From positions 71,501-135,500 of the forward strand of contig NZ_CP085158.1 in the NCBI RefSeq assembly GCF_022788695.1: a stretch of DNA of 64,000 bases, read 5' to 3'. This DNA comes from Pseudosulfitobacter sp. DSM 107133 (GTDB lineage Bacteria > Pseudomonadota > Alphaproteobacteria > Rhodobacterales > Rhodobacteraceae). This document shows positions 1-64,000 of the stretch, one piece after another. The notes under the pieces are model-generated. The model saw nothing but the letters and a program-made list of their open reading frames with translations. It had not been told where the DNA came from and made no database searches. The number at the start of each line of letters is the position of its first letter. Positions within the stretch are counted from its first letter, which is position 1. The translations under genes were made by a program, and so were the position numbers.

Positions 1-289
1 GCCACGGCACGCTGTAACGGGTCAGCAGGATCGTGTGAGTGTAGGCACCGATTGCGACAAACGCCGCCTGTCCGAAACTCACCTGCCCGGAAAATCCGGT
101 CAGCACCATTAGCCCAAGACCCGCGATAGCATAGATGAATACGAATGAGAGTTCATCCAGAAAATAGCCGTCCAGAAACAGCGGCGCGGCCAGTGCGATC
201 GCGGCAAACAGCAGATACCAGAATGCCTGTCCACGGTCGCGGAAAAGCTGGATGTCCTGAACATAGGATTTGCGAAAAATTACGCGCAT
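1..289 (-). CDS. livM: LIV-type ABC transporter permease LivM, N-terminal part (cut by window edge)
   Basis: Only the first 96 codons are in the window; the gene runs off the left edge. The product starts MRVIFRKSYV and has a hydrophobic run followed by the segment GLMVLTGFSGQVSFGQAAF, the loop signature of LivM-type inner-membrane permeases. It would pair with the LivH permease just upstream; only 3 bases separate the livH stop from this ATG. The matching ATPases and binding protein of this first transporter are probably beyond the window. It is separate from the complete livFGMHK set at 11.6-16.1 kb, which has its own LivM. Confidence 0.9.
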   Translation of the reverse strand, partial: MRVIFRKSYVQDIQLFRDRGQAFWYLLFAAIALAAPLFLDGYFLDELSFVFIYAIAGLGLMVLTGFSGQVSFGQAAFVAIGAYTHTILLTRYSVPW

Positions 290-292
290 GGC

Positions 293-1174
293 TTAGACCT
301 TCTTTGCATAAATTTGGGCCAGCAGGCCTTGCGGACGGATCAACAGCACAAGGAACATGATCAAGTAGGCACCAATTCCTTTGAGGGTCGGGAACATGAT
401 ATCGAAAAACGGTTCCGTCACACCGATCAGCAAGCAACCGATCACCGCACCGGGGATGGAGCCGAAACCACCGACAATTGCCCCTGCAAATGCCTTGAAC
501 CCGATAAAACCCATCTGCGTCGAAACCAACGTCATTGGCCCCAGGAGCAGTCCGGCAATCCCGCCAAAGATCGCGGACATTGCCCAGATCGAGGATGTCA
601 GCCGTTTCACAGGAATACCCATGTAGAACGCTGCTAACTGGTTCAGGGACAACGCCTGCATGGCGACACCCTGCCGAGCGTAACGGAAAAACAGGTACAG
701 CGCGCTGGCGACAACCGCGGTGACAACAATCGACAACACGCTGGCCCAAGAAATGATCACTGGGCCCAGTGTAAGATTGCCATCAACCGGAGCAGGCAAC
801 GAATAGTTGCCAAACCCCCAAATTATCCCTGCAACCGCCCTGAGCGCGATACCCAATGCCAGCGTCAGGATAAAGACAGTGAACACCGGCTGGCCCGTCA
901 GGCGCCGCACCACAAGCGCTTCGACGCCGTAGCCGAATGCGCCCATGAAGACCAATGTCAACATCGCACCCAGCCAGTAGGGCATCCCCATCAGCACGAT
1001 GAACTGATACCCGACAAATGCCCCCAGCATCATGAATTCGCCTTGGGCAAAATTCACCTGCTCAGTCGCCTTATACACAAGCACCAGACCAATCGCGATC
1101 AGGCTATAAAGGCACCCTTGTGACAGGCCGACCACAAAAAGCTGCATCGCATCGGCAAAAGACAAGGCAGTCAT
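293..1174 (-). CDS. livH: LIV-type ABC transporter permease LivH
   Basis: A 293-residue, very hydrophobic protein with the LivH features: an N-terminal GLSQGCLYSLIAIGLVLVYK segment, the motif NFAQGEFMMLGAF and a C-terminal GGFGSIPGAVIGCLLIGVTE loop. It forms the inner-membrane channel with LivM for uptake of branched-chain amino acids or, as often in catabolic clusters, an organic acid. Its ATG overlaps the stop of the racemase gene upstream (ATGA), so the two are translationally coupled. The substrate cannot be read from the sequence. The operon context suggests the branched carboxylate handled by the neighbouring enzymes. Confidence 0.92.
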   Translation of the reverse strand: MTALSFADAMQLFVVGLSQGCLYSLIAIGLVLVYKATEQVNFAQGEFMMLGAFVGYQFIVLMGMPYWLGAMLTLVFMGAFGYGVEALVVRRLTGQPVFTVFILTLALGIALRAVAGIIWGFGNYSLPAPVDGNLTLGPVIISWASVLSIVVTAVVASALYLFFRYARQGVAMQALSLNQLAAFYMGIPVKRLTSSIWAMSAIFGGIAGLLLGPMTLVSTQMGFIGFKAFAGAIVGGFGSIPGAVIGCLLIGVTEPFFDIMFPTLKGIGAYLIMFLVLLIRPQGLLAQIYAKKV

Positions 1175-2286
1175 GCGTTGTTCCCCCAGTGTTCAAGGAT
1201 TTCATCAAGGCTGATTTCTCCCGCATCTCCGGTCGTCGGTGTGTCGGGTTGTGTTCGCGAGAATCGCGGTGCGGGCGTCGGCATCTCGATGCCACCTACT
1301 GTGACAAAGCTGCCCCGGGCGCGATTATGCGCATGATCCGATGCGTCAGCCAGAGAAACCACAGGTGCGAAACACGCGTCGCTGCCTTCCAGAATATCGC
1401 ACCATTCCTGTTGGGTCGCAGTCAGGAAAATCTCCGTAAGCGCGTCCATCATACTGGCCTGCGCGGTGGGTGCGTATTGATCGGCAAAGCGCGGATCGTC
1501 TGTGAGGCCCAGAAGTGCCAGAAGTTCGGCAAAAAATTGCGGTTCGAGACATCCAACGGACACATATTTGCCATCGCCCGTTTCGTAACAACGATACCAC
1601 GCAACGCCGCCGTTGATAAAATCGCCAGACCGTTTATCAGACCAAGCGCCACATGCGACCAACCCGTGCTGCATGGTCATCAGCAGGTTAACCCCGTCCG
1701 TCATGGCCGTATCGACCACCTGCCCCTGCCCCGTGGCGCGCGCATGAGTCAGGGCTGCAAGGATACCAACGTTCAGCATCATCGCGCCGCCGCCCTGATC
1801 CGCGATCAGGTTCATCGGTGCAGGTGGCGGGCGGTCCGCATCGCCCAAACCCCAAACCGCACCGGTTATGGCGGCATAATTCATGTCGTGGCCCGCTGCA
1901 TGTGCCAGCGGCCCTTCCTGTCCCCATCCGGTCAATCGGCCATAGACCAAGGCCGGATTGCGCGCCTGCACCTGTTCCGGACCAAATCCCAGCTTTTCCA
2001 TTTTGCCCGGCCTGAACCCTTCGATCAGCACCTCGGCACGTTCGATCAACTGCCAGAGCCGGTCGACATCTCTGGCCTTTGTCAGGTCAAGTGTCAGGCT
2101 GCGGCGCGAGCGGTTGAACAGATTGTATTTCGCATCAATCGGCAACGGAAATTTCTGACCGGGCCGCGCGATGCGCACCACTTCAGCGCCCAGATCAGCC
2201 AGATGCATCGCAGCAAACGGCGCAGGGCCAAGACCTGCCATTTCAACAATGCGTACACCTTTGAGGGGACCTGAGCGTTGCAGCAT
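1171..2286 (-). CDS. CaiB/BaiF family protein, probable alpha-methylacyl-CoA racemase
   Basis: A 371-residue class III CoA-transferase-fold protein. It opens with LKGVRIVEMAGLGPAPFAAM and ADLGAEVVRI. It carries GHDMNYAAITG near residue 125 and IADQGGGAMMLNVGI about 30 residues later. These match the His and Asp that act as the acid/base pair in alpha-methylacyl-CoA racemases, rather than a simple CoA transferase. Racemases interconvert 2R and 2S methyl-branched acyl-CoA so that beta-oxidation can proceed. The chosen start (2286) lies 4 bases from the upstream SDR stop; a longer reading frame from 2322 would overlap that gene. The stop overlaps livH. Function is inferred from motifs; CoA transferase remains possible. 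Confidence 0.82.
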   Translation of the reverse strand: MLQRSGPLKGVRIVEMAGLGPAPFAAMHLADLGAEVVRIARPGQKFPLPIDAKYNLFNRSRRSLTLDLTKARDVDRLWQLIERAEVLIEGFRPGKMEKLGFGPEQVQARNPALVYGRLTGWGQEGPLAHAAGHDMNYAAITGAVWGLGDADRPPPAPMNLIADQGGGAMMLNVGILAALTHARATGQGQVVDTAMTDGVNLLMTMQHGLVACGAWSDKRSGDFINGGVAWYRCYETGDGKYVSVGCLEPQFFAELLALLGLTDDPRFADQYAPTAQASMMDALTEIFLTATQQEWCDILEGSDACFAPVVSLADASDHAHNRARGSFVTVGGIEMPTPAPRFSRTQPDTPTTGDAGEISLDEILEHWGNNA

Positions 2287-2290
2287 CGCC

Positions 2291-3064
2291 CTATCTCGCC
2301 TGCAGGCGCGTGGCAGCATCAAGCCGCACGGTTTCGCCGTTCATATATGAATTCTCGATCAGAAAGGCGCAGCAATGAGCGAATTCTTCCATCCGGCCGA
2401 CACGCTTGGGCGCTTCGACAGAGGCTTCGAGGTTTGCGATCACGTTGTCGGGCAGCGACATGACCATCGGCGTGCCGAACAGGCCGGGTGCAATCGCGTT
2501 GACGCGAATGCCCTTGGCACCCAGTTCGCGCGCGGCAGGCAGGTTAAGGCCCATCACCCCCGCCTTTGACGACGAATAAGCCGGCTGGCCGATTTGCCCT
2601 TCCATCGCAGCACCAGAGGAGACGTTGACAACAACACCGCGCTCTTCGCCGTTTTCGGGTTCATTCAACAACATCCGCTGAACAGCTTTGCTCATTACGT
2701 TGAATGTGCCGACAAGATTGATATCAACCGTGCGGCGGAATGTGTCGAGCGACGCGGCCTTGCCGTCACGGTCGATCACTTTCATCGGGCTGACGACCCC
2801 GGCGCAGTTGATGCACCCATGCAGCGCACCGAATTTTGAAACCACGGCGTCAACTGCCGCGTCCACGCCTTCATCGTCGGTCACATCGACGTTGCAGAAC
2901 ATTGCGTTTGAAGCACCCAGTTCCTTGACCAGCGCATCGCCAGCGCCCTGCGACATATCGAAAATACCAATCTTGGCACCGCGTGCTCGCAGATATTTCG
3001 CCGTCGCCGCGCCAAGACCCGATGCCCCGCCGGTGACGATGATTGTCTTGCCTTCGATTTCCAT
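2291..3064 (-). CDS. Short-chain dehydrogenase, HSD10-like 3-hydroxyacyl-CoA dehydrogenase
   Basis: 257 residues starting MEIEGKTIIVTGG. It has the NAD-binding TGGASGLG motif near residue 10, an NCAG motif, and the catalytic YSSSK motif. The whole C-terminal half (RGVVVNVSSGAAMEGQIGQ, IAPGLFGTPM, MNGETVRLD) resembles type II 3-hydroxyacyl-CoA dehydrogenase (HSD17B10/HSD10). That family oxidises 3-hydroxyacyl-CoA, including 2-methyl-branched ones. No classical HAD-type dehydrogenase is present in the cluster, so this protein fits the third beta-oxidation step. The ATG at 3064 is used because upstream in-frame codons overlap the acyl-CoA dehydrogenase gene. Confidence 0.85.
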   Translation of the reverse strand: MEIEGKTIIVTGGASGLGAATAKYLRARGAKIGIFDMSQGAGDALVKELGASNAMFCNVDVTDDEGVDAAVDAVVSKFGALHGCINCAGVVSPMKVIDRDGKAASLDTFRRTVDINLVGTFNVMSKAVQRMLLNEPENGEERGVVVNVSSGAAMEGQIGQPAYSSSKAGVMGLNLPAARELGAKGIRVNAIAPGLFGTPMVMSLPDNVIANLEASVEAPKRVGRMEEFAHCCAFLIENSYMNGETVRLDAATRLQAR

Positions 3065-3072
3065 GACCGCTC

Positions 3073-4209
3073 CTATTTGAATGCCTGCACGCCGGTAAGC
3101 GTCCGTGCGATCAGCAATTTTTGTATTTCTGTAGTCCCGTCCGGGATCGGCCCGATAATGGCCTCGCGCGCCAGCCGTTCGACGATAAAATCGGTGGTGA
3201 CACCATTGCCACCGTGGATCTGCACTGCTTGGCGCGTTGCGTTCACTGCGATTTCCGTGCCGTACCATTTGGCCATGGCACATTCCTTGTCGCAGCGTTC
3301 GCCGCGGTCGATCATGCCAGCGGCACGGAGGGTCAAAAGCCGCGCAGCATCAATCTCTGTGGCCATTACGGCGATCTTGTCTGCGATGAGCTGGTGACCC
3401 GCTATCTGCTTGCCGTGCTGGTTGCGTTCCTGCGCATATCTGATCGACTCTTCCAACGCGCGCCGTGCCAGGGAGATTCCCCACATGGCCATGTGAACGC
3501 GCGCCCGTTCAAACACCACAAGCGTTTGCTGCAAGCCGCGGCCGACCTCGCCTATCGTGTTTGCAATCGGCACACGCACGTCATCAAGAAAGATCTGTGC
3601 CGTGGATTGTGCGTTCAGACCCATTTTTTTGATGTCGCGGGTTTCATAGCCATGCTCTTTGCGATCCACTAGAATATGGGTCAGGCCCTCATCGGTGGCG
3701 CAGGTGCATATCAGGAAATCCGAAAAGCGACCATTGGTGATCCAGGTCTTTTCGCCATTGATCACCCAGTCATCGCCGTCCCGCCGCGCTCGGGTTTTGA
3801 CAGCGGCCACATCGGACCCGACATTTGGTTCCGATATGCCCATCGACGCGGTAATTTCACCGGCAAGCAACGGACCGATATATTTTTTGCGAATCTCATC
3901 AGACCCGAGCTTCAGCAGAATCTCACCTGCCACCACGTTGATCAGAATGGGCAGCGCGATATCTATTGCCGTAACACCAACCTCTTCGAACAGCATCAGG
4001 TGGGTGGTCCAATCCAGCCCCATACCGCCCGCTTCTTCGGGATGCGGGGCCGATGTCAGACCGAACTCGGCAAGTCGCGTCATGAAACCCTGAATGACTT
4101 CTTTTTCGAACGGCGCATCCTTAACCTTCAGGTATTCCGGTTCGATCTGGTCATCCAGAAACCGGCGCAAGGAATCGCAAGCCATTATCTGCTCTTCGGT
4201 TTTGAACAT
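3073..4209 (-). CDS. Acyl-CoA dehydrogenase
   Basis: A 378-residue flavoprotein of the acyl-CoA dehydrogenase superfamily, full length. Visible signatures are GEITASMGISEPNVGSD and WVINGEKTWITNG in the FAD/substrate region, FERARVHMAMWGISLARRALEE, and the C-terminal QIHGGNGVTTDFIVERLARE. It should carry out the first alpha,beta-oxidation step with an ETF acceptor. In the usual catalytic position (YEGT in short- and medium-chain enzymes) it reads PDGT, an Asp for Glu change worth noting. A good AGGAG ribosome site precedes the ATG at 4209. It is 9 bases from the following thiolase gene, in the same operon. Confidence 0.92.
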   Translation of the reverse strand: MFKTEEQIMACDSLRRFLDDQIEPEYLKVKDAPFEKEVIQGFMTRLAEFGLTSAPHPEEAGGMGLDWTTHLMLFEEVGVTAIDIALPILINVVAGEILLKLGSDEIRKKYIGPLLAGEITASMGISEPNVGSDVAAVKTRARRDGDDWVINGEKTWITNGRFSDFLICTCATDEGLTHILVDRKEHGYETRDIKKMGLNAQSTAQIFLDDVRVPIANTIGEVGRGLQQTLVVFERARVHMAMWGISLARRALEESIRYAQERNQHGKQIAGHQLIADKIAVMATEIDAARLLTLRAAGMIDRGERCDKECAMAKWYGTEIAVNATRQAVQIHGGNGVTTDFIVERLAREAIIGPIPDGTTEIQKLLIARTLTGVQAFK

Positions 4210-4218
4210 CTTTCGCTC

Positions 4219-5457
4219 CTAGCGCCCGAGAATAAGGATGGAGGCCACGGCCTCTTCGATACCGATCAAACCGCCGCCATTTTCCGCGATGGCGATCCGC
4301 GCACCTTCGACCTGTCTAGGTCCACATTCACCGCGCAGTTGCGATACCAGTTCGTAAACCTGGCCCAACCCAGTCGCGCCAATCGGGTGGCCTTTGCATT
4401 CCAGCCCGCCCGACGGGTTCACCGGCACCCGCCCGCCGATGGAGGTGTCACCGCGCTCGGATGCAGCACCCCCTTCGCCAAATGGGAACAGCCCAAGGTT
4501 TTCGATCTGGATCAACTCACCCACCGCTGTTGCGTCATGCACTTCGGCAACTGATACGTCTTGGGGACCGATACCGGCGATTTCATATGCCCGCCGTGCC
4601 GCAATCGCGGTCAGGTGGTTCTCATAATCCTCCGGCGCGCGGTTTGATCCGGTCTGGATCACGCTGGCGCGCACTTCGATGGCACGATCCCGGCTGATCC
4701 CGAACTTTTTCAATCCGGCCTCGGTCATCAGAACCGCAGCGGCACCGCCATCGCTCATCGGGGCGCACATTGGCAGGGTCAAAGGATAAGTGATCGGTGG
4801 TGCGCTTAATATTTCGTCAACGGTATAAGGCGCGCGGAATTGCGCCTTTTCATTTTCAACCGAATGCATGTGGTTCTTTGCTGCAATCGCAGCAATCTGT
4901 TTTTGGGTCGTGCCGAACGTGCGCATATGCGCCAGCCCGAACGCTCCGTAAATCGCCATAAAGACTGAAAACGGCTTGTCCGAAGTGGTGTCATTCGGCA
5001 CGTCGATGCCTTTGCCCAGCGCCATCAGTTTTTCGGTATTTTCCTCAACGGTGGACACATCCCACGCGCCATCGAAAAAGCTGAACATCTTAGCTTTGTC
5101 ACCTGTCCACATTTTTTCGGCCCCAACGGCCAAAGCCACGTCACCCTCGCCTGCTTTGAGAAATTGAGCCGCAAGGTTCAACGCGGTTGACCCGCTGGCA
5201 CATGCATTTTCGACGTTTACCATCGGGATGCCCTCAAATCCCATCTCGCGCAGGGTGATCTGGCCCGGGATCATCAACTGCGCCTCAAGATGTCGCTGTG
5301 TTGTGTTCGCGTAGTAGGCAGCCTGAATGTCATCCTTGCCAATGCCGGCGTCCGCCATCGCGCCATCGACAGCCTCGCAGGTCAGCGACTTTACCGTTGC
5401 CCCGTCGAGGCGTCCCATTTTGGTCATCGCGACCCCGGCAATGTAAATTTTTGTCAT
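4219..5457 (-). CDS. SCP-x/acetyl-CoA acetyltransferase-type thiolase
   Basis: 412 residues. The nucleophilic cysteine sits in NVENACASGSTALNLAAQF near residue 85, and the second active-site loop is KGHPIGATGLGQVYEL. The C-terminal end reads AENGGGLIGIEEA without the CGGG cysteine of classical thiolases. This pattern is that of the SCP-x/lipid-transfer thiolase group, known in eukaryotes to cleave 2-methyl-branched 3-oxoacyl-CoA. It would release acetyl- or propionyl-CoA at the end of each cycle. A GGAG ribosome site lies before the ATG at 5457. It is one of two such thiolases in the cluster; their division of labour is unknown. Confidence 0.88.
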   Translation of the reverse strand: MTKIYIAGVAMTKMGRLDGATVKSLTCEAVDGAMADAGIGKDDIQAAYYANTTQRHLEAQLMIPGQITLREMGFEGIPMVNVENACASGSTALNLAAQFLKAGEGDVALAVGAEKMWTGDKAKMFSFFDGAWDVSTVEENTEKLMALGKGIDVPNDTTSDKPFSVFMAIYGAFGLAHMRTFGTTQKQIAAIAAKNHMHSVENEKAQFRAPYTVDEILSAPPITYPLTLPMCAPMSDGGAAAVLMTEAGLKKFGISRDRAIEVRASVIQTGSNRAPEDYENHLTAIAARRAYEIAGIGPQDVSVAEVHDATAVGELIQIENLGLFPFGEGGAASERGDTSIGGRVPVNPSGGLECKGHPIGATGLGQVYELVSQLRGECGPRQVEGARIAIAENGGGLIGIEEAVASILILGR

Positions 5458-5469
5458 TTCAATCTCCGC

Positions 5470-6258
5470 TCATGTGCCGGTGAAAACCGGCTTTCGTTTT
5501 TCACCGAATGCGGCAAGTCCTTCGGCCGCATCGTTGGATTTCAGATGTTCGCGCAGCACGGCAAGTTCCTGTTTCAGCGCCTCCACCTGCGTCATTTCGA
5601 TGGATGCATTGGCTACCCGCTTCATCTGCGACAGGACCAGCGGGCTTTTGGTCGCCAGCAACTGGCTGAACTCGTGCAGCCGCGCTTCAAGCGCGTCATC
5701 ACCAACCACTTCCTGCACCAGCCCCATGCGCATCAATTCGCGCGCTGGTAGACTTTGGCCCGAAAACAAGAGGTATTTCGCGTTTGCGAGTCCGATCCGG
5801 CACGGCAAGACAGCAGCGCCGCCTGCGCCAGGGAACACACCAAAATTCGAATGAGCATCGCCAATTCTGGCGCTCTCGCCCGCAATCAGCACATCGCAAC
5901 ACATCGCGAGTTCCAGCCCGCCCGCAACGGTAATGCCATTCAGCCCGCCGATCACCGGTTTCGGCAAATCACGCAGCGCTTGAAACGTCGCGCCGATAGC
6001 GTCAAGAAAATCACCCTTTTGCGTATCGGCATCATCCAGACCAGCGAGGACTTCCTTCAGATTGGCACCGGCGCAAAACGCACGCCCCGCAGCCGTCAGC
6101 ACAATTGCGCGCACCTGTTTTGCCACAGCGATCTCTCTTATCGCGGCGCGCAGTTCCCCAATGAGGTCGACAGAAAGTGCATTAAGACTGTTGGCCCTGT
6201 TCAACGTCAGCCACGCAACCGGACCACGGTATTCGACCAGTACATTCGCTTGAGTCAT
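5470..6258 (-). CDS. Enoyl-CoA hydratase/isomerase (crotonase) family protein
   Basis: 262 residues with the crotonase oxyanion-hole segments AGRAFCAGANLKEVL and FGVFPGAGGAAVLPCRIG. The two glutamates that catalyse hydration in standard enoyl-CoA hydratases are not evident: the positions that align by eye read as His/Ser and Tyr. It may therefore be an isomerase, hydrolase or lyase of the family rather than a hydratase. It is the first gene of the minus-strand unit ECH-thiolase-ACAD-SDR-racemase-livHM. The palindrome at 6275-6292 lies 17 bases upstream of its ATG. Confidence 0.85.
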   Translation of the reverse strand: MTQANVLVEYRGPVAWLTLNRANSLNALSVDLIGELRAAIREIAVAKQVRAIVLTAAGRAFCAGANLKEVLAGLDDADTQKGDFLDAIGATFQALRDLPKPVIGGLNGITVAGGLELAMCCDVLIAGESARIGDAHSNFGVFPGAGGAAVLPCRIGLANAKYLLFSGQSLPARELMRMGLVQEVVGDDALEARLHEFSQLLATKSPLVLSQMKRVANASIEMTQVEALKQELAVLREHLKSNDAAEGLAAFGEKRKPVFTGT

Positions 6259-6274
6259 GCGTGCGTCTTTCTAT

Positions 6275-6292
6275 TTACTTACCAGTAAGTAA
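6275..6292. promoter_or_regulatory. Perfect palindrome, probable TetR-type operator
   Basis: The sequence TTACTTACCAGTAAGTAA has two perfect 8-base arms around a 2-base centre. TetR-family repressors of acyl-CoA catabolism commonly bind sites of this kind, containing ACTTAC and its complement. It lies just upstream of the crotonase gene, where it could cover the promoter or leader of the minus-strand operon. No TetR gene is present in the window, so the cognate repressor would be encoded elsewhere. Confidence 0.65.
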
Positions 6293-6469
6293 TCAAAAAT
6301 ATATAATCAAATCAAGAACTAATTTACGTTAGGTTACATAGGCTTGTAGGTTGTCGGTTTCTCCCGTCCGATTTGATCGGAGAATCAGCAATCCGGCGAC
6401 ATCAAGATAGTGCGTTCCCCGATGATGCGCGCGACATGAAAAAATGCCTCGCCGCGCGACACCTTGTGT
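6293..6469. other. Intergenic spacer between two minus-strand operon segments
   Basis: About 180 bases without a convincing gene. The right part includes a small stem (CCGAT-TTG-ATCGG, 6368-6380) that is too weak to call a terminator. The A+T-rich left part (6293-6325) next to the palindrome is the likely promoter region for the crotonase operon. Confidence 0.5.
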
Positions 6470-7285
6470 TCAGGACGAACTTTTTGTGCCCAGATCCAGC
6501 GAGCCAGTCTGCATCATGCCGCCACAGACATATCCACCATCAACGACCAGTGTTTCACCGTTCACATATCGCGCATCAGGCGAGCCCAGATAGGCAACTG
6601 CCGCCGCGATATCCGCAGGGTCGGCCATGTAACCCGCCGGAATCATCGGCAACAGGCGCGCAACCGTTTCTTCGGTATAGGTGCTTTCGGTGAGCGGAGT
6701 TGTAATGGCGCCCGGTGCAATCGCGTTTGCCGTGACGCCATGCGCCGCAACTTCAAGCGCAATCTGGCGTGTCAGCCCCACCAAGGCCGCCTTGGACGTG
6801 CCGTAAGCCGTGCGCCCGACCCCTGCGCGGATGCCGCTGACCGACGTGATATTGATGATCCTGCCATATCGCTGACGAACCATTTCACGCGCAGCAAGTT
6901 GCGCGCACAACATGCTGCCTGTCAGGTTGATAGCCATAACGCGGTTCCAGTCTTCCAAAGGAAAATCGAGGAACGGATTAATCCCGACGATACCCGCATT
7001 GTTCACCAGCACATCCACGCATTTGTCCCAGCGTTCCGTCTCGTCAAATGCCGCATTCACCGATGCCGGATCCGACACATCAAGCTTTTGCCCAAGCGCT
7101 GTACCACCTGCCGCTTCGATCTGCTTGACCGTATCGGCTATGCCTGTTTCGGCAATATCAGTGACAACAACCCTCGCGCCCAACTCCGCCAGCCGCAAAG
7201 CAATCCCCTGTCCGATGCCAGAACCTGCACCGGTGACAAGTGCCACGCCGAAATCGTCACGATCTCTCATTGGTGGTTTTGTCAT
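6470..7285 (-). CDS. Short-chain dehydrogenase/reductase (SDR)
   Basis: 271 residues. The Rossmann motif TGAGSGIGQG lies near residue 18, VLVNNAGIVG near 95, the active-site Tyr/Lys is in YGTSKAALVGL, and IAPGAITTPL marks the substrate loop. It is a classical NAD(P)-dependent oxidoreductase, likely acting on a hydroxyl or keto group of the pathway intermediate. The ATG overlaps the stop of the thiolase gene upstream (ATGA). It is the last gene of the unit running from livK through livFGMH, the ligases and thiolase 2, and is separated from the next gene by about 210 bases. Confidence 0.85.
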   Translation of the reverse strand: MTKPPMRDRDDFGVALVTGAGSGIGQGIALRLAELGARVVVTDIAETGIADTVKQIEAAGGTALGQKLDVSDPASVNAAFDETERWDKCVDVLVNNAGIVGINPFLDFPLEDWNRVMAINLTGSMLCAQLAAREMVRQRYGRIINITSVSGIRAGVGRTAYGTSKAALVGLTRQIALEVAAHGVTANAIAPGAITTPLTESTYTEETVARLLPMIPAGYMADPADIAAAVAYLGSPDARYVNGETLVVDGGYVCGGMMQTGSLDLGTKSSS

Positions 7286-8466
7286 GCTGTAATCCTTTCA
7301 TAAAGTGTAACAACCGCCGCACCGCCCAGCCCAACGTTATGCTGGAGGGCAAGCCGCGCATTATCGACCTGCCGGTTCTCTGCCTTTCCACGCAGTTGGT
7401 TGGTCAACTCAAAACACTGTGCCAGCCCCGTAGCACCCAGTGGATGCCCCTTTGACAGCAGACCACCAGACGGGTTCGTGACGTATTTCCCGCCAAAGGT
7501 GTTGTCGCCATCATCGACCAACTTTTCGCCATCACCTTCGGCACATAGCCCCAGGGCCTCGTAGGAAATCAATTCGTTCTGCGCGAAACAGTCATGCAAT
7601 TCGATCACGTCGATATCGTCAGGACCCACGCCCGCCTTTTCATAGACCATGCGCGCGGCATCACGGCTCAGCCTGGCGCCAACCACTTCGATCATGTCGC
7701 CGGTTTCAGGGTCCAGCAGTTTATCCGTTGTCATTGCCTGCGCGCGGATTTGTACAGTTGTATCAAGGCCCATTTTTTCAGCGAACCCTTTGGACACCAC
7801 AAGCGCCGCCGCAGCGCCGCAGGTGGGCGGACAAGCCATTGGCCGTGTCATTACACCGGGCCAGATCACCTGCGCACCCATTACATCCTGCGTGGTCATC
7901 TCCTTGCGGAAAACCGAGAGTGGGTTGTTCGCGGCATGGCGGCTAGCCTTGGCCCGAATTTTGGCGAATGTCTCCATCTTCGTACCAAATCGTTCCATAT
8001 GCGCCTTGCCCGCACCGCCGAAATACCGAAGCGTCATCGGCAGATCGACGTCCCCTATCAGCCGGTCCGTGGCGGCATCAAATTCCGCCAGCGGTGACGG
8101 GCGATCGGGAAAGACAACACCCAACGCACCGGGGGCCATCTGTTCAAAACCCACCGCCAGCACACATTCTGCCACACCGCTTTCGACAGCCTGCCGTGCG
8201 AGGAAAAGCGCTGTTGAACCGCTCGAACAATTGTTGTTCACGTTGATAATCGGGATGCCCGTCATGCCCACGCGGTAAATCACACGCTGCCCGCTTGTGC
8301 TGTCGCCGTAAACATAGCTGGCATAGGCCTGTTGCACGTCTTCGAACGCGATACCGGCGTCATCCAGTGCAAGACGGATCGCCACCTCGCCCATCTCGTC
8401 GTAAGGTGCCGATGCGCCCGGTTTTGCAAAAGGGATCATGCCGACACCGGCAATAATGGCAGTCAT
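7282..8466 (-). CDS. SCP-x-type thiolase (second copy)
   Basis: 394 residues. The nucleophile motif NVNNNCSSGSTALFLARQA (near residue 83) and KGHPLGATGLAQCFELT match the SCP-x/lipid-transfer thiolase group. The C-terminal end NVGLGGAAVVTLYER has no second cysteine, as in the first thiolase at 4219. It is clearly diverged from that protein, so this is not a recent duplication. Its stop overlaps the SDR start and it lies 15 bases from the ligase gene upstream, in the same transcription unit. It is expected to cleave a 3-oxoacyl-CoA, perhaps one that is branched. Confidence 0.88.
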   Translation of the reverse strand: MTAIIAGVGMIPFAKPGASAPYDEMGEVAIRLALDDAGIAFEDVQQAYASYVYGDSTSGQRVIYRVGMTGIPIINVNNNCSSGSTALFLARQAVESGVAECVLAVGFEQMAPGALGVVFPDRPSPLAEFDAATDRLIGDVDLPMTLRYFGGAGKAHMERFGTKMETFAKIRAKASRHAANNPLSVFRKEMTTQDVMGAQVIWPGVMTRPMACPPTCGAAAALVVSKGFAEKMGLDTTVQIRAQAMTTDKLLDPETGDMIEVVGARLSRDAARMVYEKAGVGPDDIDVIELHDCFAQNELISYEALGLCAEGDGEKLVDDGDNTFGGKYVTNPSGGLLSKGHPLGATGLAQCFELTNQLRGKAENRQVDNARLALQHNVGLGGAAVVTLYERITA

Positions 8467-8481
8467 TTTGGGTCTCCTTTT

Positions 8482-9990
8482 TTATGGTTTTTCGAATTGT
8501 GTATCGGGGTCGGTCAGCATCTGGCGCAACTCTGTCTTAAGTATTTTGCCGTAGCTGCTTTTGGGCAGTTCGAGAACAAAGCAATAGGCCTTGGGTCGCT
8601 TGAACCGCGCTATGTTATCCAGACAAAAACGGTCCAGCGCCTGTGCGGTCACGCCCGGCTCTGCCACAACAAACGCGATGACTTCCTCGCCCCATTCGGC
8701 CTCCTCGCGGCCAACAACATTAGTTTCGACCACGCCGGAATGACGCAGCAGCACCTCTTCGACCTCGCGCGGATAAATATTTGACCCGCCAGAAATGATC
8801 ACGTCCTTGGACCGGTCCTTGAGCGTCAGGAAACCGTGGGCGTCCACGCTGCCAATGTCGCCGGTATGGAGCCAGCCGTCCCGCAAGGCTGACGCCGTTG
8901 CCGTTTCATTGCCCCAGTATCCCGCCATCACCACATCGCCACTGACGATCACTTCGCCCGCGACATCTGGGGGGCATTGTGTGCCTGTTTCATCCACCAC
9001 ACAGACCGTGACGCCGGTGCGTGGAATGCCGACGGATCCCAGCCAACTATCCGGAATTTCCCAGCTCAATATATGCGGTGGTAGATAAGTGATCGTACAT
9101 GGTGCCTCGCCTTGTCCGTATCCGATCCAGATGCGGTTGCCCAACAGCGCCATCGCCCGGCGCAGGTCTGCGACATAAATCGGCGCACCGCCGCAGAACA
9201 ACAGATCAAGGTTTTCGATGGCCGCCGTGTCAAGCGCAGGATAGGCCGTCAGACGCGTCAGCATCGTGGGTGCGACAAAAAAAGATGAATGGGGATATTC
9301 ATGCAGCAACGTCACGATTTCATGCGGATCGAATCCACCGCTTTGCGGCACAACATTCGCCGCGCCCCGCTGCGCAAACGGTAGCATAAACAGCCCTGCC
9401 GCATGAGACAGCGGTGCCGGATGCAGCGCCGCCGACATTTCCGTAACCGGACACATATCGGCCAGAAAACTCGTGGTCATGGTCCAGAGGTTGCGGTGGG
9501 TCAGTATCGCCCCTTTCGGGCGGCCCGTCGTGCCGCTGGTATAAAAAATCCATGCCGGATCGGTTTGCGCAGCGTGTGCAGGCTGCAAATCCGCTGACGC
9601 TTGTAACGCCGCATTATATTCCGGTCCACCGACCGCAATGACTGCTGAAAACCCTTCGACGTCTTCCGGCCGGTCGGTAAAGGCAAGTGCGGCATCACAG
9701 TTAGCATGGATATAGGTCACTTCGTTAGGGTGCAGTTTGGCATTCAACGGAACGGCAACACATCCGGCAGTCCAGATGGCAAACAGGATCTCGATATATT
9801 CGGGCCGGTTGCCCATGAAGATCAGAACACGGTCACCTTTTACCAGATTGCGCTGTTTCAGCGCAGCGGCCAAGGCCGCGCTGCGGTACTGTAATTGGGT
9901 GTAGGTGCTGAACGTCGACAACCCCAAGCAGACGGCAGGTCGATCGCAATAGGCGCGCGCGGACTGTGTCAAAATGTACGCGATGTTCAT
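8482..9990 (-). CDS. AMP-dependent acyl-CoA synthetase (first)
   Basis: A 502-residue adenylate-forming enzyme. The P-loop-like motif YTSGTTGRPKGAILTHRN lies near residue 155, the adenine-binding GYGQGE near 290, the LHTGDIG motif near 370, and KDVIISGGSNIYPREVEE in the hinge. The C-terminal catalytic lysine is in PKSSYGKILKTEL. It activates a carboxylic acid to its CoA thioester with ATP. It is 11 bases from a second synthetase upstream. Two ligases in one operon suggest either two related substrates or re-activation of a ring- or chain-cleavage product. Confidence 0.9.
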   Translation of the reverse strand: MNIAYILTQSARAYCDRPAVCLGLSTFSTYTQLQYRSAALAAALKQRNLVKGDRVLIFMGNRPEYIEILFAIWTAGCVAVPLNAKLHPNEVTYIHANCDAALAFTDRPEDVEGFSAVIAVGGPEYNAALQASADLQPAHAAQTDPAWIFYTSGTTGRPKGAILTHRNLWTMTTSFLADMCPVTEMSAALHPAPLSHAAGLFMLPFAQRGAANVVPQSGGFDPHEIVTLLHEYPHSSFFVAPTMLTRLTAYPALDTAAIENLDLLFCGGAPIYVADLRRAMALLGNRIWIGYGQGEAPCTITYLPPHILSWEIPDSWLGSVGIPRTGVTVCVVDETGTQCPPDVAGEVIVSGDVVMAGYWGNETATASALRDGWLHTGDIGSVDAHGFLTLKDRSKDVIISGGSNIYPREVEEVLLRHSGVVETNVVGREEAEWGEEVIAFVVAEPGVTAQALDRFCLDNIARFKRPKAYCFVLELPKSSYGKILKTELRQMLTDPDTQFEKP

Positions 9991-10001
9991 AATTCTGCTC
10001 C

Positions 10002-11552
10002 CTAAATTCTGCGCGCTTGCCCCTGCCAGAACGTATCCCTGATGTCCTTTTTGCGCACCTTCCCAACGGGGCTGCGCGGCAGTTCATCCCAGAAGTCAAC
10101 CGTTTTGGGGGCCTTTACGCTGCCAAGGTTTTCCTTGCACAATGCAATGATTGCTTCGGGTTCCACCGTTGCATCGGGTTTGAGTTCGATCACCGCCTTG
10201 ATCGCTTCACCCCATTTTTCGTCAGGCACACCGATCACCGCGCAATCCTGCACAGCAGGATGCGACCAGATCACCTGCTCGACTTCCGAGGGATAAACGT
10301 TGAAGCCGCCCGAAATGATCATGTCTTTCTTGCGGTCCACGATATAAAGGTAACCCTCGTCATCCAGATACCCGATGTCGCCGGTATGGTGCCAACCGAA
10401 CTGGGAAACCTCTGCGGTTGCTTCGGGGTTTTTGTAATACCCCTTCATCACCAGATTTCCGCGCACAACAATTTCACCATGCTCACCACGCGGCATAATG
10501 TTACCGTCATCATCCATGATCGCCATCGGTGTCAAAAGTGCGGGCCTGCCGCAACTTGCAAGCCGGTGTTCGCGGGCCGGATCTCCGATAACATTGTGAT
10601 CCTCTGCCGTCAGCAGCGCGCAGAACATCGGCGATTCTGCTTGTCCGAAACACTGCGCCATGACCGGCCCAAAAATCTTCAGGCATTGGCGCAGCTTGTC
10701 AATGGCCATAGGTGCGGCGGCATAAAGAAAGAACCGCAATGACGGAAAGCTACGTTGCGCAACTTCCGGTTGCGACAACAGCATGTAAACGGCGGTCGGC
10801 GGCAGGAACAGATGGGTCACTCCCTCGCTTTCAATTGTGTCTAGAACGTTGGCGGCATCAAATCCCGGCAGGATGACGCTGCGCGCACCAGCGGCCATCA
10901 ACGCAATGGCAAGCACCCCTGACGCGTGGGTCATAGGCGTGATCAGCAAATGCACAGGGTCAGGTCCGGCATCAAAACTGGCATAATAGTTCGCGATTAG
11001 CGTGGTCCAGTTCAACTGCGTCAGCATGATCCCCTTGGGCCGCCCCGTTGTCCCACCAGAGGATAAAATTCCGACAAGATCATCAGGGCCAAGCGGCACA
11101 TCGGGATCGGTTGAAGGGGCCGCGGCCATCCAGTCTTCCAGCCATGGTGCCGCGCCGTCTTGTTTATCCAGACAGATGAATTTTTGTATCTTTGGGCAAA
11201 GTTCACGCAATTGTTCCAGCGCCGGTGCAAGATCGCTGTGATAAAACAGAATCTCCACATCATTATGATCCAGGATATACGCGTTTTCTTCTACGCCGTT
11301 CTTGGCATTGACGGGAACCCAGATCGTGCCGGCACGAAACAAGCCCAGCATAACTTCAAGGCCGCTCACGCAGTTGGGGCTGTAAACGCCGGCCATCTTG
11401 TCGCGTCCGTACCCTTCGGCAGTGATGGCATTGGCGAAACGATATGTGCGTTCCTGAACTTCGCCGTAACTCCGGCCGATTTTAGCATCTTCCAAAGCGA
11501 TCACGTTAGGGTTGATTGCGACACCCCTGTCGAAGAAATCGATCACACGCAT
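10002..11552 (-). CDS. AMP-dependent acyl-CoA synthetase (second)
   Basis: 516 residues. SSGGTTGRPKGIMLTQLNW lies near residue 160, followed by a QCFGQAESP region, WHTGDIGYLDDEGYLYIVDR, KDMIISGGFNVYPSEVEQ, and the C-terminal lysine region LPRSPVGKVRKKDIR. It is a fatty-acid/aromatic-acid type CoA ligase. The substrate is not evident from the sequence. The gene follows livF by 51 bases and precedes the first ligase in the same direction, which links import of an acid to CoA activation. Confidence 0.9.
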   Translation of the reverse strand: MRVIDFFDRGVAINPNVIALEDAKIGRSYGEVQERTYRFANAITAEGYGRDKMAGVYSPNCVSGLEVMLGLFRAGTIWVPVNAKNGVEENAYILDHNDVEILFYHSDLAPALEQLRELCPKIQKFICLDKQDGAAPWLEDWMAAAPSTDPDVPLGPDDLVGILSSGGTTGRPKGIMLTQLNWTTLIANYYASFDAGPDPVHLLITPMTHASGVLAIALMAAGARSVILPGFDAANVLDTIESEGVTHLFLPPTAVYMLLSQPEVAQRSFPSLRFFLYAAAPMAIDKLRQCLKIFGPVMAQCFGQAESPMFCALLTAEDHNVIGDPAREHRLASCGRPALLTPMAIMDDDGNIMPRGEHGEIVVRGNLVMKGYYKNPEATAEVSQFGWHHTGDIGYLDDEGYLYIVDRKKDMIISGGFNVYPSEVEQVIWSHPAVQDCAVIGVPDEKWGEAIKAVIELKPDATVEPEAIIALCKENLGSVKAPKTVDFWDELPRSPVGKVRKKDIRDTFWQGQARRI

Positions 11553-11603
11553 AACGGTTTCCTATCTTGGTTTCCGGGATTTTCCCGCCTTGCCAGTCTG
11601 AAC

Positions 11604-12305
11604 TCATACACTGATGAGCTTTTCGATCTCTTCGCGGTTGGCCAGCAAATCTGCTGTCGTGCCGCTCCACTGGACGGTCCCGTTGTCGACAACGTACTGT
11701 CGATGGGCCAATTTCATCGGCACGCGCAGGTTCTGTTCAACCAGCAAAAGCGTCATACCTTCTTCGTTGATCCGCCGCATCGAATCGACCAATTCATCAA
11801 CGATCAGCGGGGCAAGGCCTTCAGTCGGTTCGTCCAGCAGCAACAGTTCCGGATTAGTCAAAAGCGCGCGCGAAATCGCCAGCATTTGCTGTTCGCCGCC
11901 CGAAAGCGTGTTTCCCGCCTGTGACGCGCGATCAAGCAGCACCGGAAACATTTCAAAAATCCGGGTTTCGGTCCATGCGCCAGTGCGTCCCATGACGGTT
12001 GCGATGCGCAGGTTTTCATGCACTGTCAGATTGTCAAAAATGCGCCTGTCTTCGGGGACATACCCAATGCCCAGACGGCCCAGTTGGTTCGGGAGTCGCG
12101 CGGTAACGTCGTCCCCTTTCCAGACTCTGCGCCCTGAAACCGGTTGCTTTAAACCGATGATCGTCTTGAGAATGGTGCTTTTGCCTGCGCCATTGCGCCC
12201 GATCAGCGAAACAACTTCGCCCTGTGCGACTTCGATCGACACGCTATGCAACGCCTGCGCCTTGCCATAAGTGACATTGCAGCTTTCCAACGCAAGCAGC
12301 TTCAT
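11604..12305 (-). CDS. livF: LIV-type ABC transporter ATPase LivF
   Basis: 233 residues, the usual LivF length. The Walker A motif GRNGAGKST lies at residues 36-44, the signature motif is LSGGEQQMLAISRAL, and the Walker B region is LLLLDEPTEGLAP. It energises the second, complete LIV-type transporter of this window. Its ATG overlaps the livG stop (ATGA), as do livG/livM and livM/livH, giving a tightly coupled livHMGF block. Confidence 0.95.
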   Translation of the reverse strand: MKLLALESCNVTYGKAQALHSVSIEVAQGEVVSLIGRNGAGKSTILKTIIGLKQPVSGRRVWKGDDVTARLPNQLGRLGIGYVPEDRRIFDNLTVHENLRIATVMGRTGAWTETRIFEMFPVLLDRASQAGNTLSGGEQQMLAISRALLTNPELLLLDEPTEGLAPLIVDELVDSMRRINEEGMTLLLVEQNLRVPMKLAHRQYVVDNGTVQWSGTTADLLANREEIEKLISV

Positions 12306-13051
12306 TCCTCTTCTCCCAGATAAGCCGCTCGCACCTCGGCGTTTGCGCGGATTTCTTCAGGGCTGCCAGACGCCAGAATTTGCCCTTGAACCATCACGAC
12401 CAAAGCACTGGAGACCCGCATTACAACGTCCATGTTGTGTTCGATCAGCAGCACGGTGCGGCCCTTGACGATCCGTTTTATCAGCTCCATCGCAGGCCCG
12501 ATCTGGTCATGTCCAACACCGGCCAATGGTTCATCGAGCAACAGGACCGATGGGTTGCTCAGCAATGCCAGCCCGACTTCCAATGCGCGTTGATCGCCGT
12601 GAGACAAGGTTTCGGCGGGGCGGTGCGCCATCACCGTCAGGCCGATCTCTTCGAGAACGCTTTCGGCCCGTTCCCTGACTGCAGGAAAGCGGCCCGCCGG
12701 AAGCCAGAAGGGCTGCAACCTGTACAGATGCGCAAAAGCAGCAAGTTGAAGGTTCTCAAGCACCGACATGCCGGCGAAGATCTTGGTGATCTGGAAACTG
12801 CGGCCCAGACCGATGCGGGTCCGTTTATGCACCGACAGGCCCGTTACATCGCGCCCGTCCAGCATCACTTGACCACCGCTTAGCTTGGCATGACCCGAAA
12901 GCGCATTCATCAACGTGGTCTTGCCCGCACCGTTAGGTCCGATAATCCCGTAAAGCTGACCCGGCTGGAAGTCGAACGTCACACCGTTGACAGCTTTCAA
13001 CCCGCTGAAGGAGACCTGAATATCGTTGCAACTCAATGATCCGGCAGTCAT
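12302..13051 (-). CDS. livG: LIV-type ABC transporter ATPase LivG
   Basis: 249 residues. Walker A GPNGAGKTT lies at residues 38-46, the signature is LSHGDQRALEVGLAL, and Walker B is VLLLDEPLAGV. The LSHGDQ variant of the signature is typical of LivG rather than LivF. It is overlapped at both ends by four bases with livF and livM. It forms a heterodimer with LivF under the LivH/LivM permeases. Confidence 0.95.
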   Translation of the reverse strand: MTAGSLSCNDIQVSFSGLKAVNGVTFDFQPGQLYGIIGPNGAGKTTLMNALSGHAKLSGGQVMLDGRDVTGLSVHKRTRIGLGRSFQITKIFAGMSVLENLQLAAFAHLYRLQPFWLPAGRFPAVRERAESVLEEIGLTVMAHRPAETLSHGDQRALEVGLALLSNPSVLLLDEPLAGVGHDQIGPAMELIKRIVKGRTVLLIEHNMDVVMRVSSALVVMVQGQILASGSPEEIRANAEVRAAYLGEEE

Positions 13052-13998
13052 TGCATGTCTCCTTCGTCCTGATCACCTTGGAACATTCCGGCAATACCGT
13101 TGCGTAGGAAGATGGTGGCAAAAATGAACACCAGACCAAGGATGCCGTACCAATATTGGGTGATTTGGCTCAGTTCTTCTTTCAGTAATTCAAACAAGGC
13201 CACGCCAAGAATCGGACCTAGCAATGTGCCTTTGCCGCCCAGCACGGTCATGATCAAAACGTCGCCCGATGTGGACCAATGCAGCATTTGCGGAGAGATG
13301 TAGAAGATCAACGATGCCAGCAGGGCTCCTGCAACACCTGCATACGCACCCGAAACGATAAACGCCGATTGGCGCAAGCTATGGACGTTGTATCCGAGTT
13401 GCGCGGCGCGCACGTCGTTCGCCTGTACCGCGCGCAATGCCCGCCCGAATGGCGACCCACGCAGCAATGCCATCAGCGCCAGTCCGATCAGGAAAACCGC
13501 CACGATAAACCCATAATAGTTGTGGTTGTCGTAGAAATTGATCCCGAACAAGTCAGGCCGCGGCACGCCTGGAATACCGTCCAATCCGCCGGTGATTGCG
13601 CGCAGCTTGTTGGACGCAAGGATGTACATCATCTGCGCCAGGGCCAGTGTCAGCAGTGCAAAAAAAAGCCCCGAAACCCGAAGCGCAAAAAGCCCCATCA
13701 GGTAAGCCAGCACCGCTCCGACAATCGCCGCTGCAAAAAGGCCCGGTATAAAACCGACGCCATAGCTGAGGGTGAGGATTGTGAGCGCATAACCCCCTGC
13801 CCCGAACAACGCCGCATGGCCGAATGACAGCATACCTGTCACCCCGAAGACCAGATCAAAGCCGATTGCGAACAAGGCCCAGATCAGGATCAGGCTGACA
13901 AGGTTCACCCATTGCTCATCCTGCACAAAAAACGGAACGATAATCATAACTGCGATAATAATGCCCATCAGGGCCTGACCGATAATCCTGCGTGTCAT
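13048..13998 (-). CDS. livM: LIV-type ABC transporter permease LivM
   Basis: A 316-residue membrane protein. The LivM loop GFDLVFGVTGMLSFGHAALFG lies near residue 45, followed by RVSGLFFALLTLALAQMMY and the C-terminal GKGTLLGPILGVALFELL. The acidic tail ends DQDEGDMQ. It has several predicted membrane helices and works as the partner of LivH at 13995. Genes overlap by four bases on both sides. It is diverged from the livM fragment at 1-289. Confidence 0.94.
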   Translation of the reverse strand: MTRRIIGQALMGIIIAVMIIVPFFVQDEQWVNLVSLILIWALFAIGFDLVFGVTGMLSFGHAALFGAGGYALTILTLSYGVGFIPGLFAAAIVGAVLAYLMGLFALRVSGLFFALLTLALAQMMYILASNKLRAITGGLDGIPGVPRPDLFGINFYDNHNYYGFIVAVFLIGLALMALLRGSPFGRALRAVQANDVRAAQLGYNVHSLRQSAFIVSGAYAGVAGALLASLIFYISPQMLHWSTSGDVLIMTVLGGKGTLLGPILGVALFELLKEELSQITQYWYGILGLVFIFATIFLRNGIAGMFQGDQDEGDMQ

Positions 13999-14852
13999 GC
14001 CGAACGCCCCTTTGTGCTAAACAAGCCCGCAGGCCGGAACATCAGCGTTCCGATCAACAGGGCAAAGGTAAGTAGTTCGACCCATTCAGTTGCGTAGGTA
14101 TATCCGGCCGCCCGCGTCATGCCCAACAGCAACGACGCAAGGATTGCGCCGCGAATGTTCCCAAGCCCGCCGATGATCACCACGACAAAACAGTCGATGA
14201 TAACGCTGAATCCCATGCCCAGTTCGATCGGCACCAACGGTGCGCTAACCACGCCACCAAGAGCCGCAAGATACGCACCAAGCGCAAAGACGCCGGTGCG
14301 AACCCGGTTTACATTTACACCGAGTGTCTGAGCCATTTCCGGATCGGAACTGGCGGCGCGAATAATCATGCCCCATTTGCTACGGTCCAGCAGCAAGAAC
14401 AGTGCCAGAGAAACCGCTGCACCAAAACCGATTACAAAAAGCCGGTATGACGGTATTTGACTGCCAAACATGGAAATCGGTGCCATGAAGATTTCTGGTG
14501 TCGGCACTTGCTTATAGTCAAATCCCCAGATCATCTTTGTCGCGTCGTCGATGACCAGAATGAATCCGAAAGTGAGTAAAAGCTGAAAAATGTGGTCGCG
14601 GTCATAGACCTGTTTCAGCGCCAAAATTTCGATCAGCGCACCAACACAGGCGACGATCAGCGGCGCAAACAGCAGTCCCAACCAGAACGATCCGGTCATA
14701 TGAACAATTTGATACCCGACAAACGCGCCAAGCATATAAAGCGCGCCATGGGCAAAGTTGATCACCCCCAACATGCCAAAAATAAGGGTCAAGCCCGCTG
14801 CCAGCAGAAACAGCAGAAAGCTGAGACTCAGCCCGATCACGATAATGGACAT
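13995..14852 (-). CDS. livH: LIV-type ABC transporter permease LivH
   Basis: 285 residues. The segments LIFGMLGVINFAHGALYMLGA and FVVVIIGGLGNIRGAILASLL are diagnostic for LivH permeases. It is the first membrane gene after the binding-protein gene (84 bases away) and begins the overlapping block livH-livM-livG-livF. The 84-base gap may hold a processing or attenuation signal that lets more binding protein than permease be made; no clear terminator was seen there. Confidence 0.94.
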   Translation of the reverse strand: MSIIVIGLSLSFLLFLLAAGLTLIFGMLGVINFAHGALYMLGAFVGYQIVHMTGSFWLGLLFAPLIVACVGALIEILALKQVYDRDHIFQLLLTFGFILVIDDATKMIWGFDYKQVPTPEIFMAPISMFGSQIPSYRLFVIGFGAAVSLALFLLLDRSKWGMIIRAASSDPEMAQTLGVNVNRVRTGVFALGAYLAALGGVVSAPLVPIELGMGFSVIIDCFVVVIIGGLGNIRGAILASLLLGMTRAAGYTYATEWVELLTFALLIGTLMFRPAGLFSTKGRSA

Positions 14853-14936
14853 ATTCAGGGTTCCTCAGTTTCACCCCAAAAAAGCGGGCGACGCATGTCG
14901 CGAGGGAACAGCGCCGCCCAGTTCAGGGAGGATCGA

Positions 14937-16121
14937 TTAACAGTCGCTAAACAGGCTATTTGCCGAAAACTCTTCGGTGATTTTCATGGTGAGGTCCGGC
15001 AATGGTGCCTCGCCCTTCACAACTTCACCCCAAAGACCGACCTGTTTGGCCTGATGGTCACAAGCGCGCATTTCCTTGCGCCCTTCGACCGAATTTTCAT
15101 AGACCGATGTTTCAAATGCATCGACCCAGGTTTCCACATCCCAGCTGTCAGTCGCTTCGATGACATCCATCCACCAGCGAAGACCGTCAAATGCCTCGCC
15201 CGCGAAGGCCGAAGGGTAGTCACCGTTTGCGTCACGGTAGGCCGTCACGAATTCGGCGTTTGCCGGATTGTCGAGCGAGAAGTGATAACGCACGCCGGAG
15301 TTCACGCCCAATGCGGCCTCGCCTGTCGCGGCTGCAAAGATTTCATCCTGAAGCACGGGGCCGAACAGCACTTTGTTCTGACCCATCCCAACCTGACCTG
15401 CCTGCTTGCAGAAGGTGACGCCGTCATTGCCCGTTGCCACAACCAGAATACCATCGGCGTCCGAACGCGCCATCTTGTCGATGATGACCGAAAAGTCGCG
15501 GTTGCCAAGCGGGGCAAAGTCATTCCCGACGATCTCGACACCGGCGGCTTTTGCTTTTGCGGCAAAGTCGTCAAAGGCGCTGCGCGTGGCCTGATAATCA
15601 GCCGTGACCGCGTATACTCTCTTGATCCCGCGTTTCTTTACGAATTCAACACACATGTTCATTTCCATGGCCAACGTGTTGGACGTACGGAATGAGTAAC
15701 GCGCACCGTCCATCTTGGTAATGCTGTCGTCTGCGGAAATCGTGACCAGATGCGGCACCTTGCGCTGTGTGGACAGGCTTTGCAGTGCCAGAGTCGACGC
15801 TGAGCTGACCGCGCCAAACATCAATTGCGTGCCTTCCGCCAACAGCCGGCTTGCTTTTTGTACGGCGGGCTGGGGTTTGGTTTCATCGTCTTCCCAGCTG
15901 AAGCGGACTTTTTTGCCCAACAATTCGCCACCCCGCATGGCCACGGCAAGTTCCGCGCCTTTGCGCATGTCATTGCCGATCAAGCCGTATGCGCCCGAGA
16001 AAGACAGAATGCCCGCAATGTGATAATCTTCGGGCGTTGCGGCCCGCAGAACCATTGGCGCAGGCAAGGTACTGGCCAAAGTTAGCGCCCCGGCGCTGCG
16101 TAGAAAATTCCGACGTTTCAT
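14937..16121 (-). CDS. LIV-type ABC transporter substrate-binding protein
   Basis: 394 residues of the periplasmic type I binding-protein family used by LIV transporters. The N-terminus MKRRNFLRSAGALTLASTLP reads as a Tat-type signal (RRNFLR), followed by an APMVLRA cleavage region. The mature part has the family's segments, including GNDMRKGAELAV, MFGAVSSASTLA and FSGAYG. The start at 16121 is preceded by GGGAGGAAAA, a strong ribosome site; an in-frame upstream extension to 16223 lacks one and would spoil the signal peptide. It probably defines the substrate of the transporter and is divergently oriented from the AraC gene at 16457. Confidence 0.92.
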   Translation of the reverse strand: MKRRNFLRSAGALTLASTLPAPMVLRAATPEDYHIAGILSFSGAYGLIGNDMRKGAELAVAMRGGELLGKKVRFSWEDDETKPQPAVQKASRLLAEGTQLMFGAVSSASTLALQSLSTQRKVPHLVTISADDSITKMDGARYSFRTSNTLAMEMNMCVEFVKKRGIKRVYAVTADYQATRSAFDDFAAKAKAAGVEIVGNDFAPLGNRDFSVIIDKMARSDADGILVVATGNDGVTFCKQAGQVGMGQNKVLFGPVLQDEIFAAATGEAALGVNSGVRYHFSLDNPANAEFVTAYRDANGDYPSAFAGEAFDGLRWWMDVIEATDSWDVETWVDAFETSVYENSVEGRKEMRACDHQAKQVGLWGEVVKGEAPLPDLTMKITEEFSANSLFSDC

Positions 16122-16320
16122 AGTTTTCCTCCCGGTTTCACGCCCCAAGAAGTTTCTCCTGCAAGGCGAATGATGCGCTGCCCGGGATAAATCGTTCCCG
16201 GAAAAGCAGAATACTATCAGCAAGTTTGGCGGGTTTTATCATACGTCGGATCAGCAATCGGGCGGTAACAAATCATGGATTTGCAAATGGCGCAAAAGTG
16301 CATCTGATCGCGACCGTGTC

Positions 16321-16364
16321 CCTAACCCTCCCCCATCTCTTGCATCAAGCATCGCAGGGTTAGG
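16321..16364. promoter_or_regulatory. Inverted repeat in the livK-araC divergent region
   Basis: Two perfect 9-base arms, CCTAACCCT (16321-16329) and AGGGTTAGG (16356-16364), are separated by 26 bases in the 335-base space between the binding-protein gene and the AraC gene. It may be an operator for the neighbouring AraC regulator or a transcript hairpin. Position is the only support for a regulatory role. No other feature was seen in 16122-16456. Confidence 0.4.
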
Positions 16365-16456
16365 ACTGGCAGGGAATGTCCGAAAACGCCACAAATTTGA
16401 CATTTTCTGCCAAATCGATATTATTTACCCATCAGTAGAATTTTGAGGTCATCGTC

Positions 16457-17506
16457 ATGAAGGTGGGCTTGCTCCAAAACCTGCGTCTTCCCAAACATAG
16501 CATCCAGTTCATGTGTGACGTGCTGATCGAACACGGCATTGATCCTGACCCATTGCTCAAAGAAGCAGGTTTGCAGCTCAGCCTTCTCTCGGATCCATGG
16601 GGCACGCTGGACGGTATTCAGGAACTCACATTCCTGCGTGCCTTTTGCCGGAGTACAGCGCATATTGAAGGTGTCGCTTTTGTCACCGGTCTGCGTTACA
16701 GCCTGATCTCGTATGGCCCTATCGGGCTTGCCACGCTAGTTTCAGAGAATGTGACAGCGGGGCTGAGGGTTTTCACGCAAATGCAGGGGCTGGGATACGC
16801 ACTGCTGGCATATGACATCACAGAGGACGATGAAGGTTTTGCAACAGGGTTTGTTGCCGACGACCAGTATGTACCGCCCGATCTTCTGGATTTTGTTCAT
16901 GAACGGCTGCTTGGGTCCGGCCCGACCTTCTTCCGGGACCTGCGTCAAGAAAACCTGCCCATCCGTCTGATCGAATGCCCGTTGGACCGCCCGAAAGGCT
17001 GGATGAACCTAGAAGCGCGCTGGCAAACCGAAATCGTGTATCGCGCACCGCGCAGTTGCATTCACTTTCATCCTGGAACAGGCGCGCTGAAACTGCCGCT
17101 GGCGAATGCCCTTCTTGCGGTAAACTATCGTGTTTTGTGCGAGAATATGCTTGAAACCGGCCCCAAGCATACCGGAACAGCAAATTCGGTTTATCAGGTG
17201 TTGATGCAGGTGCGCGGCGTTTTTCCCAATGCGCCGGAAGTGGCCGAAACGCTTCATTTGTCAGAACGCTCTTTACATCGAAAACTTGCCAGTCAGTCGA
17301 TGAGCTATCGCCAGATTATCGATAGCGTGCGCTTGCGCCGCGCACGGGAGCTTCTTGATACATCCGAGTTACCGCTGGCTGAAGTTGCAGATCGCCTCGG
17401 TTTTTCGGAAACTGCCAGCCTGTCGCGATTTTTCCGGCGGGTTTCAGGGGATTCGCCGTCCGCATATCGAAAAACCAGCAAAGGGTTATTCGCCAGTTCA
17501 CGTTAG
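16457..17506 (+). CDS. AraC-family transcriptional regulator (OruR/arabinose-binding-domain type)
   Basis: 349 residues. The N-terminal two-thirds matches the long ligand-binding domain of the OruR/ArgR group (FMCDVLIEHGIDPDPLLKEAG, then GPIGLATLVSENVTAGL). The C-terminal AraC double helix-turn-helix covers about residues 250-340, with VAETLHLSERSLHRKLAS and the second helix pair LAEVADRLGFSETASLSRFF. It is divergent from the LIV binding-protein gene and is therefore the likely local activator of the uptake and beta-oxidation operon, perhaps through the inverted repeat at 16321. Confidence 0.9.
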   Translation: MKVGLLQNLRLPKHSIQFMCDVLIEHGIDPDPLLKEAGLQLSLLSDPWGTLDGIQELTFLRAFCRSTAHIEGVAFVTGLRYSLISYGPIGLATLVSENVTAGLRVFTQMQGLGYALLAYDITEDDEGFATGFVADDQYVPPDLLDFVHERLLGSGPTFFRDLRQENLPIRLIECPLDRPKGWMNLEARWQTEIVYRAPRSCIHFHPGTGALKLPLANALLAVNYRVLCENMLETGPKHTGTANSVYQVLMQVRGVFPNAPEVAETLHLSERSLHRKLASQSMSYRQIIDSVRLRRARELLDTSELPLAEVADRLGFSETASLSRFFRRVSGDSPSAYRKTSKGLFASSR

Positions 17507-17782
17507 GATTAGACGACGAGACGCTAACACGACCATATATCAGAACGGAGTGACGCCATGAACAAGTCCGATGACGAAACGCTCACCTTCAAAGAGATGG
17601 TCGGGAAATTCGACGTCACCCCCCGAACCCTGCGGTATTACGAATATCTCGAACTTCTCAAACCCACGCTACAAGGGCGTGAACGAAGTTATGATCGCAA
17701 ACAGATCGCGCGGTTCAAGCTGATCTTGCGAGGTCGTCGGTTCGGAATGAAGCTTGAAGATATAAGAGTTTGGTTAGAAATA

Positions 17783-18832
17783 GGCCTTGTTGCACAAATC
17801 GGGGCCTGACCACAGTTCCCCTTTCCCCGGACGGATTTATCCTACGGCCTCAGTGATAGGTATACCAAGCGCGGTGTAGCCGTTCAGGACAGCGATGCGG
17901 ACCTGCAGTTCGGCGACTTGGCGATCGAAGTCGCGGGCCATGAGGGATTGGCCGAGTAACTTGATGCAGTTCATCTTTGCCTCGACACGGCTCCGGCGGT
18001 GGTATCCGCTCCAACGTCGCCACAACGTCTTGCCCAGATACCGGGACGCACGCACCGCCTCGTTTCGGGCGATGGCGCCGGTGCTTGTGGGCTTCCAGGG
18101 CTTGGCGTTTTTGCGGGGTGGGATGACGGCATGTGCGCCACGTGCGGCAATCGCGTCATGGCATTTGCGCGTGTCGTAAGCTCCGTCAGCGGTTACCGAT
18201 CCGACATCCTGATCTGGTGGGATTTGGTCGAGCAGTTCGGGCAACATGGGCGCGTCGCCGATGTTGCTGCCGGTGATCTCGACGGCCCGGACCTCCAGCG
18301 TTTGCTCATCAATTCCAATGTGTATCTTTCGCCAGATGCGCCGCTTGGGGCCGCCGTGCTTGCGCGCGTTCCACTCGCCTTCGCCCTCGGCCTTGATGCC
18401 GGTGCTGTCGATCAGCAGGTCCAGCGGGCCCGTGCCGCCACGGTAAGGGATGGCCACGTTCAACGTCCGCTGGCGGCGGCACAAGGTGCTGAAGTCCGGC
18501 ACCCGCCAGTCCAGCCCGACCAGGCGCAAAAGGCTTTCGACAAACCCGGTCGTCTGTCGCAACGGCATGCCGAACAGCACCTTCATGGTCAAACAAGTCT
18601 GGATCGCAGCGTCGCTGAAACTCGGCTGCCGCCCGCGCTTCCCCGTCGGCGGCGGCCGCCACACCATGTCGGGATCAAACCAGATCGTCAGCGATCCGCG
18701 TTGCCGGAGTGCGTCATTGTAAGCCGACCAGTTCGTGGTCTTGTACTTCGTAGGTGCCCAACTGCTCATGACCTCCAGCTATCATGCTGGATCCACGCAG
18801 TGAATCCCTCACTCGATTTGTGCAACAAGGCC
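17783..18832 (-). mobile_element. IS5-family (IS903-like) insertion sequence, complete
   Basis: A 1050-base element. The inverted ends both begin GGCCTTGTTGCACAAATCG. A perfect 9-base target duplication TTAGAAATA flanks it (17774-17782 and 18833-18841); 9 bases is the length produced by the IS903 group. It carries one intact transposase gene on the minus strand. The exact duplication and intact gene point to a recent insertion. Confidence 0.95.
17837..18769 (-). CDS. IS5-family DDE transposase
   Basis: 310 residues, complete. The three catalytic acids can be placed: Asp in LLIDSTGIKAEGEGE, Asp in VTADGAYDTRKCHDAIAARG, and Glu in RRSRVEAKMNCIKLLGQ. The N-terminus (TKYKTTNWSAYNDALRQRG) and the paired motif GTGPLDLLIDSTG are typical of the IS903/IS1031 side of the IS5 family. 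It fills nearly all of the element. Confidence 0.95.
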   Translation of the reverse strand: MSSWAPTKYKTTNWSAYNDALRQRGSLTIWFDPDMVWRPPPTGKRGRQPSFSDAAIQTCLTMKVLFGMPLRQTTGFVESLLRLVGLDWRVPDFSTLCRRQRTLNVAIPYRGGTGPLDLLIDSTGIKAEGEGEWNARKHGGPKRRIWRKIHIGIDEQTLEVRAVEITGSNIGDAPMLPELLDQIPPDQDVGSVTADGAYDTRKCHDAIAARGAHAVIPPRKNAKPWKPTSTGAIARNEAVRASRYLGKTLWRRWSGYHRRSRVEAKMNCIKLLGQSLMARDFDRQVAELQVRIAVLNGYTALGIPITEAVG

Positions 18833-19000
18833 TTAGAAATATATAAAAACAGGGGCTCAAGAGCGCAGCTTCGCGAATGGGCAAGGATATCAAAAATCCT
18901 CGAAAATAAGCTTCGCGCCGAGATAAAAGAAAGAGAGGAAGCTCTGGCAGAATTACGAGAAACCTCAAAGCTCGCCAATGAATTGAATTTCAAAAAGTGA

Positions 19001-19205
19001 TCCCGAAACCCAACGCACCGACCAAATAGATGGCTGGTTGATGCAAACACCCATAATTTGGAAGCGAATGGATGGAGCTAGCTCTAAAACACAATCGACA
19101 AAGTGCTGGGACGTAAAATTTCGCTTTTACAACATACAGCGGGTCCCTGCGCATTATTTGCCATAAGCGTGCTTATGCGTGTTCTGGATCACCTTCGGGC
19201 CCTCT
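19001..19205. other. Spacer after the interrupted MerR gene
   Basis: About 205 bases with no gene or clear repeat. It joins the MerR end to the truncated HTH fragment next to the IS6 element. Confidence 0.5.
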
Positions 19206-19322
19206 TCAGGTCGCTGCCTGCCACATCCGGAACCGCCCCTGCCCAGTCACTTCCCGGATGAGGCCTCGCGCTTCCATCCATGCGAGGTTGCGCTGAACCG
19301 CTGCCCGACTGGCACCGGTCAA
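19206..19322 (-). pseudogene. C-terminal helix-turn-helix fragment truncated by the IS6 element
   Basis: A minus-strand frame with no stops runs from the exact edge of the IS6 element (19322) to a TGA at 19206. It encodes LTGASRAAVQRNLAWMEARG followed by LIREVTGQGRFRMW. This is a winged-helix C-terminal end of the kind found in Fic/DOC or DUF1612-type proteins. The remainder of the gene is absent on the other side of the IS, so a deletion accompanied the insertion. The family assignment is tentative. Confidence 0.55.
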
Positions 19323-20139
19323 GGTGTTGTCACGTTAACCTGTCGGCAATCGGCGAAGGCATCGCGTTAGTGGGATCAGGCGATGTTCGCAGCCGTTTTC
19401 CAGACATCAAGTGCCTGCAACCGATGGAAGCGGATGGTTAAGGCTGTGCGGCGGCAGGATGGGACAAAGAAGCAGTTTCGGGTTGCTGAGTGAACAGACA
19501 CGAAGCGCTGCAAGCCGCCGGGTGATCGGTGTCCTTGCATCACCCGTTCCCGCTTTCGAAACGGCAGGTGGCTGTTCTCTGCGCGATTATTCAGGCCCTT
19601 GTGCGACCAATGATCCAAACCGGGCGCTACGTCGCGCTTGGCAGCGCCATAGGATCGCAGCTTGTCCGTTATAATCCGTTTTGGCACGAAGCCATGACGC
19701 TTGAGAAGTCTGAGCATCAGACGTTTCGCAGCCGGCTTATTCCGACTGGACTGGAGGATTTCATCCAGCACAACCCCATGTTGATCGACCGCGCGCCAGA
19801 GCCAGAATGACCTGTCGGCAATCTTCACGACGACTTCGTCCAGATGCCAAACATCACCCGGACGGGCTTGCCTCCGTCGCAGATTCTGGGCGATCTGAGG
19901 CCCGAATTTGACCGTCCAGCGCCTGATGGTTTCGTAGGACACATCAATTCCGCGCTCGAGCAACATCTCCTCAACCTCACGCAGGCTTAGGTTGAAGCGC
20001 ATGTAGAGCCAGACCGCGTGAGCGATAATCTGGGATGGAAAGCGATGGCGCTTGTAGCTGATAGCCGATGTCTGCATTGCAGTCAGATAAGAAGAAATCG
20101 CGACGCGAACAACAATAGGGCAGTTAACGTGACATCACC
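19323..20139 (-). mobile_element. IS6-family insertion sequence
   Basis: An 817-base element whose ends are inverted copies: GGTGTTGTCACGTTAACCTG on the left and GGTGATGTCACGTTAACTG read inward from the right. It contains one transposase. The 8 bases on either side (CCGGTCAA and CGTTTGAT) differ, so there is no target duplication. That is common when IS6 elements act by replicon fusion or adjacent deletion, and it fits the truncated HTH gene on the left. Confidence 0.85.
19376..20077 (-). CDS. IS6-family transposase
   Basis: 233 residues, full length. The N-terminal HTH (LSLREVEEMLLERGIDVSYE) is followed by the DDE core: WHLDEVVVKI, IITDKLRSYGAA and NRAENSHLPFRKRERVMQGH hold the catalytic Asp, Asp and Glu. 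The family moves by cointegrate formation. Confidence 0.95.
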   Translation of the reverse strand: MQTSAISYKRHRFPSQIIAHAVWLYMRFNLSLREVEEMLLERGIDVSYETIRRWTVKFGPQIAQNLRRRQARPGDVWHLDEVVVKIADRSFWLWRAVDQHGVVLDEILQSSRNKPAAKRLMLRLLKRHGFVPKRIITDKLRSYGAAKRDVAPGLDHWSHKGLNNRAENSHLPFRKRERVMQGHRSPGGLQRFVSVHSATRNCFFVPSCRRTALTIRFHRLQALDVWKTAANIA

Positions 20140-20411
20140 CGTTTGATCAATAGGGCACGTCAGCGGCCTTCGGCGGATACTTACGAACTACGCCGTATAG
20201 GTGGGGTCTAAGCCGCGCTTACCTTACGGCTCAATCAGAGCAAATCAAAGCGTACCAAAACTTAACACATCATCAGGTTGGCCTGACGGCCAACGCGCCT
20301 TGGAACGTGCTTGCTACTTGATGGCATCACGCCCCAAGGCGCGTAACCAAGTGGCCGACTTTTGCTCCGCCCCAATGGCAGGTTGTTACGCCGCCGTTGA
20401 CAACACGCGCT
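20140..20411. other. Intergenic region with inverted repeats
   Basis: No gene recognised. It holds a short stem TTGGCC-TGAC-GGCCAA (about 20278-20293) and a longer inverted repeat with 11-base arms ACGCGCCTTGG (20293-20303) and CCAAGGCGCGT (20334-20344). They lie after the dipeptidase stop in the direction of transcription and could end that operon, though no T-run follows on the minus strand. Confidence 0.4.
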
Positions 20412-21479
20412 CTACTCTATCGTTTTTTCCAGAACACTAAGCCAATTTTTAGAGGCTATTTTTTGAAGCAATTCCTCGGAGTAACCTCTGTGGCGCAACG
20501 CGTCGACTAGAACAGGAAGCTTAGCCGCAGTAGCAACGGATTCTGGAACGATTGCACCATCATAATCCGAACCGAATCCAACATGATTTTCACCAACTAC
20601 GCCTATCAAGTAATCTATTTGCTCGACCATTAGTTGCAGGTCGGTATCTGGCCGCATAGCACCGTCTGATCGTAAGAAACCTGTGGCAAAGTTGAGCCCA
20701 ACCATACCATCTGTATCACGTATTGCATGCAACTGGCGGTCCGTTAAATTTCGAGGAGATGGACAAAGCGCGTGCGCATTTGAATGTGTTGCGATCAACG
20801 GGGCATTTGATATTTTTGCAATGTCCCAAAACCCCTTTTCCGTTGTGTGCGCTGTATCAACAAGTATTTTCATTTCGTTGCAGAGCCGAACGAGATCCTC
20901 TCCCCGCGAGGTAAGACCTTCACCTAAGTCAGGCGACGAGGGAAATCGGAAAGGAACACCATAGCCGAAAATATTGTCGCGGCTCCAGACCGGCCCAATC
21001 GAACGTAGACCAAACCTGTAAAGGATCTCAAGAAAATCGAAGTTTTCGTCAATTGCGTCTGCTCCTTCAAGGTGCAGGAGGATTGCCAACGACTCGTTTC
21101 GGATAGCTTCTTGCAAGGCAGTACTCGTTTTACAGATAACCACGTCACCTAGCGACTCGCGTTCGATCTTTGCCAAAATAGACATTTGAGATATGATTGA
21201 ACGCTGCGCATCTTCGATACCTAGCGGTGGAGGGTTTGGGATTGAAACAACGCCATCGTCATCAGATTGTAGTTTAGACAGAAAGCCTAGAGGGTCGTCA
21301 CTTGAGGGGGAGTAAAGCGCAAAAAAACCACCTACCATTGACCCCGCCCGAGCCTTTATGAGATCCAAATGACCTTCGTCTTGTCCATTTAAAAAGCCTT
21401 GAGCTGGATTGGCCGATTTCGACATATACATCCGCCCAAGAGCATCATTGTGGCCGTCAAAAACTGGTATATTTTGCAT
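20412..21479 (-). CDS. Membrane dipeptidase (peptidase family M19)
   Basis: 355 residues with the zinc ligands of the renal-dipeptidase family: DGHNDAL at the N-terminus (HxD), HLEGADAI (Glu), IATHSNAHAL and later GFGSDYDGAIVP. It hydrolyses dipeptides, often including D-residues. No signal peptide is visible, so it is probably cytoplasmic. The start at 21479 (MQNIPVFDG) is preferred over the longer frame from 21560, which would overlap the ATPase gene. It ends the peptide-transport operon, so import and hydrolysis of small peptides are linked. Confidence 0.9.
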   Translation of the reverse strand: MQNIPVFDGHNDALGRMYMSKSANPAQGFLNGQDEGHLDLIKARAGSMVGGFFALYSPSSDDPLGFLSKLQSDDDGVVSIPNPPPLGIEDAQRSIISQMSILAKIERESLGDVVICKTSTALQEAIRNESLAILLHLEGADAIDENFDFLEILYRFGLRSIGPVWSRDNIFGYGVPFRFPSSPDLGEGLTSRGEDLVRLCNEMKILVDTAHTTEKGFWDIAKISNAPLIATHSNAHALCPSPRNLTDRQLHAIRDTDGMVGLNFATGFLRSDGAMRPDTDLQLMVEQIDYLIGVVGENHVGFGSDYDGAIVPESVATAAKLPVLVDALRHRGYSEELLQKIASKNWLSVLEKTIE

Positions 21480-21507
21480 ATATTTTCCTTTTTGTAAATG
21501 TCGAGGT

Positions 21508-22341
21508 TTATTCGAGAACAATACCATTTTTTCTTGTTTCAAGGTTTCGTTGCAGGCCACTTTCGGGAGTTAGAACAGAAGACAGCAATTTCTGGGTATA
21601 GGGGTGGCATGGCTCTGAGAACAACGCCTCAGTACAATTTTCTTCAACGATTTCACCGCGATACATGACAGCGACACGCGTCGCTAAGTGTTCAATCACG
21701 GCCAAATTATGGCTGATAATTATCATTGTAAGATTTGAATCTTTTTGTAGGTCCTGCAAAAGATTGAGAATTTGTGATTGAACTGACACATCCAGCGCTG
21801 AAGTCGGCTCATCACATATGAGCAACTCGGGTGACAAAATAAGTGCTCGCGCGATTGAGACACGTTGGCGTTGCCCCCCGGAAAGTTGATGAGGAAATGT
21901 ATCATAGTAGCGGCGCGGTAAACCCACTCGTTCCATTATGGATTCGACTTGGATCCTTCTAGACTTCGCCGATTTCTCAACACCATGGACTACAAGGGGT
22001 AATCCAATGATAGCACCTACTCTTTTGCTTGGATTCAGCGAAGAAGATGGATCCTGAAAGACAGGTTGAACCTGGCGAGCAACTTCGAACCGTGACATGC
22101 TCTGAATAGGTGTTCCGCCAAGTAATATTTCTCCCGCACTGGGCGTCATAAGACCAAGCATCATCCGCGAAAGGGTGGACTTACCACAGCCTGACTCACC
22201 AACGAGACCAAGGATTTCGCCTGTTTCAATTGACAGTGAAACTTTATTAACAGCATTTAGATATTGTCGGCCGTTCAATATACCTGAGGCAATTTGAAAG
22301 TATTTCTCTACACATTTAATTTCCAAAACTGAAGGGCTCAT
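21508..22341 (-). CDS. Peptide ABC transporter ATPase, DppF/OppF type
   Basis: 277 residues. Walker A is GESGCGKST, the signature LSGGQRQRVSIARAL, and Walker B LLICDEPTSALDVS. The C-terminal portion CHPYTQKLLSSVL is the hallmark of the Dpp/Opp ATPases. The start overlaps the stop of the DppD-like gene by four bases. Usually such proteins bear a longer zinc/iron-binding tail; here it is short, as in many DppF proteins. Confidence 0.92.
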   Translation of the reverse strand: MSPSVLEIKCVEKYFQIASGILNGRQYLNAVNKVSLSIETGEILGLVGESGCGKSTLSRMMLGLMTPSAGEILLGGTPIQSMSRFEVARQVQPVFQDPSSSLNPSKRVGAIIGLPLVVHGVEKSAKSRRIQVESIMERVGLPRRYYDTFPHQLSGGQRQRVSIARALILSPELLICDEPTSALDVSVQSQILNLLQDLQKDSNLTMIIISHNLAVIEHLATRVAVMYRGEIVEENCTEALFSEPCHPYTQKLLSSVLTPESGLQRNLETRKNGIVLE

Positions 22342-23345
22342 GATCGTGCACCTATCTTGGAAACGGCTGACCGCTCTTCATTTGAGAATACGCACCGATA
22401 GAAATGCCCTGGTTGAGATTCCGAAAGCTGCACAGCACCGGAGCGACAGACAGTCTGTGCAAATAAACACCGGTTCGCGAATTCGCAACCTTGCATCGCT
22501 CCTATCAGGCTAGGAACTACCCCAGGTATAGATCCCAAATGTTCGCCACGTTTTGTTTGTCCCGGAATGGGAACACAGCTGAGCAGTCCCTGTGTATAGG
22601 GGTGCTGTGGACTTTGAAAAATCCCAGAAACACTCCCTGTTTCAACAACACGGCCCGCGTACATAACTGCCACGCGGTCGGCTACACTCGCAACAACACC
22701 TAAATCGTGGGTGATCAATACAAGAGCCATTCCTAGTTCTTGCTTGAGTTCATACAGTAGATTTAGAATCTCTGCCTGAATTGTCACATCGAGCGCCGTC
22801 GTCGGCTCGTCAGCTATAATTAGTTTCGGATCGCACATCAGTGCCATTGCGATCATAACCCGCTGGCGTAAGCCGCCTGACAATTGATGCGGGTGTTGCT
22901 TCAATCGGTCTCCGGCCCCGCGAATTCCCACTTTTTCCAGAAGAAAAACAGCTTTATCTCTGGCCGTAAAACGCGACACACGGCTGTGCCTCATTAGCAC
23001 CTCTTCTAACTGATTACCGATAGTGAAAGTAGGATTCAGCGAAGTCATTGGATCCTGGAAGATCATGGCCATCCTGTTCCCACGGATATCTGACATTTCT
23101 CGCTCGCTGAGTTTCGTTAAATCGACGTTATCGAAATACAGTTTCTCTGATGTCCGCTGGGCCTGCTTTGGCAACAAATTCATTATTGCAGAGGAAGTCA
23201 GCGATTTTCCGCACCCGGATTCTCCAACCAAACATAGGGTTTCACCACCGGAAACTGAAAAACTAACACCGCGTACCGCGTGAAGATCACCCACCCGAAG
23301 CGGAATATGAACATTGAGATTCTTAACTTCTAAAAGAGGGGTCAA
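22338..23345 (-). CDS. Peptide ABC transporter ATPase, DppD/OppD type
   Basis: 335 residues. Walker A is [15 protein letters not shown], the signature [15 protein letters not shown], and Walker [15 protein letters not shown]. The C-terminal [12 protein letters not shown] and a cysteine cluster ([15 protein letters not shown]) are typical of DppD/OppD. It overlaps the permease gene by four bases and forms the ATPase pair with the gene at 21508. Confidence 0.92.
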
Positions 23346-24247
23346 TTCCTGTTCTCCTGCGCACTAAGATCACGGATACCATCTCCGAGTAGGTTTATTC
23401 CCAAGACAAGAGCAAAAAGTGCGAGTCCCGGAATGGTGATAACCCAAGGGCTGAAGAACATGTATTGTTTCCCGTCGGCAATCATACTTCCCCAATCGGG
23501 TAAGGGTGCGGGTACGCCTAGCCCGAGGAACGACAAGGCAGCGGCAAGCAAGATACCGTTGGCCATCTCGATCGTCGCAATTATGACAATTGAGGTCATA
23601 ATGTTTGGGAGTATCTCACTAACGATAATCCGTCCTGTTGAGCACCCAACGGCCTGTGCAGAAGTCACGTATTCGAGGTCGCGTGCCTGTATCGTGGCAC
23701 TTCGGGTAACAACGGCAAACCTGTCCCATAACAGAAGGCTCAAAACGAGGATAAGGTTCGAGACTGAACTTCCAGCCAGTGCTGAGACTGTTAGCGCAAC
23801 AAGGATGACAGGCATAGCGAGTCTTGTGGTGATAACAAAATTAACGACCAAATCCACTTTGCCACCAAAGTACCCAGCCAAAACGCCCAACGTAGTGCCA
23901 ATCAGACCAGAAATCACCATAATGCTGAAACCAATCAAAAGTGATATTCTTGATCCATAGATCAAGCGACTCAGATAATCTCGTCCGAGTTGATCCGTTC
24001 CCAGTGGATATTCCCAACTTCCGTCTGAATTCCAGATTGGAGGATGCAATCTATTTGTTAAGTCCTGCGAATACGGATCAGACGGAGCAAGGAAAGGTGC
24101 CATTAATGCGACAAAGAGAACAAAGCTTAGAATTGCCGCTCCAATCATTAATCCCGTATGCTGAAGTGCTCGATGACAAAGTTCGCCAAACAAATTCTGC
24201 TGCGTTGTTGCGGGAGCTTCGGGTTCATTCAAATTATTCATTAACAA
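23342..24247 (-). CDS. Peptide ABC transporter permease, DppC type
   Basis: 301 residues. The N-terminal cytoplasmic lead is followed by a membrane helix and the DppC-specific PLGTDQLGRDYLSRLIYGSR segment near residue 75. The inner-membrane EAA loop follows (SAQAVGCSTGRIIVSEILPN). It pairs with DppB in the inner membrane. It lies 6 bases from the dppB-like gene. Confidence 0.92.
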   Translation of the reverse strand: MLMNNLNEPEAPATTQQNLFGELCHRALQHTGLMIGAAILSFVLFVALMAPFLAPSDPYSQDLTNRLHPPIWNSDGSWEYPLGTDQLGRDYLSRLIYGSRISLLIGFSIMVISGLIGTTLGVLAGYFGGKVDLVVNFVITTRLAMPVILVALTVSALAGSSVSNLILVLSLLLWDRFAVVTRSATIQARDLEYVTSAQAVGCSTGRIIVSEILPNIMTSIVIIATIEMANGILLAAALSFLGLGVPAPLPDWGSMIADGKQYMFFSPWVITIPGLALFALVLGINLLGDGIRDLSAQENRN

Positions 24248-24253
24248 TTCCTC

Positions 24254-25171
24254 TTAGCGTATATGAATACGTGGATCGAGAATGGCATTGAGAACATCAG
24301 CAACCAAAGTCAGAAAAATGTAGACACAAGAAAGGATCAAGACGATAGCCTGAACAACCGGAAAATCTGCGCGAGTTATCGACTCCCACGCCAAAAATCC
24401 GACCCCGTTCAATCGAAAAACAGATTCAATTACGACCGATCCACCCAACGCGGCACCCAATTGGACGGCTGCAACTGCCACTAATGGAACAACGGCATTT
24501 CGCAATGCGTGTTTGAAGATCACTGAATGCGGGCGGAGTCCTTTTGCGCGTGCTGTTCGAATAAAGTCAGCGGCAAGTACCTCCATCATACCACCGCGCA
24601 CAAGACGCATGAATGGTGGAACTGAATAATAGGCGAGCGTAATTGTTGGCATTATAAAGTGATACCAAGTACTCGAACCAGATACCGGCAGCCAGCGCAG
24701 TGATACGGCAAGTACCGACATCAGAAGTAGTCCAAACCAAAAACTAGGCATCGCTTGTCCAAACACTGACACTGTCAACGCTGTGCGGTCTATCCAGGAG
24801 TTTGGGCGAAGGGCCGCAATAATACCAAGTGGAATTGAAACCAAAAGCGCTAGTGTTAGTGAAGAAACACCCAAAACTAGCGTAACTGGTAAGCGGGACA
24901 TAACAAGCGGAAACACCGGCTGCTTTAGGAAGTAAGACTCTCCAAAGTCACCTCTTAGTACGCCAGATGCCCAATCGAGATATTGAATGGTGAACGGACG
25001 GTCAAAACCATAAGCCTCGGAAATTTTTGCAACATCATCAGCTGAGGCAGACGGGCCGGCCAGTGATTGCGCCAAGTTTCCCGACAAATGGAGCAGAGCG
25101 AAGCTGATGATAGAGACAGTAAACGCTACAAGCAACGCCACGACACTTCTCTTTAGTAGGTAGGTAAGCAC
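24254..25171 (-). CDS. Peptide ABC transporter permease, DppB type
   Basis: 305 residues, starting with the usual MLTYLLKRSVVALLVAFTVS helix. The family motifs include PFTIQYLDWASGVLRGDFGESY and the EAA loop RTARAKGLRPHSVIFKHALR. It is separated by 72 bases from the binding-protein gene. Confidence 0.92.
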   Translation of the reverse strand: MLTYLLKRSVVALLVAFTVSIISFALLHLSGNLAQSLAGPSASADDVAKISEAYGFDRPFTIQYLDWASGVLRGDFGESYFLKQPVFPLVMSRLPVTLVLGVSSLTLALLVSIPLGIIAALRPNSWIDRTALTVSVFGQAMPSFWFGLLLMSVLAVSLRWLPVSGSSTWYHFIMPTITLAYYSVPPFMRLVRGGMMEVLAADFIRTARAKGLRPHSVIFKHALRNAVVPLVAVAAVQLGAALGGSVVIESVFRLNGVGFLAWESITRADFPVVQAIVLILSCVYIFLTLVADVLNAILDPRIHIR

Positions 25172-25243
25172 TGGAGGACTCCTGCTCAGTATGCACTCTC
25201 GCCCTCAATATGTTTGGGGGCGAGAGAAATTTGGGTTTGGGAA

Positions 25244-26776
25244 CTAGTCTTTCCAGCTGTAAAGATAGTAGCGGGGAATTTCGTCACGGTGCGATGTGAA
25301 GTTTAAGTCATCGCTATAGGCATAAAACACACCAAAAGAGTTTAGTGGCACAATGTATGCTTGCTCCATTATGCGATCAATCGCCTGCTTATACAGTGCT
25401 TCTCGTACGGCAGGATCGTTGCTTTCGCTCGCCTTTGTTATCCACTCGGAAACCTCTTCATCGCCAGCGTAATCATCGAGCGTGCCCGTAAAGAAATTGT
25501 CGAGAATAGCGGATGCATCATTAATTGAATAGGATCCCCAGTCACCAAAGGAAATTGGAACGTTGCCTTCTTGAACCTTGGTGCGAAAAGCGGAGTATTG
25601 TAGTACTTGAATTGATGTAGAAATTCCGAGCTTACCCATGTATCCGCCCAATGCTTCGGCCCAAGAGGTTGGCTGGCGATATGCATAGAGTGAGGTAGGA
25701 AAACCGTCTGAATAACCTGCATCTGCCATCAGCTCTCTCGCGCGGTCTACGTCATAATCATACTGTTGGGCCCCTTGGTAGCAACCAAATTGAGTCGGAA
25801 AACAGAACGCCTTTAATGTTGTCGCCGATGGTGGGAAAAAGGCGTCGGCAAATTCTTCGCGGTTGATAGAATGTGCAATCGCCTGCCGCACGCGGACATC
25901 CTGCAGTGGTGATTCACCTGAGCGCCCCATGGTATCGAGGTTCATGTAACCCACGCGCATCGTTTCACCGGATGTGACCGTTAGGCCGGGTACAGAGGCT
26001 AAGTTTTCCACTTGGTCGGCTGGAACATACCACATCCAGTCTAACGACCCGGACATCAGCTCCGCCATTGCGGTAGTTTTATCTGCCGGGTAGGTAACAA
26101 CTACTCTTCCGATTTGCGGCATACCTTTTGGACTACCAGTCCAATAGTCTTCATTTATCATAAAACTTACCGACACGCCGGCTTCGATGGATTCAATCTT
26201 ATATGGTCCGGTACCAACCGGCGCGTTTGCCATTCCTTCCGGCCCGACTTCCGCATAATATTCATTTGGATAAATGGGCATTGCGCTGGACAAAAATTCT
26301 AAGGCCGCAGGGAAAACATTCGATAGATGAATCCTGACTTTGTACTGATCTACTTTTTCTACGTGATCGATCCAGCTACCAACCGTCGGATTAACGATTT
26401 TGTTGGCAGGGTTGGAAATGAAGTTAAATGTGTAAACAACATCGTCTGCGTCAAATGGCTCACCATTGTGGAAAAAAATGCCTTCCCGAAGTTCGAATTC
26501 GAGTGTCAGGTCATTAATCCAACGCCACTCCGTAGCTAGCGATGGTTGATATTCAAATGTATCGGGGTCCCTTTCAATAAGCTGATCCCACACCATACGA
26601 GAGAGCATAATGCCCGGACGATTTGCGTTGTAGTAGGAATCCGCATTGGTTAGCTGACCATCCCAAGCCACATTTAGGGTGTCGGTTGCCTTGTCGGCGA
26701 AGGCCGCACTTGCAATAAGAGCTGCGGAGGCTGCCGTCAAAGCTCCCAATTTTCGCATACTATTCTTCATTTTCAA
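25244..26776 (-). CDS. Peptide ABC transporter substrate-binding protein (SBP_bac_5)
   Basis: 510 residues. The signal peptide MKMKNSMRKLGALTAASAAL is followed by an AFA cleavage site. The mature part has the class C features LEFELREGIFFHNGEPFDAD, VYTFNFI and a C-terminal EAL/IVPL segment. It captures peptides in the periplasm for the DppBCDF-like complex. It is the first gene of the minus-strand operon and divergent from the LysR gene at 26902; the 125 bases between them must hold both promoters. The region is richer in A+T than the flanking blocks. Confidence 0.93.
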   Translation of the reverse strand: MKMKNSMRKLGALTAASAALIASAAFADKATDTLNVAWDGQLTNADSYYNANRPGIMLSRMVWDQLIERDPDTFEYQPSLATEWRWINDLTLEFELREGIFFHNGEPFDADDVVYTFNFISNPANKIVNPTVGSWIDHVEKVDQYKVRIHLSNVFPAALEFLSSAMPIYPNEYYAEVGPEGMANAPVGTGPYKIESIEAGVSVSFMINEDYWTGSPKGMPQIGRVVVTYPADKTTAMAELMSGSLDWMWYVPADQVENLASVPGLTVTSGETMRVGYMNLDTMGRSGESPLQDVRVRQAIAHSINREEFADAFFPPSATTLKAFCFPTQFGCYQGAQQYDYDVDRARELMADAGYSDGFPTSLYAYRQPTSWAEALGGYMGKLGISTSIQVLQYSAFRTKVQEGNVPISFGDWGSYSINDASAILDNFFTGTLDDYAGDEEVSEWITKASESNDPAVREALYKQAIDRIMEQAYIVPLNSFGVFYAYSDDLNFTSHRDEIPRYYLYSWKD

Positions 26777-26901
26777 TCTCTCCCGCTTGTTGACTGCTTA
26801 TGTGGCGCTTCGCCTTTCCCTAAGGGGCGAAATCAACTATTTGTCGTCTAGCTCACTGTTCCTTTAGTTTTGGGGATATTGATGCTCCAATCAATAGCTA
26901 C

Positions 26902-27831
26902 ATGCGAGGAACGGTAGTGCGCAAACAAGCGAAAATTCGAGGGGACTGGAACGACTTGCGGTATTTTCTTGCTGTGGCAAGAGCGAGGCGTGTAACGGCA
27001 GCAGCTAGAGAACTTGGTGTGAACCACAGTACTGTCGAACGCCGTGTTTCAGCTCTAGAAATTTCAATGAAAACAAAGCTTTTTGACCGTTTACCAACAG
27101 GTTTTCTGCTGACAGAAAAAGGTGCTCAACTTTTGCCTTTCGCAGAAGAGATAGAGGCTCACTGGATGTTGGCTTCTGCAAGCATCGACGGATCAGATGA
27201 GCAAATGACGGGTGTTGTTCGTGTTTCGTCACCGGAAGGTTTTGGGGTGTTTTTCTTGGCACCACGGATGGTAAAGTTGTCTGTTGATTACCCGCAACTG
27301 GAACTGGAGCTCGTCCCTTCACCTTTGCCGATGAACCCTTCTAAACGCGAAGCAGACATAGCCATCAGCAGTATCCGTCCAGAAAGCGGCCACCTCTTGT
27401 CAAAAAAGCTGACCGATTACTCGTTTCACGTCTACGTTAGCAAGAGTTTCATTGCCCGTTATGGCACCCCGTTAACCCTAAAAGAACTTCGAAAATATCC
27501 TGTCTACGGCTACATTCGTGATCAATTATTCGGGCATGACCTCTATTATCTGTCCGATATTGACGATCAGCTAACCGCGAAACTCAGCAGCACGAATATT
27601 GTCGCGCAGTACATGATGACAACACAAGGATTTGGTGCTGGAGTTTTACCAAATTTCATTGGCTCTTCCGACCCAAATCTGGTGCGCATATTGCCCGAGC
27701 ATACGTTCTCTCGAAGCTATTATCTGATATATGCGAGCAACCTCGCTCGGCTGACTCGTGTACGAACCACTGTAGATGCTTTGACGTTGTGGGCAAAAGA
27801 CGCGAAGGAGATTCTTTTGTCCAAGGATTAG
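26902..27831 (+). CDS. LysR-family regulator beside the peptide transporter
   Basis: 309 residues with an N-terminal winged HTH (WNDLRYFLAVARARRVTAAA and LGVNHSTVERRVSALE) and a periplasmic-binding-protein-like effector domain. The NHSTVERRVSALE helix is the variant seen in the LrhA/YafC-like branch. It is divergent from the peptide-transport operon, which it probably controls. No near-upstream ribosome site is strong, and a later start at GDWNDLRYF is possible. Confidence 0.88.
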   Translation: MRGTVVRKQAKIRGDWNDLRYFLAVARARRVTAAARELGVNHSTVERRVSALEISMKTKLFDRLPTGFLLTEKGAQLLPFAEEIEAHWMLASASIDGSDEQMTGVVRVSSPEGFGVFFLAPRMVKLSVDYPQLELELVPSPLPMNPSKREADIAISSIRPESGHLLSKKLTDYSFHVYVSKSFIARYGTPLTLKELRKYPVYGYIRDQLFGHDLYYLSDIDDQLTAKLSSTNIVAQYMMTTQGFGAGVLPNFIGSSDPNLVRILPEHTFSRSYYLIYASNLARLTRVRTTVDALTLWAKDAKEILLSKD

Positions 27832-28522
27832 AATGCAATTGAAACACTACCCACGGGTCCGAAGCGTCTTACTGATGCGTCAGCCTTTTACTTCAACTAC
27901 CGCGTTCCCAACCAAAGTTCCCGCTTCCACAGCCTCATGGGCGACGATCACACTCTTAAAATCAAAGGTTTTGGCAATGCGCGGGGTCAATTGGCCTTTA
28001 GCCAGCATTCGTGAAATATCTGCTATTGCGTCTGCTTTAGCTTCATCACTCATCGAATAGACAAATATCGGTTGGATCAGAATATTTCTGAAGGCCAGAG
28101 GGTAGAAAGGGATGGCCGGGGTTAGGTTCGTAGCGGTAGCGTATGATCCAACGCTGGCATTGATCTTTAAGACTGAGGGATATATCTCGGCATGAGCGGC
28201 AAAATCTACGTCTGCCACATGGTCAATTCCATTAGGGGCCTCATCAAGTAGGCGCGATTTCAGGTCCTCAGTGCGATAGTTGATGATAACATCGGCACCT
28301 GCCGCTTGCGCAATTTCGAATTTTTGGTCTGTGCTGACGGTGGCAAAAACGCGCGCCCCGGCAGCTTTGGCTATCTGGATTGCAGAATGTCCAACCGACC
28401 CGGCACCTCCAGTTACGAGGACAATTTTTCCCTTAACTGCACCGCCACACATCACTGCACGATGAGCTGTCATCGCTGGCACGCCAATGCAAGGTAAGCG
28501 TTCCCAGGAGGGCACTGTCGGT

Positions 28523-30082
28523 TCAGCTTGACGTCTTGGAGTTCCACGGGAGCAGATCGTCGATGGCGCTCTGTGGGTGACCATTGGCGATCGCTGTGAG
28601 GGTTGCCTTGAGATAGGCGAAGGGCTCGACGCCGTTGATCTTGCAGGTTTCGATCAGTGAGGCGATGCGGCCCCAGGCGATACCACCCTCGTCATGCCCA
28701 GCGAAGAGGGCGTTTTTCCGATTGAGGGTGATGGGGCGGATCAGGTTTTCGACGCGGTTGTTGTCGATCTCGACGCGCCCATCGGCCAAGAAGGTCTGCA
28801 GTCCGTCCCAGTGATTGTGGATGTAAGTCAGCTTTTCACCCAGCCGGGATTTGGCGGAGATCTTGCGGCGCTCAGCCTCCAGCCATTCACCGAATGCTGC
28901 GACCAGCGGGGCACTGCGGGCCTGACGGGCAGACAATCGCTGGCCGGGGGAGATGCCACGAATGTCAGCTTCGACGATATAGATTTCAGCGATGCGGCGC
29001 AGGCCTTCGGCGGCGATCTCTGAGCCATCGCGGTCAAAGACTTCCTTCAGCTTGCGGCGCGCATGCGCCCAGCAATGGGCCACCCGAATGGGGGCACCGC
29101 CCTTGCGCGTGGGTTTGGTCAGCCGGTTATAGCCCTGATAGCCGTCGATCTGCAGGATGCCGTCGAAGCCTGTCAGGAAGGTTTCGGCATTCGCGCCCGC
29201 CCGACCGGGGGCATAGAAGTAAACCACACCGGGCGGATCTTCACCGCCCCATGGTCGGTCATCGCGGGCCAGTGCCCAGAGATAGCCAGTTTTGGTTTTA
29301 CCGCGCCCCGGATCCAGCACCGGGGCCGTGGTTTCGTCCATGAACAGTTTGTTGGATCGTTTCAGGTGTTCGGCCAGCCGGTCGACGACGGGCTTGAGGT
29401 GGAAGGCCGCCTTGCCGACCCAGTCCGCCAGCACAGCGCGGTGCAGATCAAGACCCGCACGCGCCAGGATCTGGCTTTGGCGGTATAATGGCAGATGATC
29501 CGCATACTTGCTGACCAGCACATTGGCGATGGTGGCCTCGGTCGGCAGGGCACCCATGATCAGATGCGATGGTGCGGGAGCCTGGGTCACGCCGTCGGTG
29601 CAGGTCCGGCAGGCGTATTTCGGGCGCACGGTGACAATGACGCGCAACTGCGCCGGCACGATGTCCAGCCGCTCACTGCGGTCTTCCCCGATCTTGTGCA
29701 TGACGCCGCAGCCGCAAGGGCAGCTCAGGCTGTCAGGTTCGATGACTTCTTCGATGCGCGGCAGTGCGGCCGGTAGATTGCCGATGGTGCGCTTTGGCGC
29801 AGATTTGGTTGTCGTCTTGTCACCTGTCTGAGCGGCCAGTTGGTCCTTCTGCACCTCGACCTCAGCCAGGGCGATGGACAGATCCTCGAACGCCAGCTGC
29901 CGCTCATCCTCGGTCAGCTTTTCCGACCGTTTGCCATGTAGGGCATGGTTCAGCTCCGCAATCAGGTGCTCTTGCCGTTGGGTGATTTCCGTAAGCGCCG
30001 CTACCTTTTCCATCAACGCCAAAACCGCCGCACGCTGCGCAGCAGGGATGGTGGATAGGTCAATGGCGGGTGTCGTGATCAT
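28523..30082 (-). CDS. tnpC: IS66-family transposase TnpC
   Basis: 519 residues from the preferred ATG at 30082 (MITTPAIDL); an in-frame extension to 30121 is possible. It has the N-terminal coiled coil, the CPCGCG metal-binding region, and the DDE domain with FMDETTAPVLDPG, IQIDGYQGYNRL and the C-terminal EIDNNRVENLIRPITLNRKN. It is the catalytic protein of the element. Confidence 0.95.
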   Translation of the reverse strand: MITTPAIDLSTIPAAQRAAVLALMEKVAALTEITQRQEHLIAELNHALHGKRSEKLTEDERQLAFEDLSIALAEVEVQKDQLAAQTGDKTTTKSAPKRTIGNLPAALPRIEEVIEPDSLSCPCGCGVMHKIGEDRSERLDIVPAQLRVIVTVRPKYACRTCTDGVTQAPAPSHLIMGALPTEATIANVLVSKYADHLPLYRQSQILARAGLDLHRAVLADWVGKAAFHLKPVVDRLAEHLKRSNKLFMDETTAPVLDPGRGKTKTGYLWALARDDRPWGGEDPPGVVYFYAPGRAGANAETFLTGFDGILQIDGYQGYNRLTKPTRKGGAPIRVAHCWAHARRKLKEVFDRDGSEIAAEGLRRIAEIYIVEADIRGISPGQRLSARQARSAPLVAAFGEWLEAERRKISAKSRLGEKLTYIHNHWDGLQTFLADGRVEIDNNRVENLIRPITLNRKNALFAGHDEGGIAWGRIASLIETCKINGVEPFAYLKATLTAIANGHPQSAIDDLLPWNSKTSS

Positions 30083-30136
30083 GCCATCAGGATACGATAA
30101 AACCCCATTAAAAACACACAAAAGACAGCGGTTGAT

Positions 30137-30490
30137 TCACTCTGCCGCAGCAGGTGGGCGCATCTCCAGAGCCTTGACCTTGCGCCAGTCCAGACCGGCA
30201 AACAGGGCCTCGAACTGGGCGTGGTTCAGCGCCATCATCCCGTCCTTGATCGCCGGCCAGGTGAAGGTCGCTTCTTCCAGCCGCTTATAAGCCATCACCA
30301 ATCCGGTGCCGTCCCAATACAAAAGCTTCAGCCGATCCGCCCGGCGCGAGCGGAACACAAAAACCGTGCCGGTGAACGGATCCTTGCGCAGCACCGACGA
30401 CACGATCGACGCCAGCCCATCATGACCTTTCCTGAAGTCCACAGGCTGCGTCGAGACCAGAACCCGCACACGGTTTGATGGGAACATCAT
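30137..30490 (-). CDS. tnpB: IS66 accessory protein TnpB
   Basis: 117 residues with VRVLVSTQPVDFRKGHDGLA, FVFRSRRADRLKLLYWDGTG and the YKRLEEATFTWP tail, the standard IS66 Orf2 pattern. It is needed for transposition in studied members, with an unclear mechanism. It overlaps tnpA by four bases. Confidence 0.95.
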   Translation of the reverse strand: MMFPSNRVRVLVSTQPVDFRKGHDGLASIVSSVLRKDPFTGTVFVFRSRRADRLKLLYWDGTGLVMAYKRLEEATFTWPAIKDGMMALNHAQFEALFAGLDWRKVKALEMRPPAAAE

Positions 30491-30918
30491 GGCTGACCCT
30501 CGATTGCCCGCACGATCTCGGCAACCCGGGTCGAACTGGTCGTGCCATCGAGCCGGACTGTCACACGACCAATCGCAATCTCGATGGAGGTATGGGATGA
30601 CTCGTCAGGCTTCGCGGACCGCCCCGCAACGGCCGACATATGCGCACAGCCGCCACCATCCGAGACTACGAGTGGCGCAAAACTAAAGGCGTCGTCATCG
30701 CCCGCAGGCAAAACCAACCGGCCATCGCGTGCTTGACTCCGCCATTCCGACAAATGGTTCGCCCGAAGCCCATACCGCGCCGCAACTGCATTCACGCTCA
30801 CGCCCGGCTGCAAACTCTCAGCCACGATCCGTGCTTTGACCTCATTGGGCCACCGCTTCTGGCCATTGGCCCGTATCTCCACCCCGTAGTCCATGAGAAA
30901 CTCTACCGTAGTCGCCAT
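30487..30918 (-). CDS. tnpA: IS66 accessory protein TnpA
   Basis: 143 residues from the ATG at 30918. The HTH part reads WPNEVKARIVAESLQPGVSV and ARYGLRANHLSEWRSQARDG, and the C-terminal part has IEIAIGRVTVRLDG. It matches IS66 Orf1, a probable DNA-binding subunit. It is the first gene of the three-gene unit. Confidence 0.93.
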   Translation of the reverse strand: MATTVEFLMDYGVEIRANGQKRWPNEVKARIVAESLQPGVSVNAVAARYGLRANHLSEWRSQARDGRLVLPAGDDDAFSFAPLVVSDGGGCAHMSAVAGRSAKPDESSHTSIEIAIGRVTVRLDGTTSSTRVAEIVRAIEGQP

Positions 30919-31685
30919 CGCGAAACTCCCGCCCAATATCCGTCAGAAACGGAGTCGCAGCTCAGGCGAAAACTGGGAAGGTGTTGTCCAGGCAACGCTT
31001 ACAATGCAAGCACCCTGTTCGAAGGTTGCCGGCTCTGGCAGCTCGATGGCTAGGTCCGATGATACACAAACATACTGTGCGGCCGTGCCGTTCACACCTT
31101 GTCCCAACCCATCACTAGACCGGTTGACGTTGTAGAGCCACACACGCTGACCGACACGGCGTGCATCAATATCGCTTCCGACTGCTTCGATCACTCCCGC
31201 ACCGTCATTATGGACCAAAACTTTGTCTGCAACCATTGGGCCCTGTGCACCACCTCGCAATTTGGAATCTGACGGATTGATGCCCGAAGCCTTTATCGCA
31301 ACCAGTACTTGACCGGCCATTGGTGCCGGAACGTCAATCTCTTGAATGGATAAGGTATCAACAGCTGCGCCTCGGGCGGTGTTATAGACTGCTAACATAA
31401 TAATGTCTCCGCTTGGTATTTGTGTCAGTTTCCGCCAATTTTCTCGTCGATCAACGAGCTTGGACCCCGCCTGTGTATTGGACAGGATTTTTCATCACTG
31501 CGCTCCCTACCTTTCAAAAGTCTGTGGAAGTCGCTTTGGGCTTGCTCATCAGTGCATCTCGTACCTCGACATTGTAGCGGGTAGCTCGTGGTGAATTGGG
31601 CTAATATTTCAAAGAATCCTTGGTTTATTGGTTGGAACAGCCAGAATCTTATCTTAATGCACGTAGAAACGCTAAGGAACTCCAC

Positions 31686-32150
31686 ATGAGACAAAAACTC
31701 GACGAAATTGACATCAAGATACTCAATGAATTGCAAAAGGACGCGCGGTTATCCCTACAAGAACTGAGCGAGCGGGTTAATCTATCTCCATCTCCTTGCT
31801 CGCGGCGCATCCGCATCATGGAAAGTAACGGCGTTATCACCGGCTATACTGTCCATATCGACGAGCGAAAACTGGGATACGATATGAATATCTTCGTGTC
31901 TGTAAAGCTAGATCACCAGACTGATAATCGCCTTGTCTGCTTTGAACGAGAAGTTGCACTGTGCCCCGAAATAGTCGATTGCTGGCTGATGACAGGTAAC
32001 AGAGATTATCTTTTAAGGATATCTGTCGAGGGGCTTGAAGAGTTCGAGCACTTTCTAACGTCGCGTCTAACCAAAATAGATGGAGTGGCATCACTCGAAT
32101 CATCCATCCCAATTCGGCGGGTCAAAGATAGTATGACACGTCTTGATTGA
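31686..32150 (+). CDS. Lrp/AsnC-family transcriptional regulator
   Basis: 154 residues from the ATG at 31686. The HTH is DIKILNELQKDARLSLQELS with SERVNLSPSPCSRRIRIME, followed by the RAM ligand-binding domain (LGYDMNIFVSVKLDHQTDN, MTGNRDYLLRISVEGLEEFE). An in-frame extension to 31620 has no family similarity. It is divergent from the IS66-split oxidoreductase gene, which it presumably regulated. Confidence 0.9.
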   Translation: MRQKLDEIDIKILNELQKDARLSLQELSERVNLSPSPCSRRIRIMESNGVITGYTVHIDERKLGYDMNIFVSVKLDHQTDNRLVCFEREVALCPEIVDCWLMTGNRDYLLRISVEGLEEFEHFLTSRLTKIDGVASLESSIPIRRVKDSMTRLD

Positions 32151-32169
32151 AAAAGGAGACAATCCATGG

Positions 32170-32991
32170 TCATTCACCGGGTGATACTGCAAGTTTAGCC
32201 GCGAGATCAGAGGCAAAAGCAGTTTTCCGATGGGATATTCCAATGGTCCTTTGCCCAATGTCCGAGCCCTCGATTGGTCGTACAACGACTCCGGTATGAG
32301 CATTTCCATGAGACATAGGTACAAAGGCCAATCCAAGTCCAGCCGCAATGAGATCCAGAACCTGATTGTCATTAACAGCCCGAGCAAGTGAATGAGGGCG
32401 ATCTGGGCCGAGTAAATCTACCCGGTCAGAGTTTGGGCAGTAGGGGCGGTGTATAGTGGGCTGCTGGAGAATCTCCTCGAGGTGCAAGACATCAGTCGAT
32501 GCGAGGGGGTGATGGATTGCTATCGCCACGCCATAGTTTTCGGTCAGTATTGGTAGAAATCCGTGGCCCTTGGGGACACAAGTTTGAGCAACGTATGAGA
32601 TATCGCTGTCCTCCGGTGACGCCGTAAAGCTGAACTCCAAATTTCCCGCTTTGCGGACAACGCTCTGCATAGAAGATGCTAGCGATCCCAACAGAATATC
32701 AGGATAGCAGTAGACCCGTACTTTGTGGTGGGGCTGACGGCGCATTTTGCCTTCAAGTGCATAAAGCTCGGTAACACTCCCTGCTGCATCCCTATAAAGT
32801 TGCTCACCCTTCGCCGTTGGCGTTAGCCCAGCCCGTGATCGACGGAACAATGGTTCTCCTATGTGGCCTTCCAGTTTCTTGATTGCGATCGAGACTGTCG
32901 GCTGGCTCACATCATTGACCTTTGCAGCCTGACTGAACGTGCCCGTCTCAAAAGCACTCAGAAAATATCTCAAGGTTGCTAGCTCAAACAT
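32170..32991 (-). CDS. LysR-family transcriptional regulator
   Basis: 273 residues. The HTH FELATLRYFLSAFETGTFSQ/AAKVNDVSQPTVSIAIKKLE is complete, and the effector domain ends early, slightly short for a LysR protein (usually near 300). It is convergent with the Lrp gene and divergent from the NTF2-like gene at 33086, which is its best candidate target. An ATTA-N12-TAAT inverted repeat lies between them (33016-33035). Confidence 0.88.
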   Translation of the reverse strand: MFELATLRYFLSAFETGTFSQAAKVNDVSQPTVSIAIKKLEGHIGEPLFRRSRAGLTPTAKGEQLYRDAAGSVTELYALEGKMRRQPHHKVRVYCYPDILLGSLASSMQSVVRKAGNLEFSFTASPEDSDISYVAQTCVPKGHGFLPILTENYGVAIAIHHPLASTDVLHLEEILQQPTIHRPYCPNSDRVDLLGPDRPHSLARAVNDNQVLDLIAAGLGLAFVPMSHGNAHTGVVVRPIEGSDIGQRTIGISHRKTAFASDLAAKLAVSPGE

Positions 32992-33015
32992 AGTGAATGC
33001 CTATACAGTGAATAG

Positions 33016-33035
33016 ATTACATCGATATTGATAAT
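33016..33035. promoter_or_regulatory. Possible LysR-type site
   Basis: ATTA and TAAT arms are 12 bases apart in the 94-base divergent region between the LysR gene and the NTF2-like gene. LysR sites commonly have this T-N11-A symmetry. Arms are short, so support is weak. Confidence 0.3.
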
Positions 33036-33085
33036 GCATATGTTGAGTGACATATCTTGTCTACAGAAATCAAAGGATATGAACA

Positions 33086-33499
33086 ATGACCGCAACGATA
33101 ACCACCACCGGTCCCACAGACACTGCAATCGGGCAGCTAATGCACAAGTTTACGCAAGGCGACTCTTCAATGCTAACGCACGTAGCAGATGATATCGACT
33201 TCAAGATTGAGCACTACAAGGATGACTTGGACACGAGCTGGCAGTCTGCCAGCTCGATTGAAGGGCTTATGGAAGTTCTTGGGCGGCTCAGTGCCGAGGT
33301 GTTTCCTAAAGGAACGTTGGCACTCGCTATCGATACCTCTAGCCTAGGCGATGGATGGCATCTTACTCGCTTTAACCAGCAGTTTTTTTATGGTGAACGG
33401 CAATGTGAAGTCACGAGTGTAACCCATATCATTTCCCATGAATTTGATGGAAAAGTCGACTATTTCCGTGAAAATGTGACTAATGTCATCGACGTCTGA
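33086..33499 (+). CDS. NTF2-like (SnoaL-type) small protein
   Basis: 137 residues. The pattern of an N-terminal helix (AIGQLMHKFTQGDSSMLTHV), an FKIEHYKDD strand and a terminal FDGKVDYFRENV is that of the NTF2-like cone fold, used by SnoaL-type isomerases and many small binding proteins. No catalytic residues can be assigned. Alone on the plus strand next to the LysR gene, it may be the regulator's target. Directly after its stop, IS3 debris begins. Confidence 0.6.
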   Translation: MTATITTTGPTDTAIGQLMHKFTQGDSSMLTHVADDIDFKIEHYKDDLDTSWQSASSIEGLMEVLGRLSAEVFPKGTLALAIDTSSLGDGWHLTRFNQQFFYGERQCEVTSVTHIISHEFDGKVDYFRENVTNVIDV

Positions 33500-33510
33500 T
33501 TGAACCGTGG

Positions 33511-33741
33511 CACAGTAGAGAGAAACTCACTCAAATCAATGATCTCAGCACGATCCTGGACGATTACAGCCGCTACATCATCATCTCATGGAAACTCTGC
33601 GCCAACATGCGGGCTCAGACGGATACGTTGGACTTGGCTTTAGAAGCATCGGGTTGCGATCAGGTTTGTGTCGTCCACAAGCAACTAAAGGAAAGTAATG
33701 CCTTTTCGTCGGAAATGACAACACGAGCAAGCTTGCTGTGA
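33511..33741 (+). pseudogene. IS3-family OrfB (integrase core) fragment
   Basis: An open frame without start encodes NDLSTILDDYSRYIIISWKL and TDTLDLALEASGCDQ, a piece of the rve integrase core around the second catalytic Asp of IS3-family OrfB. Neither end of the element is visible here. The last 20 or so codons up to the TGA at 33739 do not look like transposase. It is a decayed remnant. Confidence 0.75.
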
Positions 33742-33785
33742 CCCAGTTCGACGAAAAGGCTGACCGGCCCTCCGCATTGGATTTC

Positions 33786-33994
33786 CTAAACAAAGACAGA
33801 AAATTCATCACCCAAAGTGGTTTCATCAATCAGCGCCGCATAGCCAGTGATCACCCCGGCATTTTCCAGCCTGCGCGCCACTGGCGACGGGCTCAGGCCG
33901 ACACTTTCGGCCAGTTCATTGATCGTAACGCGTCCATTCTGCTGCAGGCATGCAGGATGCTCGCTTCGTAAGAATCACAATTGGCGGATTTCAC
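33786..33994 (-). pseudogene. Lrp/AsnC-family regulator, N-terminal remnant
   Basis: Read from a GTG at 33994, the frame encodes ASILHACQQNGRVTINELAE and SVGLSPSPVARRLENAGVIT, a complete Lrp HTH, then GYAALIDETTLGDEFSVFV and a stop. The whole ligand-binding half is missing where IS3 debris begins. It is divergent from the transketolase stub at 34122, suggesting a lost Lrp-transketolase regulatory pair. Confidence 0.75.
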
Positions 33995-34121
33995 CAAGTA
34001 TCTCTCAAATTGCGATGCATATCACCAAGTGCTGGATATAAACGGAGATAAATAGGCGAGAAATTCTAAAGTTTTGGCGGTAATCTCGTGAGAACGCAAT
34101 CTTCTCCCGTGAGGACCAACA

Positions 34122-34430
34122 ATGACATCTGACACAGCCCACCTCGAAACCCTACAGGACCGCCTACTCTGGCTGTCGCACTGGATGATTCACCACGCCA
34201 ATCACATCCGACCGAAGGAAGACGGAATCAAGATTGGGGGGCATCAGGCTAGCTCTGCGTCGATGGTTTCGATCATGACGGCGCTCTACTTTTCTGCGCT
34301 GAGTCCGGAAGACCGCGTGGCGGTCAAGCCGCATGCCTCGCCGATCTTTCACGCCATGCAATACCTGATGGGCAATCAGACGTTGGACAAGATGAAGAAC
34401 TTTCGCGGTTTCGAGGGCGTGCAAAGCTAT
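34122..34430 (+). pseudogene. Transketolase / pyruvate dehydrogenase E1-like N-terminal stub
   Basis: The first ~103 residues have the thiamine-diphosphate enzyme start LQDRLLWLSHWMIHHANHIR, GGHQASSASMVSIMTALYF and KPHASPIFHAMQYLMG, up to GVQSYP. After that the protein stops matching, where the IS21 remnant begins; the open frame continues to 34487 with unrelated residues. The remaining several hundred residues of the enzyme are absent. Such enzymes are often controlled by an Lrp gene, as the adjacent remnant suggests. Confidence 0.8.
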
Positions 34431-34431
34431 C

Positions 34432-35318
34432 CCCTATCGGCGTCCAATATTGACCCCTTTGTGCTGAGCAGGCCTGGCGCTGCGTAGCCCTCACATAGCG
34501 CAGCGGCGGCGGGCCTGCGGGGTTTCGGGTTGGCGCTATGCGCGGTTCTTGAAGCGCCAGCTTTCGTTGCCGGTCTCGACAATCTCGCAATGGTGGGTGA
34601 GGCGGTCGAGCAGCGCGGTTGTCATCTTGGCATCTCCGAAGACGCTGGGCCATTCACCGAAGGCCAGGTTGGTGGTGACAATGATCGAGGTGCGCTCGTA
34701 GAGTTTGCTGATCAGATGGAACAGCAATTGGCCGCCGGTCTGGGCGAAGGGCAGATAGCCCAACTTATCCAAGATCAGGAAGTCGAGCCGGGAGATCAGA
34801 TCAGCGGTTCGGCCTTGCCGTTCTGCCCTGGCTTCGGCGTCCAGCTTGTTCACCAGGTCGACAACGTTGAAGAACCGGCCGCGCCGCCCGGCCCGGATGC
34901 AGGTCCGAGCGATACTGACGGCAAGATGGGTTTTGCCGGTGCCGGTTCCACCGATCAGCACGAGGTTGCGTTGATGATCCAGGAAGTCGCCCGTGGCCAA
35001 GTCCCGGATCAGCGTCTCGTTCACCTCGGCTGCCTCGAAGTCGAACTCTTCCAATTCTTTCGCGAGCGGCAGCTTGGCAATGGTCATCTGGTATTTGACC
35101 GACCGTGCCTGCTTCTCCCTGATCTCGGCTGTCAGCAAATCCCCAATGATCTTCTGAGGCTCGTGCTGGCGTTTGACGGCGGTGGTCAGAACCTCGTCAT
35201 AGGCAGCCCTCATCCCGTAGAGCCGCAGCTTTCCCATCGCGTCTATCACGTCTGATCGTTCCATTCTTTGTTCTCCTCAAGCTGTCATATCGATTGCAGT
35301 CGGCAATCGGCTCACAGG
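34432..35318 (-). mobile_element. IS21-family remnant (istB only)
   Basis: It contains istB, a left end that includes ATTGACCCCTTT, a repeat type seen at IS21-family ends, and about 50 bases beyond the istB start that could encode the last residues of IstA. The rest of istA and the other end are missing, cut off by transposon A. The exact left border is uncertain by several bases. Confidence 0.7.
34536..35264 (-). CDS. istB: IS21-family helper ATPase IstB
   Basis: 242 residues, full length. Walker A is [15 protein letters not shown]; the Walker B region reads [12 protein letters not shown], where the family normally has DE. The Glu codon is here AAG (Lys), a single-base change that should hamper ATP hydrolysis. 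Sensor and C-terminal parts ([38 protein letters not shown]) are intact. Without IstA the gene cannot move its element. Confidence 0.9.
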
Positions 35319-36163
35319 TGTCGCGTTGCCCTTAAATCTGAGACGAGACGCTTTCGGCATCGTGTTTTGCCCTTAATTGCGAGATCAGCTGTTATGGGGC
35401 CTTTGCTTCTCGCGCGCCTTTGCGCGATGTGATCGACTGCGGCTAGCAATCGATGCTCCTTCTCGAAGGCGCGCAAAAGAGCAACCTTTGCATAGTCGTC
35501 GATGCCGGAGCTTGAGATGGCGGCTTTGATCAGTGGACGAGATTGGGCTGCATCAATGGCAGCAAGGCAAAACAGCCTCACTTTCGGTTTGTGGCTCTGA
35601 AGAGCAAACAACGGCGCCCCGTGGCAGCCCTTAAGTGACATGGCAAAGGTGACCGCGCGCATTGCGCGCCGAAGTTGCTTGGGGCTGCGTGATCGCGCGG
35701 CACACTCAAGCATCCCTGACCCGCGTCGCGCTCGGTAGATCAGTTTGTCGCATATCTGTTCCTCACCGGGTTTGCCAAGGGTCTGCACAAGTCCCGTCCC
35801 GCAGACCTGACAGTCGAATGCCCAGGCCCGCCTCCAATGCATGAGCGAAAGGCCCTCTCGGGAGCATTGCAGACAATGCTGGAATGGCATCTGGGCCGTC
35901 AGCGATGCTTCTCGTGGCGTCATTGCTGGAAAGGTCAAAGATCGCACGACATCTGGGGCGACCCGTGCGGCATTGGCAATCTTCTCTGCCGCAGCCGCGT
36001 CGATGCCGAAGTCCAAGGCGGTGCCATGCGTGATATCGACTTCGATATGAGCCAGCAGTTCGGCGTCATCACAGTAGTTGGCCGCAGCCAACCGAGACAG
36101 CCAACCTGACAACAACTCGTCTGGCAGCGGTGCGACAGTCTTTGGCAGCGGTCGCGGCGTCAC
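35312..36163 (-). CDS. tniQ: TniQ-family target-selection protein (module A)
   Basis: 283 residues from a GTG whose bases overlap the tniB stop (GTGA). The N-terminal TniQ segment PLPDELLSGWLSRLAAANYC is followed by a zinc-ribbon-like pair, CLQCSREG and CQVCGTG. TniQ/TnsD-type proteins choose the insertion target and recruit TniB. The last residues (RATRHL) are encoded by the transposon's terminal sequence, and the stop is in flanking DNA. Confidence 0.88.
   Translation of the reverse strand: MTPRPLPKTVAPLPDELLSGWLSRLAAANYCDDAELLAHIEVDITHGTALDFGIDAAAAEKIANAARVAPDVVRSLTFPAMTPREASLTAQMPFQHCLQCSREGLSLMHWRRAWAFDCQVCGTGLVQTLGKPGEEQICDKLIYRARRGSGMLECAARSRSPKQLRRAMRAVTFAMSLKGCHGAPLFALQSHKPKVRLFCLAAIDAAQSRPLIKAAISSSGIDDYAKVALLRAFEKEHRLLAAVDHIAQRRARSKGPITADLAIKGKTRCRKRLVSDLRATRHL
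35319..35385. repeat. Left end of module A with two TniA-site repeats
   Basis: Terminal TGTCGCG is followed by GCCCTTAAATCTGAGA (35328-35343) and GCCCTTAATTGCGAGAT (35369-35385). The tniQ gene reads through the whole end and stops 5 bases outside it. Confidence 0.8.
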
Positions 36164-37041
36164 ACCCCGGACTTCTCGAGCCGCCGATGGGCCTTCGCAT
36201 GGCGCGACCAAACCGGCGTCCATTTTGCGATCGCGTCATCAGTGATGCATTCCTCACCAGTCACAATCGCGTCGATGGAAAGATCCTTGATCAGGGCGAA
36301 GATGCGCGAGGTCACCCCGCCACTCAGCGCAAGTATCTGCTTGAGCGACTTGACTTTCAGATTGGATTTCTTCTCGAGGGGCATTGCCGCGATGAGTGTC
36401 TGGATCATGTCCGAGAACTCGGTATCGTCGCGCCAGTTCGGCAGGTGATGTTCGTCCAACCGCCTGGCAAGCTGGATATCACCACGGATGGCATCGACGG
36501 CCTCGCTGACCCCGAGGCAAACCAGTGACACTTCGAGTTCATTGCTGAGATACCGCAGAACATTGAGAAAGCGGCGCTGTTCGCGGTGGGTCCCGGCCAA
36601 AAGGTTGTGAACCTCGTCGATCATGATCATTCGCAGGCCAAGGTCGCGCAAGAGGGCGATGACACGGACCTCTAGGGAAGCCACATTTTGAGCGCGGGCG
36701 CTCAGTGCCGTTGCAGGGGCGCCGACGGCGGCCAGGATGTGCAGATAGAACCGCCGTTCGTCGGGTGCGGGCGGCGCTTGCAAAAGCAGCAGCGGTGTGC
36801 GGGTGATGCCTGACGCCGGGTCGTATTCCGGTGCGTACTTGCGCGACAGGTTGCGGGCGATCATCGTCTTTCCGATCCCGGAGGCGCCATGCACAAGAAG
36901 CCCAGGCATACGGGTTTGCCGTGGCGCTTCGATCATGCCCTGCAAGCGGTCCAACACCTGTTCGGCCCGTGGAAAGCCGATCCAGATGTCTGATTGAATG
37001 AGGGCGATCCGACCGTCTTCTTCAGTTGTTCCTGCCCTCAA
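36160..37041 (-). CDS. tniB: TniB-family AAA+ ATPase (module A)
   Basis: About 293 residues with Walker A GASGIGKTMIA and Walker B LRMIMIDEVHNLLAG, then GVSEAVDAIRGDIQLARRLD. It is the TnsC-like regulator that links target choice to the TniA transposase. The start is uncertain: a TTG at 37041, directly beyond the tniA stop, gives a protein of normal length, while the open frame to 37158 overlaps tniA on the same strand. Confidence 0.87.
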   Translation of the reverse strand: MRAGTTEEDGRIALIQSDIWIGFPRAEQVLDRLQGMIEAPRQTRMPGLLVHGASGIGKTMIARNLSRKYAPEYDPASGITRTPLLLLQAPPAPDERRFYLHILAAVGAPATALSARAQNVASLEVRVIALLRDLGLRMIMIDEVHNLLAGTHREQRRFLNVLRYLSNELEVSLVCLGVSEAVDAIRGDIQLARRLDEHHLPNWRDDTEFSDMIQTLIAAMPLEKKSNLKVKSLKQILALSGGVTSRIFALIKDLSIDAIVTGEECITDDAIAKWTPVWSRHAKAHRRLEKSGV

Positions 37042-37042
37042 T

Positions 37043-38677
37043 TCACCATCTCTCCACCTTGAACAATGGGCGCGATGTATCACCCGTATCGATCGGGCGC
37101 AGCCCTTCGGTTGACGAGACGGCCGAGTTGGCGCCCTCCAATGTTCCTTTTCTTTCACGGGTTCTGCGTTCGGCCTTCGTCAGGCCCCGGCTTTCAGCTT
37201 CGACCTGGCGTTGCTGTCGGATCAGCTCAGCCAGAACCAGCTCATTGGACCCGGACTTGTTAAGGGCACGAGCCTTCCTCATGGCTTCGCGGTATTCCCA
37301 GAGGGACACTGGCGGAATTTCCAGGTTTCTGTACCGCGCCTCAACATATCGGCCATCGTCCAGTTCGACCCAGATCATTGAGATATCGCGAGGATCGTAG
37401 CGAACGACCACCTTTCCATCCCCGCGCCCGATGTGGCCTGTCAGTGCATCGGACCAGTACCGTATCTGGAACAGATGGATGCCGTCACGCCTGATCTTGC
37501 GCAGTTCGCTCGGCAGGAAACTCACCTGAAAGGCTTCGATATCAAATGGGATGTCGCCTGTCATTTGTTCTGAGAGCGCCTCCCATTTGGCAACGGGCGT
37601 GCAGCCAAGACTGGAATGAATGCTGTTGTTGTAACGGCAGATTTCCAAAGCAAACCAACGATCGAATTCGCTCAACGTCATCACTGCCTGGCCTTCGGCA
37701 TCATAGTCGCCCTTGGTCGCGACCGAGGATTGCGTTGTTCCCGGCAACAGGTGAACGGCCCCCATCATCGTCCCGATCAAACGTTCAATGTGACCTCCGA
37801 AGTGAGGACTTCCCGGCGGCCGATAGATCAGATCAATCCCCCATTCCGCACATGCCGATCGAAAGGCCCGCGACCGGAAATCGCGGCCATTGTCGACATG
37901 GATGCTCTGCGGTTTGCCCTGTGCGGGCCAAGGAATATTGCACGCCAATTCCGCAAGAATTTCCGCCTTGGGGGCAACCGCCCGTGTCAGGCAAAGTGCC
38001 ACTGCCAGTCGCGAAGGGGCCTCGAGAGAAGTGTAGTATCCGGTTACCATCCGCGTTGCGATGTCGATCGCCAGCGTGACCCAAGGCCGCCCAATTGGTT
38101 GGCGTTCAAAGCTATCGACAACAATGATGTCCGCCGGCGTATGATCAATTTGGACGATCTCCAGTGGCATACTGGCCTTGTTCTCACCTGTGACCGGCGC
38201 AAATTTCTGGCGGGCCACCTTTGCGCCCTCGCGTGCTTTCGCAACTTCGCGGGCATCCATCGTATCCAGACGACGCTGAACCGTCCGACGCGTCGGCGGC
38301 TGCAAGCCCTGTTGCCAGCACGCGCTGCGGATTTCTGTCACGACGCGCGAGAGGCTCGGACGCTCCCGGCGCAAGAAATAGCGGCGAAGGTGCTCTTCGA
38401 TCACCGCTTCGACCTTGCTGGATATCAAGGCCGTACCGGCTGGACGACCCCGTTTCCGCGGAGCAAGGGCACTGGTGCGTCCACCCTCTTCCGCCAGCCG
38501 CTTTATCCAACGCCAGACCGTCGCCCTGCTGACACCAAGCTCCCAAACGGCGTCATTGATGCCACTTTCCAGACTGCCCGTACCTTTCAGATATGCCTGA
38601 ACAAGCGGACGCAGCACAACGGCCCTGCGCGCCTCTTCAGCACCAACGGCAACGGAGTCTTCGTCATCACTATCCAT
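37043..38677 (-). CDS. tniA: TniA-family DDE transposase (module A)
   Basis: 544 residues from the ATG at 38677. Two N-terminal HTH parts (WELGVSRATVWRWIKRLAEE) precede the rve integrase core with Asp178 (VQIDHT), Asp262 (HVDNGRDF) and Glu298 (GGHIERLIGTMMG), giving a D,D-35-E triad like TnsB/TniA/Mu. A Mu-type beta-barrel region follows. It binds the end repeats and joins ends to target. It is full length with all catalytic residues. Confidence 0.93.
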   Translation of the reverse strand: MDSDDEDSVAVGAEEARRAVVLRPLVQAYLKGTGSLESGINDAVWELGVSRATVWRWIKRLAEEGGRTSALAPRKRGRPAGTALISSKVEAVIEEHLRRYFLRRERPSLSRVVTEIRSACWQQGLQPPTRRTVQRRLDTMDAREVAKAREGAKVARQKFAPVTGENKASMPLEIVQIDHTPADIIVVDSFERQPIGRPWVTLAIDIATRMVTGYYTSLEAPSRLAVALCLTRAVAPKAEILAELACNIPWPAQGKPQSIHVDNGRDFRSRAFRSACAEWGIDLIYRPPGSPHFGGHIERLIGTMMGAVHLLPGTTQSSVATKGDYDAEGQAVMTLSEFDRWFALEICRYNNSIHSSLGCTPVAKWEALSEQMTGDIPFDIEAFQVSFLPSELRKIRRDGIHLFQIRYWSDALTGHIGRGDGKVVVRYDPRDISMIWVELDDGRYVEARYRNLEIPPVSLWEYREAMRKARALNKSGSNELVLAELIRQQRQVEAESRGLTKAERRTRERKGTLEGANSAVSSTEGLRPIDTGDTSRPLFKVERW

Positions 38678-38708
38678 CGATGTTTGCCGCACATGTCTGT
38701 GAACCCTG

Positions 38709-38823
38709 TCTCAGGTTTAAGGGCAAAAATATCGGAATTAAAGGCAAAATCTCATATTTAAGGGCAAAGCACAGCCGTTGATTTCGTTGGATTTCCCATC
38801 TCACAATTAAGGGCTACGCGACA
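38709..38823. repeat. Right end of module A with four TniA-site repeats
   Basis: Four copies, read on the minus strand, resemble TTTGCCCTTAAATNTGAGAT; the outermost copy is joined to TGTCGCG at the tip. Spacings are irregular (about 20-50 bases). The right end has more sites than the left, the asymmetry known from Tn7-type ends. The outermost bases also supply the stop codon of the module B tniQ. Confidence 0.8.
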
Positions 38824-39440
38824 GGACGGGTCACGCTAACACCGACCGCGGCAAGCGCCATTAACCTTTCGCGCTCGTTCCCCGAAGTGAGCGCCCTCAG
38901 GTTCCCGATCTCCAGAACTGCCATGAGATGCATGGTCAAATCCACCCGGCGCAACCGCGCGAGATTGTTCGTGGCGACAGCCGACTTCAGAGCTTCCGCG
39001 CCGCGTAAAGCGCGACCATGAAGTCCGCTTGGTACATCTTTGGCTGGATACTTGGTTGCCAGGGCCTGACCGCAGGTTTCGCAGGTCATCGACCATGCCA
39101 AGCGCCAATGGCGAAGCACCAGATCGGGTGTTTTCTCAACACACCTCGGACAATACTGGAAGTCATGCGGCGACACCCATCGGGCGGATTGATGCTTCGT
39201 GTCCGGAAGGGCCATGGCGAGGATCTCATGCGCGGGCCGCTGAACCGCTCGGCAAAGCAAGGCCCAGGTCGCTCCCTGCAAGTCACCTGCATATTCCGGC
39301 ACCCTGCCCTGCCCCAAACCAAGATAGCCGCAAAGTTCTTCAGCGGAGCAGTGATTGGCCTTCGCCAATCGCCCGATCCAGCTGGACAGAAGCTCATCGC
39401 GTGCAGGCGGCGGTCGAAACGGTAGCGATCTGACGGTCAC
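38814..39440 (-). CDS. tniQ: TniQ-family protein (module B), C-terminally truncated
   Basis: 208 residues; the module A homologue has about 280. It starts with a GTG overlapping the tniB stop. PPARDELLSSWIGRLAKANH and the zinc pairs CPRCVEK and CETCGQA are present. By alignment the protein breaks off around VSVTRPVA, where the last codons and TAG are supplied by the end of module A. About 80 C-terminal residues are gone, so activity is doubtful. Confidence 0.82.
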   Translation of the reverse strand: MTVRSLPFRPPPARDELLSSWIGRLAKANHCSAEELCGYLGLGQGRVPEYAGDLQGATWALLCRAVQRPAHEILAMALPDTKHQSARWVSPHDFQYCPRCVEKTPDLVLRHWRLAWSMTCETCGQALATKYPAKDVPSGLHGRALRGAEALKSAVATNNLARLRRVDLTMHLMAVLEIGNLRALTSGNERERLMALAAVGVSVTRPVA

Positions 39441-40330
39441 CGGAATGCTGCGGCGGGTTGGCGAGGGATGTTCCAGGCATGCTTTGCCCAGACCGGCTGC
39501 CAGGACTGAACCGCTTCGTCGGTGATCCGCTCCTCACCCGTCTCGATCGCTTCTATGGCCAAAGACTTGATCATGATGAACACGCGAGAGGTGACGCCGC
39601 CCGTCACTTTCAGGATCGTTCGAAGCGACCCAACCGTCAGGCCAGACCGCTGCTCGAGTGCCATTGCGGCAATCAACGTCTGGATCAGACGGGAGAACTC
39701 CACGTCGTCCTCCCAGAGCGGCAGGTAGTGTTCGTCCAGCCGACGGGCCAGTTGGTCGTCACCGCGGACGGCCTCGAGGGCCTCGTTGACACCGAAAACG
39801 ACAAGCGACGCGCAGAGATCGTTGGACAGAAACCGTAGCATGTTCAGGAACCGTAGCATGTTCAGGAACCGTCGTTGCTCCCGGTAACTGCCGGCAAGCA
39901 GGTTATGCACTTCGTCGATCATCAGCATCTTCAGGTCCATGTCCCGAAGATGGCTTAGCGCGCGCACCTCAAGCTCGGACACCGTGTGACGCCCCCACAT
40001 CGGCGCCCCGATCGTCGACAGGATGTGTTGATAGAACCGGCGCTCATCCGGCGCGGGCGGCGCCTGAACCAGCAGGATGGGTGTCTTCGTGACGCCCAGT
40101 TCGGCATTGTACTGCGTCGGATATTTGCTCGCCATGCGTTTGGCGATCATCGTCTTGCCGATGCCAGAGCTTCCATAGACCATCAGCCCCGGCATCCGGC
40201 TCTGCTGAGGCATTTCCATCAGGGATGTCAATCGGTTGAGAACGATGGTGGCACGGTCAAACGCGATCCAATGATCGCCGCGGATACGGTCAATTCTTTC
40301 GTCTGGGGTCATTAAACTCATCAATCTCAT
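39437..40330 (-). CDS. tniB: TniB-family AAA+ ATPase (module B)
   Basis: About 297 residues with Walker A GSSGIGKTMIA and Walker B LKMLMIDEVHNLLAG. Compared with modules A and C it has six extra residues: RRFLNMLRFLNMLRFLSND carries FLNMLR twice, from an exact 18-base tandem duplication (39831-39866). Start is uncertain; ATGs at 40330, 40321 and 40312 are in frame and all overlap the tniA end. The frame reaching 40489 overlaps tniA on the same strand. Confidence 0.85.
   Translation of the reverse strand: MRLMSLMTPDERIDRIRGDHWIAFDRATIVLNRLTSLMEMPQQSRMPGLMVYGSSGIGKTMIAKRMASKYPTQYNAELGVTKTPILLVQAPPAPDERRFYQHILSTIGAPMWGRHTVSELEVRALSHLRDMDLKMLMIDEVHNLLAGSYREQRRFLNMLRFLNMLRFLSNDLCASLVVFGVNEALEAVRGDDQLARRLDEHYLPLWEDDVEFSRLIQTLIAAMALEQRSGLTVGSLRTILKVTGGVTSRVFIMIKSLAIEAIETGEERITDEAVQSWQPVWAKHAWNIPRQPAAAFR
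39831..39866. repeat. 18-base exact tandem duplication inside tniB of module B
   Basis: AACCGTAGCATGTTCAGG occurs twice without a gap. It adds FLNMLR to the helix following Walker B. The other two TniB proteins have a single copy in this place. Confidence 0.92.
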
Positions 40331-41918
40331 AGGTTGGCAGATCAGGGTTGCCTGTATCAATCGCGAACATTTCGCGCGATGGATCGCGGCGCGGTTGGTG
40401 CCGGGGAAGCCGAGCACCTCTTTCGTTTTCCAACCGGGCAGTCCGCGTCTTTTGGCGCGCCGCCTCAGCCAGCCGCCGCTGCGCGTCAATCAATTGGAAT
40501 AGGACCCGCTCATTGATCCGGCCACAATGTTTATCATGCCATTCTTTCCGCGCCCGCCGACTTTCCCAAAGCGATATACGCGGGTGGCTGAGATCCCGGT
40601 ACCGGGCCGAGATCACGCGGCCATCACCGGTGATGACCCAGATCTGCGACAAGTCTCGCGGATCGTATTTCACCTGTACCTTACCATGCCGGCGTCCGAC
40701 CAACGACGCGAAGGCATCACTCCAGTAGTGCACCCCGAAGAGCGTGATCCCGGTGCGCCCGAGCTGACGCCACTCAAAGGGCAGGAAGCTTGTCCGAAAG
40801 GCATCGACATCGACAATCTGCCGTCCCGCAGTATCCCCGCGCATGTCCGCCCATGCCGCAAGCGGCGTTCGCCCGAGGGCTTCGTGAACCGTATTGTGGT
40901 AGCGAAAGATTTCCAGATGAAGCCAATCCTCGAACTCGACCAGGGTCAGGGCCGCATGTTTCTCACTGTCATAGTCGCCCTTCTCGACGATTGAGGACTG
41001 GGTGGTCCCGGGCAGCACATGAACGGCACCCATGGTCGTTCCGATCAGCCGTTCGACATGGCCACCATAGTGTTTGCCGCCAAGCGGACGATACTCGACA
41101 GCAATGCCCCAATCTTCGCAGGCCTTTCTGAAGGCGTCGCTGTGAAACTCCTGCGCATTGTCGACGTGGATCGCCTTCGGGATGCCAGCCGTCGGCCAAA
41201 CCAGCTCTTCCAATGTCCCCGGAATGTGCACCGATTTCCGGCGCACGCAGTGATCGAGACACAATGCGATCGACAAGACAGATGGCTCGTCGAAAGTTAC
41301 ATAGACCCCGAGAACGATCCGGGTCGCGACATCAATGGCAACCGTCAAATAGGGGCGCGCAAGCGGCCGTCGATTGACGTGATCGACCAACGTAATGTCT
41401 GAAGTTGTATGATCGATCTGAACGACTTCCAGCGGGGCTGAAACTTCAAGGCGGCCAGGACGCGCGGCAAAAATCTTGTCAGCCTCCTCAGCCCCGCGCC
41501 GTTTCCGGAAGACCTCTCGCTGATCCATAGCGTCTAGACGGGCTTTCACCGTTCTCCGGGTCGGCGGCTGAAACCCCTTCGCCTCGCACTCGGCACGGAT
41601 CTCACGCCAGATGCGAAGAAAGCTCGAACGCTCGCGGACCAGATAGTATCTTCGCAGGCTCTCATCGATGATGATTTCGACGTCTTGGGCAATCCGTTTC
41701 GACCCACGTTTCGGCCCGCGACGGTCCAACTCTAACGCCGTGGCACGTGCATCGTTCTCTCTCAGACGCCGGTAGAGCGACCATGTGTGGCTTTTCGCCA
41801 AACCCAGTTCCCAAGCGGCATCTCCGATAGCCGCGCTGATCGGCTCACCTCTTTTCTCAAGCTCCAGGATCGGCCGAAGAACCGCCGCACGGTGTTTCGC
41901 AAGACGCTCGTTTACCAC
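40290..41918 (-). CDS. tniA: TniA-family DDE transposase (module B)
   Basis: 542 residues from a GTG at 41918 that has a good GAGAGGG ribosome site 6 bases before it. It has the HTH region WELGLAKSHTWSLYRRLREN and the integrase core with VQIDHTTSD, HVDNAQEF and GGHVERLIGTTMG. The catalytic triad is intact. It is related to the module A protein but clearly a different lineage, and its end repeats also differ (TGTACCCTTAATT). Confidence 0.92.
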   Translation of the reverse strand: MVNERLAKHRAAVLRPILELEKRGEPISAAIGDAAWELGLAKSHTWSLYRRLRENDARATALELDRRGPKRGSKRIAQDVEIIIDESLRRYYLVRERSSFLRIWREIRAECEAKGFQPPTRRTVKARLDAMDQREVFRKRRGAEEADKIFAARPGRLEVSAPLEVVQIDHTTSDITLVDHVNRRPLARPYLTVAIDVATRIVLGVYVTFDEPSVLSIALCLDHCVRRKSVHIPGTLEELVWPTAGIPKAIHVDNAQEFHSDAFRKACEDWGIAVEYRPLGGKHYGGHVERLIGTTMGAVHVLPGTTQSSIVEKGDYDSEKHAALTLVEFEDWLHLEIFRYHNTVHEALGRTPLAAWADMRGDTAGRQIVDVDAFRTSFLPFEWRQLGRTGITLFGVHYWSDAFASLVGRRHGKVQVKYDPRDLSQIWVITGDGRVISARYRDLSHPRISLWESRRARKEWHDKHCGRINERVLFQLIDAQRRLAEAARQKTRTARLENERGARLPRHQPRRDPSREMFAIDTGNPDLPTYEIDEFNDPRRKN

Positions 41919-41963
41919 GCAAATCCCTCTCCCCAATAGATCGACACTTATCCACAACTCAGA

Positions 41964-42088
41964 CCATACGGCAATTAAGGGTACAGTATGCTAATTAACG
42001 GTACAATATGAAAATTAAGGGTACAAACCGCCATTGATTTCACGGGGCAATTTCAGACACGATTCTGATTAATTAGGGAACAGTGACA
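41964..42088. repeat. Right end of module B with three TniA-site repeats
   Basis: Repeats at 41964-41985, 41985-42005 and 42006-42025 share ATTAAGGGTACA (one copy has ACGG), spaced 20-21 bases. The tip AGGGAACAGTGACA ends at 42088. Flanking bases ACAGC follow; the ACAGG left of module A differs by one base. Confidence 0.75.
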
Positions 42089-42156
42089 ACAGCGGCGACG
42101 TGTAAGAACTGTCTCCAGCGTTCTGTGATACTCGGTTCCTTGTTTGCGGCTCCCAT
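42089..42156 (-). pseudogene. Unidentified gene start cut off by module B
   Basis: An ATG at 42156 with a good AGAGGG ribosome site begins MGAANKEPSITERWRQFLHV and runs straight into the module B tip. The rest of the gene is not found beyond the transposons. The product is not recognised. Confidence 0.45.
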
Positions 42157-42208
42157 ACTGACCCTCTTCTGCCGGTATTAAGACAGGGAAACGCGGGCCT
42201 GCGTCTCG

Positions 42209-43129
42209 TTAGAGGCCAGTGTCCGCGCCAAAATCAAAGGTCTCGAAATCTCGAATGTAAGCCTCGAAAAAATCGCTGAAGGTGGCGATCAGGGGCGGCA
42301 GCGCGTCGTAAGGGGGATAATAAAGCATCAGGTTCAACGGCAAAAGGTCCCAGTCCGGCAACACCTCGACAACCTTCTTTTTGTTGATTGCATCCTGCAC
42401 AAGGAACCGCGGCAGGTTAACCATGCCATTGCCCGCAGCGGCCAGCGCCAAAAGCAGCTCGCCATTGTTGGACACAATTTCCGTTCCCGCCCGGAATGTG
42501 CGCGCAGTGCCGGTTCTGGACATCTTCCATGTCTCGGCATTGCCGGTGCCGTAGGACAGGCAATGGTTCGGATCAAGCTCATCGGGATTCTGTGGCGTGG
42601 AAATCCGGTCAAAGAGCGCAGGCCCTGCTACGATGGCGCGCGGAACCATGCAGATCCGCCGCCAGATTGTCGACTTGTCGGTAGGAGGTCCGGAAATCCG
42701 GATCGCGAGGTCGCAGCTTTCGTCAATGATATCGACCAGCGTGTCGGTCAACTGCACGTCGACCTGTATCTGCGGATAGGCAAGCCGGAAGCTGTCGATC
42801 AATCCCGGCAACAGCCGCATCCCGAAAGACAACGGCGCGTTGAGTGACAAACGTCCCCTGTCAGGATGGGTTGCGCTGGTGATCTCTTGGGTCACGCGGT
42901 CGAAATCCTCAAGAACCGGCCGGTAGCGCGCGGCCACCAGCGCACCGGCTCCCGTCAGGGAAATCTGACGCGTGGTGCGTGTCAGCAGCTGCTGGCCCAG
43001 ATCCTCCTCAAGCTGCGCAACAATGCGGGTGATTGATGCCGGTGTCATACGCAGGCTGCGCGCTGCGCCGACAAAACTGTCCTGGGCTATGACTTCAAGA
43101 AAGACGCGAATGGGTTTCAAGCTCTGCAT
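42209..43129 (-). CDS. LysR-family regulator of the ring-cleaving dioxygenase operon
   Basis: 306 residues from the ATG at 43129 (a TTG three codons earlier is less likely). The HTH reads SLKPIRVFLEVIAQDSFVGA with RMTPASITRIVAQLEEDLGQ, followed by a full effector domain with FGMRLLPGLIDSFRLAYPQIQ. It is divergent from the dioxygenase gene, and an ACTATTA-N10-TAATAGT site lies between. It is the likely sensor for quinones or a phenolic compound. Confidence 0.9.
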   Translation of the reverse strand: MQSLKPIRVFLEVIAQDSFVGAARSLRMTPASITRIVAQLEEDLGQQLLTRTTRQISLTGAGALVAARYRPVLEDFDRVTQEITSATHPDRGRLSLNAPLSFGMRLLPGLIDSFRLAYPQIQVDVQLTDTLVDIIDESCDLAIRISGPPTDKSTIWRRICMVPRAIVAGPALFDRISTPQNPDELDPNHCLSYGTGNAETWKMSRTGTARTFRAGTEIVSNNGELLLALAAAGNGMVNLPRFLVQDAINKKKVVEVLPDWDLLPLNLMLYYPPYDALPPLIATFSDFFEAYIRDFETFDFGADTGL

Positions 43130-43137
43130 GGCGATCA

Positions 43138-43161
43138 ACTATTATCAAATATCGTAATAGT
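43138..43161. promoter_or_regulatory. LysR-type operator
   Basis: Perfect 7-base arms ACTATTA and TAATAGT are separated by 10 bases, with the T/A symmetry typical of LysR sites. It sits 9 bases upstream of the LysR ATG and about 85 bases before the dioxygenase gene, placing it for autoregulation and activation. Confidence 0.6.
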
Positions 43162-43246
43162 AAATGAAACTACATTTCTATTCTTTGCAATTAATAAATC
43201 TACTACCTAGGGGGCATAACAGCCACATCCGGCGAGGGAGATAGAG

Positions 43247-44179
43247 ATGATCAAGGATATCAAAGGCCTGCACCATGTTACTTCGATGGCGGCAGATGCA
43301 CAGCAGAACAACACATTCTTCACCGACACCCTCGGCCTGCGCCGGGTAAAGAAGACTGTCAACTTCGACTCGCCCGAGGTGTATCACCTGTATTACGGGG
43401 ACGAGATGGGCACGCCCGGCTCGGTGATGACATATTTCCCCTTTGACCAGATGCCCCGTGGCAAACGCGGCACCGGCGAAGTGGGCATTACCGAATTTGC
43501 CGTGGCCAAGGGCGCGCTGTCCTACTGGAAGGATCGGCTGGCCGCGAAGGGCGTCAAAGGCCTGAGCGACAGCAGCTTTCTGGGTGAACCGCGCCTTGAG
43601 TTCAGCGGGCCCGATGGCGACAGCTTTGCACTGGTTGAAACCGAAACACGCGATCGGACGCCCTGGACCGGGGCCGGTGTGCCGGAAGAGGCGGGCATTC
43701 TGGGCTTTCACGGTGCGCGGATGCGGCTGCGGGATGCAGCGCCGACCGCCGAGCTTTTGGGCTTTATGGGCTACCAGAAGGAAGAAACCGAAGGGTCGGT
43801 CACGCGCTACCGGATTGAGGGCGGCAACGCTGCCGATACTGTCGATCTGGAAGCGCGGCCGGACGCGGGCACAGCTTCGCAGGGGGCGGGATCGGTGCAT
43901 CACATCGCCTTTGCCGTCGAGAACCGTGCCGCGCAGTTGGAGGTGCGCAAGGCGTTGATGGACACCGGCTATCAGGTGACCCCGGTGATCGACCGCGACT
44001 ATTTCTGGGCGATCTATTTCCGCACCCCCGGCGGTGTCTTGTTCGAGATTGCGACGAACGAGCCCGGTTTTGACCGTGATGAAGACACCGCACATCTGGG
44101 CCAGGCGTTGAAACTGCCGACACGGTACGAACCGCACCGCGCGCAGATCGAACGTTTCCTGCCCAAACTCGAAGCTTGA
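43247..44179 (+). CDS. Ring-cleaving dioxygenase, VOC/glyoxalase superfamily (MhqO-like)
   Basis: 310 residues made of two vicinal-oxygen-chelate domains. Candidate metal ligands are the His in GLHHVTSMA near residue 10, the His in VHHIAFAVEN in the second domain, and the Glu in GGVLFEIATNEP. The whole length matches the MhqO/MhqA ring-cleaving dioxygenases, which in Bacillus act in hydroquinone and catechol resistance. A strong ribosome site GAGGGAGATAG precedes the ATG. It is followed 10 bases later by the hydrolase gene in the same operon. The substrate here is inferred. Confidence 0.88.
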   Translation: MIKDIKGLHHVTSMAADAQQNNTFFTDTLGLRRVKKTVNFDSPEVYHLYYGDEMGTPGSVMTYFPFDQMPRGKRGTGEVGITEFAVAKGALSYWKDRLAAKGVKGLSDSSFLGEPRLEFSGPDGDSFALVETETRDRTPWTGAGVPEEAGILGFHGARMRLRDAAPTAELLGFMGYQKEETEGSVTRYRIEGGNAADTVDLEARPDAGTASQGAGSVHHIAFAVENRAAQLEVRKALMDTGYQVTPVIDRDYFWAIYFRTPGGVLFEIATNEPGFDRDEDTAHLGQALKLPTRYEPHRAQIERFLPKLEA

Positions 44180-44189
44180 GGAGGTCGAC

Positions 44190-44792
44190 ATGTCACTGAC
44201 CACTTACCACGCTCTGACCCGCGCCCCCGACAGGGGGGCACCGCTGGTCTTTGCCTTTCATGGCACCGGCGGAGACGAGCACCAGTTCTTTGACCTTGCC
44301 CGCCAGTTGCGGCCCGACGCAGGCGTGGTGTCGCCGCGCGGCGACGTTTTGGAAGGTGGGGCCGCACGGTTCTTTCGTCGTACCGGCGAGGGGGTCTATG
44401 ATATGGATGACCTTGCCGGGCGCACCGAGCGGATGGCGGCATTTCTCGCGGCACACAAGGCCACGCATCCGGGCGCGCCTGTTTACGGGTTTGGCTACTC
44501 CAACGGGGCGAACATCCTTGCGTCGGTGGTGATGGCACGGCCCGATCTCTTTGATCGTGTCGGGCTGTTGCATCCGCTGATCCCGTGGACACCTGCTTCG
44601 GTGAAGTTGACCGGCCGTTCCATTCTGATCACCGCAGGCAGGCGCGATCCCATCTGCCCGTGGCCGCTGAGCGAGGCGCTGATTGACTGGGCGGAAAACC
44701 AGGGTGCGATGGTCACCACGCACATCCACGACGGCGGCCATGAATTGCGCCCGGCCGAGGTTGATGCGCTGTCTGCGCTGTTGTCCAATTGA
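44190..44792 (+). CDS. Phospholipase/carboxylesterase-type hydrolase (MhqD-like)
   Basis: 200 residues with the alpha/beta hydrolase fold: oxyanion segment FAFHGTGGDEHQFFDLARQL, nucleophile GFGYSNGAN, Asp in ITAGRRDPICP, and His in HDGGHELRP. Genes of this type accompany mhqO in Bacillus (mhqNOP, mhqED). It probably hydrolyses a ring-cleavage product or a quinone adduct. It has a strong GAGGAGG ribosome site. Confidence 0.88.
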   Translation: MSLTTYHALTRAPDRGAPLVFAFHGTGGDEHQFFDLARQLRPDAGVVSPRGDVLEGGAARFFRRTGEGVYDMDDLAGRTERMAAFLAAHKATHPGAPVYGFGYSNGANILASVVMARPDLFDRVGLLHPLIPWTPASVKLTGRSILITAGRRDPICPWPLSEALIDWAENQGAMVTTHIHDGGHELRPAEVDALSALLSN

Positions 44793-44813
44793 ACGAAGAC
44801 GCAAACGATAGCT

Positions 44814-44844
44814 GTGGCGTGGCACCTTTCGGCTGCCACGCCAC
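44814..44844. terminator. Strong hairpin after the dioxygenase-hydrolase operon
   Basis: Perfect 11-base arms GTGGCGTGGCA and TGCCACGCCAC with a 9-base loop lie 22 bases after the hydrolase stop. No T-run follows, so it may act as an RNA 3'-end stabiliser or weak terminator. Confidence 0.6.
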
Positions 44845-44928
44845 GGCAGGAATTTACAATCCTGCCCTGTCCCTTGCAGGTACTCTTGAGGCAGATAACC
44901 ATCCTTCACGCCAAGCTATGGTGAGGTA

Positions 44929-45567
44929 ATGGAAAACCACATGTGTCCCACCAACGGCCGGTGGCAAAACAAACGATACGAGGGTGCCTTGGTCATAAAT
45001 ACTCACGGCAACGGTTGTGTCGGTTTGTTCTTTGGCGTGCCTGACGCACCGTGTATCTCTGTCGCCCCGTTCGATACGACCGGCTTTACCGTTACCCATG
45101 TTGTCCGACCCTTTTCATCGGACCGTGCCAATACGGTGCAACTGCCAGCAACTGATTGCTATTTCATGATGTTGTATCTTGCTCGGGCGCGACATGCCGA
45201 TGTCCTCAAGGATGGCTGCCACACAGCTGTGCGTCTTTATCCCGAAGGCTCGGTCTGTCTGGTTGATCTGGGCACAGGTGCCGAAATCGTATTGCACAGC
45301 AGCCTGCGCGCGCTGTGTTTTATGATGCCCAAAGACTTGCTGGCCGGACTTGGCGCGCCTGCGCCAGACCTTGCGATAAAGCTGAAGTGCGTGCGCGGGA
45401 CCAACGATCCGGTGATCGCCAGCCTTTCCGACGCCCTGTTGCCGTTGTTTCACACGTCACCCACCGCGAAGCCGATGCTGTGCCATCTGGCTTTGGCGAT
45501 TTGCGCGCATGTCCTGCACACCTACGAGGACGGGCCCGGGCCGCATTCGGAAGGGCGTTTGCTATGA
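44929..45567 (+). CDS. AraC-type ligand-binding domain without HTH
   Basis: 212 residues that look like the N-terminal sensor half of an AraC regulator (SSDRANTVQLPATDCYFMM, MPKDLLAGLGAPAPD, FHTSPTAKPMLCHLALAICA). No helix-turn-helix follows; it ends in EGRLL. Its stop overlaps the ATG of a complete AraC gene (ATGA), and the two proteins share layout. It may be a degraded paralogue, or a stand-alone sensor partner. Similar lengths of the sensor part favour loss of the HTH domain. Confidence 0.65.
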   Translation: MENHMCPTNGRWQNKRYEGALVINTHGNGCVGLFFGVPDAPCISVAPFDTTGFTVTHVVRPFSSDRANTVQLPATDCYFMMLYLARARHADVLKDGCHTAVRLYPEGSVCLVDLGTGAEIVLHSSLRALCFMMPKDLLAGLGAPAPDLAIKLKCVRGTNDPVIASLSDALLPLFHTSPTAKPMLCHLALAICAHVLHTYEDGPGPHSEGRLL

Positions 45568-46532
45568 ATGGTTTCGAAACCGGGATTGTCCAGTTTTCGC
45601 GCCTTGATCTGCCGCTTATGAAGGTAGAGCGGATCATATACCGCAACGGGCACCGGACTTTGCGCGAGAAATTCCGTCATGAGAATGCGTTCCTGATCCA
45701 GATAGAACTGTCTGACGGGACAGTATCAATCCGCGATCTGCGGCATCCTTACATCGGTATGCTGCACGCCCCGGTGGATCGCATTTCGTTCCGCATCGGC
45801 TTTGATGATCTGCGCGCCTTTGCCAGACAGTCGGGCCGACCCGAGTTTACAATGCTGCGCTGTGATGCGGGCCTGCAGGACGCGTCGTTGCATGGGTTAG
45901 CACAGGCGCTTGTTCCGACATTGGTCACCCCTGAACAGGCCAGCCACCTGTTTCTAGAGCAAATGGGTCTGGCAACTTTGGTCTATGTCACACAGACATA
46001 TGGCAGCCTGCACTTTCCCGCCCACCGCAAGGGCGGGCTTTCCGCACAGCAGGAAAAGCTGGCCATAAAATTTCTGGTCGAACACCTGACACAGGCGTTT
46101 TCGCTCGCGGAATTGGCAAGTTTCTGCAGCCTTTCGAAAAGCTATTTCAGCAAGGCGTTCAAGCAGACGCTTGGCAAGACTCCGGGACAATGGCTGACAG
46201 AATATCGTGTGGCGCGGGCCTGTGATCTTTTGGGGACCGCACAACCCATTGCCCAGATCGCGCTTGCCTGCGGCTTTACAGACCAAAGCCATATGACCCG
46301 GGTTTTTTCCGATACCTTACAGGAAACGCCGGCGAAATGGCGTCGCGCGCTTGCGCCTGCTCAACTTTCAATAGGCGCACCCGCGATGCAGCCCCCCGAA
46401 CGAATGGATGGATCAGGCGAGAACCGCCTTGCGCCAAGCACCCGGCGACATGCCGACCATGCGCGAGAAAACGCGCGTGAAGTGGCTTTGATCCACGAAC
46501 CCGCAGGCATAGGCAATTTCGCTGAGCGGTAA
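45564..46532 (+). CDS. AraC-family transcriptional regulator
   Basis: 322 residues. The sensor half spans residues 1-210, followed by a complete double HTH: SLAELASFCSLSKSYFSKAF and IAQIALACGFTDQSHMTRVF. The normal family end is near TPAKWRRALAPA; here about 55 more residues follow, read from DNA that on the other strand encodes the end of the next AraC gene. It starts within the stop of the preceding sensor-only gene. Its likely targets are the neighbouring quinone/xap genes. Confidence 0.85.
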   Translation: MNGFETGIVQFSRLDLPLMKVERIIYRNGHRTLREKFRHENAFLIQIELSDGTVSIRDLRHPYIGMLHAPVDRISFRIGFDDLRAFARQSGRPEFTMLRCDAGLQDASLHGLAQALVPTLVTPEQASHLFLEQMGLATLVYVTQTYGSLHFPAHRKGGLSAQQEKLAIKFLVEHLTQAFSLAELASFCSLSKSYFSKAFKQTLGKTPGQWLTEYRVARACDLLGTAQPIAQIALACGFTDQSHMTRVFSDTLQETPAKWRRALAPAQLSIGAPAMQPPERMDGSGENRLAPSTRRHADHARENAREVALIHEPAGIGNFAER

Positions 46533-47342
46533 GGATGATGACCGCTAAAGGCCTTGGGCCTTTTCGACCCGTCGCCTGATCATCCACTGATAGGGGGGCA
46601 TCCCAGTCGTCAGTTTAAAGGCACGGGTGAAAAACGAAGGCGACAAATGGCAGGCATGCGCCAGTTCAGCCACTTGTAGCGCTCCGTCGATTTGCGCATC
46701 AATCATCTCTGTGGCGCGTCTGGTCTGCCATGGTGCCAATCCCCCGGGTGGCGGAGGCGCAGGTTCTTTTGCGGCACCATAGCGCACCGCCATATGCGTC
46801 GATAGGGCCAATCCGACATGGTCGAGAAACAGCATGCTGACCTGCTCGGGTGAGTCAAAGGCCGGCGCGAGGGCCAAAACGAGGCCCCGCACGGTCGGGT
46901 CGTCTATATTTGCACCGGGCGCGATATTCAGCGTTTCGATTTTACGCGTGCCCAGATCTTCCTCCAACACTGTGATTGACGCGCGTGGGATATGAAAGTT
47001 GATGCAATCAAACTCGGAACGCATGTTGGCCTGCCAGATCCTGTTATAGTCGTAAAAGCTAAACTGACCCTGCCGAAGAACAGGCATTTTAACATGTTTG
47101 CCATCGACCCATAGATCCCCACGGTAATCATGCATCTGAAAGGCCATCATGAAAGCATCTTCAGTGACGTGCTGGTCGACATAGCCGTGATTGGGCGTGT
47201 TCCGAGTTAGCCGCGTCGCTGAAATGCCGGTCTTGTTCAGGACAGAGGATCGGACGGTCTGCGCGCCCTGGACTCGTAGGAATTCCATTTTCTCATTGGT
47301 GTTGTAGGCTTTGGACACGCGCGCGCCTCCATAGGCATTCAC
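46413..47342 (-). pseudogene. AraC-family regulator with an in-frame amber stop
   Basis: The frame from 47342 encodes a sensor domain and the first HTH (LQVAELAHACHLSPSFFTRA), then VEKAQGL and a TAG at 46545. Without changing frame, the sequence continues RSSSLPLSEIAYACGFVDQ and SHFTRVFSRMVGMSPGAWRK to a TGA at 46413. This is the missing second HTH. One nonsense codon thus truncates an otherwise complete protein of about 308 residues. A start at 47288 (MEFLRV) is also possible. The gene converges with the AraC gene at 45564 and overlaps its tail. Confidence 0.88.
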
Positions 47343-47531
47343 GACCGATGCAGCGCTTCCATACCGACCTTATCTCAATAATACCACTTCCCGAACGCAA
47401 TCAAGCCCTCGGAAGCCACGGGCGTATTCTTGCGTGGTTTTGTTCAAAAAGCAGGACTGCGCGACAAGATGGCCGCCCGGATTTCGGGCAAACATCATCG
47501 CAAGTCTACGAACAACGAGAATGAGAGCATC

Positions 47532-47816
47532 ATGAAGATTTACCTTATTTCGCTGGGTGCGGGGCTTTTGGTTGGAGCGATTTACAGCTTTCTGAATGTC
47601 CGGTCGCCTGCACCGCCGGTGATCGCGCTGGTGGGTTTGCTGGGCATCCTGATCGGCGAACAGACCATGCCGTTGGTGCGGCATGTCATGGCCGGACACA
47701 GCGTCAATCTGTCCTGGTTCAACAAACAGTGCCGCCCGCATGTGTTTGGTCGCCTGCCCAAATGCGCCGACACAGCCGCCAGCATGAAAACTCCCTCGGC
47801 GGGGAACGCAGGATGA
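47532..47816 (+). CDS. XapX-domain small membrane protein
   Basis: 94 residues. The N-terminal 45 residues KIYLISLGAGLLVGAIYSFL, VRSPAPPVIALVGLLGILIG and EQTMP form the two-helix XapX domain. The C-terminal half is a hydrophilic extension with two cysteines. Function is unknown, but XapX genes are found beside isochorismatase- and hydrolase-type genes as here. Its stop overlaps the next ATG (ATGA). An in-frame upstream extension has no similarity. Confidence 0.8.
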   Translation: MKIYLISLGAGLLVGAIYSFLNVRSPAPPVIALVGLLGILIGEQTMPLVRHVMAGHSVNLSWFNKQCRPHVFGRLPKCADTAASMKTPSAGNAG

Positions 47817-48802
47817 AACCGAACAGCCTCACGCCCTCCCGCGCGACGTTCAATCGTCGCGAAGTGATCATCACCGGATCGGCCATCACCGCCGCTCTTT
47901 CCCTCCCCGGGTTCGCCTTTGCGGCGGATCCGACCTCCCTTGACCCTTCCACAGGAGACCTGACCATGGGTTATGTCACGACAACAGACGGCACCGAAAT
48001 CTTCTACAAGGATTGGGGCCCCAAAGACGCGCAACCTATCGTGTTCCACCACGGCTGGCCGCTGAGCTCGGACGACTGGGACGCGCAGATGCTGTTCTTC
48101 GTATCCAAAGGCTACCGTGTTGTGGCGCATGACCGGCGCGGTCACGGACGGTCGGCGCAAGTCTCCGATGGGCACGACATGGACCATTACGCATCAGACG
48201 CCTTTGCAGTTGCCGAGGCGCTCGATCTGAAAAATGCTGTCCACATCGGCCACTCCACAGGTGGCGGCGAAGTGGCGCGTTATGTCGCCAAACACGGTGA
48301 ACCTGCGGGCCGTGTGGCCAAGGCGGTTCTTGTCTCGGCTGTTCCACCGCTGATGTTGAAGACCGAGAGCAATCCAAATGGCACACCGATGGAGGTTTTC
48401 GACGGCTTCCGCGCAGCCCTTGCAGGCAACCGTGCGCAGTTTTTCCGTGATGTGCCTGCCGGTCCTTTCTACGGGTTCAACCGCGAAGGCACCGACGTCC
48501 ACGAAGGCGTAATCCAGAACTGGTGGCGTCAGGGCATGAGCGGCAGCGCGAAGGCGCATTATGACGGGATCAAAGCCTTTTCCGAAACGGACCAGACCGA
48601 AGACCTCAAGGCGATCAGCGTCCCGACATTGATCATGCATGGTGAAGACGACCAGATCGTCCCCATCGCCGCATCGGCGGAACTGGCCATCAATCTGCTG
48701 CCGAACGGCACGCTGAAAACCTATCCCGGCTTTTCGCACGGTATGCTGACGGTAAACGCCGATGTGCTGAACGCCGACCTGCTGGCCTTTGTCCAAGCGT
48801 AA
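47813..48802 (+). CDS. Alpha/beta hydrolase (chloroperoxidase/esterase type), Tat-exported
   Basis: 329 residues. The N-terminal signal has RREVIITGSAITAALSLPGF and an AFA cleavage point, suggesting Tat export. The hydrolase core begins at MGYVTTTDGTEIFYKDWG and has the HHGWPLSSDDW oxyanion loop, nucleophile GHSTGGGEVARYV, Asp in GEDDQIVPI and His in FSHGM. This is the cofactor-free haloperoxidase/arylesterase group. A second ATG at the core start may give a cytoplasmic form. Confidence 0.88.
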   Translation: MKPNSLTPSRATFNRREVIITGSAITAALSLPGFAFAADPTSLDPSTGDLTMGYVTTTDGTEIFYKDWGPKDAQPIVFHHGWPLSSDDWDAQMLFFVSKGYRVVAHDRRGHGRSAQVSDGHDMDHYASDAFAVAEALDLKNAVHIGHSTGGGEVARYVAKHGEPAGRVAKAVLVSAVPPLMLKTESNPNGTPMEVFDGFRAALAGNRAQFFRDVPAGPFYGFNREGTDVHEGVIQNWWRQGMSGSAKAHYDGIKAFSETDQTEDLKAISVPTLIMHGEDDQIVPIAASAELAINLLPNGTLKTYPGFSHGMLTVNADVLNADLLAFVQA

Positions 48803-48839
48803 ACTTCCTTTCCCTTTCCTTGTCAAAGAAAGACCTATC

Positions 48840-49529
48840 ATGTCCAAAACCGAGATCCTTACCCCCACAAACAGTCAGATGATCTTTATCGACCAACAGC
48901 CGCAAATGGCGTTCGGCGTGCAGTCGATGGATCGCCAGACGTTGAAGAACAACACTGTCGGACTGGCCAAAGCGGCCAAGATATTTGACATCCCCACAAC
49001 GATCACAACGGTCGAATCCGATGCGTTTTCGGGTCACACCTATCCCGAACTGCTGGACGTATTTCCTGAAACGCCGCTGCTTGAACGGTCTTCGATGAAC
49101 TCGTGGGACGATCAGAAGGTCCGCGATGCGCTGGCCGAGAACGCCGCGAACGGTCGCAAGAAGGTCGTGGTATCGGGATTGTGGACCGAAGTGTGCAACA
49201 CCACCTTTGCGCTCAGCTGTCTGAACGACACCGACTATGAAATCTACATGGTCAGCGATGCTTCGGGCGGTACATCACTTGAGGCGCATGAACGCGCGAT
49301 GGAGCGGATGGTTCAGGTTGGCGTCATTCCCGTTACCTGGCAACAGGTGCTGTTGGAGTGGCAGCGCGACTGGGCGCATCGTGACACCTATGATGCCGTG
49401 ATGGAATTGGTGCGCGAACATTCGGGTGCCTATGGTATGGGCGTCGATTACGCCTACACGATGGTCCACAAGGCTCCGAGCCGCAGTGCCCATACTGGCA
49501 AACGTCTTGATCCGGTTCCCGCAAAATAA
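48840..49529 (+). CDS. Cysteine hydrolase, isochorismatase family
   Basis: 229 residues with the triad of the family: Asp in MIFIDQQPQM, Lys in GRKKVVVSG and Cys in LWTEVCNTTFALSCL. It hydrolyses an amide or vinyl ether; no substrate can be inferred. Of the two in-frame starts, 48840 is chosen over 48789 because the longer one overlaps the hydrolase stop. It is co-directional with its neighbours in the xap-like run. Confidence 0.88.
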   Translation: MSKTEILTPTNSQMIFIDQQPQMAFGVQSMDRQTLKNNTVGLAKAAKIFDIPTTITTVESDAFSGHTYPELLDVFPETPLLERSSMNSWDDQKVRDALAENAANGRKKVVVSGLWTEVCNTTFALSCLNDTDYEIYMVSDASGGTSLEAHERAMERMVQVGVIPVTWQQVLLEWQRDWAHRDTYDAVMELVREHSGAYGMGVDYAYTMVHKAPSRSAHTGKRLDPVPAK

Positions 49530-49535
49530 GCCCAT

Positions 49536-49564
49536 GGACCGCCGCGGCCCTGCTGTGGCGGTCC
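49536..49564. terminator. Probable intrinsic terminator
   Basis: Arms GGACCGCC and GGCGGTCC (8 perfect pairs, 13-base loop) lie directly after the cysteine-hydrolase stop and are followed by CTTCTTTT. It could stop or attenuate transcription into the amidohydrolase gene. Confidence 0.6.
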
Positions 49565-49588
49565 CTTCTTTTGACGCTGGAGAACATC

Positions 49589-51553
49589 ATGTCCACACGC
49601 CGCCGCGCGGTGCTGGCGGGTCTGGGGGCGACCACTGCCCTTGGCCTGTTCCGGCCCCGGTTTGCCCTTGCACAGGAAAAAACCATGACCGAAACAACCC
49701 TTATTCTGAGAAACGGCAAGATAACCACGCTTGATCCCCAGACGCCGGACGCCACGGCGATTGCAATCATCGACGGCAAGGTGGCCGCTGTTGGTACGGA
49801 TGCGGATGTAATGCGGCTGCATGGCGATGATGTGGAAAAAGTCATCGACCTGCGGGGCCGTCGCGTGATCCCCGGTCTGAACGACAGCCACACCCATGTG
49901 ATCCGGGGCGGGCTGAACTACAACATGGAACTGCGCTGGGAAAACGTGCCGTCGGTTTCCGACGCGCTGGCGATGCTGCGCAAGCAGGCTGCCAACACGC
50001 CGGCCCCGCAATGGGTTCGGGTGGTGGGGGGATGGTCGGAGTTCCAGTTTGCGGAACGCCGCATGCCCACGCTGGAGGAGATCAACGACGCAGCCCCCGA
50101 TACACCGGTGTTCGTGCTGCATCTCTATGCTGCTGCGCTGCTCAATCGCGCCGCGCTCAAGGCGCTTGGCTTTACCAAGGACACGCCCAACCCGCCCGGC
50201 GGCGAGATCGCGCGTGACGAAAAGGGCAATCCCACAGGTATGCTGATCGCGCGTCCTTCCGCGCTGATCCTGTATTCGACGCTGGCGCAGGGGCCGAAAC
50301 TGGCCATCGAGGATCAGAAGAACTCGACCCGCCACTTCATGCGCGAACTGAACCGTCTGGGCGTAACCTCGGTCATCGACGCAGGCGGCGGCGGGCAGAA
50401 CTATCCGCAGGACTACGACGTGATCCAGTCGCTGCACGACGCGGGTGAGATGACTCTGCGTGTGGCCTATAATCTGTTTGCCCAGACTGCTGGTCAGGAG
50501 CTGTCGGACTATGAACGCTGGATCGGGATGACCGAACCGGGGGCCGGTGACGATTGGCTGCGGATGAACGGGGCGGGGGAAAACCTGGCCTGGTCGGCGG
50601 CGGATTTCGAGAACTTTCTCGAGCCGCGTCCCGAACCTGCACCGGTGATGGAAGAGGAGCTGGAGCGCATCGTAGAATTGCTAGCGACCAACGAATGGCC
50701 GTTTCGCATCCACGCCACCTATGATGAAACCATCGACCGGTTTCTGAATGTGTTCGAGCGGGTTAACGGGAACACCCCGTTCAAGACACGGTTCATCATC
50801 GACCACGCTGAAACCATCAGCACCCGCAACATCGAGCGGATCAAGGCCCTGGGCGGTGGCATTGCCACGCAGCACCGGATGGCGTTTCAAGGGGAATACT
50901 TCGTCGACCGCTACGGCGCGCAGGCGGCGGATGCCACACCGCCCATCCGCGAGATGCTGAATACCGGCCTACCCGTGGGTGCCGGCACCGACGCTACGCG
51001 CGTTGCGAGTTATGATCCATGGGTGTCGATGCACTGGCTGACCACGGGCAAGACCGTAGGGGGCATGACGCTGTATGGCGACGATAGGTTGCTGAACCGC
51101 GAAGAGGCCCTGGCGCTTTGGACAACCGGGTCAGCGTGGTTCTCGGGCGAGCAATCGGTCAAGGGCCGCCTGTCCGTGGGCATGTACGGTGACCTTGCGG
51201 TGCTGTCCGACGATCTGATGGCAGTACCCGACGCCAAGCTGCGCGGGATCACGTCGGTGATGACAGTGGTCGGTGGAAGGATTGTCTTTGCCGAAGGCGA
51301 CTTTACTGAACACAACCCGCCATTGCCGCCCGCCAGCCCGGACTGGGCCGCCAATGCACTGTTTGCCAGCCCTGCCGAGCGGCAGGCATCGCTGGCACCG
51401 GCGTCACTGGACATGCGGGCCTGTCACGACGGATGCACAAACGGCTGTGGATTGCATGGCCACAGCCACGGGATCGCGTGGACAAATCCGATACCCGTGC
51501 GCGATGCGTCCGCATTCTGGGGCGCCCTTGGATGTGCGTGCTTTGCGGTTTGA
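49589..51553 (+). CDS. YtcJ-like amidohydrolase, Tat-exported
   Basis: 654 residues. It starts MSTRRRAVLAGLGATTALGL, a Tat signal. The catalytic domain begins around residue 38 and has GLNDSHTHVIRGGLN for the metal-binding HxH, FIIDHAETISTRNIERIKAL and GAGTDATRVASYDPWVSMHW. It belongs to the YtcJ/exoenzyme-regulatory amidohydrolase group, which acts on unknown amides or cyclic compounds. The C-terminal 60 residues are rich in Cys and His (CHDGCTNGCGLHGHSHG), an unusual tail. Confidence 0.87.
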   Translation: MSTRRRAVLAGLGATTALGLFRPRFALAQEKTMTETTLILRNGKITTLDPQTPDATAIAIIDGKVAAVGTDADVMRLHGDDVEKVIDLRGRRVIPGLNDSHTHVIRGGLNYNMELRWENVPSVSDALAMLRKQAANTPAPQWVRVVGGWSEFQFAERRMPTLEEINDAAPDTPVFVLHLYAAALLNRAALKALGFTKDTPNPPGGEIARDEKGNPTGMLIARPSALILYSTLAQGPKLAIEDQKNSTRHFMRELNRLGVTSVIDAGGGGQNYPQDYDVIQSLHDAGEMTLRVAYNLFAQTAGQELSDYERWIGMTEPGAGDDWLRMNGAGENLAWSAADFENFLEPRPEPAPVMEEELERIVELLATNEWPFRIHATYDETIDRFLNVFERVNGNTPFKTRFIIDHAETISTRNIERIKALGGGIATQHRMAFQGEYFVDRYGAQAADATPPIREMLNTGLPVGAGTDATRVASYDPWVSMHWLTTGKTVGGMTLYGDDRLLNREEALALWTTGSAWFSGEQSVKGRLSVGMYGDLAVLSDDLMAVPDAKLRGITSVMTVVGGRIVFAEGDFTEHNPPLPPASPDWAANALFASPAERQASLAPASLDMRACHDGCTNGCGLHGHSHGIAWTNPIPVRDASAFWGALGCACFAV

Positions 51554-51595
51554 CCCTTGGCCCCAGCGGCCCCCCCTCACACAGGAGACTGGCCA

Positions 51596-51988
51596 ATGTA
51601 TCTAAACCGCGTCGCACTGATCACGGTCAACTTGGGCATCACCTGCCCGTTCTGGGCCAGCGCCTTTGTCAAAGCCGCCGATTTTGAAGGCACCATAGCC
51701 GAAGTGGGCGCCATCGGACTGCCTGCGCCGGTCTTTGTTGCCGCGATGACGGTTCTGGTACAGGCGGGCGGGTCCATCAGCCTGATAACCAGGCTGTTCG
51801 CGCCACTCGGTGCCGCGGTCCTCGTGATTTTTTCACTGACGGCGTCGTTTCTGGTGCATCCTTTCTGGACCATGCCACCGGATGCTTTTCTACCGAACTT
51901 TGCGGCCTTCACGGCCAACATGGGTCTGATCGGCGGGCTGATTGCCGCGGCGGCCCTCACCTCACTCCATAAGGATAGACAATCATGA
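51596..51988 (+). CDS. DoxX-family membrane protein
   Basis: 130 residues with four predicted membrane helices, as in DoxX/MhqP-type proteins (YLNRVALITVNLGITCPFWA, APVFVAAMTVLVQAGGSISL, LTASFLVHPFW and the last helix). Such proteins occur with mhq genes and in thiosulfate:quinone oxidoreductases. The start at 51596 is used over 51557. It overlaps the GNAT gene by four bases. Confidence 0.78.
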   Translation: MYLNRVALITVNLGITCPFWASAFVKAADFEGTIAEVGAIGLPAPVFVAAMTVLVQAGGSISLITRLFAPLGAAVLVIFSLTASFLVHPFWTMPPDAFLPNFAAFTANMGLIGGLIAAAALTSLHKDRQS

Positions 51989-52284
51989 CAGCCCCCAAAA
52001 TCACCTATACCGAGACCGACAGCAAAGGCCGCTACGCCGCCACCGTTGAGGGCAAGGCAGGCGAGGCGGAACTGACCACCTCGAAAGTGTCCGACACGCT
52101 GATCATCGCGGATCACACCGATGTTCCCGACAGCATGCGTGGCACTGGCGTCGGCCGTGCGCTGGCCGAGCAACTGATCGCGGATGCCCGTGCCAAGGGC
52201 CAGCGCATCGTGCCGCTGTGTCCTTTCGTGCGCGCCCATTCCATGAAACACCGCGAAGAGCTGGCCGATGTCATCCAGTGGTAA
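51985..52284 (+). CDS. Small GNAT-like N-acetyltransferase (YjdJ type)
   Basis: 99 residues. The motif MRGTGVGRALAEQLIADARA is the acetyl-CoA-binding V/R-x-x-G-x-G/A signature, and VPLCPFVRAH is the common YjdJ-type end. Substrate unknown. It overlaps DoxX (ATGA) and the MFS gene (17 bases). Confidence 0.8.
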   Translation: MTAPKITYTETDSKGRYAATVEGKAGEAELTTSKVSDTLIIADHTDVPDSMRGTGVGRALAEQLIADARAKGQRIVPLCPFVRAHSMKHREELADVIQW

Positions 52285-53863
52285 CCCCCCCGCGACCAGC
52301 AGCGCCTATGCGCCGTTTGGTCAGGCCGCCTTTGCCCTGCTCTGGACCGCGACGCTGATCTCGAACATCGGCACGTGGATGCATGATGTCGGGGCAGGGT
52401 GGCTGATGACCACCCTTAATCCCAGCCCTGCGGTTGTCACATTGGTGCAGGCGGCGACGACCCTGCCTGTGTTCTGCTTTGCCTTGCTGGCCGGTGCATT
52501 GGCCGACCGTCTGGACAAGCGGCGGATGCTGTTGGGGATCAACGTTGTGCTGCTGTGTGTTGTCAGTTTGCTGACCGTTCTGGTCTGGCTAGAGGCGATG
52601 ACGCCGGGGCTGCTGATCGCCTTTACGTTGGTGATTGGCACCGGTGCGGCGTTTATGGCGCCGGCCTGGCAGGCCATTGTGCCGCAGCTGGTGCCGCGTG
52701 AACAGTTGAAACCTGCGATTGCGCTGAATTCCATGGGCATCAATATCTCGCGTGCGATTGGCCCGGCCATTGCGGGCGCGCTGATTGCCAGCGTCGGGCT
52801 TGCCGCCCCCTTTGCCATGAACGCACTCAGCTTTCTGGTCATTCTAACCGCCCTGACCCTTTGGCGGCCGGAAAAGACAGAACGGCGGCGTCCGACGGGA
52901 ACGCTATTGTCGGATATGGCAACCGGCCTGCGCCACGTCCGTCACAACCCTGCGATGCTGGCGACAGCGGTGCGGGCCGCGGCGTTCTTCCTCTTTGCCT
53001 CGGCCTATTGGGCGTTGCTGCCATTGATTGCGCGCAGTGCCGAAGGCGGTGGTTCGACCCTTTACGGGGCATTGATGGCATTGATCGGTGCGGGCGCTGT
53101 GACGGGGGCGGTGCTTTTGCCGCGCTTGCAGCGGATCGCGTCTTCGGACGCGACGGTGCGGATCGGCACAGGCGGAACAGCACTGGCACTGATCCTGATG
53201 GCGCTGGCGCAAGTTCCTGTGGCGCTGCTGGCGGCGGCGTTCATTGGCGGTATGTCGTGGATCGCGGTGCTGACCTCTTTCAACGTCTCGGCGCAGACGG
53301 CTCTGCCCAACTGGATACGGGCGCGGGGGCTGGCCGTGTTTCTGATGGTGTTCTTCGGCTCCATGGCTTTGGGGTCGATCCTCTGGGGGCAAATCGCGGC
53401 GGCGACCTCGATCGCATCGGCCCTGTTCATCGCCGCTGTCGGGCTTGGCCTTGGGGTTGTGCTGACGCGCAAGCTACCCGTTGGTCAGGGAGAGGCGCTG
53501 AATCACAGCCCCGCGTCCATCTGGCCCGAAGCGCCGGCGCAGGCCGAGGATCAAGGCGACGACCAGCCTGCGATGGTCATCGTCGAATACCGCATACCGC
53601 CAGAGAACAAAGCCGGGTTTCGCGCCAAGATGAAATCCGTGGCCAAGGAACGACTGCGCAACGGGGCGACACGGTGGTATATTCATCAAAGCGTGGAAGA
53701 GCCCGAAGTGTGGCTGGAAACCTTTCATCTGCGCAGCTGGGCCGAGCATCTGGAACATCACGACCGTGTCAGCGTGGCCGACATGGACCTGCACAAGGAC
53801 CTGCGCACACTGCACAAGGGACCGGACGCGCCGCTTGTGCGCCACTATATCGGGTCGCGGTGA
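52268..53863 (+). CDS. MFS transporter with C-terminal monooxygenase-like domain
   Basis: 531 residues. Residues 1-400 are a 12-helix major facilitator of the EntS/MFS_3 group (GTWMHDVGAGWLMTTLNPSP, GALADRLDKRRML). The C-terminal ~110 residues (VIVEYRIPPENKAGFRAKMK, TRWYIHQSVEEPEVWLETFH) form a ferredoxin-like dimeric domain of the antibiotic-biosynthesis-monooxygenase type, a fusion known in this transporter group. It is a candidate exporter of a toxic product. Confidence 0.87.
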   Translation: MSSSGNPPATSSAYAPFGQAAFALLWTATLISNIGTWMHDVGAGWLMTTLNPSPAVVTLVQAATTLPVFCFALLAGALADRLDKRRMLLGINVVLLCVVSLLTVLVWLEAMTPGLLIAFTLVIGTGAAFMAPAWQAIVPQLVPREQLKPAIALNSMGINISRAIGPAIAGALIASVGLAAPFAMNALSFLVILTALTLWRPEKTERRRPTGTLLSDMATGLRHVRHNPAMLATAVRAAAFFLFASAYWALLPLIARSAEGGGSTLYGALMALIGAGAVTGAVLLPRLQRIASSDATVRIGTGGTALALILMALAQVPVALLAAAFIGGMSWIAVLTSFNVSAQTALPNWIRARGLAVFLMVFFGSMALGSILWGQIAAATSIASALFIAAVGLGLGVVLTRKLPVGQGEALNHSPASIWPEAPAQAEDQGDDQPAMVIVEYRIPPENKAGFRAKMKSVAKERLRNGATRWYIHQSVEEPEVWLETFHLRSWAEHLEHHDRVSVADMDLHKDLRTLHKGPDAPLVRHYIGSR

Positions 53864-53894
53864 CGCACCCCCTGAATTTGCAAAGGAGACTCTC

Positions 53895-54857
53895 ATGAGC
53901 TGGAACCCGACCCATACCCCCGAATGCCCCACCTTCGGGTGTGACGCGCTGGAAACACTGATCATTCCGCGCGCCCGCGATCTTGGCGGCTTTGACGTGC
54001 GGCGCGCGTTGCCTTCGCCGAACCGCCAGATGGTCGGCCCGTTCATCTTTTTCGATCAGATGGGGCCGGCCGAGTTTATCACCGAAGGCGGTATCGACGT
54101 GCGTCCGCACCCACATATTGGTCTTGGCACCGTGACCTACCTCTACAATGGCGAGTTCGAGCACCGCGACAGCATCGGCACGCACCAGATGATCTATCCC
54201 GGAGAAGTAAACTGGATGGTCGCTGGCAAGGGGGTCACCCACTCGGAACGCACCAGTGCCGAAACCCGCGCGACGCGCCACAAGCTGTTTGGCATCCAGA
54301 CGTGGATTGCCCTGCCGGAAGATCGCGAAGAAATGGAACCCGATTTCGAACACCACAAGGAAGCCGCACTGCCGGTGTTGCGCGACAACGGGGCGCAAGC
54401 ACGGCTGATCCTCGGGTCGGCTTACGGCGAAACCAGTCCCGTCACCATGCAATCCGAAACCTTCTATCTGGATGTGCAGCTGGAACCCGGTGCAGCCTTT
54501 CCCCTGCCAGACAATCATGAGGACCGAGGGATCTATATTACCCAAGGCAGCATCGAAGTGGCTGGGGATCAATTCGACGAGGGGCGGATGATGGTGTTCC
54601 GTCCCGGCGACAAGATATCGGTCACGGCGGGCCCCGCGGGGGCGCGCCTGATGGCGTTGGGTGGAGCCACGATGAACGAAGAGCGGTATATCTGGTGGAA
54701 CTTCGTATCGTCGTCCAAGGACCGTATTGAACAGGCCAAGGAAGACTGGAAAGCGGGCGATTGGACAAAGGGTCCGTTCCGGCTGCCGCCCGGTGACGAT
54801 GCTGAATTCATCCCCATTTCTGCAGAGTTGGACCAGACCAGCCCGAACAGGATGTGA
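53895..54857 (+). CDS. Pirin family protein
   Basis: 320 residues, bicupin. The pirin signature GPFIFFDQMGPAEF is followed by the metal ligands in VRPHPHIGLGTVTYL and GVTHSERTS, with the second cupin DRGIYITQGSIEVAG. Pirins can cleave quercetin or regulate redox enzymes. A GGAG ribosome site precedes the ATG at 53895. It is the last gene of the plus-strand run. Confidence 0.9.
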   Translation: MSWNPTHTPECPTFGCDALETLIIPRARDLGGFDVRRALPSPNRQMVGPFIFFDQMGPAEFITEGGIDVRPHPHIGLGTVTYLYNGEFEHRDSIGTHQMIYPGEVNWMVAGKGVTHSERTSAETRATRHKLFGIQTWIALPEDREEMEPDFEHHKEAALPVLRDNGAQARLILGSAYGETSPVTMQSETFYLDVQLEPGAAFPLPDNHEDRGIYITQGSIEVAGDQFDEGRMMVFRPGDKISVTAGPAGARLMALGGATMNEERYIWWNFVSSSKDRIEQAKEDWKAGDWTKGPFRLPPGDDAEFIPISAELDQTSPNRM

Positions 54858-55117
54858 AAGGTCGAAATCGCGAGCGTCGAAGCGACTAAAGATCATCTTT
54901 GCGGCTCGGACTTCAGGCGAAATGCACCGTTGGCATTTTGGACCGAAAATGGGCTTCGCTGCTTCTATTTTGCGGCGAAGCCTGATGCCTGCTGATTTGC
55001 ACCCATAACTGAGCTGGTAGGGTGCATAACTTCTAATGAGAATTGTGCGGTTTTAACCTACCCCTAAAGCAGATAGCAGCAGGGGTATTAAAGCTCAATT
55101 TTGGGTTTCTATTCAAG
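54858..55117. other. Intergenic region between pirin and IS3 stub
   Basis: No gene recognised. It is a sequence of mixed composition leading up to the IS3 end at 55118. Confidence 0.5.
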
Positions 55118-55437
55118 TGAACCGCACCGGGTTTGCCGGAGGCTCCAACTCGTGAGAAGGATGGAGCATCATGAGCAAGACGACGAACAAGTATTCCCCG
55201 GAGGTGCGCGAGCGAGCCGTTCGCATGGTTCTGGACAATCCCGGGCGGCATGAGAGCCGTTGGTCAGGGATCGTTTCGGTATCGTCGAAGATCGGCTGTG
55301 CGGCGAACACGCTGAACGATTGGGTCAAGAAGGCCGAAGTGGATCGGGGTGATCGCGCCGGTGTCACGACCGAGATGGCCGAGAAGCTGAAGGCGCTGGA
55401 GCGGGAGAACCGCGACGTCGAATTCGCTCAGGTCTAG
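55118..55437 (+). mobile_element. IS3-family remnant (left end and orfA)
   Basis: The end TGAACCGCACCGGGTTTGCC is followed by the start of orfA. The element is cut off inside orfA at about 55413, where DUF1403-like DNA begins. OrfB and the right end are absent. The OrfB fragment at 33511 is from the same family but cannot be shown to come from this copy. Confidence 0.75.
55171..55437 (+). pseudogene. IS3-family OrfA, truncated
   Basis: 88 residues starting MSKTTNKYSPEVRERAVRMV with an HTH, SSKIGCAANTLNDWVKKAEV, and the leucine-zipper start EKLKALERENRD. The normal end of OrfA and the frameshift site to OrfB are missing. Confidence 0.85.
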
Positions 55438-55974
55438 CAATTGATCCCCGACATGCGCCGCAGCGCGGATCGCGGGGCGTAGGCGGGTCAGGAACATCTC
55501 GACCGCGTCGCCCGCCCCCTTGGCCCGCAGCTTGGGTGCGACCGCCTTCAGATGCGCCGCCCGACGCGCGAGGTCGGCGGCCTGCCCCACGGCCTCGATC
55601 ACCGAAGAGATGATCCCAACCGAGTGCTTGGGCGAGGGCCGCATCCGCGAGGATCAGCGCTGCTTCGTCTGAACGTGGCGCCTCGCGCAGAACAGCTTAC
55701 AGCGCCATCGCGGCGCGGGTCACCGGCGCCCCCTTTCCCGCTCAGGCCGGCCGGAAACCGCCACACAAGCCTCGGCCGCGCGCAGCGCGAGCCGGCCCCG
55801 CAACAAAGCTTGGGGCACGTCCGCGCGTCCCAACACAAGATGCAGGTGATTCAGCGCGGCGCCTGACAAAAACGCAACATCTTCAAGGGTTTCAGGATGT
55901 GCCGAGGTGACCCAGGCGGGTAACCGGGGTAGTGTATTGAGGCCGCTGGTGTGATCCTGTCGGGCAAATGTCAT
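55438..55974 (-). pseudogene. DUF1403-like gene, frameshifted and truncated
   Basis: From a start at 55974 the frame encodes LPRLPAWVTSAHPETLEDVA and RGRLALRAAEACVAVSGRPE, then stops. In other frames the family's segments continue: RSDEAALILADAALAQALGW, then VIEAVGQAADLARRAAHLKA with VAPKLRAKGAGDAVEMFL. Two frame changes and internal loss are needed to join these, and the C-terminal end is removed by the IS3 stub. DUF1403 is of unknown function. Family call is from memory of its motifs. Confidence 0.65.
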
Positions 55975-56051
55975 GCTTGGAGCCTACATCGACGCGGCGC
56001 TTTTTATCAGAAAATAGCACACAAGCCGCCCCGCCATTCCCTTCTGAGTGA

Positions 56052-56078
56052 TGTCCAATAAGTTTGCATTATCGGACA
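56052..56078. promoter_or_regulatory. Palindromic 27-base site resembling a serine-resolvase crossover site
   Basis: TGTCCAATAA and TTATCGGACA form near-perfect inverted arms around an A+T-rich centre, the layout of Tn3-type resolvase site I. A 14-base part of it, ATTATCGGACATAA, recurs at 59704-59717 over the tniA start of module C. It lies 47 bases outside the tip of that module. Confidence 0.45.
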
Positions 56079-56124
56079 TAAAAAGATACGCTGAAAATCA
56101 GTTTAATTTCATCGCTGGATTCAC

Positions 56125-56237
56125 TGTCGGATAGCCGGAATTCATGAGATTCAAGCACTTCCCTGAAAAACGAACCGGGGTTCATGAGACTCTGTACCGG
56201 TATTTATGAGACTGGATGAGTCGGTATTTGTGAGACT
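56125..56237. repeat. Left end of module C with four direct repeats
   Basis: TTCATGAGATT, TTCATGAGACT, TATTTATGAGACT and TATTTGTGAGACT begin at 56141, 56181, 56201 and 56225. The last two are also the coding sequence of the TniQ tail and produce the repeated peptide QSHKYR. They are the probable TniA binding sites. Confidence 0.78.
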
Positions 56238-57201
56238 GGCGCTGTCGTGCGGCTTTTTCGGCAGTCTGACGTGCTCTCTCTTCGCGCTCAGCGCGCCAGA
56301 ACCGGGCCGAGATGCGTCTCCTCAACGAGAGAGGCCATGAGCGGAGCGCCTCCCGGACCCGCACTTGTCCGTTCATGTCACTTGCGAGCAGCACGTCAAT
56401 CGCTCGGGCCACGGGATCTTCGACGATCCGGCCGATGCCGACCGTCAGCGCGAAACACTGCAAGAGCGAGCCTTGCGCCAGGGCGTGGAGACCGGGACGC
56501 ACTGGCTTAGCAAGCACTGGCGCCACCTGATCGTATTCGGGGACAACGACCGTCAGCGCCTGCCGGAGGATCGGCGTGGTCAGAAAATCATGGTAGTCCC
56601 GTCGGTCTTTCAGAGACATGCGTGGCTGCTCAGAGACGTTCGGCGGCGAGGCCTGGCGATGCCGTGCCGTCAGAACCTGAAGCACTTCGGGCGCTTCCAG
56701 GTCTTCCTGCCCCGCGCCGCGCGCCCAGGCATCGAGATGCGCGGCACCAATCTCGGCATGCCCTTCAAGTTTCTTGAAGCGATCCGTACCGAACCGGTCG
56801 GACAGGGTCTCGCCGGTGGCGTCCCGAAACTCCACACCATGCACCGGGCAGCGAAATCGCCACGGCAGCGCGGCGGCTTTGCGATGCAGGTCTTCGGGAC
56901 AGTGCGGGCATGGAGACCGGTTCTTCCGCGCGATCATCATGCGCGCCGCCGCCCCCAACTCCCGGAAAGTCATGGACTGCACCGCTTCGGGCGAAAGGCC
57001 GGTCCGAGCCGCGATCAGAGCCCCCTGCCCTTCTGAAAGCCGCCATTCCAGGTCGAACACGCCCTGCCCCTGCAGGCCAAGTGCTGTGACGAATTCCGAA
57101 ACCGTCATCGCGTAGAACGGGGCCATGCGCGCGGCCCAGGAAGACAGTCGTTCATCGACCTCGGGGGCGTAAACAACCGGCAGGCGCCCGCACCCCGTCA
57201 C
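56182..57201 (-). CDS. tniQ: TniQ-family target-selection protein (module C)
   Basis: 339 residues from a GTG overlapping the tniB stop. The N-terminal YAPEVDERLSSWAARMAPFY and a modified zinc pair, CPHCPED and CPVHGVE (one Cys replaced by His), identify a diverged TniQ. The C-terminus reads SHKYRLIQSHKYRYRVS, translated from the end repeats of the transposon. It is longer than the A protein. Confidence 0.86.
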   Translation of the reverse strand: MTGCGRLPVVYAPEVDERLSSWAARMAPFYAMTVSEFVTALGLQGQGVFDLEWRLSEGQGALIAARTGLSPEAVQSMTFRELGAAARMMIARKNRSPCPHCPEDLHRKAAALPWRFRCPVHGVEFRDATGETLSDRFGTDRFKKLEGHAEIGAAHLDAWARGAGQEDLEAPEVLQVLTARHRQASPPNVSEQPRMSLKDRRDYHDFLTTPILRQALTVVVPEYDQVAPVLAKPVRPGLHALAQGSLLQCFALTVGIGRIVEDPVARAIDVLLASDMNGQVRVREALRSWPLSLRRRISARFWRAEREERARQTAEKAARQRQSHKYRLIQSHKYRYRVS

Positions 57202-58076
57202 ACCGGCTCTCCCAAGACCGCCTGCAACCGGTCGCCGCCCAGAATATCGCGCGAGAGAATGCGTTCCTCGCCGCTTTCGATGGCGGCGATCGCCAGCTGC
57301 GACAGGATCGAAAAGATGCCCGAGGTGATGCCGCCGGTCACCTTGATGATCCGCGCGAGCGCGTGGCCGTCGATCTCGCTTTGGTGCCGAAGCGGCAGTG
57401 TGCGGGTGAGCGTGCTCATCAGCCCGTTCAGATCCTCGCCCTCCCGCCAGGGCGGCAACGCGAAGGCCTCGAAACGGCGCACCAGTTGATCATCGGTACG
57501 CAACGCGTTGCGGGCTTGGGCGGTGCCGACGCAAACCAGAGGGACGCGCAGCTCGTTGCCCAGAAAGCGCAGCATGTTCAGGAATCGCGCCTGTTCGCGG
57601 ACCGTGCCGGCCTGCAGGCTGTGAATCTCGTCGATGACCAGCATCCCCGGACGCAATTCGGCGAGCAGACGCAAGGCCAGGCTTTCCAGCACAGACAGTG
57701 TCGCCCGCGGCGGCTCCGGGGCACCAATCGCCGCCAGGATCCGGCGGTAGAAGCGCGATTCATCAGGCCCAGACACCATCTGCACGGCGACGACCGGCAT
57801 ATGCAGCCGTCCGCTGGTCTCGTCGAAGCTCGATGCGTGATCGCGGGTGAACTTCTCGATGATCATCGTCTTGCCCATGCCGCTGTCACCGACAATGAGC
57901 AGGTTCGGCATGCGGGCGCGATTGGGAAACGACATCAACGTTTCCAGCTTCTCCAAGGCGGCCTCGGCCCTGGGATAGGAGATCCAGCGGTCGGCGCGAA
58001 TCCGGTGAATGCGCTCCTCGGCGCTGAGCGCGGCGATCTTGCACGCTCCCGGATAGAGATGCGGGAACTCAGTCAT
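57198..58076 (-). CDS. tniB: TniB-family AAA+ ATPase (module C)
   Basis: 292 residues from the ATG at 58076, which overlaps the tniA stop by 8 bases. Walker A is GDSGMGKTMIIEKF, Walker B MLVIDEIHSLQAG, and the sensor GTAQARNALRTDDQLVRRFE. It has the single FLNMLR helix copy. The open frame reaching 58169 would overlap tniA further and is not preferred. Confidence 0.88.
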   Translation of the reverse strand: MTEFPHLYPGACKIAALSAEERIHRIRADRWISYPRAEAALEKLETLMSFPNRARMPNLLIVGDSGMGKTMIIEKFTRDHASSFDETSGRLHMPVVAVQMVSGPDESRFYRRILAAIGAPEPPRATLSVLESLALRLLAELRPGMLVIDEIHSLQAGTVREQARFLNMLRFLGNELRVPLVCVGTAQARNALRTDDQLVRRFEAFALPPWREGEDLNGLMSTLTRTLPLRHQSEIDGHALARIIKVTGGITSGIFSILSQLAIAAIESGEERILSRDILGGDRLQAVLGEPV

Positions 58077-59715
58077 CCTCGTACCACTCCTCGACCTTGA
58101 AGCCGGGGTGGCTGAGGAACGGGCTCCCCTCTCCGTCCGGCGCAGGCAGGGCATCTCGCGGTGCGGCATCCGGTGTTACATCGATCATCGGCAGAGGGGC
58201 GAGATGCAACCGCCGAGCCTGATGGCGCCGTATCGCCTTCGTCTGCCGCTCGGCGCTGTCGACGAGGTCGCGCTGCGCCTCGATCGTCCTGAAAATCAGC
58301 TCCTCATCTACCGACCGGCGCCCGGCCTCGCGCAAGGCGCGCCGCGCCGCGCGGTGCTCCCAGAGCGTGATCGCAGGCCGTGTCATATCCGCGGGTCTCG
58401 CTTCGATGATCCCGTTCTCAGTCAGCACGAAAATGCGAGAGAGATCGCGCGGGTCGTATTTAAGCGTGAACTTGCGGCTTTCCCGGCCCATCAGCCAGCG
58501 CAACTCGTCCGCCCAGTAGCGGATGTGGAAGAGATGCAGCCCGTCACGCTGCAAGACACGGCTCTCGGAAGGCAGAAAATCGACCAAAAACTGCCTGAGA
58601 TCGGTCGGCATGCGAAGCCGGGCCTCATCCACCCGGGCCGCCCAAGCCGCCGCAGGTGTGGTTTCCAGCGCAGAGTGGACCCGCACATGGTAGGAGCCGG
58701 TGATCTCGAGAGCGAGCCAGGTTTCCAGTTCGCCGAGCGTCATCACCGCCTCGGCCTCGGCATCGAGATCGCCGCGCTCGAAGATGTTCGAGAAATGCGA
58801 CCCCGGCAGCAGGTGAACCGCCCCCATCATTGTGCCGATCAGGCGCTCGATATGGCCGCCATAGCGCGGTGTACCTGGCGGACGGTACCGCAGTTCGATC
58901 TGGTACTCTGCACAGGCGAGCCCGAAGGCGCGGGCATGGAATTCCGCGCCGTTGTCCACATAAATCGCGTTCGGGATGCCCCGCGTTGGCCAATCCGTGC
59001 TGATACCTCGCGCGGTGAGCCAATGCGATTTGTCCATTACCGTATGGGTCAGACACAGTGCGACGGCCAGTAGCGATGGCGGTTCCAGAGACAGGTAAAA
59101 CCCCAGAACCATGCGGGTATTCACGTCGGTCGCGACCGTCAGCGTTGGCCTGCCGAGCGGACGTCGTGTCACCGGATCTACCACTGTCACATCAGCCTTG
59201 GTGTGGTCGATCTGGACGATATCCAGCGGATCGTTGGCGACCAGCCCCCCAGGCGTGGCCAGATAGCGCCGCTCGGCCTTGTCCTTGCCCTCTCGTCGGG
59301 CCATCAGTTTAGCTTGGTCATGTTGCTCCAGCCAGCGCCCCAGACGGCGGATCGAGGGTGGGGCCAGCCCTTGCGCCCGACAATCGGCAGCAACTTCGCG
59401 CCAGAACCGTGTCCTGGTGGGCTTACGACGGGAAGCATAAAACCCCTTGAAATGGCGGGACACGATCGTTTCCACCAACGGGTCCAAGGGCTGCATGCCC
59501 GGTTTAGGGCCCCGTGTATCCCGGAGCAATGCAGAGGTCCGCCCATCCTCGCGGAACTGCTTCACCAGGCGAAAGAGCGTGGATCGGCTGACATTCAGCT
59601 GATGCATGGCCCATTCGACAGCGCCTGGGCTGAGCTGGATCGGTAATTCCGCCAGCACCCGGGCGCGAAACTCCGCCTCTTCCCAATCCTTGTCAGCTGG
59701 AAAATTATCGGACAT
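58069..59715 (-). CDS. tniA: TniA-family DDE transposase (module C)
   Basis: 548 residues from the ATG at 59715 (MSDNFPADK). The N-terminal HTH is HQLNVSRSTLFRLVKQFRED in form, and the core has IVQIDHTKADVTVVD, YVDNGAEFHARAF and GGHIERLIGTMMGAVHLLPG. The catalytic triad is intact. It is the most divergent of the three TniA proteins in the window, and its end repeats are different again. Confidence 0.92.
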   Translation of the reverse strand: MSDNFPADKDWEEAEFRARVLAELPIQLSPGAVEWAMHQLNVSRSTLFRLVKQFREDGRTSALLRDTRGPKPGMQPLDPLVETIVSRHFKGFYASRRKPTRTRFWREVAADCRAQGLAPPSIRRLGRWLEQHDQAKLMARREGKDKAERRYLATPGGLVANDPLDIVQIDHTKADVTVVDPVTRRPLGRPTLTVATDVNTRMVLGFYLSLEPPSLLAVALCLTHTVMDKSHWLTARGISTDWPTRGIPNAIYVDNGAEFHARAFGLACAEYQIELRYRPPGTPRYGGHIERLIGTMMGAVHLLPGSHFSNIFERGDLDAEAEAVMTLGELETWLALEITGSYHVRVHSALETTPAAAWAARVDEARLRMPTDLRQFLVDFLPSESRVLQRDGLHLFHIRYWADELRWLMGRESRKFTLKYDPRDLSRIFVLTENGIIEARPADMTRPAITLWEHRAARRALREAGRRSVDEELIFRTIEAQRDLVDSAERQTKAIRRHQARRLHLAPLPMIDVTPDAAPRDALPAPDGEGSPFLSHPGFKVEEWYEDD

Positions 59716-59743
59716 AATGTTGCTCAACGTGCGGATGCTGGAG

Positions 59744-59812
59744 AGTCTCATCAATAGCGACTCAAATCGCTTCCAGTCTCACTTACCCTGAATCGGTTTC
59801 AGAAATGCGACA
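59744..59812. repeat. Right end of module C with two repeats
   Basis: AGTCTCATCAATA (59744-59756) and AGTCTCACTTACC (59775-59787) are inverted relative to the left-end repeats. The tip ATGCGACA ends at 59812 and overlaps the ATG of the tyrosine-recombinase frame. Confidence 0.68.
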
Positions 59813-60998
59813 CAGGCAAGATATTGAAAACAAATGGACCACAGTCTCAGAAATTCCGGCAGACCGACAGATTCAGTGGAAAATGCCCTCAGAGACCGAG
59901 AAGTCGACGTCAACGCCCTCTGATGAACTTGATGATGCTCACGTCGACGAGAGCGATCAAGAGAAAAGCGACGGCATCGCTCTGCCCGCTCATGTCGCCG
60001 GTTCCGGCAGTCTCGATCGCCTGGTCGACACCGCTCGCGACTACGCCCGCGCCGCTGCCTCAGACAACACGCTGAAGGCCTACGCGAAAGACTGGACGCA
60101 CTTCGCACGCTGGTGCCGGATGAGGGGGGTGGAGCCCCTGCCCCCCTCATCCGAAGTGATCGGCCTTTACCTCGCTGATCTTGCCTCCGGGTCAGGCCCC
60201 TCCCCGTCGCAGTTGGCGTCCCGCCCCCTGTCGGTCAGCACGATCGACCGCCGTCTGTCCGGTCTCGCATGGAACTACGCGCAGCGCGGTTTCACCCTCG
60301 ATCGCAAGAACCGCCACATCGCGACCGTCCTCGCCGGGATCAAACGCAAGCACGCGCGACCGCCTGTGCAAAAGGAGGCGATCCTGGCTGCGGACATCGT
60401 CGCGATGGTCGCCACCCTGCCCTACGACCTACGCGGGCTGCGGGATCGCGCGATCCTGCTGATGGGCTACGCCGGAGGCCTTCGCCGCTCGGAAATCGTC
60501 AGTCTTGATGTGCACAAGGATGACACGCCGGATTCCGGCGGCTGGATCGAGATATTTGACAATGGTGCCCTGCTCACTCTCAATGCCAAGACCGGCTGGC
60601 GTGAGGTCGAGATTGGCCGCGGCTCCAAGGATCAGACCTGCCCCGTCCATGCGCTCGAGCAATGGCTGCACTTTGCCAAGATCGACTTCGGGCCGGTCTT
60701 TGTGGGAATCTCGCGCGATGGCAAACGCGCATCTGACACGCGGCTGGACGACAAACATGTGGCGCGCCTGATCAAGCGCACGGTCCTGGATGCCGGCATC
60801 CGATCCGACCTGCCCGAGAAAGACCGCCTCGCCCTCTTCTCCGGCCACAGCCTGCGCGCCGGTCTCGCCAGTTCGGCCGAGGTCGATGAACGCCATGTCC
60901 AAAAGCAGCTCGGCCACGCCTCCGCCGAGATGACCCGCCGCTACCAGCGGCGCCGCGACCGGTTCCGGGTGAACCTGACCAAGGCTGCCGGTCTCTGA
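59805..60998 (+). CDS. Tyrosine recombinase / integrase
   Basis: 397 residues. A SAM-like N-terminal domain (DNTLKAYAKDWTHFARWCRM) precedes the catalytic domain with Arg in GYAGGLRRSEIVSLDV, the box HSLRAGLASSAE, His in KQLGHASAEMTRRY and the Tyr nucleophile. The N-terminal 60 residues are acidic and probably unstructured. ATG at 59883 is an alternative start. It is divergent from tniA of module C and could resolve cointegrates or integrate the element. Confidence 0.9.
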   Translation: MRHRQDIENKWTTVSEIPADRQIQWKMPSETEKSTSTPSDELDDAHVDESDQEKSDGIALPAHVAGSGSLDRLVDTARDYARAAASDNTLKAYAKDWTHFARWCRMRGVEPLPPSSEVIGLYLADLASGSGPSPSQLASRPLSVSTIDRRLSGLAWNYAQRGFTLDRKNRHIATVLAGIKRKHARPPVQKEAILAADIVAMVATLPYDLRGLRDRAILLMGYAGGLRRSEIVSLDVHKDDTPDSGGWIEIFDNGALLTLNAKTGWREVEIGRGSKDQTCPVHALEQWLHFAKIDFGPVFVGISRDGKRASDTRLDDKHVARLIKRTVLDAGIRSDLPEKDRLALFSGHSLRAGLASSAEVDERHVQKQLGHASAEMTRRYQRRRDRFRVNLTKAAGL

Positions 60999-61056
60999 TC
61001 GCGCGCTCATTCGGTCGTTTATTACCCGTATCCTAAACTGCAAAAGGCAGGATTTG

Positions 61057-61938
61057 ATGCCGTTGATAGGCTATGCGCGAGTATCGACCGAGGGTCAGAC
61101 CCCCCTGCCCCAGTCGCAGGCGCTGAAATCAGCGGGCTGTGTCGAAATCCATGAGGAACAGGCTTCTGGCGGTGATCGTGCGCGGCCTGTGCTGGCGCGG
61201 GTGCTGGAACGGATCGGCAAGGGCGATACGCTGGTGGTGGTGCGCATCGACCGGCTGGCGCGGTCGCTGTCGCATTTGCTGGAGGTGATCGAACGGCTGG
61301 AAGCAAAGGGCGCCTTCTTCCGCTCGATTCAGGACCCGATCGACACCGGATCCCCGCAGGGCAAGTTCACGCTGCAGGTTCTGGGTGCAGCAGCCGAGTT
61401 CGAGCGCGCCCTGATCCGTGAACGGACCAAGGCTGGGCTTGCCAGCGCACGAACAAAGGGGCGGGTCGGCGGAAACCCTGGCCTGCGCGCCCGGGATCCG
61501 GCTGCGCTACGCAAGGTCCGACTGGCGCGACAGGACGGATATATGGAACGCCTGAATGAAACTGCGCAGGATTGGGTGCCCCATGTGCGTCGGCTGCGCC
61601 CCGATCTGGCTTGGGAAGATGTGGTGCGCATCATCAACGGCCCCCTACCCGAGGCCCGGCGCTGGACGCAAAGCCGTTTGCTGCGCGCTGTGAACCGCTA
61701 CGTCCGCGATGGGTTCCTCCCCGCGACCGTGCTTGATCGCGCGGGCCCGCGTGCGCGAGATGATCGCCTGCCTGCTATCGTCGCGGGTATCAAGGGCGCC
61801 GATCCCGACATTACGCTTCAGGCCATCTGCGCCCGCTTGGAGAACATGCGTGAGTGCACACCCCGCGGCCGGACAAGCTGGCAGCCATCATCAGTGAAGA
61901 TGTTGCTGGAGCGGGCGAAGCGGCTTGGGATACTATGA
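61057..61938 (+). CDS. Serine recombinase (resolvase family)
   Basis: 293 residues. The N-terminal catalytic domain has the nucleophile in IGYARVSTEGQ, LVVVRIDRLARSLSHLLEVI and AAAEFERALIRERTKAGLAS. The C-terminal 130 residues exceed the usual short HTH of resolvases and contain a second DNA-binding-like section (LPAIVAGIKGADPDITLQAI). A TTG one codon earlier is also in frame. TniR resolvases accompany Tn5053-type modules, and this gene may play that part for module C. Confidence 0.88.
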   Translation: MPLIGYARVSTEGQTPLPQSQALKSAGCVEIHEEQASGGDRARPVLARVLERIGKGDTLVVVRIDRLARSLSHLLEVIERLEAKGAFFRSIQDPIDTGSPQGKFTLQVLGAAAEFERALIRERTKAGLASARTKGRVGGNPGLRARDPAALRKVRLARQDGYMERLNETAQDWVPHVRRLRPDLAWEDVVRIINGPLPEARRWTQSRLLRAVNRYVRDGFLPATVLDRAGPRARDDRLPAIVAGIKGADPDITLQAICARLENMRECTPRGRTSWQPSSVKMLLERAKRLGIL

Positions 61939-62057
61939 GTGAGTTTTGACGCTAAGCCTGTTCGTCACATCAGGCGACATCTCCAATTGAGTGGCAACTT
62001 TGCCCGCTAAGCAGTTTATCCTTGCAAATCTTCCATCGTGTGGAGTAATTGCAAGGT

Positions 62058-63221
62058 ATGTATAAGCGCCAAACTCATCACTTTGTGCAATCCGCGCTCG
62101 AGAGCCAAGCTGCTGTTGTCCTCCTCGGCCCCCGGCAGGTTGGGAAAACCACGCTCGCTCTAGACATCGCTTCGGAGCAACCATCGGTATACCTTGATCT
62201 AGAACGAGATGCGGACAGGCAGATCCTGACCGAACCGGATCTATATCTGGATGAACAGGCGGGAAAACTCGTCATCCTCGATGAGGTGCAGCAGATGCCT
62301 GGCCTGTTCAAGAGCCTGCGTGGTCAGATCGACCAGCGCAGGCGGGCCGGTTTTCGAGCGGGCCAGTTTCTGCTCTTGGGATCAGCCTCCAACGTCCTAC
62401 TCCAACAGTCGGCAGAATCCCTTGCTGGACGTGTCAGGTATATCGAAATGCCCCCTCTACAGCTTACTGAGGTGGGGGCTGATCAGTTGAATGCGCTCTG
62501 GCTGCGTGGTGGCTTTCCTGACAGCTTCATGGCTTCAAGCGATCAAGCCAGCATGGATTGGCGTCTAGATTTTCTGCGTACATATCTGGAACGTGACATC
62601 CCTGCCCTCGGACCGCGTATTCCAGCCGCAACCTTGCGGCGTTTCTGGACAATGCTTGCGCATGTGCAAGGTGGTCTATTGAACGCTGCAGCCCTCGCCG
62701 AGGGGCTGGGCGTCTCCGGCCAAACGATTGGACGCTACCTCGATCTGCTCGTTGATCTCATGCTGGTGCGGCGACTGCAGCCCTGGCATGAGAATGTCGG
62801 CAAGCGTTTGGTGAAATCGCCAAAGGTTTATGTCCGCGACAGCGGGGTCGTGCATGCCCTGTTAAGCATTGGGACAATCGAGGGCTTGCTCGGGCACCCC
62901 GTCGTTGGCGGCAGTTGGGAAGGGTTCTGTATCGAGGCCCTTCTTGCCGCTGCACCAACCGGCACCGAACCCTTCTTCTATCGCACTTCTGCCGGAGCTG
63001 AACTTGACTTGGTCCTTCGCCTGCCTGGGGGCGACATCTGGGCCGTTGAGATCAAGCGCACGACTGCGCCAAAGGTCTCGCGCGGGTTCTATGTGGGCGC
63101 GGAAGACATCAAGGCCAGCCGGAAGCTGTTGATCTACGCCGGAGAGCATGACGTCCCCGTGGCCGAAGGCGTTCGTGCAATGCCTCTTGAGCAAGGGATC
63201 GGGCTGTTGAGAGCACTATAG
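62058..63221 (+). CDS. AAA_14 ATPase with DUF4143 domain
   Basis: 387 residues from the ATG at 62058. The N-terminal P-loop ATPase has GPRQVGKTTLALDIASE and LVILDEVQQMPGLFKSLRGQ. The C-terminal DUF4143 part has ELDLVLRLPGGDIWAVEIKR, whose Asp and ExK are the signature of the PD-(D/E)xK nuclease fold. The cellular role of this family is unknown. It lies beyond the recombinases in the same direction and may be cargo or native neighbour. Confidence 0.88.
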   Translation: MYKRQTHHFVQSALESQAAVVLLGPRQVGKTTLALDIASEQPSVYLDLERDADRQILTEPDLYLDEQAGKLVILDEVQQMPGLFKSLRGQIDQRRRAGFRAGQFLLLGSASNVLLQQSAESLAGRVRYIEMPPLQLTEVGADQLNALWLRGGFPDSFMASSDQASMDWRLDFLRTYLERDIPALGPRIPAATLRRFWTMLAHVQGGLLNAAALAEGLGVSGQTIGRYLDLLVDLMLVRRLQPWHENVGKRLVKSPKVYVRDSGVVHALLSIGTIEGLLGHPVVGGSWEGFCIEALLAAAPTGTEPFFYRTSAGAELDLVLRLPGGDIWAVEIKRTTAPKVSRGFYVGAEDIKASRKLLIYAGEHDVPVAEGVRAMPLEQGIGLLRAL

Positions 63222-63238
63222 CGCAACGCTTGTTGCGC
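63221..63238. terminator. Hairpin at the end of the ATPase gene
   Basis: GCGCAAC-GCTT-GTTGCGC, a perfect 7-base stem with a 4-base loop, starts in the last base of the stop codon. No T-run follows. Confidence 0.5.
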
Positions 63239-63830
63239 ACGTGCACGAGAGTAAGGGGTCTACTTGTTTTGTTCAGTCTTAAGTACGCCGCGCATTTCCC
63301 TGTGGCATTTTTTCCGGTCCCCGCAGGTCTCCCGGTGCGTACCTGTTGCATGGAATGCACATCGCAGCGGCCGCCCCGTCTACAACGGCTGTGGCCCATC
63401 TTCCTCCCCTACCCTTCTATGCGGCGCTTCGCATCCAGCGTGGTCAGGCCTTGGTCAACCGCGCAGCTACCCTTCGGGCTGCATCAGTTTCACAAGCGCT
63501 GACAATGAAACCGCCAAAGGCTTCGGCTCAATCTCCATCTTGACCTCCGACCTGGAAATTACCATCGAACCCGTCGCGAGGTCGAACAGGACTGCCTTCG
63601 CGCAACGCGTCGCCGGACGCTCCCCGTGAGGCAAGCTGACCGAGTGCGGCGGCATCTAGAAGATTCAGAAAGGGGAGACCGGCGCTGGCTACTTCACGGT
63701 GAGCATCTGTGATCACGGCTTCAACGCAAACATGGGCAAAGCCACCAACTAGGACGGTCATCTCCTGGGGTCCGAAAGACGCGGCGTGAAACATGCATGG
63801 TTGATCGGCTTCGCTCTGGTCGGCCGACTT
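63239..63830. other. Region without a recognised gene
   Basis: Several open frames of 60-120 codons occur on both strands, but none has family-like features or a convincing start. The longest minus-strand one (63528-63839) has MTVLVGGFAHVCVEAVITDA and could be a real but unknown gene or a remnant. Confidence 0.35.
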
Positions 63831-63866
63831 AAACTCCAATCTTGAACGCGTTCAAGATTGGAGTTT
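63831..63866. repeat. Perfect 36-base palindrome
   Basis: Each half is an exact complement of the other, with no loop; the right half reads CGTTCAAGATTGGAGTTT. It could form a cruciform, a transcript hairpin, or be a head-to-head pair of terminal repeats or a recombination site. There is no downstream T-run beyond TTT. Confidence 0.85.
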
Positions 63867-64000
63867 CTGGAGCCACTGAGCCTCAAAATAAGCGCCTGAA
63901 ACCTATAGGCGCGTGGTATCTTTATCTTTTACTCAGAACCGTGCTACCATTGAAGCAGAATCGAGTCGAACTCGGACCCAACCGAAGTCAGGGCTTATAA
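63867..64000. other. Right window edge, nothing recognised
   Basis: 134 bases with no gene or site recognised. A short self-complementary run, CGAGTTCGACTCG-like on the minus strand, is not part of a tRNA. Confidence 0.4.

Follow-up and report, generated by a model that had tools for sequence, protein, structure and literature searches.

A cargo-free TniABQ transposon that is likely to hunt a plasmid tyrosine-recombinase site

The stretch of DNA analysed here, hereafter the window (64,000 nucleotides, positions 71501-135500 of contig C5, which is 135,500 bases long and belongs to a genome of 5.2 Mb assembled as 13 contigs), carries three TniA-TniB-TniQ modules, A, B and C. Judged by their ends and proteins, these are independent, cargo-free and distantly related TniABQ transposons, B having been cut by A. 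It is likely that C hunts the site of a plasmid tyrosine recombinase and that this recombinase resolves the fusion that C would create.

Pfam matched TniQ, TniB and an rve/Mu-C DDE transposase in each of the three modules. A sequence-only reading of this DNA had reported that A, B and C share gene order and strand (tniA-tniB-tniQ) and that a GTGA overlap joins tniB to tniQ; both observations hold, the former by Pfam and sequence, the latter as plus-strand TCAC at 36160, 39437 and 57198. It had further taken the modules to be diverged, none being a recent copy of another. In line with this, pairwise identities (A-B, A-C and B-C, respectively) are 46%, 43% and 44% for TniA, 57%, 42% and 44% for TniB, and 31%, 25% and 28% for TniQ, and a TniA tree of 43 rows, in which the window's C is represented by the identical row L016_10340, groups A and B as sister clades (97/91), with C in a separate clade. 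No near-identical recent duplication appears, A, B and C lying in different TniA clades, and no module is a fragment of another, B being an incomplete member of its own family, truncated by A. Three end types are indeed present, as had been proposed, but the true ends lie outside the repeats that were quoted: TGTCGCG..CGCGACA for A, TGTCACTG for the right end of B and TGTCGG..CCGACA for C. As to origin, the suggested independent insertions are retained as those of three element families, while a composite island around the genes at 42-55 kb is not. The statement that no attachment gene accompanies the modules is correct for tRNA genes, of which a search of the window found none, but it misses the dif-like repeat and tyrosine-recombinase context of C. 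An Rfam search of the window gave no match at gathering score, and no cas families were found among the 30 window ORFs searched with Pfam.

Element C and its surroundings are made up as follows.

55264..55950, minus strand: broken DUF1403 gene (Pfam DUF1403, 6.4e-14), on the plasmid side of the recombinase locus
56051..56079, plus strand: dif-like inverted repeat ATGTCCAATAA-GTTTGCA-TTATCGGACAT, 29 bp, proposed crossover site and identity break-point
56120..56124, plus strand: left target repeat TTCAC, whose partner is on contig C8, to the right of C there
56125..59869, minus strand: element C, 3745 bp, with neither cargo nor a resolvase gene, ends TGTCGG..CCGACA
56182..57201, minus strand: tniQ of C (Pfam TniQ, 1e-11)
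57198..58169, minus strand: tniB of C (Pfam TniB, 1.8e-68)
58069..59754, minus strand: tniA of C (Pfam Mu-transpos_C, 2.3e-13)
59805..60998, plus strand: tyrosine-recombinase ORF (Pfam Phage_integrase, 1.1e-14), right of C
59870..59874, plus strand: right target repeat GATTC, no partner found in this genome

The tniQ, tniB and tniA genes occupy 56182-59754 of 56125-59869 and thus leave no space for a resolvase gene in C nor, with TnsA as the point of comparison, for any further gene; a serine recombinase at 61054 lies outside the ends of C. Copies of 3745 bp with both ends were found at 83-100% identity, as was a non-autonomous short form of 338 bp that has both C ends and is situated 32 bp away from the dif-like repeat. 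An alignment shows a mid-TniQ block that is conserved among members of the C clade and missing in A, B and two further TniABQ types, D and E. The best E value in a PDB sequence search with TniQ of C was 0.055, which we take as chance.

The position of C relative to the repeat argues for site hunting. For each of the 14 distinct left ends of the C type, the repeat is no more than 120 bp away and in one orientation, with the tniQ end toward the repeat, at a variable distance of 32-55 bp (45 bp in the window). This count takes distinct left ends flanked by 90 bp or more, the window and contig C3 copies, which share their flank, being counted once; at least one of the 14 (L145) was entered through the repeat search, and L134 likewise. 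In the same kind of scan, run with short patterns and counting distinct flanks, the repeat was found at none of the 57 A, 24 B and 6 D ends, nor in any of 400 random 150-bp stretches. Members of clade E, whose TniA is ~46% identical to that of C, lie exactly 27 bp from the repeat in five of five uncut cases (L163, L164, L166, L196 and L214). At L145 and L156, an E-type end 27 or 28 bp from the repeat is interrupted by C, and at L014 C likewise lies within an E left end. From these positions, the insertion point seems to be set by its distance to the repeat and not by a sequence hit.

Empty sites indicate that the repeat and the recombinase are located outside element C. A pattern search for the repeat returned 40 sites in 32 of 394 genomes of the family, compared with none for the reversed-pattern control, and in the six genomes with more than one repeat, every repeat is on a separate contig. 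Thirty of the 40 repeat loci were read; 7 of them have an end of type C or E next to the repeat, and the other 23 have no such end. On D. shibae pDSHI01, DUF1403, repeat and recombinase are found together without C or any other transposon. The recombinase is XerC/XerD-like in the sense that NCBIfam models match it far below their cut-offs; R, HxxR, H and Y were found by eye in its sequence. The listed start of its ORF falls within the right end of C (59805-59869) and the conserved part outside, so that C may supply the start codon; a related Ruegeria recombinase gene is annotated with the same start arrangement. Among the best plasmid rows, the broken DUF1403 gene aligns to DUF1403 genes in four pieces, and part of this region (55160-55440) resembles what we take to be the start of an IS3-type orfA. 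No paper was found for 'DUF1403' in open-licence full texts.

The Mesorhizobium (L210) and Methylocystis (L211) relatives have the order recombinase - tniABQ - DUF1403 - scpB; a repeat scan of L210 found nothing. An additional recombinase-family gene stands beside tniQ in Ancylobacter (L213), and a distant relative in Agrobacterium (L212) is annotated next to a serine-type recombinase instead. In Ruegeria L013, C is beside the recombinase, but both its left end and the repeat are lacking. Clade F, with a TniA ~34% identical to that of C, ends 17 bp from the scpB stop, on the other side of the same DUF1403-scpB-recombinase locus (L198, 4550-6233; L215, 8584-10138). The TniA of R751, taken for Tn402, groups with clade F and not with A, B or C, by a long-branch join that we consider unsafe. 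In the TniA survey, no more than three candidates were scored in any one genome, and 57 of 71 places were fetched.

Only one of the 32 A, B and C copies with both flanks has matching 5-bp target repeats, the count for C being 0 of 7. Because matching repeats were missing around individual copies, flanks were compared crosswise between contigs. On contig C3, TTCAC and AATGC stand left and right of C..C, these being the outer flanks of a tandem C pair; on contig C8, AATGC and TTCAC stand left and right of C; in the window, TTCAC and GATTC. The 5-bp repeats match crosswise, C3 left with C8 right (TTCAC) and C8 left with C3 right (AATGC), an exchange between contigs that is known from one genome. 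Joins were scored against a panel of 24 'empty' stretches, which included one occupied site, L145. The C3-left/C8-right join aligns without gaps to the native empty site L150, and the C8-left/C3-right join has a gapless junction versus L146. None of the three joins of a copy's own left and right flanks has a gapless junction to a native site; that of the window scores 59 versus 57 for a crosswise join, but needs a 2-base gap. Left of the repeat, the window and C3 copies are alike at 192 of 250 bases (77%; 58 differ); from the repeat to C they are identical at 74 of 74 bases, and within C at 3745 of 3745. On this comparison, the exchange boundary is the dif-like repeat. Crosswise repeats and identity from the repeat inward are both predicted by replicative transposition followed by crossover at two repeats. 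In the tandem on contig C3, a complete C abuts a second C that lacks its first 22 bp; if C inserts into a sister copy at its left end, a structure of this kind is one of the two products expected. The recombinase gene on contig C3 is mostly missing, so that the recombinase would have to act in trans there.

We propose that TniB and TniQ would sense the recombinase-bound repeat, that TniA would join C replicatively to the target, fusing two plasmids, and that the plasmid recombinase would split the fusion at the two repeats just outside C. As C is without a resolvase, splitting would fall to the resident plasmid recombinase. From the data above, we infer that this enzyme acts on the dif-like repeat and that replication takes part in C transposition. 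A and B have no target of this kind, and their transposition probably likewise results in fusions or other rearrangements. A more general proposal, which we regard as an even bet, is that minimal resolvase-free TniABQ elements have come to rely on a tyrosine recombinase resident on the plasmid for choosing the target as well as for resolving cointegrates. Such elements would spread from plasmid to plasmid within the cell, swapping the spacer between site and element each time, with the newest copy nearest the site; the mid-TniQ block of the C clade would be the recombinase sensor, and A and B would be general plasmid-fusing elements.

The tyrosine recombinase could instead be the transposon's own resolvase, of the tnsR type, with the repeat as its res site. 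Tn7-like elements without TnsA are described as often bearing a serine or tyrosine resolvase (PMC8649781, PMC11406308), and the window's recombinase ORF does start within the right end of C. However, the TGTCGG ends delimit a 3745-bp unit without the recombinase, most of the repeat loci read (23 of 30) are without C and E ends, and in Cereibacter C is separated from the recombinase by a CcdAB pair. This makes an own resolvase very improbable, and element ends and empty sites contradict the recombinase as part of C. It is also conceivable that C does target the site while its flanks were exchanged by homologous recombination between plasmids and not by the recombinase. Recombination left of C would likewise swap the halves of the target repeats, and the flanks are 77% identical; recombination within C, on the other hand, would restore matching repeats, which none of the seven C copies has, and identity begins at the repeat. 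We hold homologous recombination to be an unlikely source of the exchange and favour resolution of the fusion by the plasmid recombinase.

With regard to all three modules, a composite island that mobilises the catabolic genes at 42-55 kb would be in keeping with modules that lie close together in the same orientation. It is contradicted by the three distinct end types, by the missing end of B and by the occurrence of the block in Ruegeria plasmid pSD25 (93.6% identity across 98% of the query), where it is flanked by an IS3 and an MFS gene, without tni modules at its sides; we find such an island scarcely credible. Insertion of A, B and C as independent elements is the reading kept here. The block itself (42173-54888) holds LysR, ring-cleaving dioxygenase, hydrolase, amidohydrolase, DoxX, MFS and pirin genes.

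Elements A and B adjoin each other.

35319..38823, minus strand: element A, 3505 bp, cargo-free, ends TGTCGCG..CGCGACA
35312..36223, minus strand: tniQ of A (Pfam TniQ, 3.3e-8), its ORF extending 7 bases beyond the left end of A
36160..37158, minus strand: tniB of A (Pfam TniB, 8e-59)
37043..38692, minus strand: tniA of A (Pfam rve and Mu-transpos_C)
38824..42088, minus strand: element B remnant, with right end TGTCACTG at 42088 and no left end
38814..39440, minus strand: truncated tniQ of B, its last 10 bases being the end of A
39437..40489, minus strand: tniB of B (Pfam TniB), with a 6-residue in-frame duplication
40290..41957, minus strand: tniA of B (Pfam rve/Mu-C transposase)

Among the 20 plasmid matches listed for A, 18 cover ~51% of the query and stop at the ends of A, a bare length that rules out A as a cargo-bearing element. 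Copies of 3505-3506 bp occur in other genomes at 88-93% identity. Toward its end, the tniQ gene of A departs from the usual reading frame (303 aa versus 263 aa in a relative). A non-autonomous short form with both A ends measures 347 bp; the short forms of A, B and C are at loci L030-L032, L097 and L056. Matching target repeats were seen in 1 of 17 A copies (L118, CGCGG). The A-type pair L115/L116 has 3434 bases in common in the right flank and none in the left, and the pair L030/L032 has 640 in the left and none in the right; this one-sided sharing would fit fusion or deletion products. An istB (IS21 helper) ORF at 34536-35264 lies directly left of A; the plasmid matches show istA-istB pairs, and no istA was identified in the window. 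An empty site for A plus B was not found, pSD25 differing on both sides.

Complete relatives of B are ~3.66 kb long and begin with their own TGTCACTG left end. In the window, the right end of A falls within the tniQ gene of B and the remainder of B is missing, its TniQ having 208 aa versus 310 aa in a full relative. A non-autonomous short form with both B ends measures 307 bp, and none of eight B copies has matching target repeats.

Elements of the Tn5053/Tn402 type are described as res hunters, which target the res sites of serine resolvases and carry their own tniR (PMC7765201, PMC3960245). C resembles them in having TniABQ and in its oriented insertion near a proposed plasmid resolution site; their replicative cointegrates, 5-bp target repeats and resolution aided by the target-site resolvase (PMC7765201, PMC3960245) would have counterparts in C, whose 5-bp repeats match crosswise between two contigs. 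Unlike these elements, C lacks tniR, space for one and cargo, and the recombinase that it targets belongs to the tyrosine and not to the serine class. The ISAjo2 group of the IS1202 family, termed 'dif site hunters', shares with C the TGT/ACA ends, a single orientation and insertion beside a Xer-type site; its members have one transposase gene, a length of ~1.5 kb, a position 5 bp from the XerC site and intact target repeats (PMC10132070), whereas C is a three-gene element at 32-55 bp from the repeat. Tn6022 with TnsF is likewise a Tn7-like element with targeting tied to the tyrosine-recombinase fold, but TnsF is an inactivated, transposon-encoded comM selector (PMC10293859) and the recombinase of C is a resident gene. 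Tn5469 is also cargo-free with a single TniQ, a likeness drawn from its description alone, and, unlike C, is cyanobacterial (PMC11406308).

C works like the Tn5053 res hunters and the ISAjo2 dif hunters, without the defining features of either, and the open-licence full texts searched yielded no TniABQ element hunting a tyrosine-recombinase site. It would link res hunting by TniABQ elements with dif hunting by IS1202-type elements, hitherto described separately, and would offer natural evidence that the target's own recombinase completes transposition. The role of an external recombinase in Tn5053 transposition has been described as unclear (PMC3960245) and becomes testable on the short, fixed target of C. 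Our findings also suggest that tyrosine 'resolvases' beside TniABQ that have been assigned to the transposon may in some cases be targets. Fusions, whether unresolved or resolved by the recombinase, would contribute to plasmid shuffling in Roseobacteraceae and Hyphomicrobiales.

Contig C8 of the same genome additionally carries two D-type TniABQ copies (L019, 7303-10896; L020, 1632-5225) that are 99.97% identical across 3600 bp and enclose ~8.7 kb in which IS3-type, TetR, phosphoesterase and ABC-uptake genes are found. GGATT forms the outer 5-bp flank on either side of the pair, an arrangement like that of a composite transposon or an unresolved fusion.
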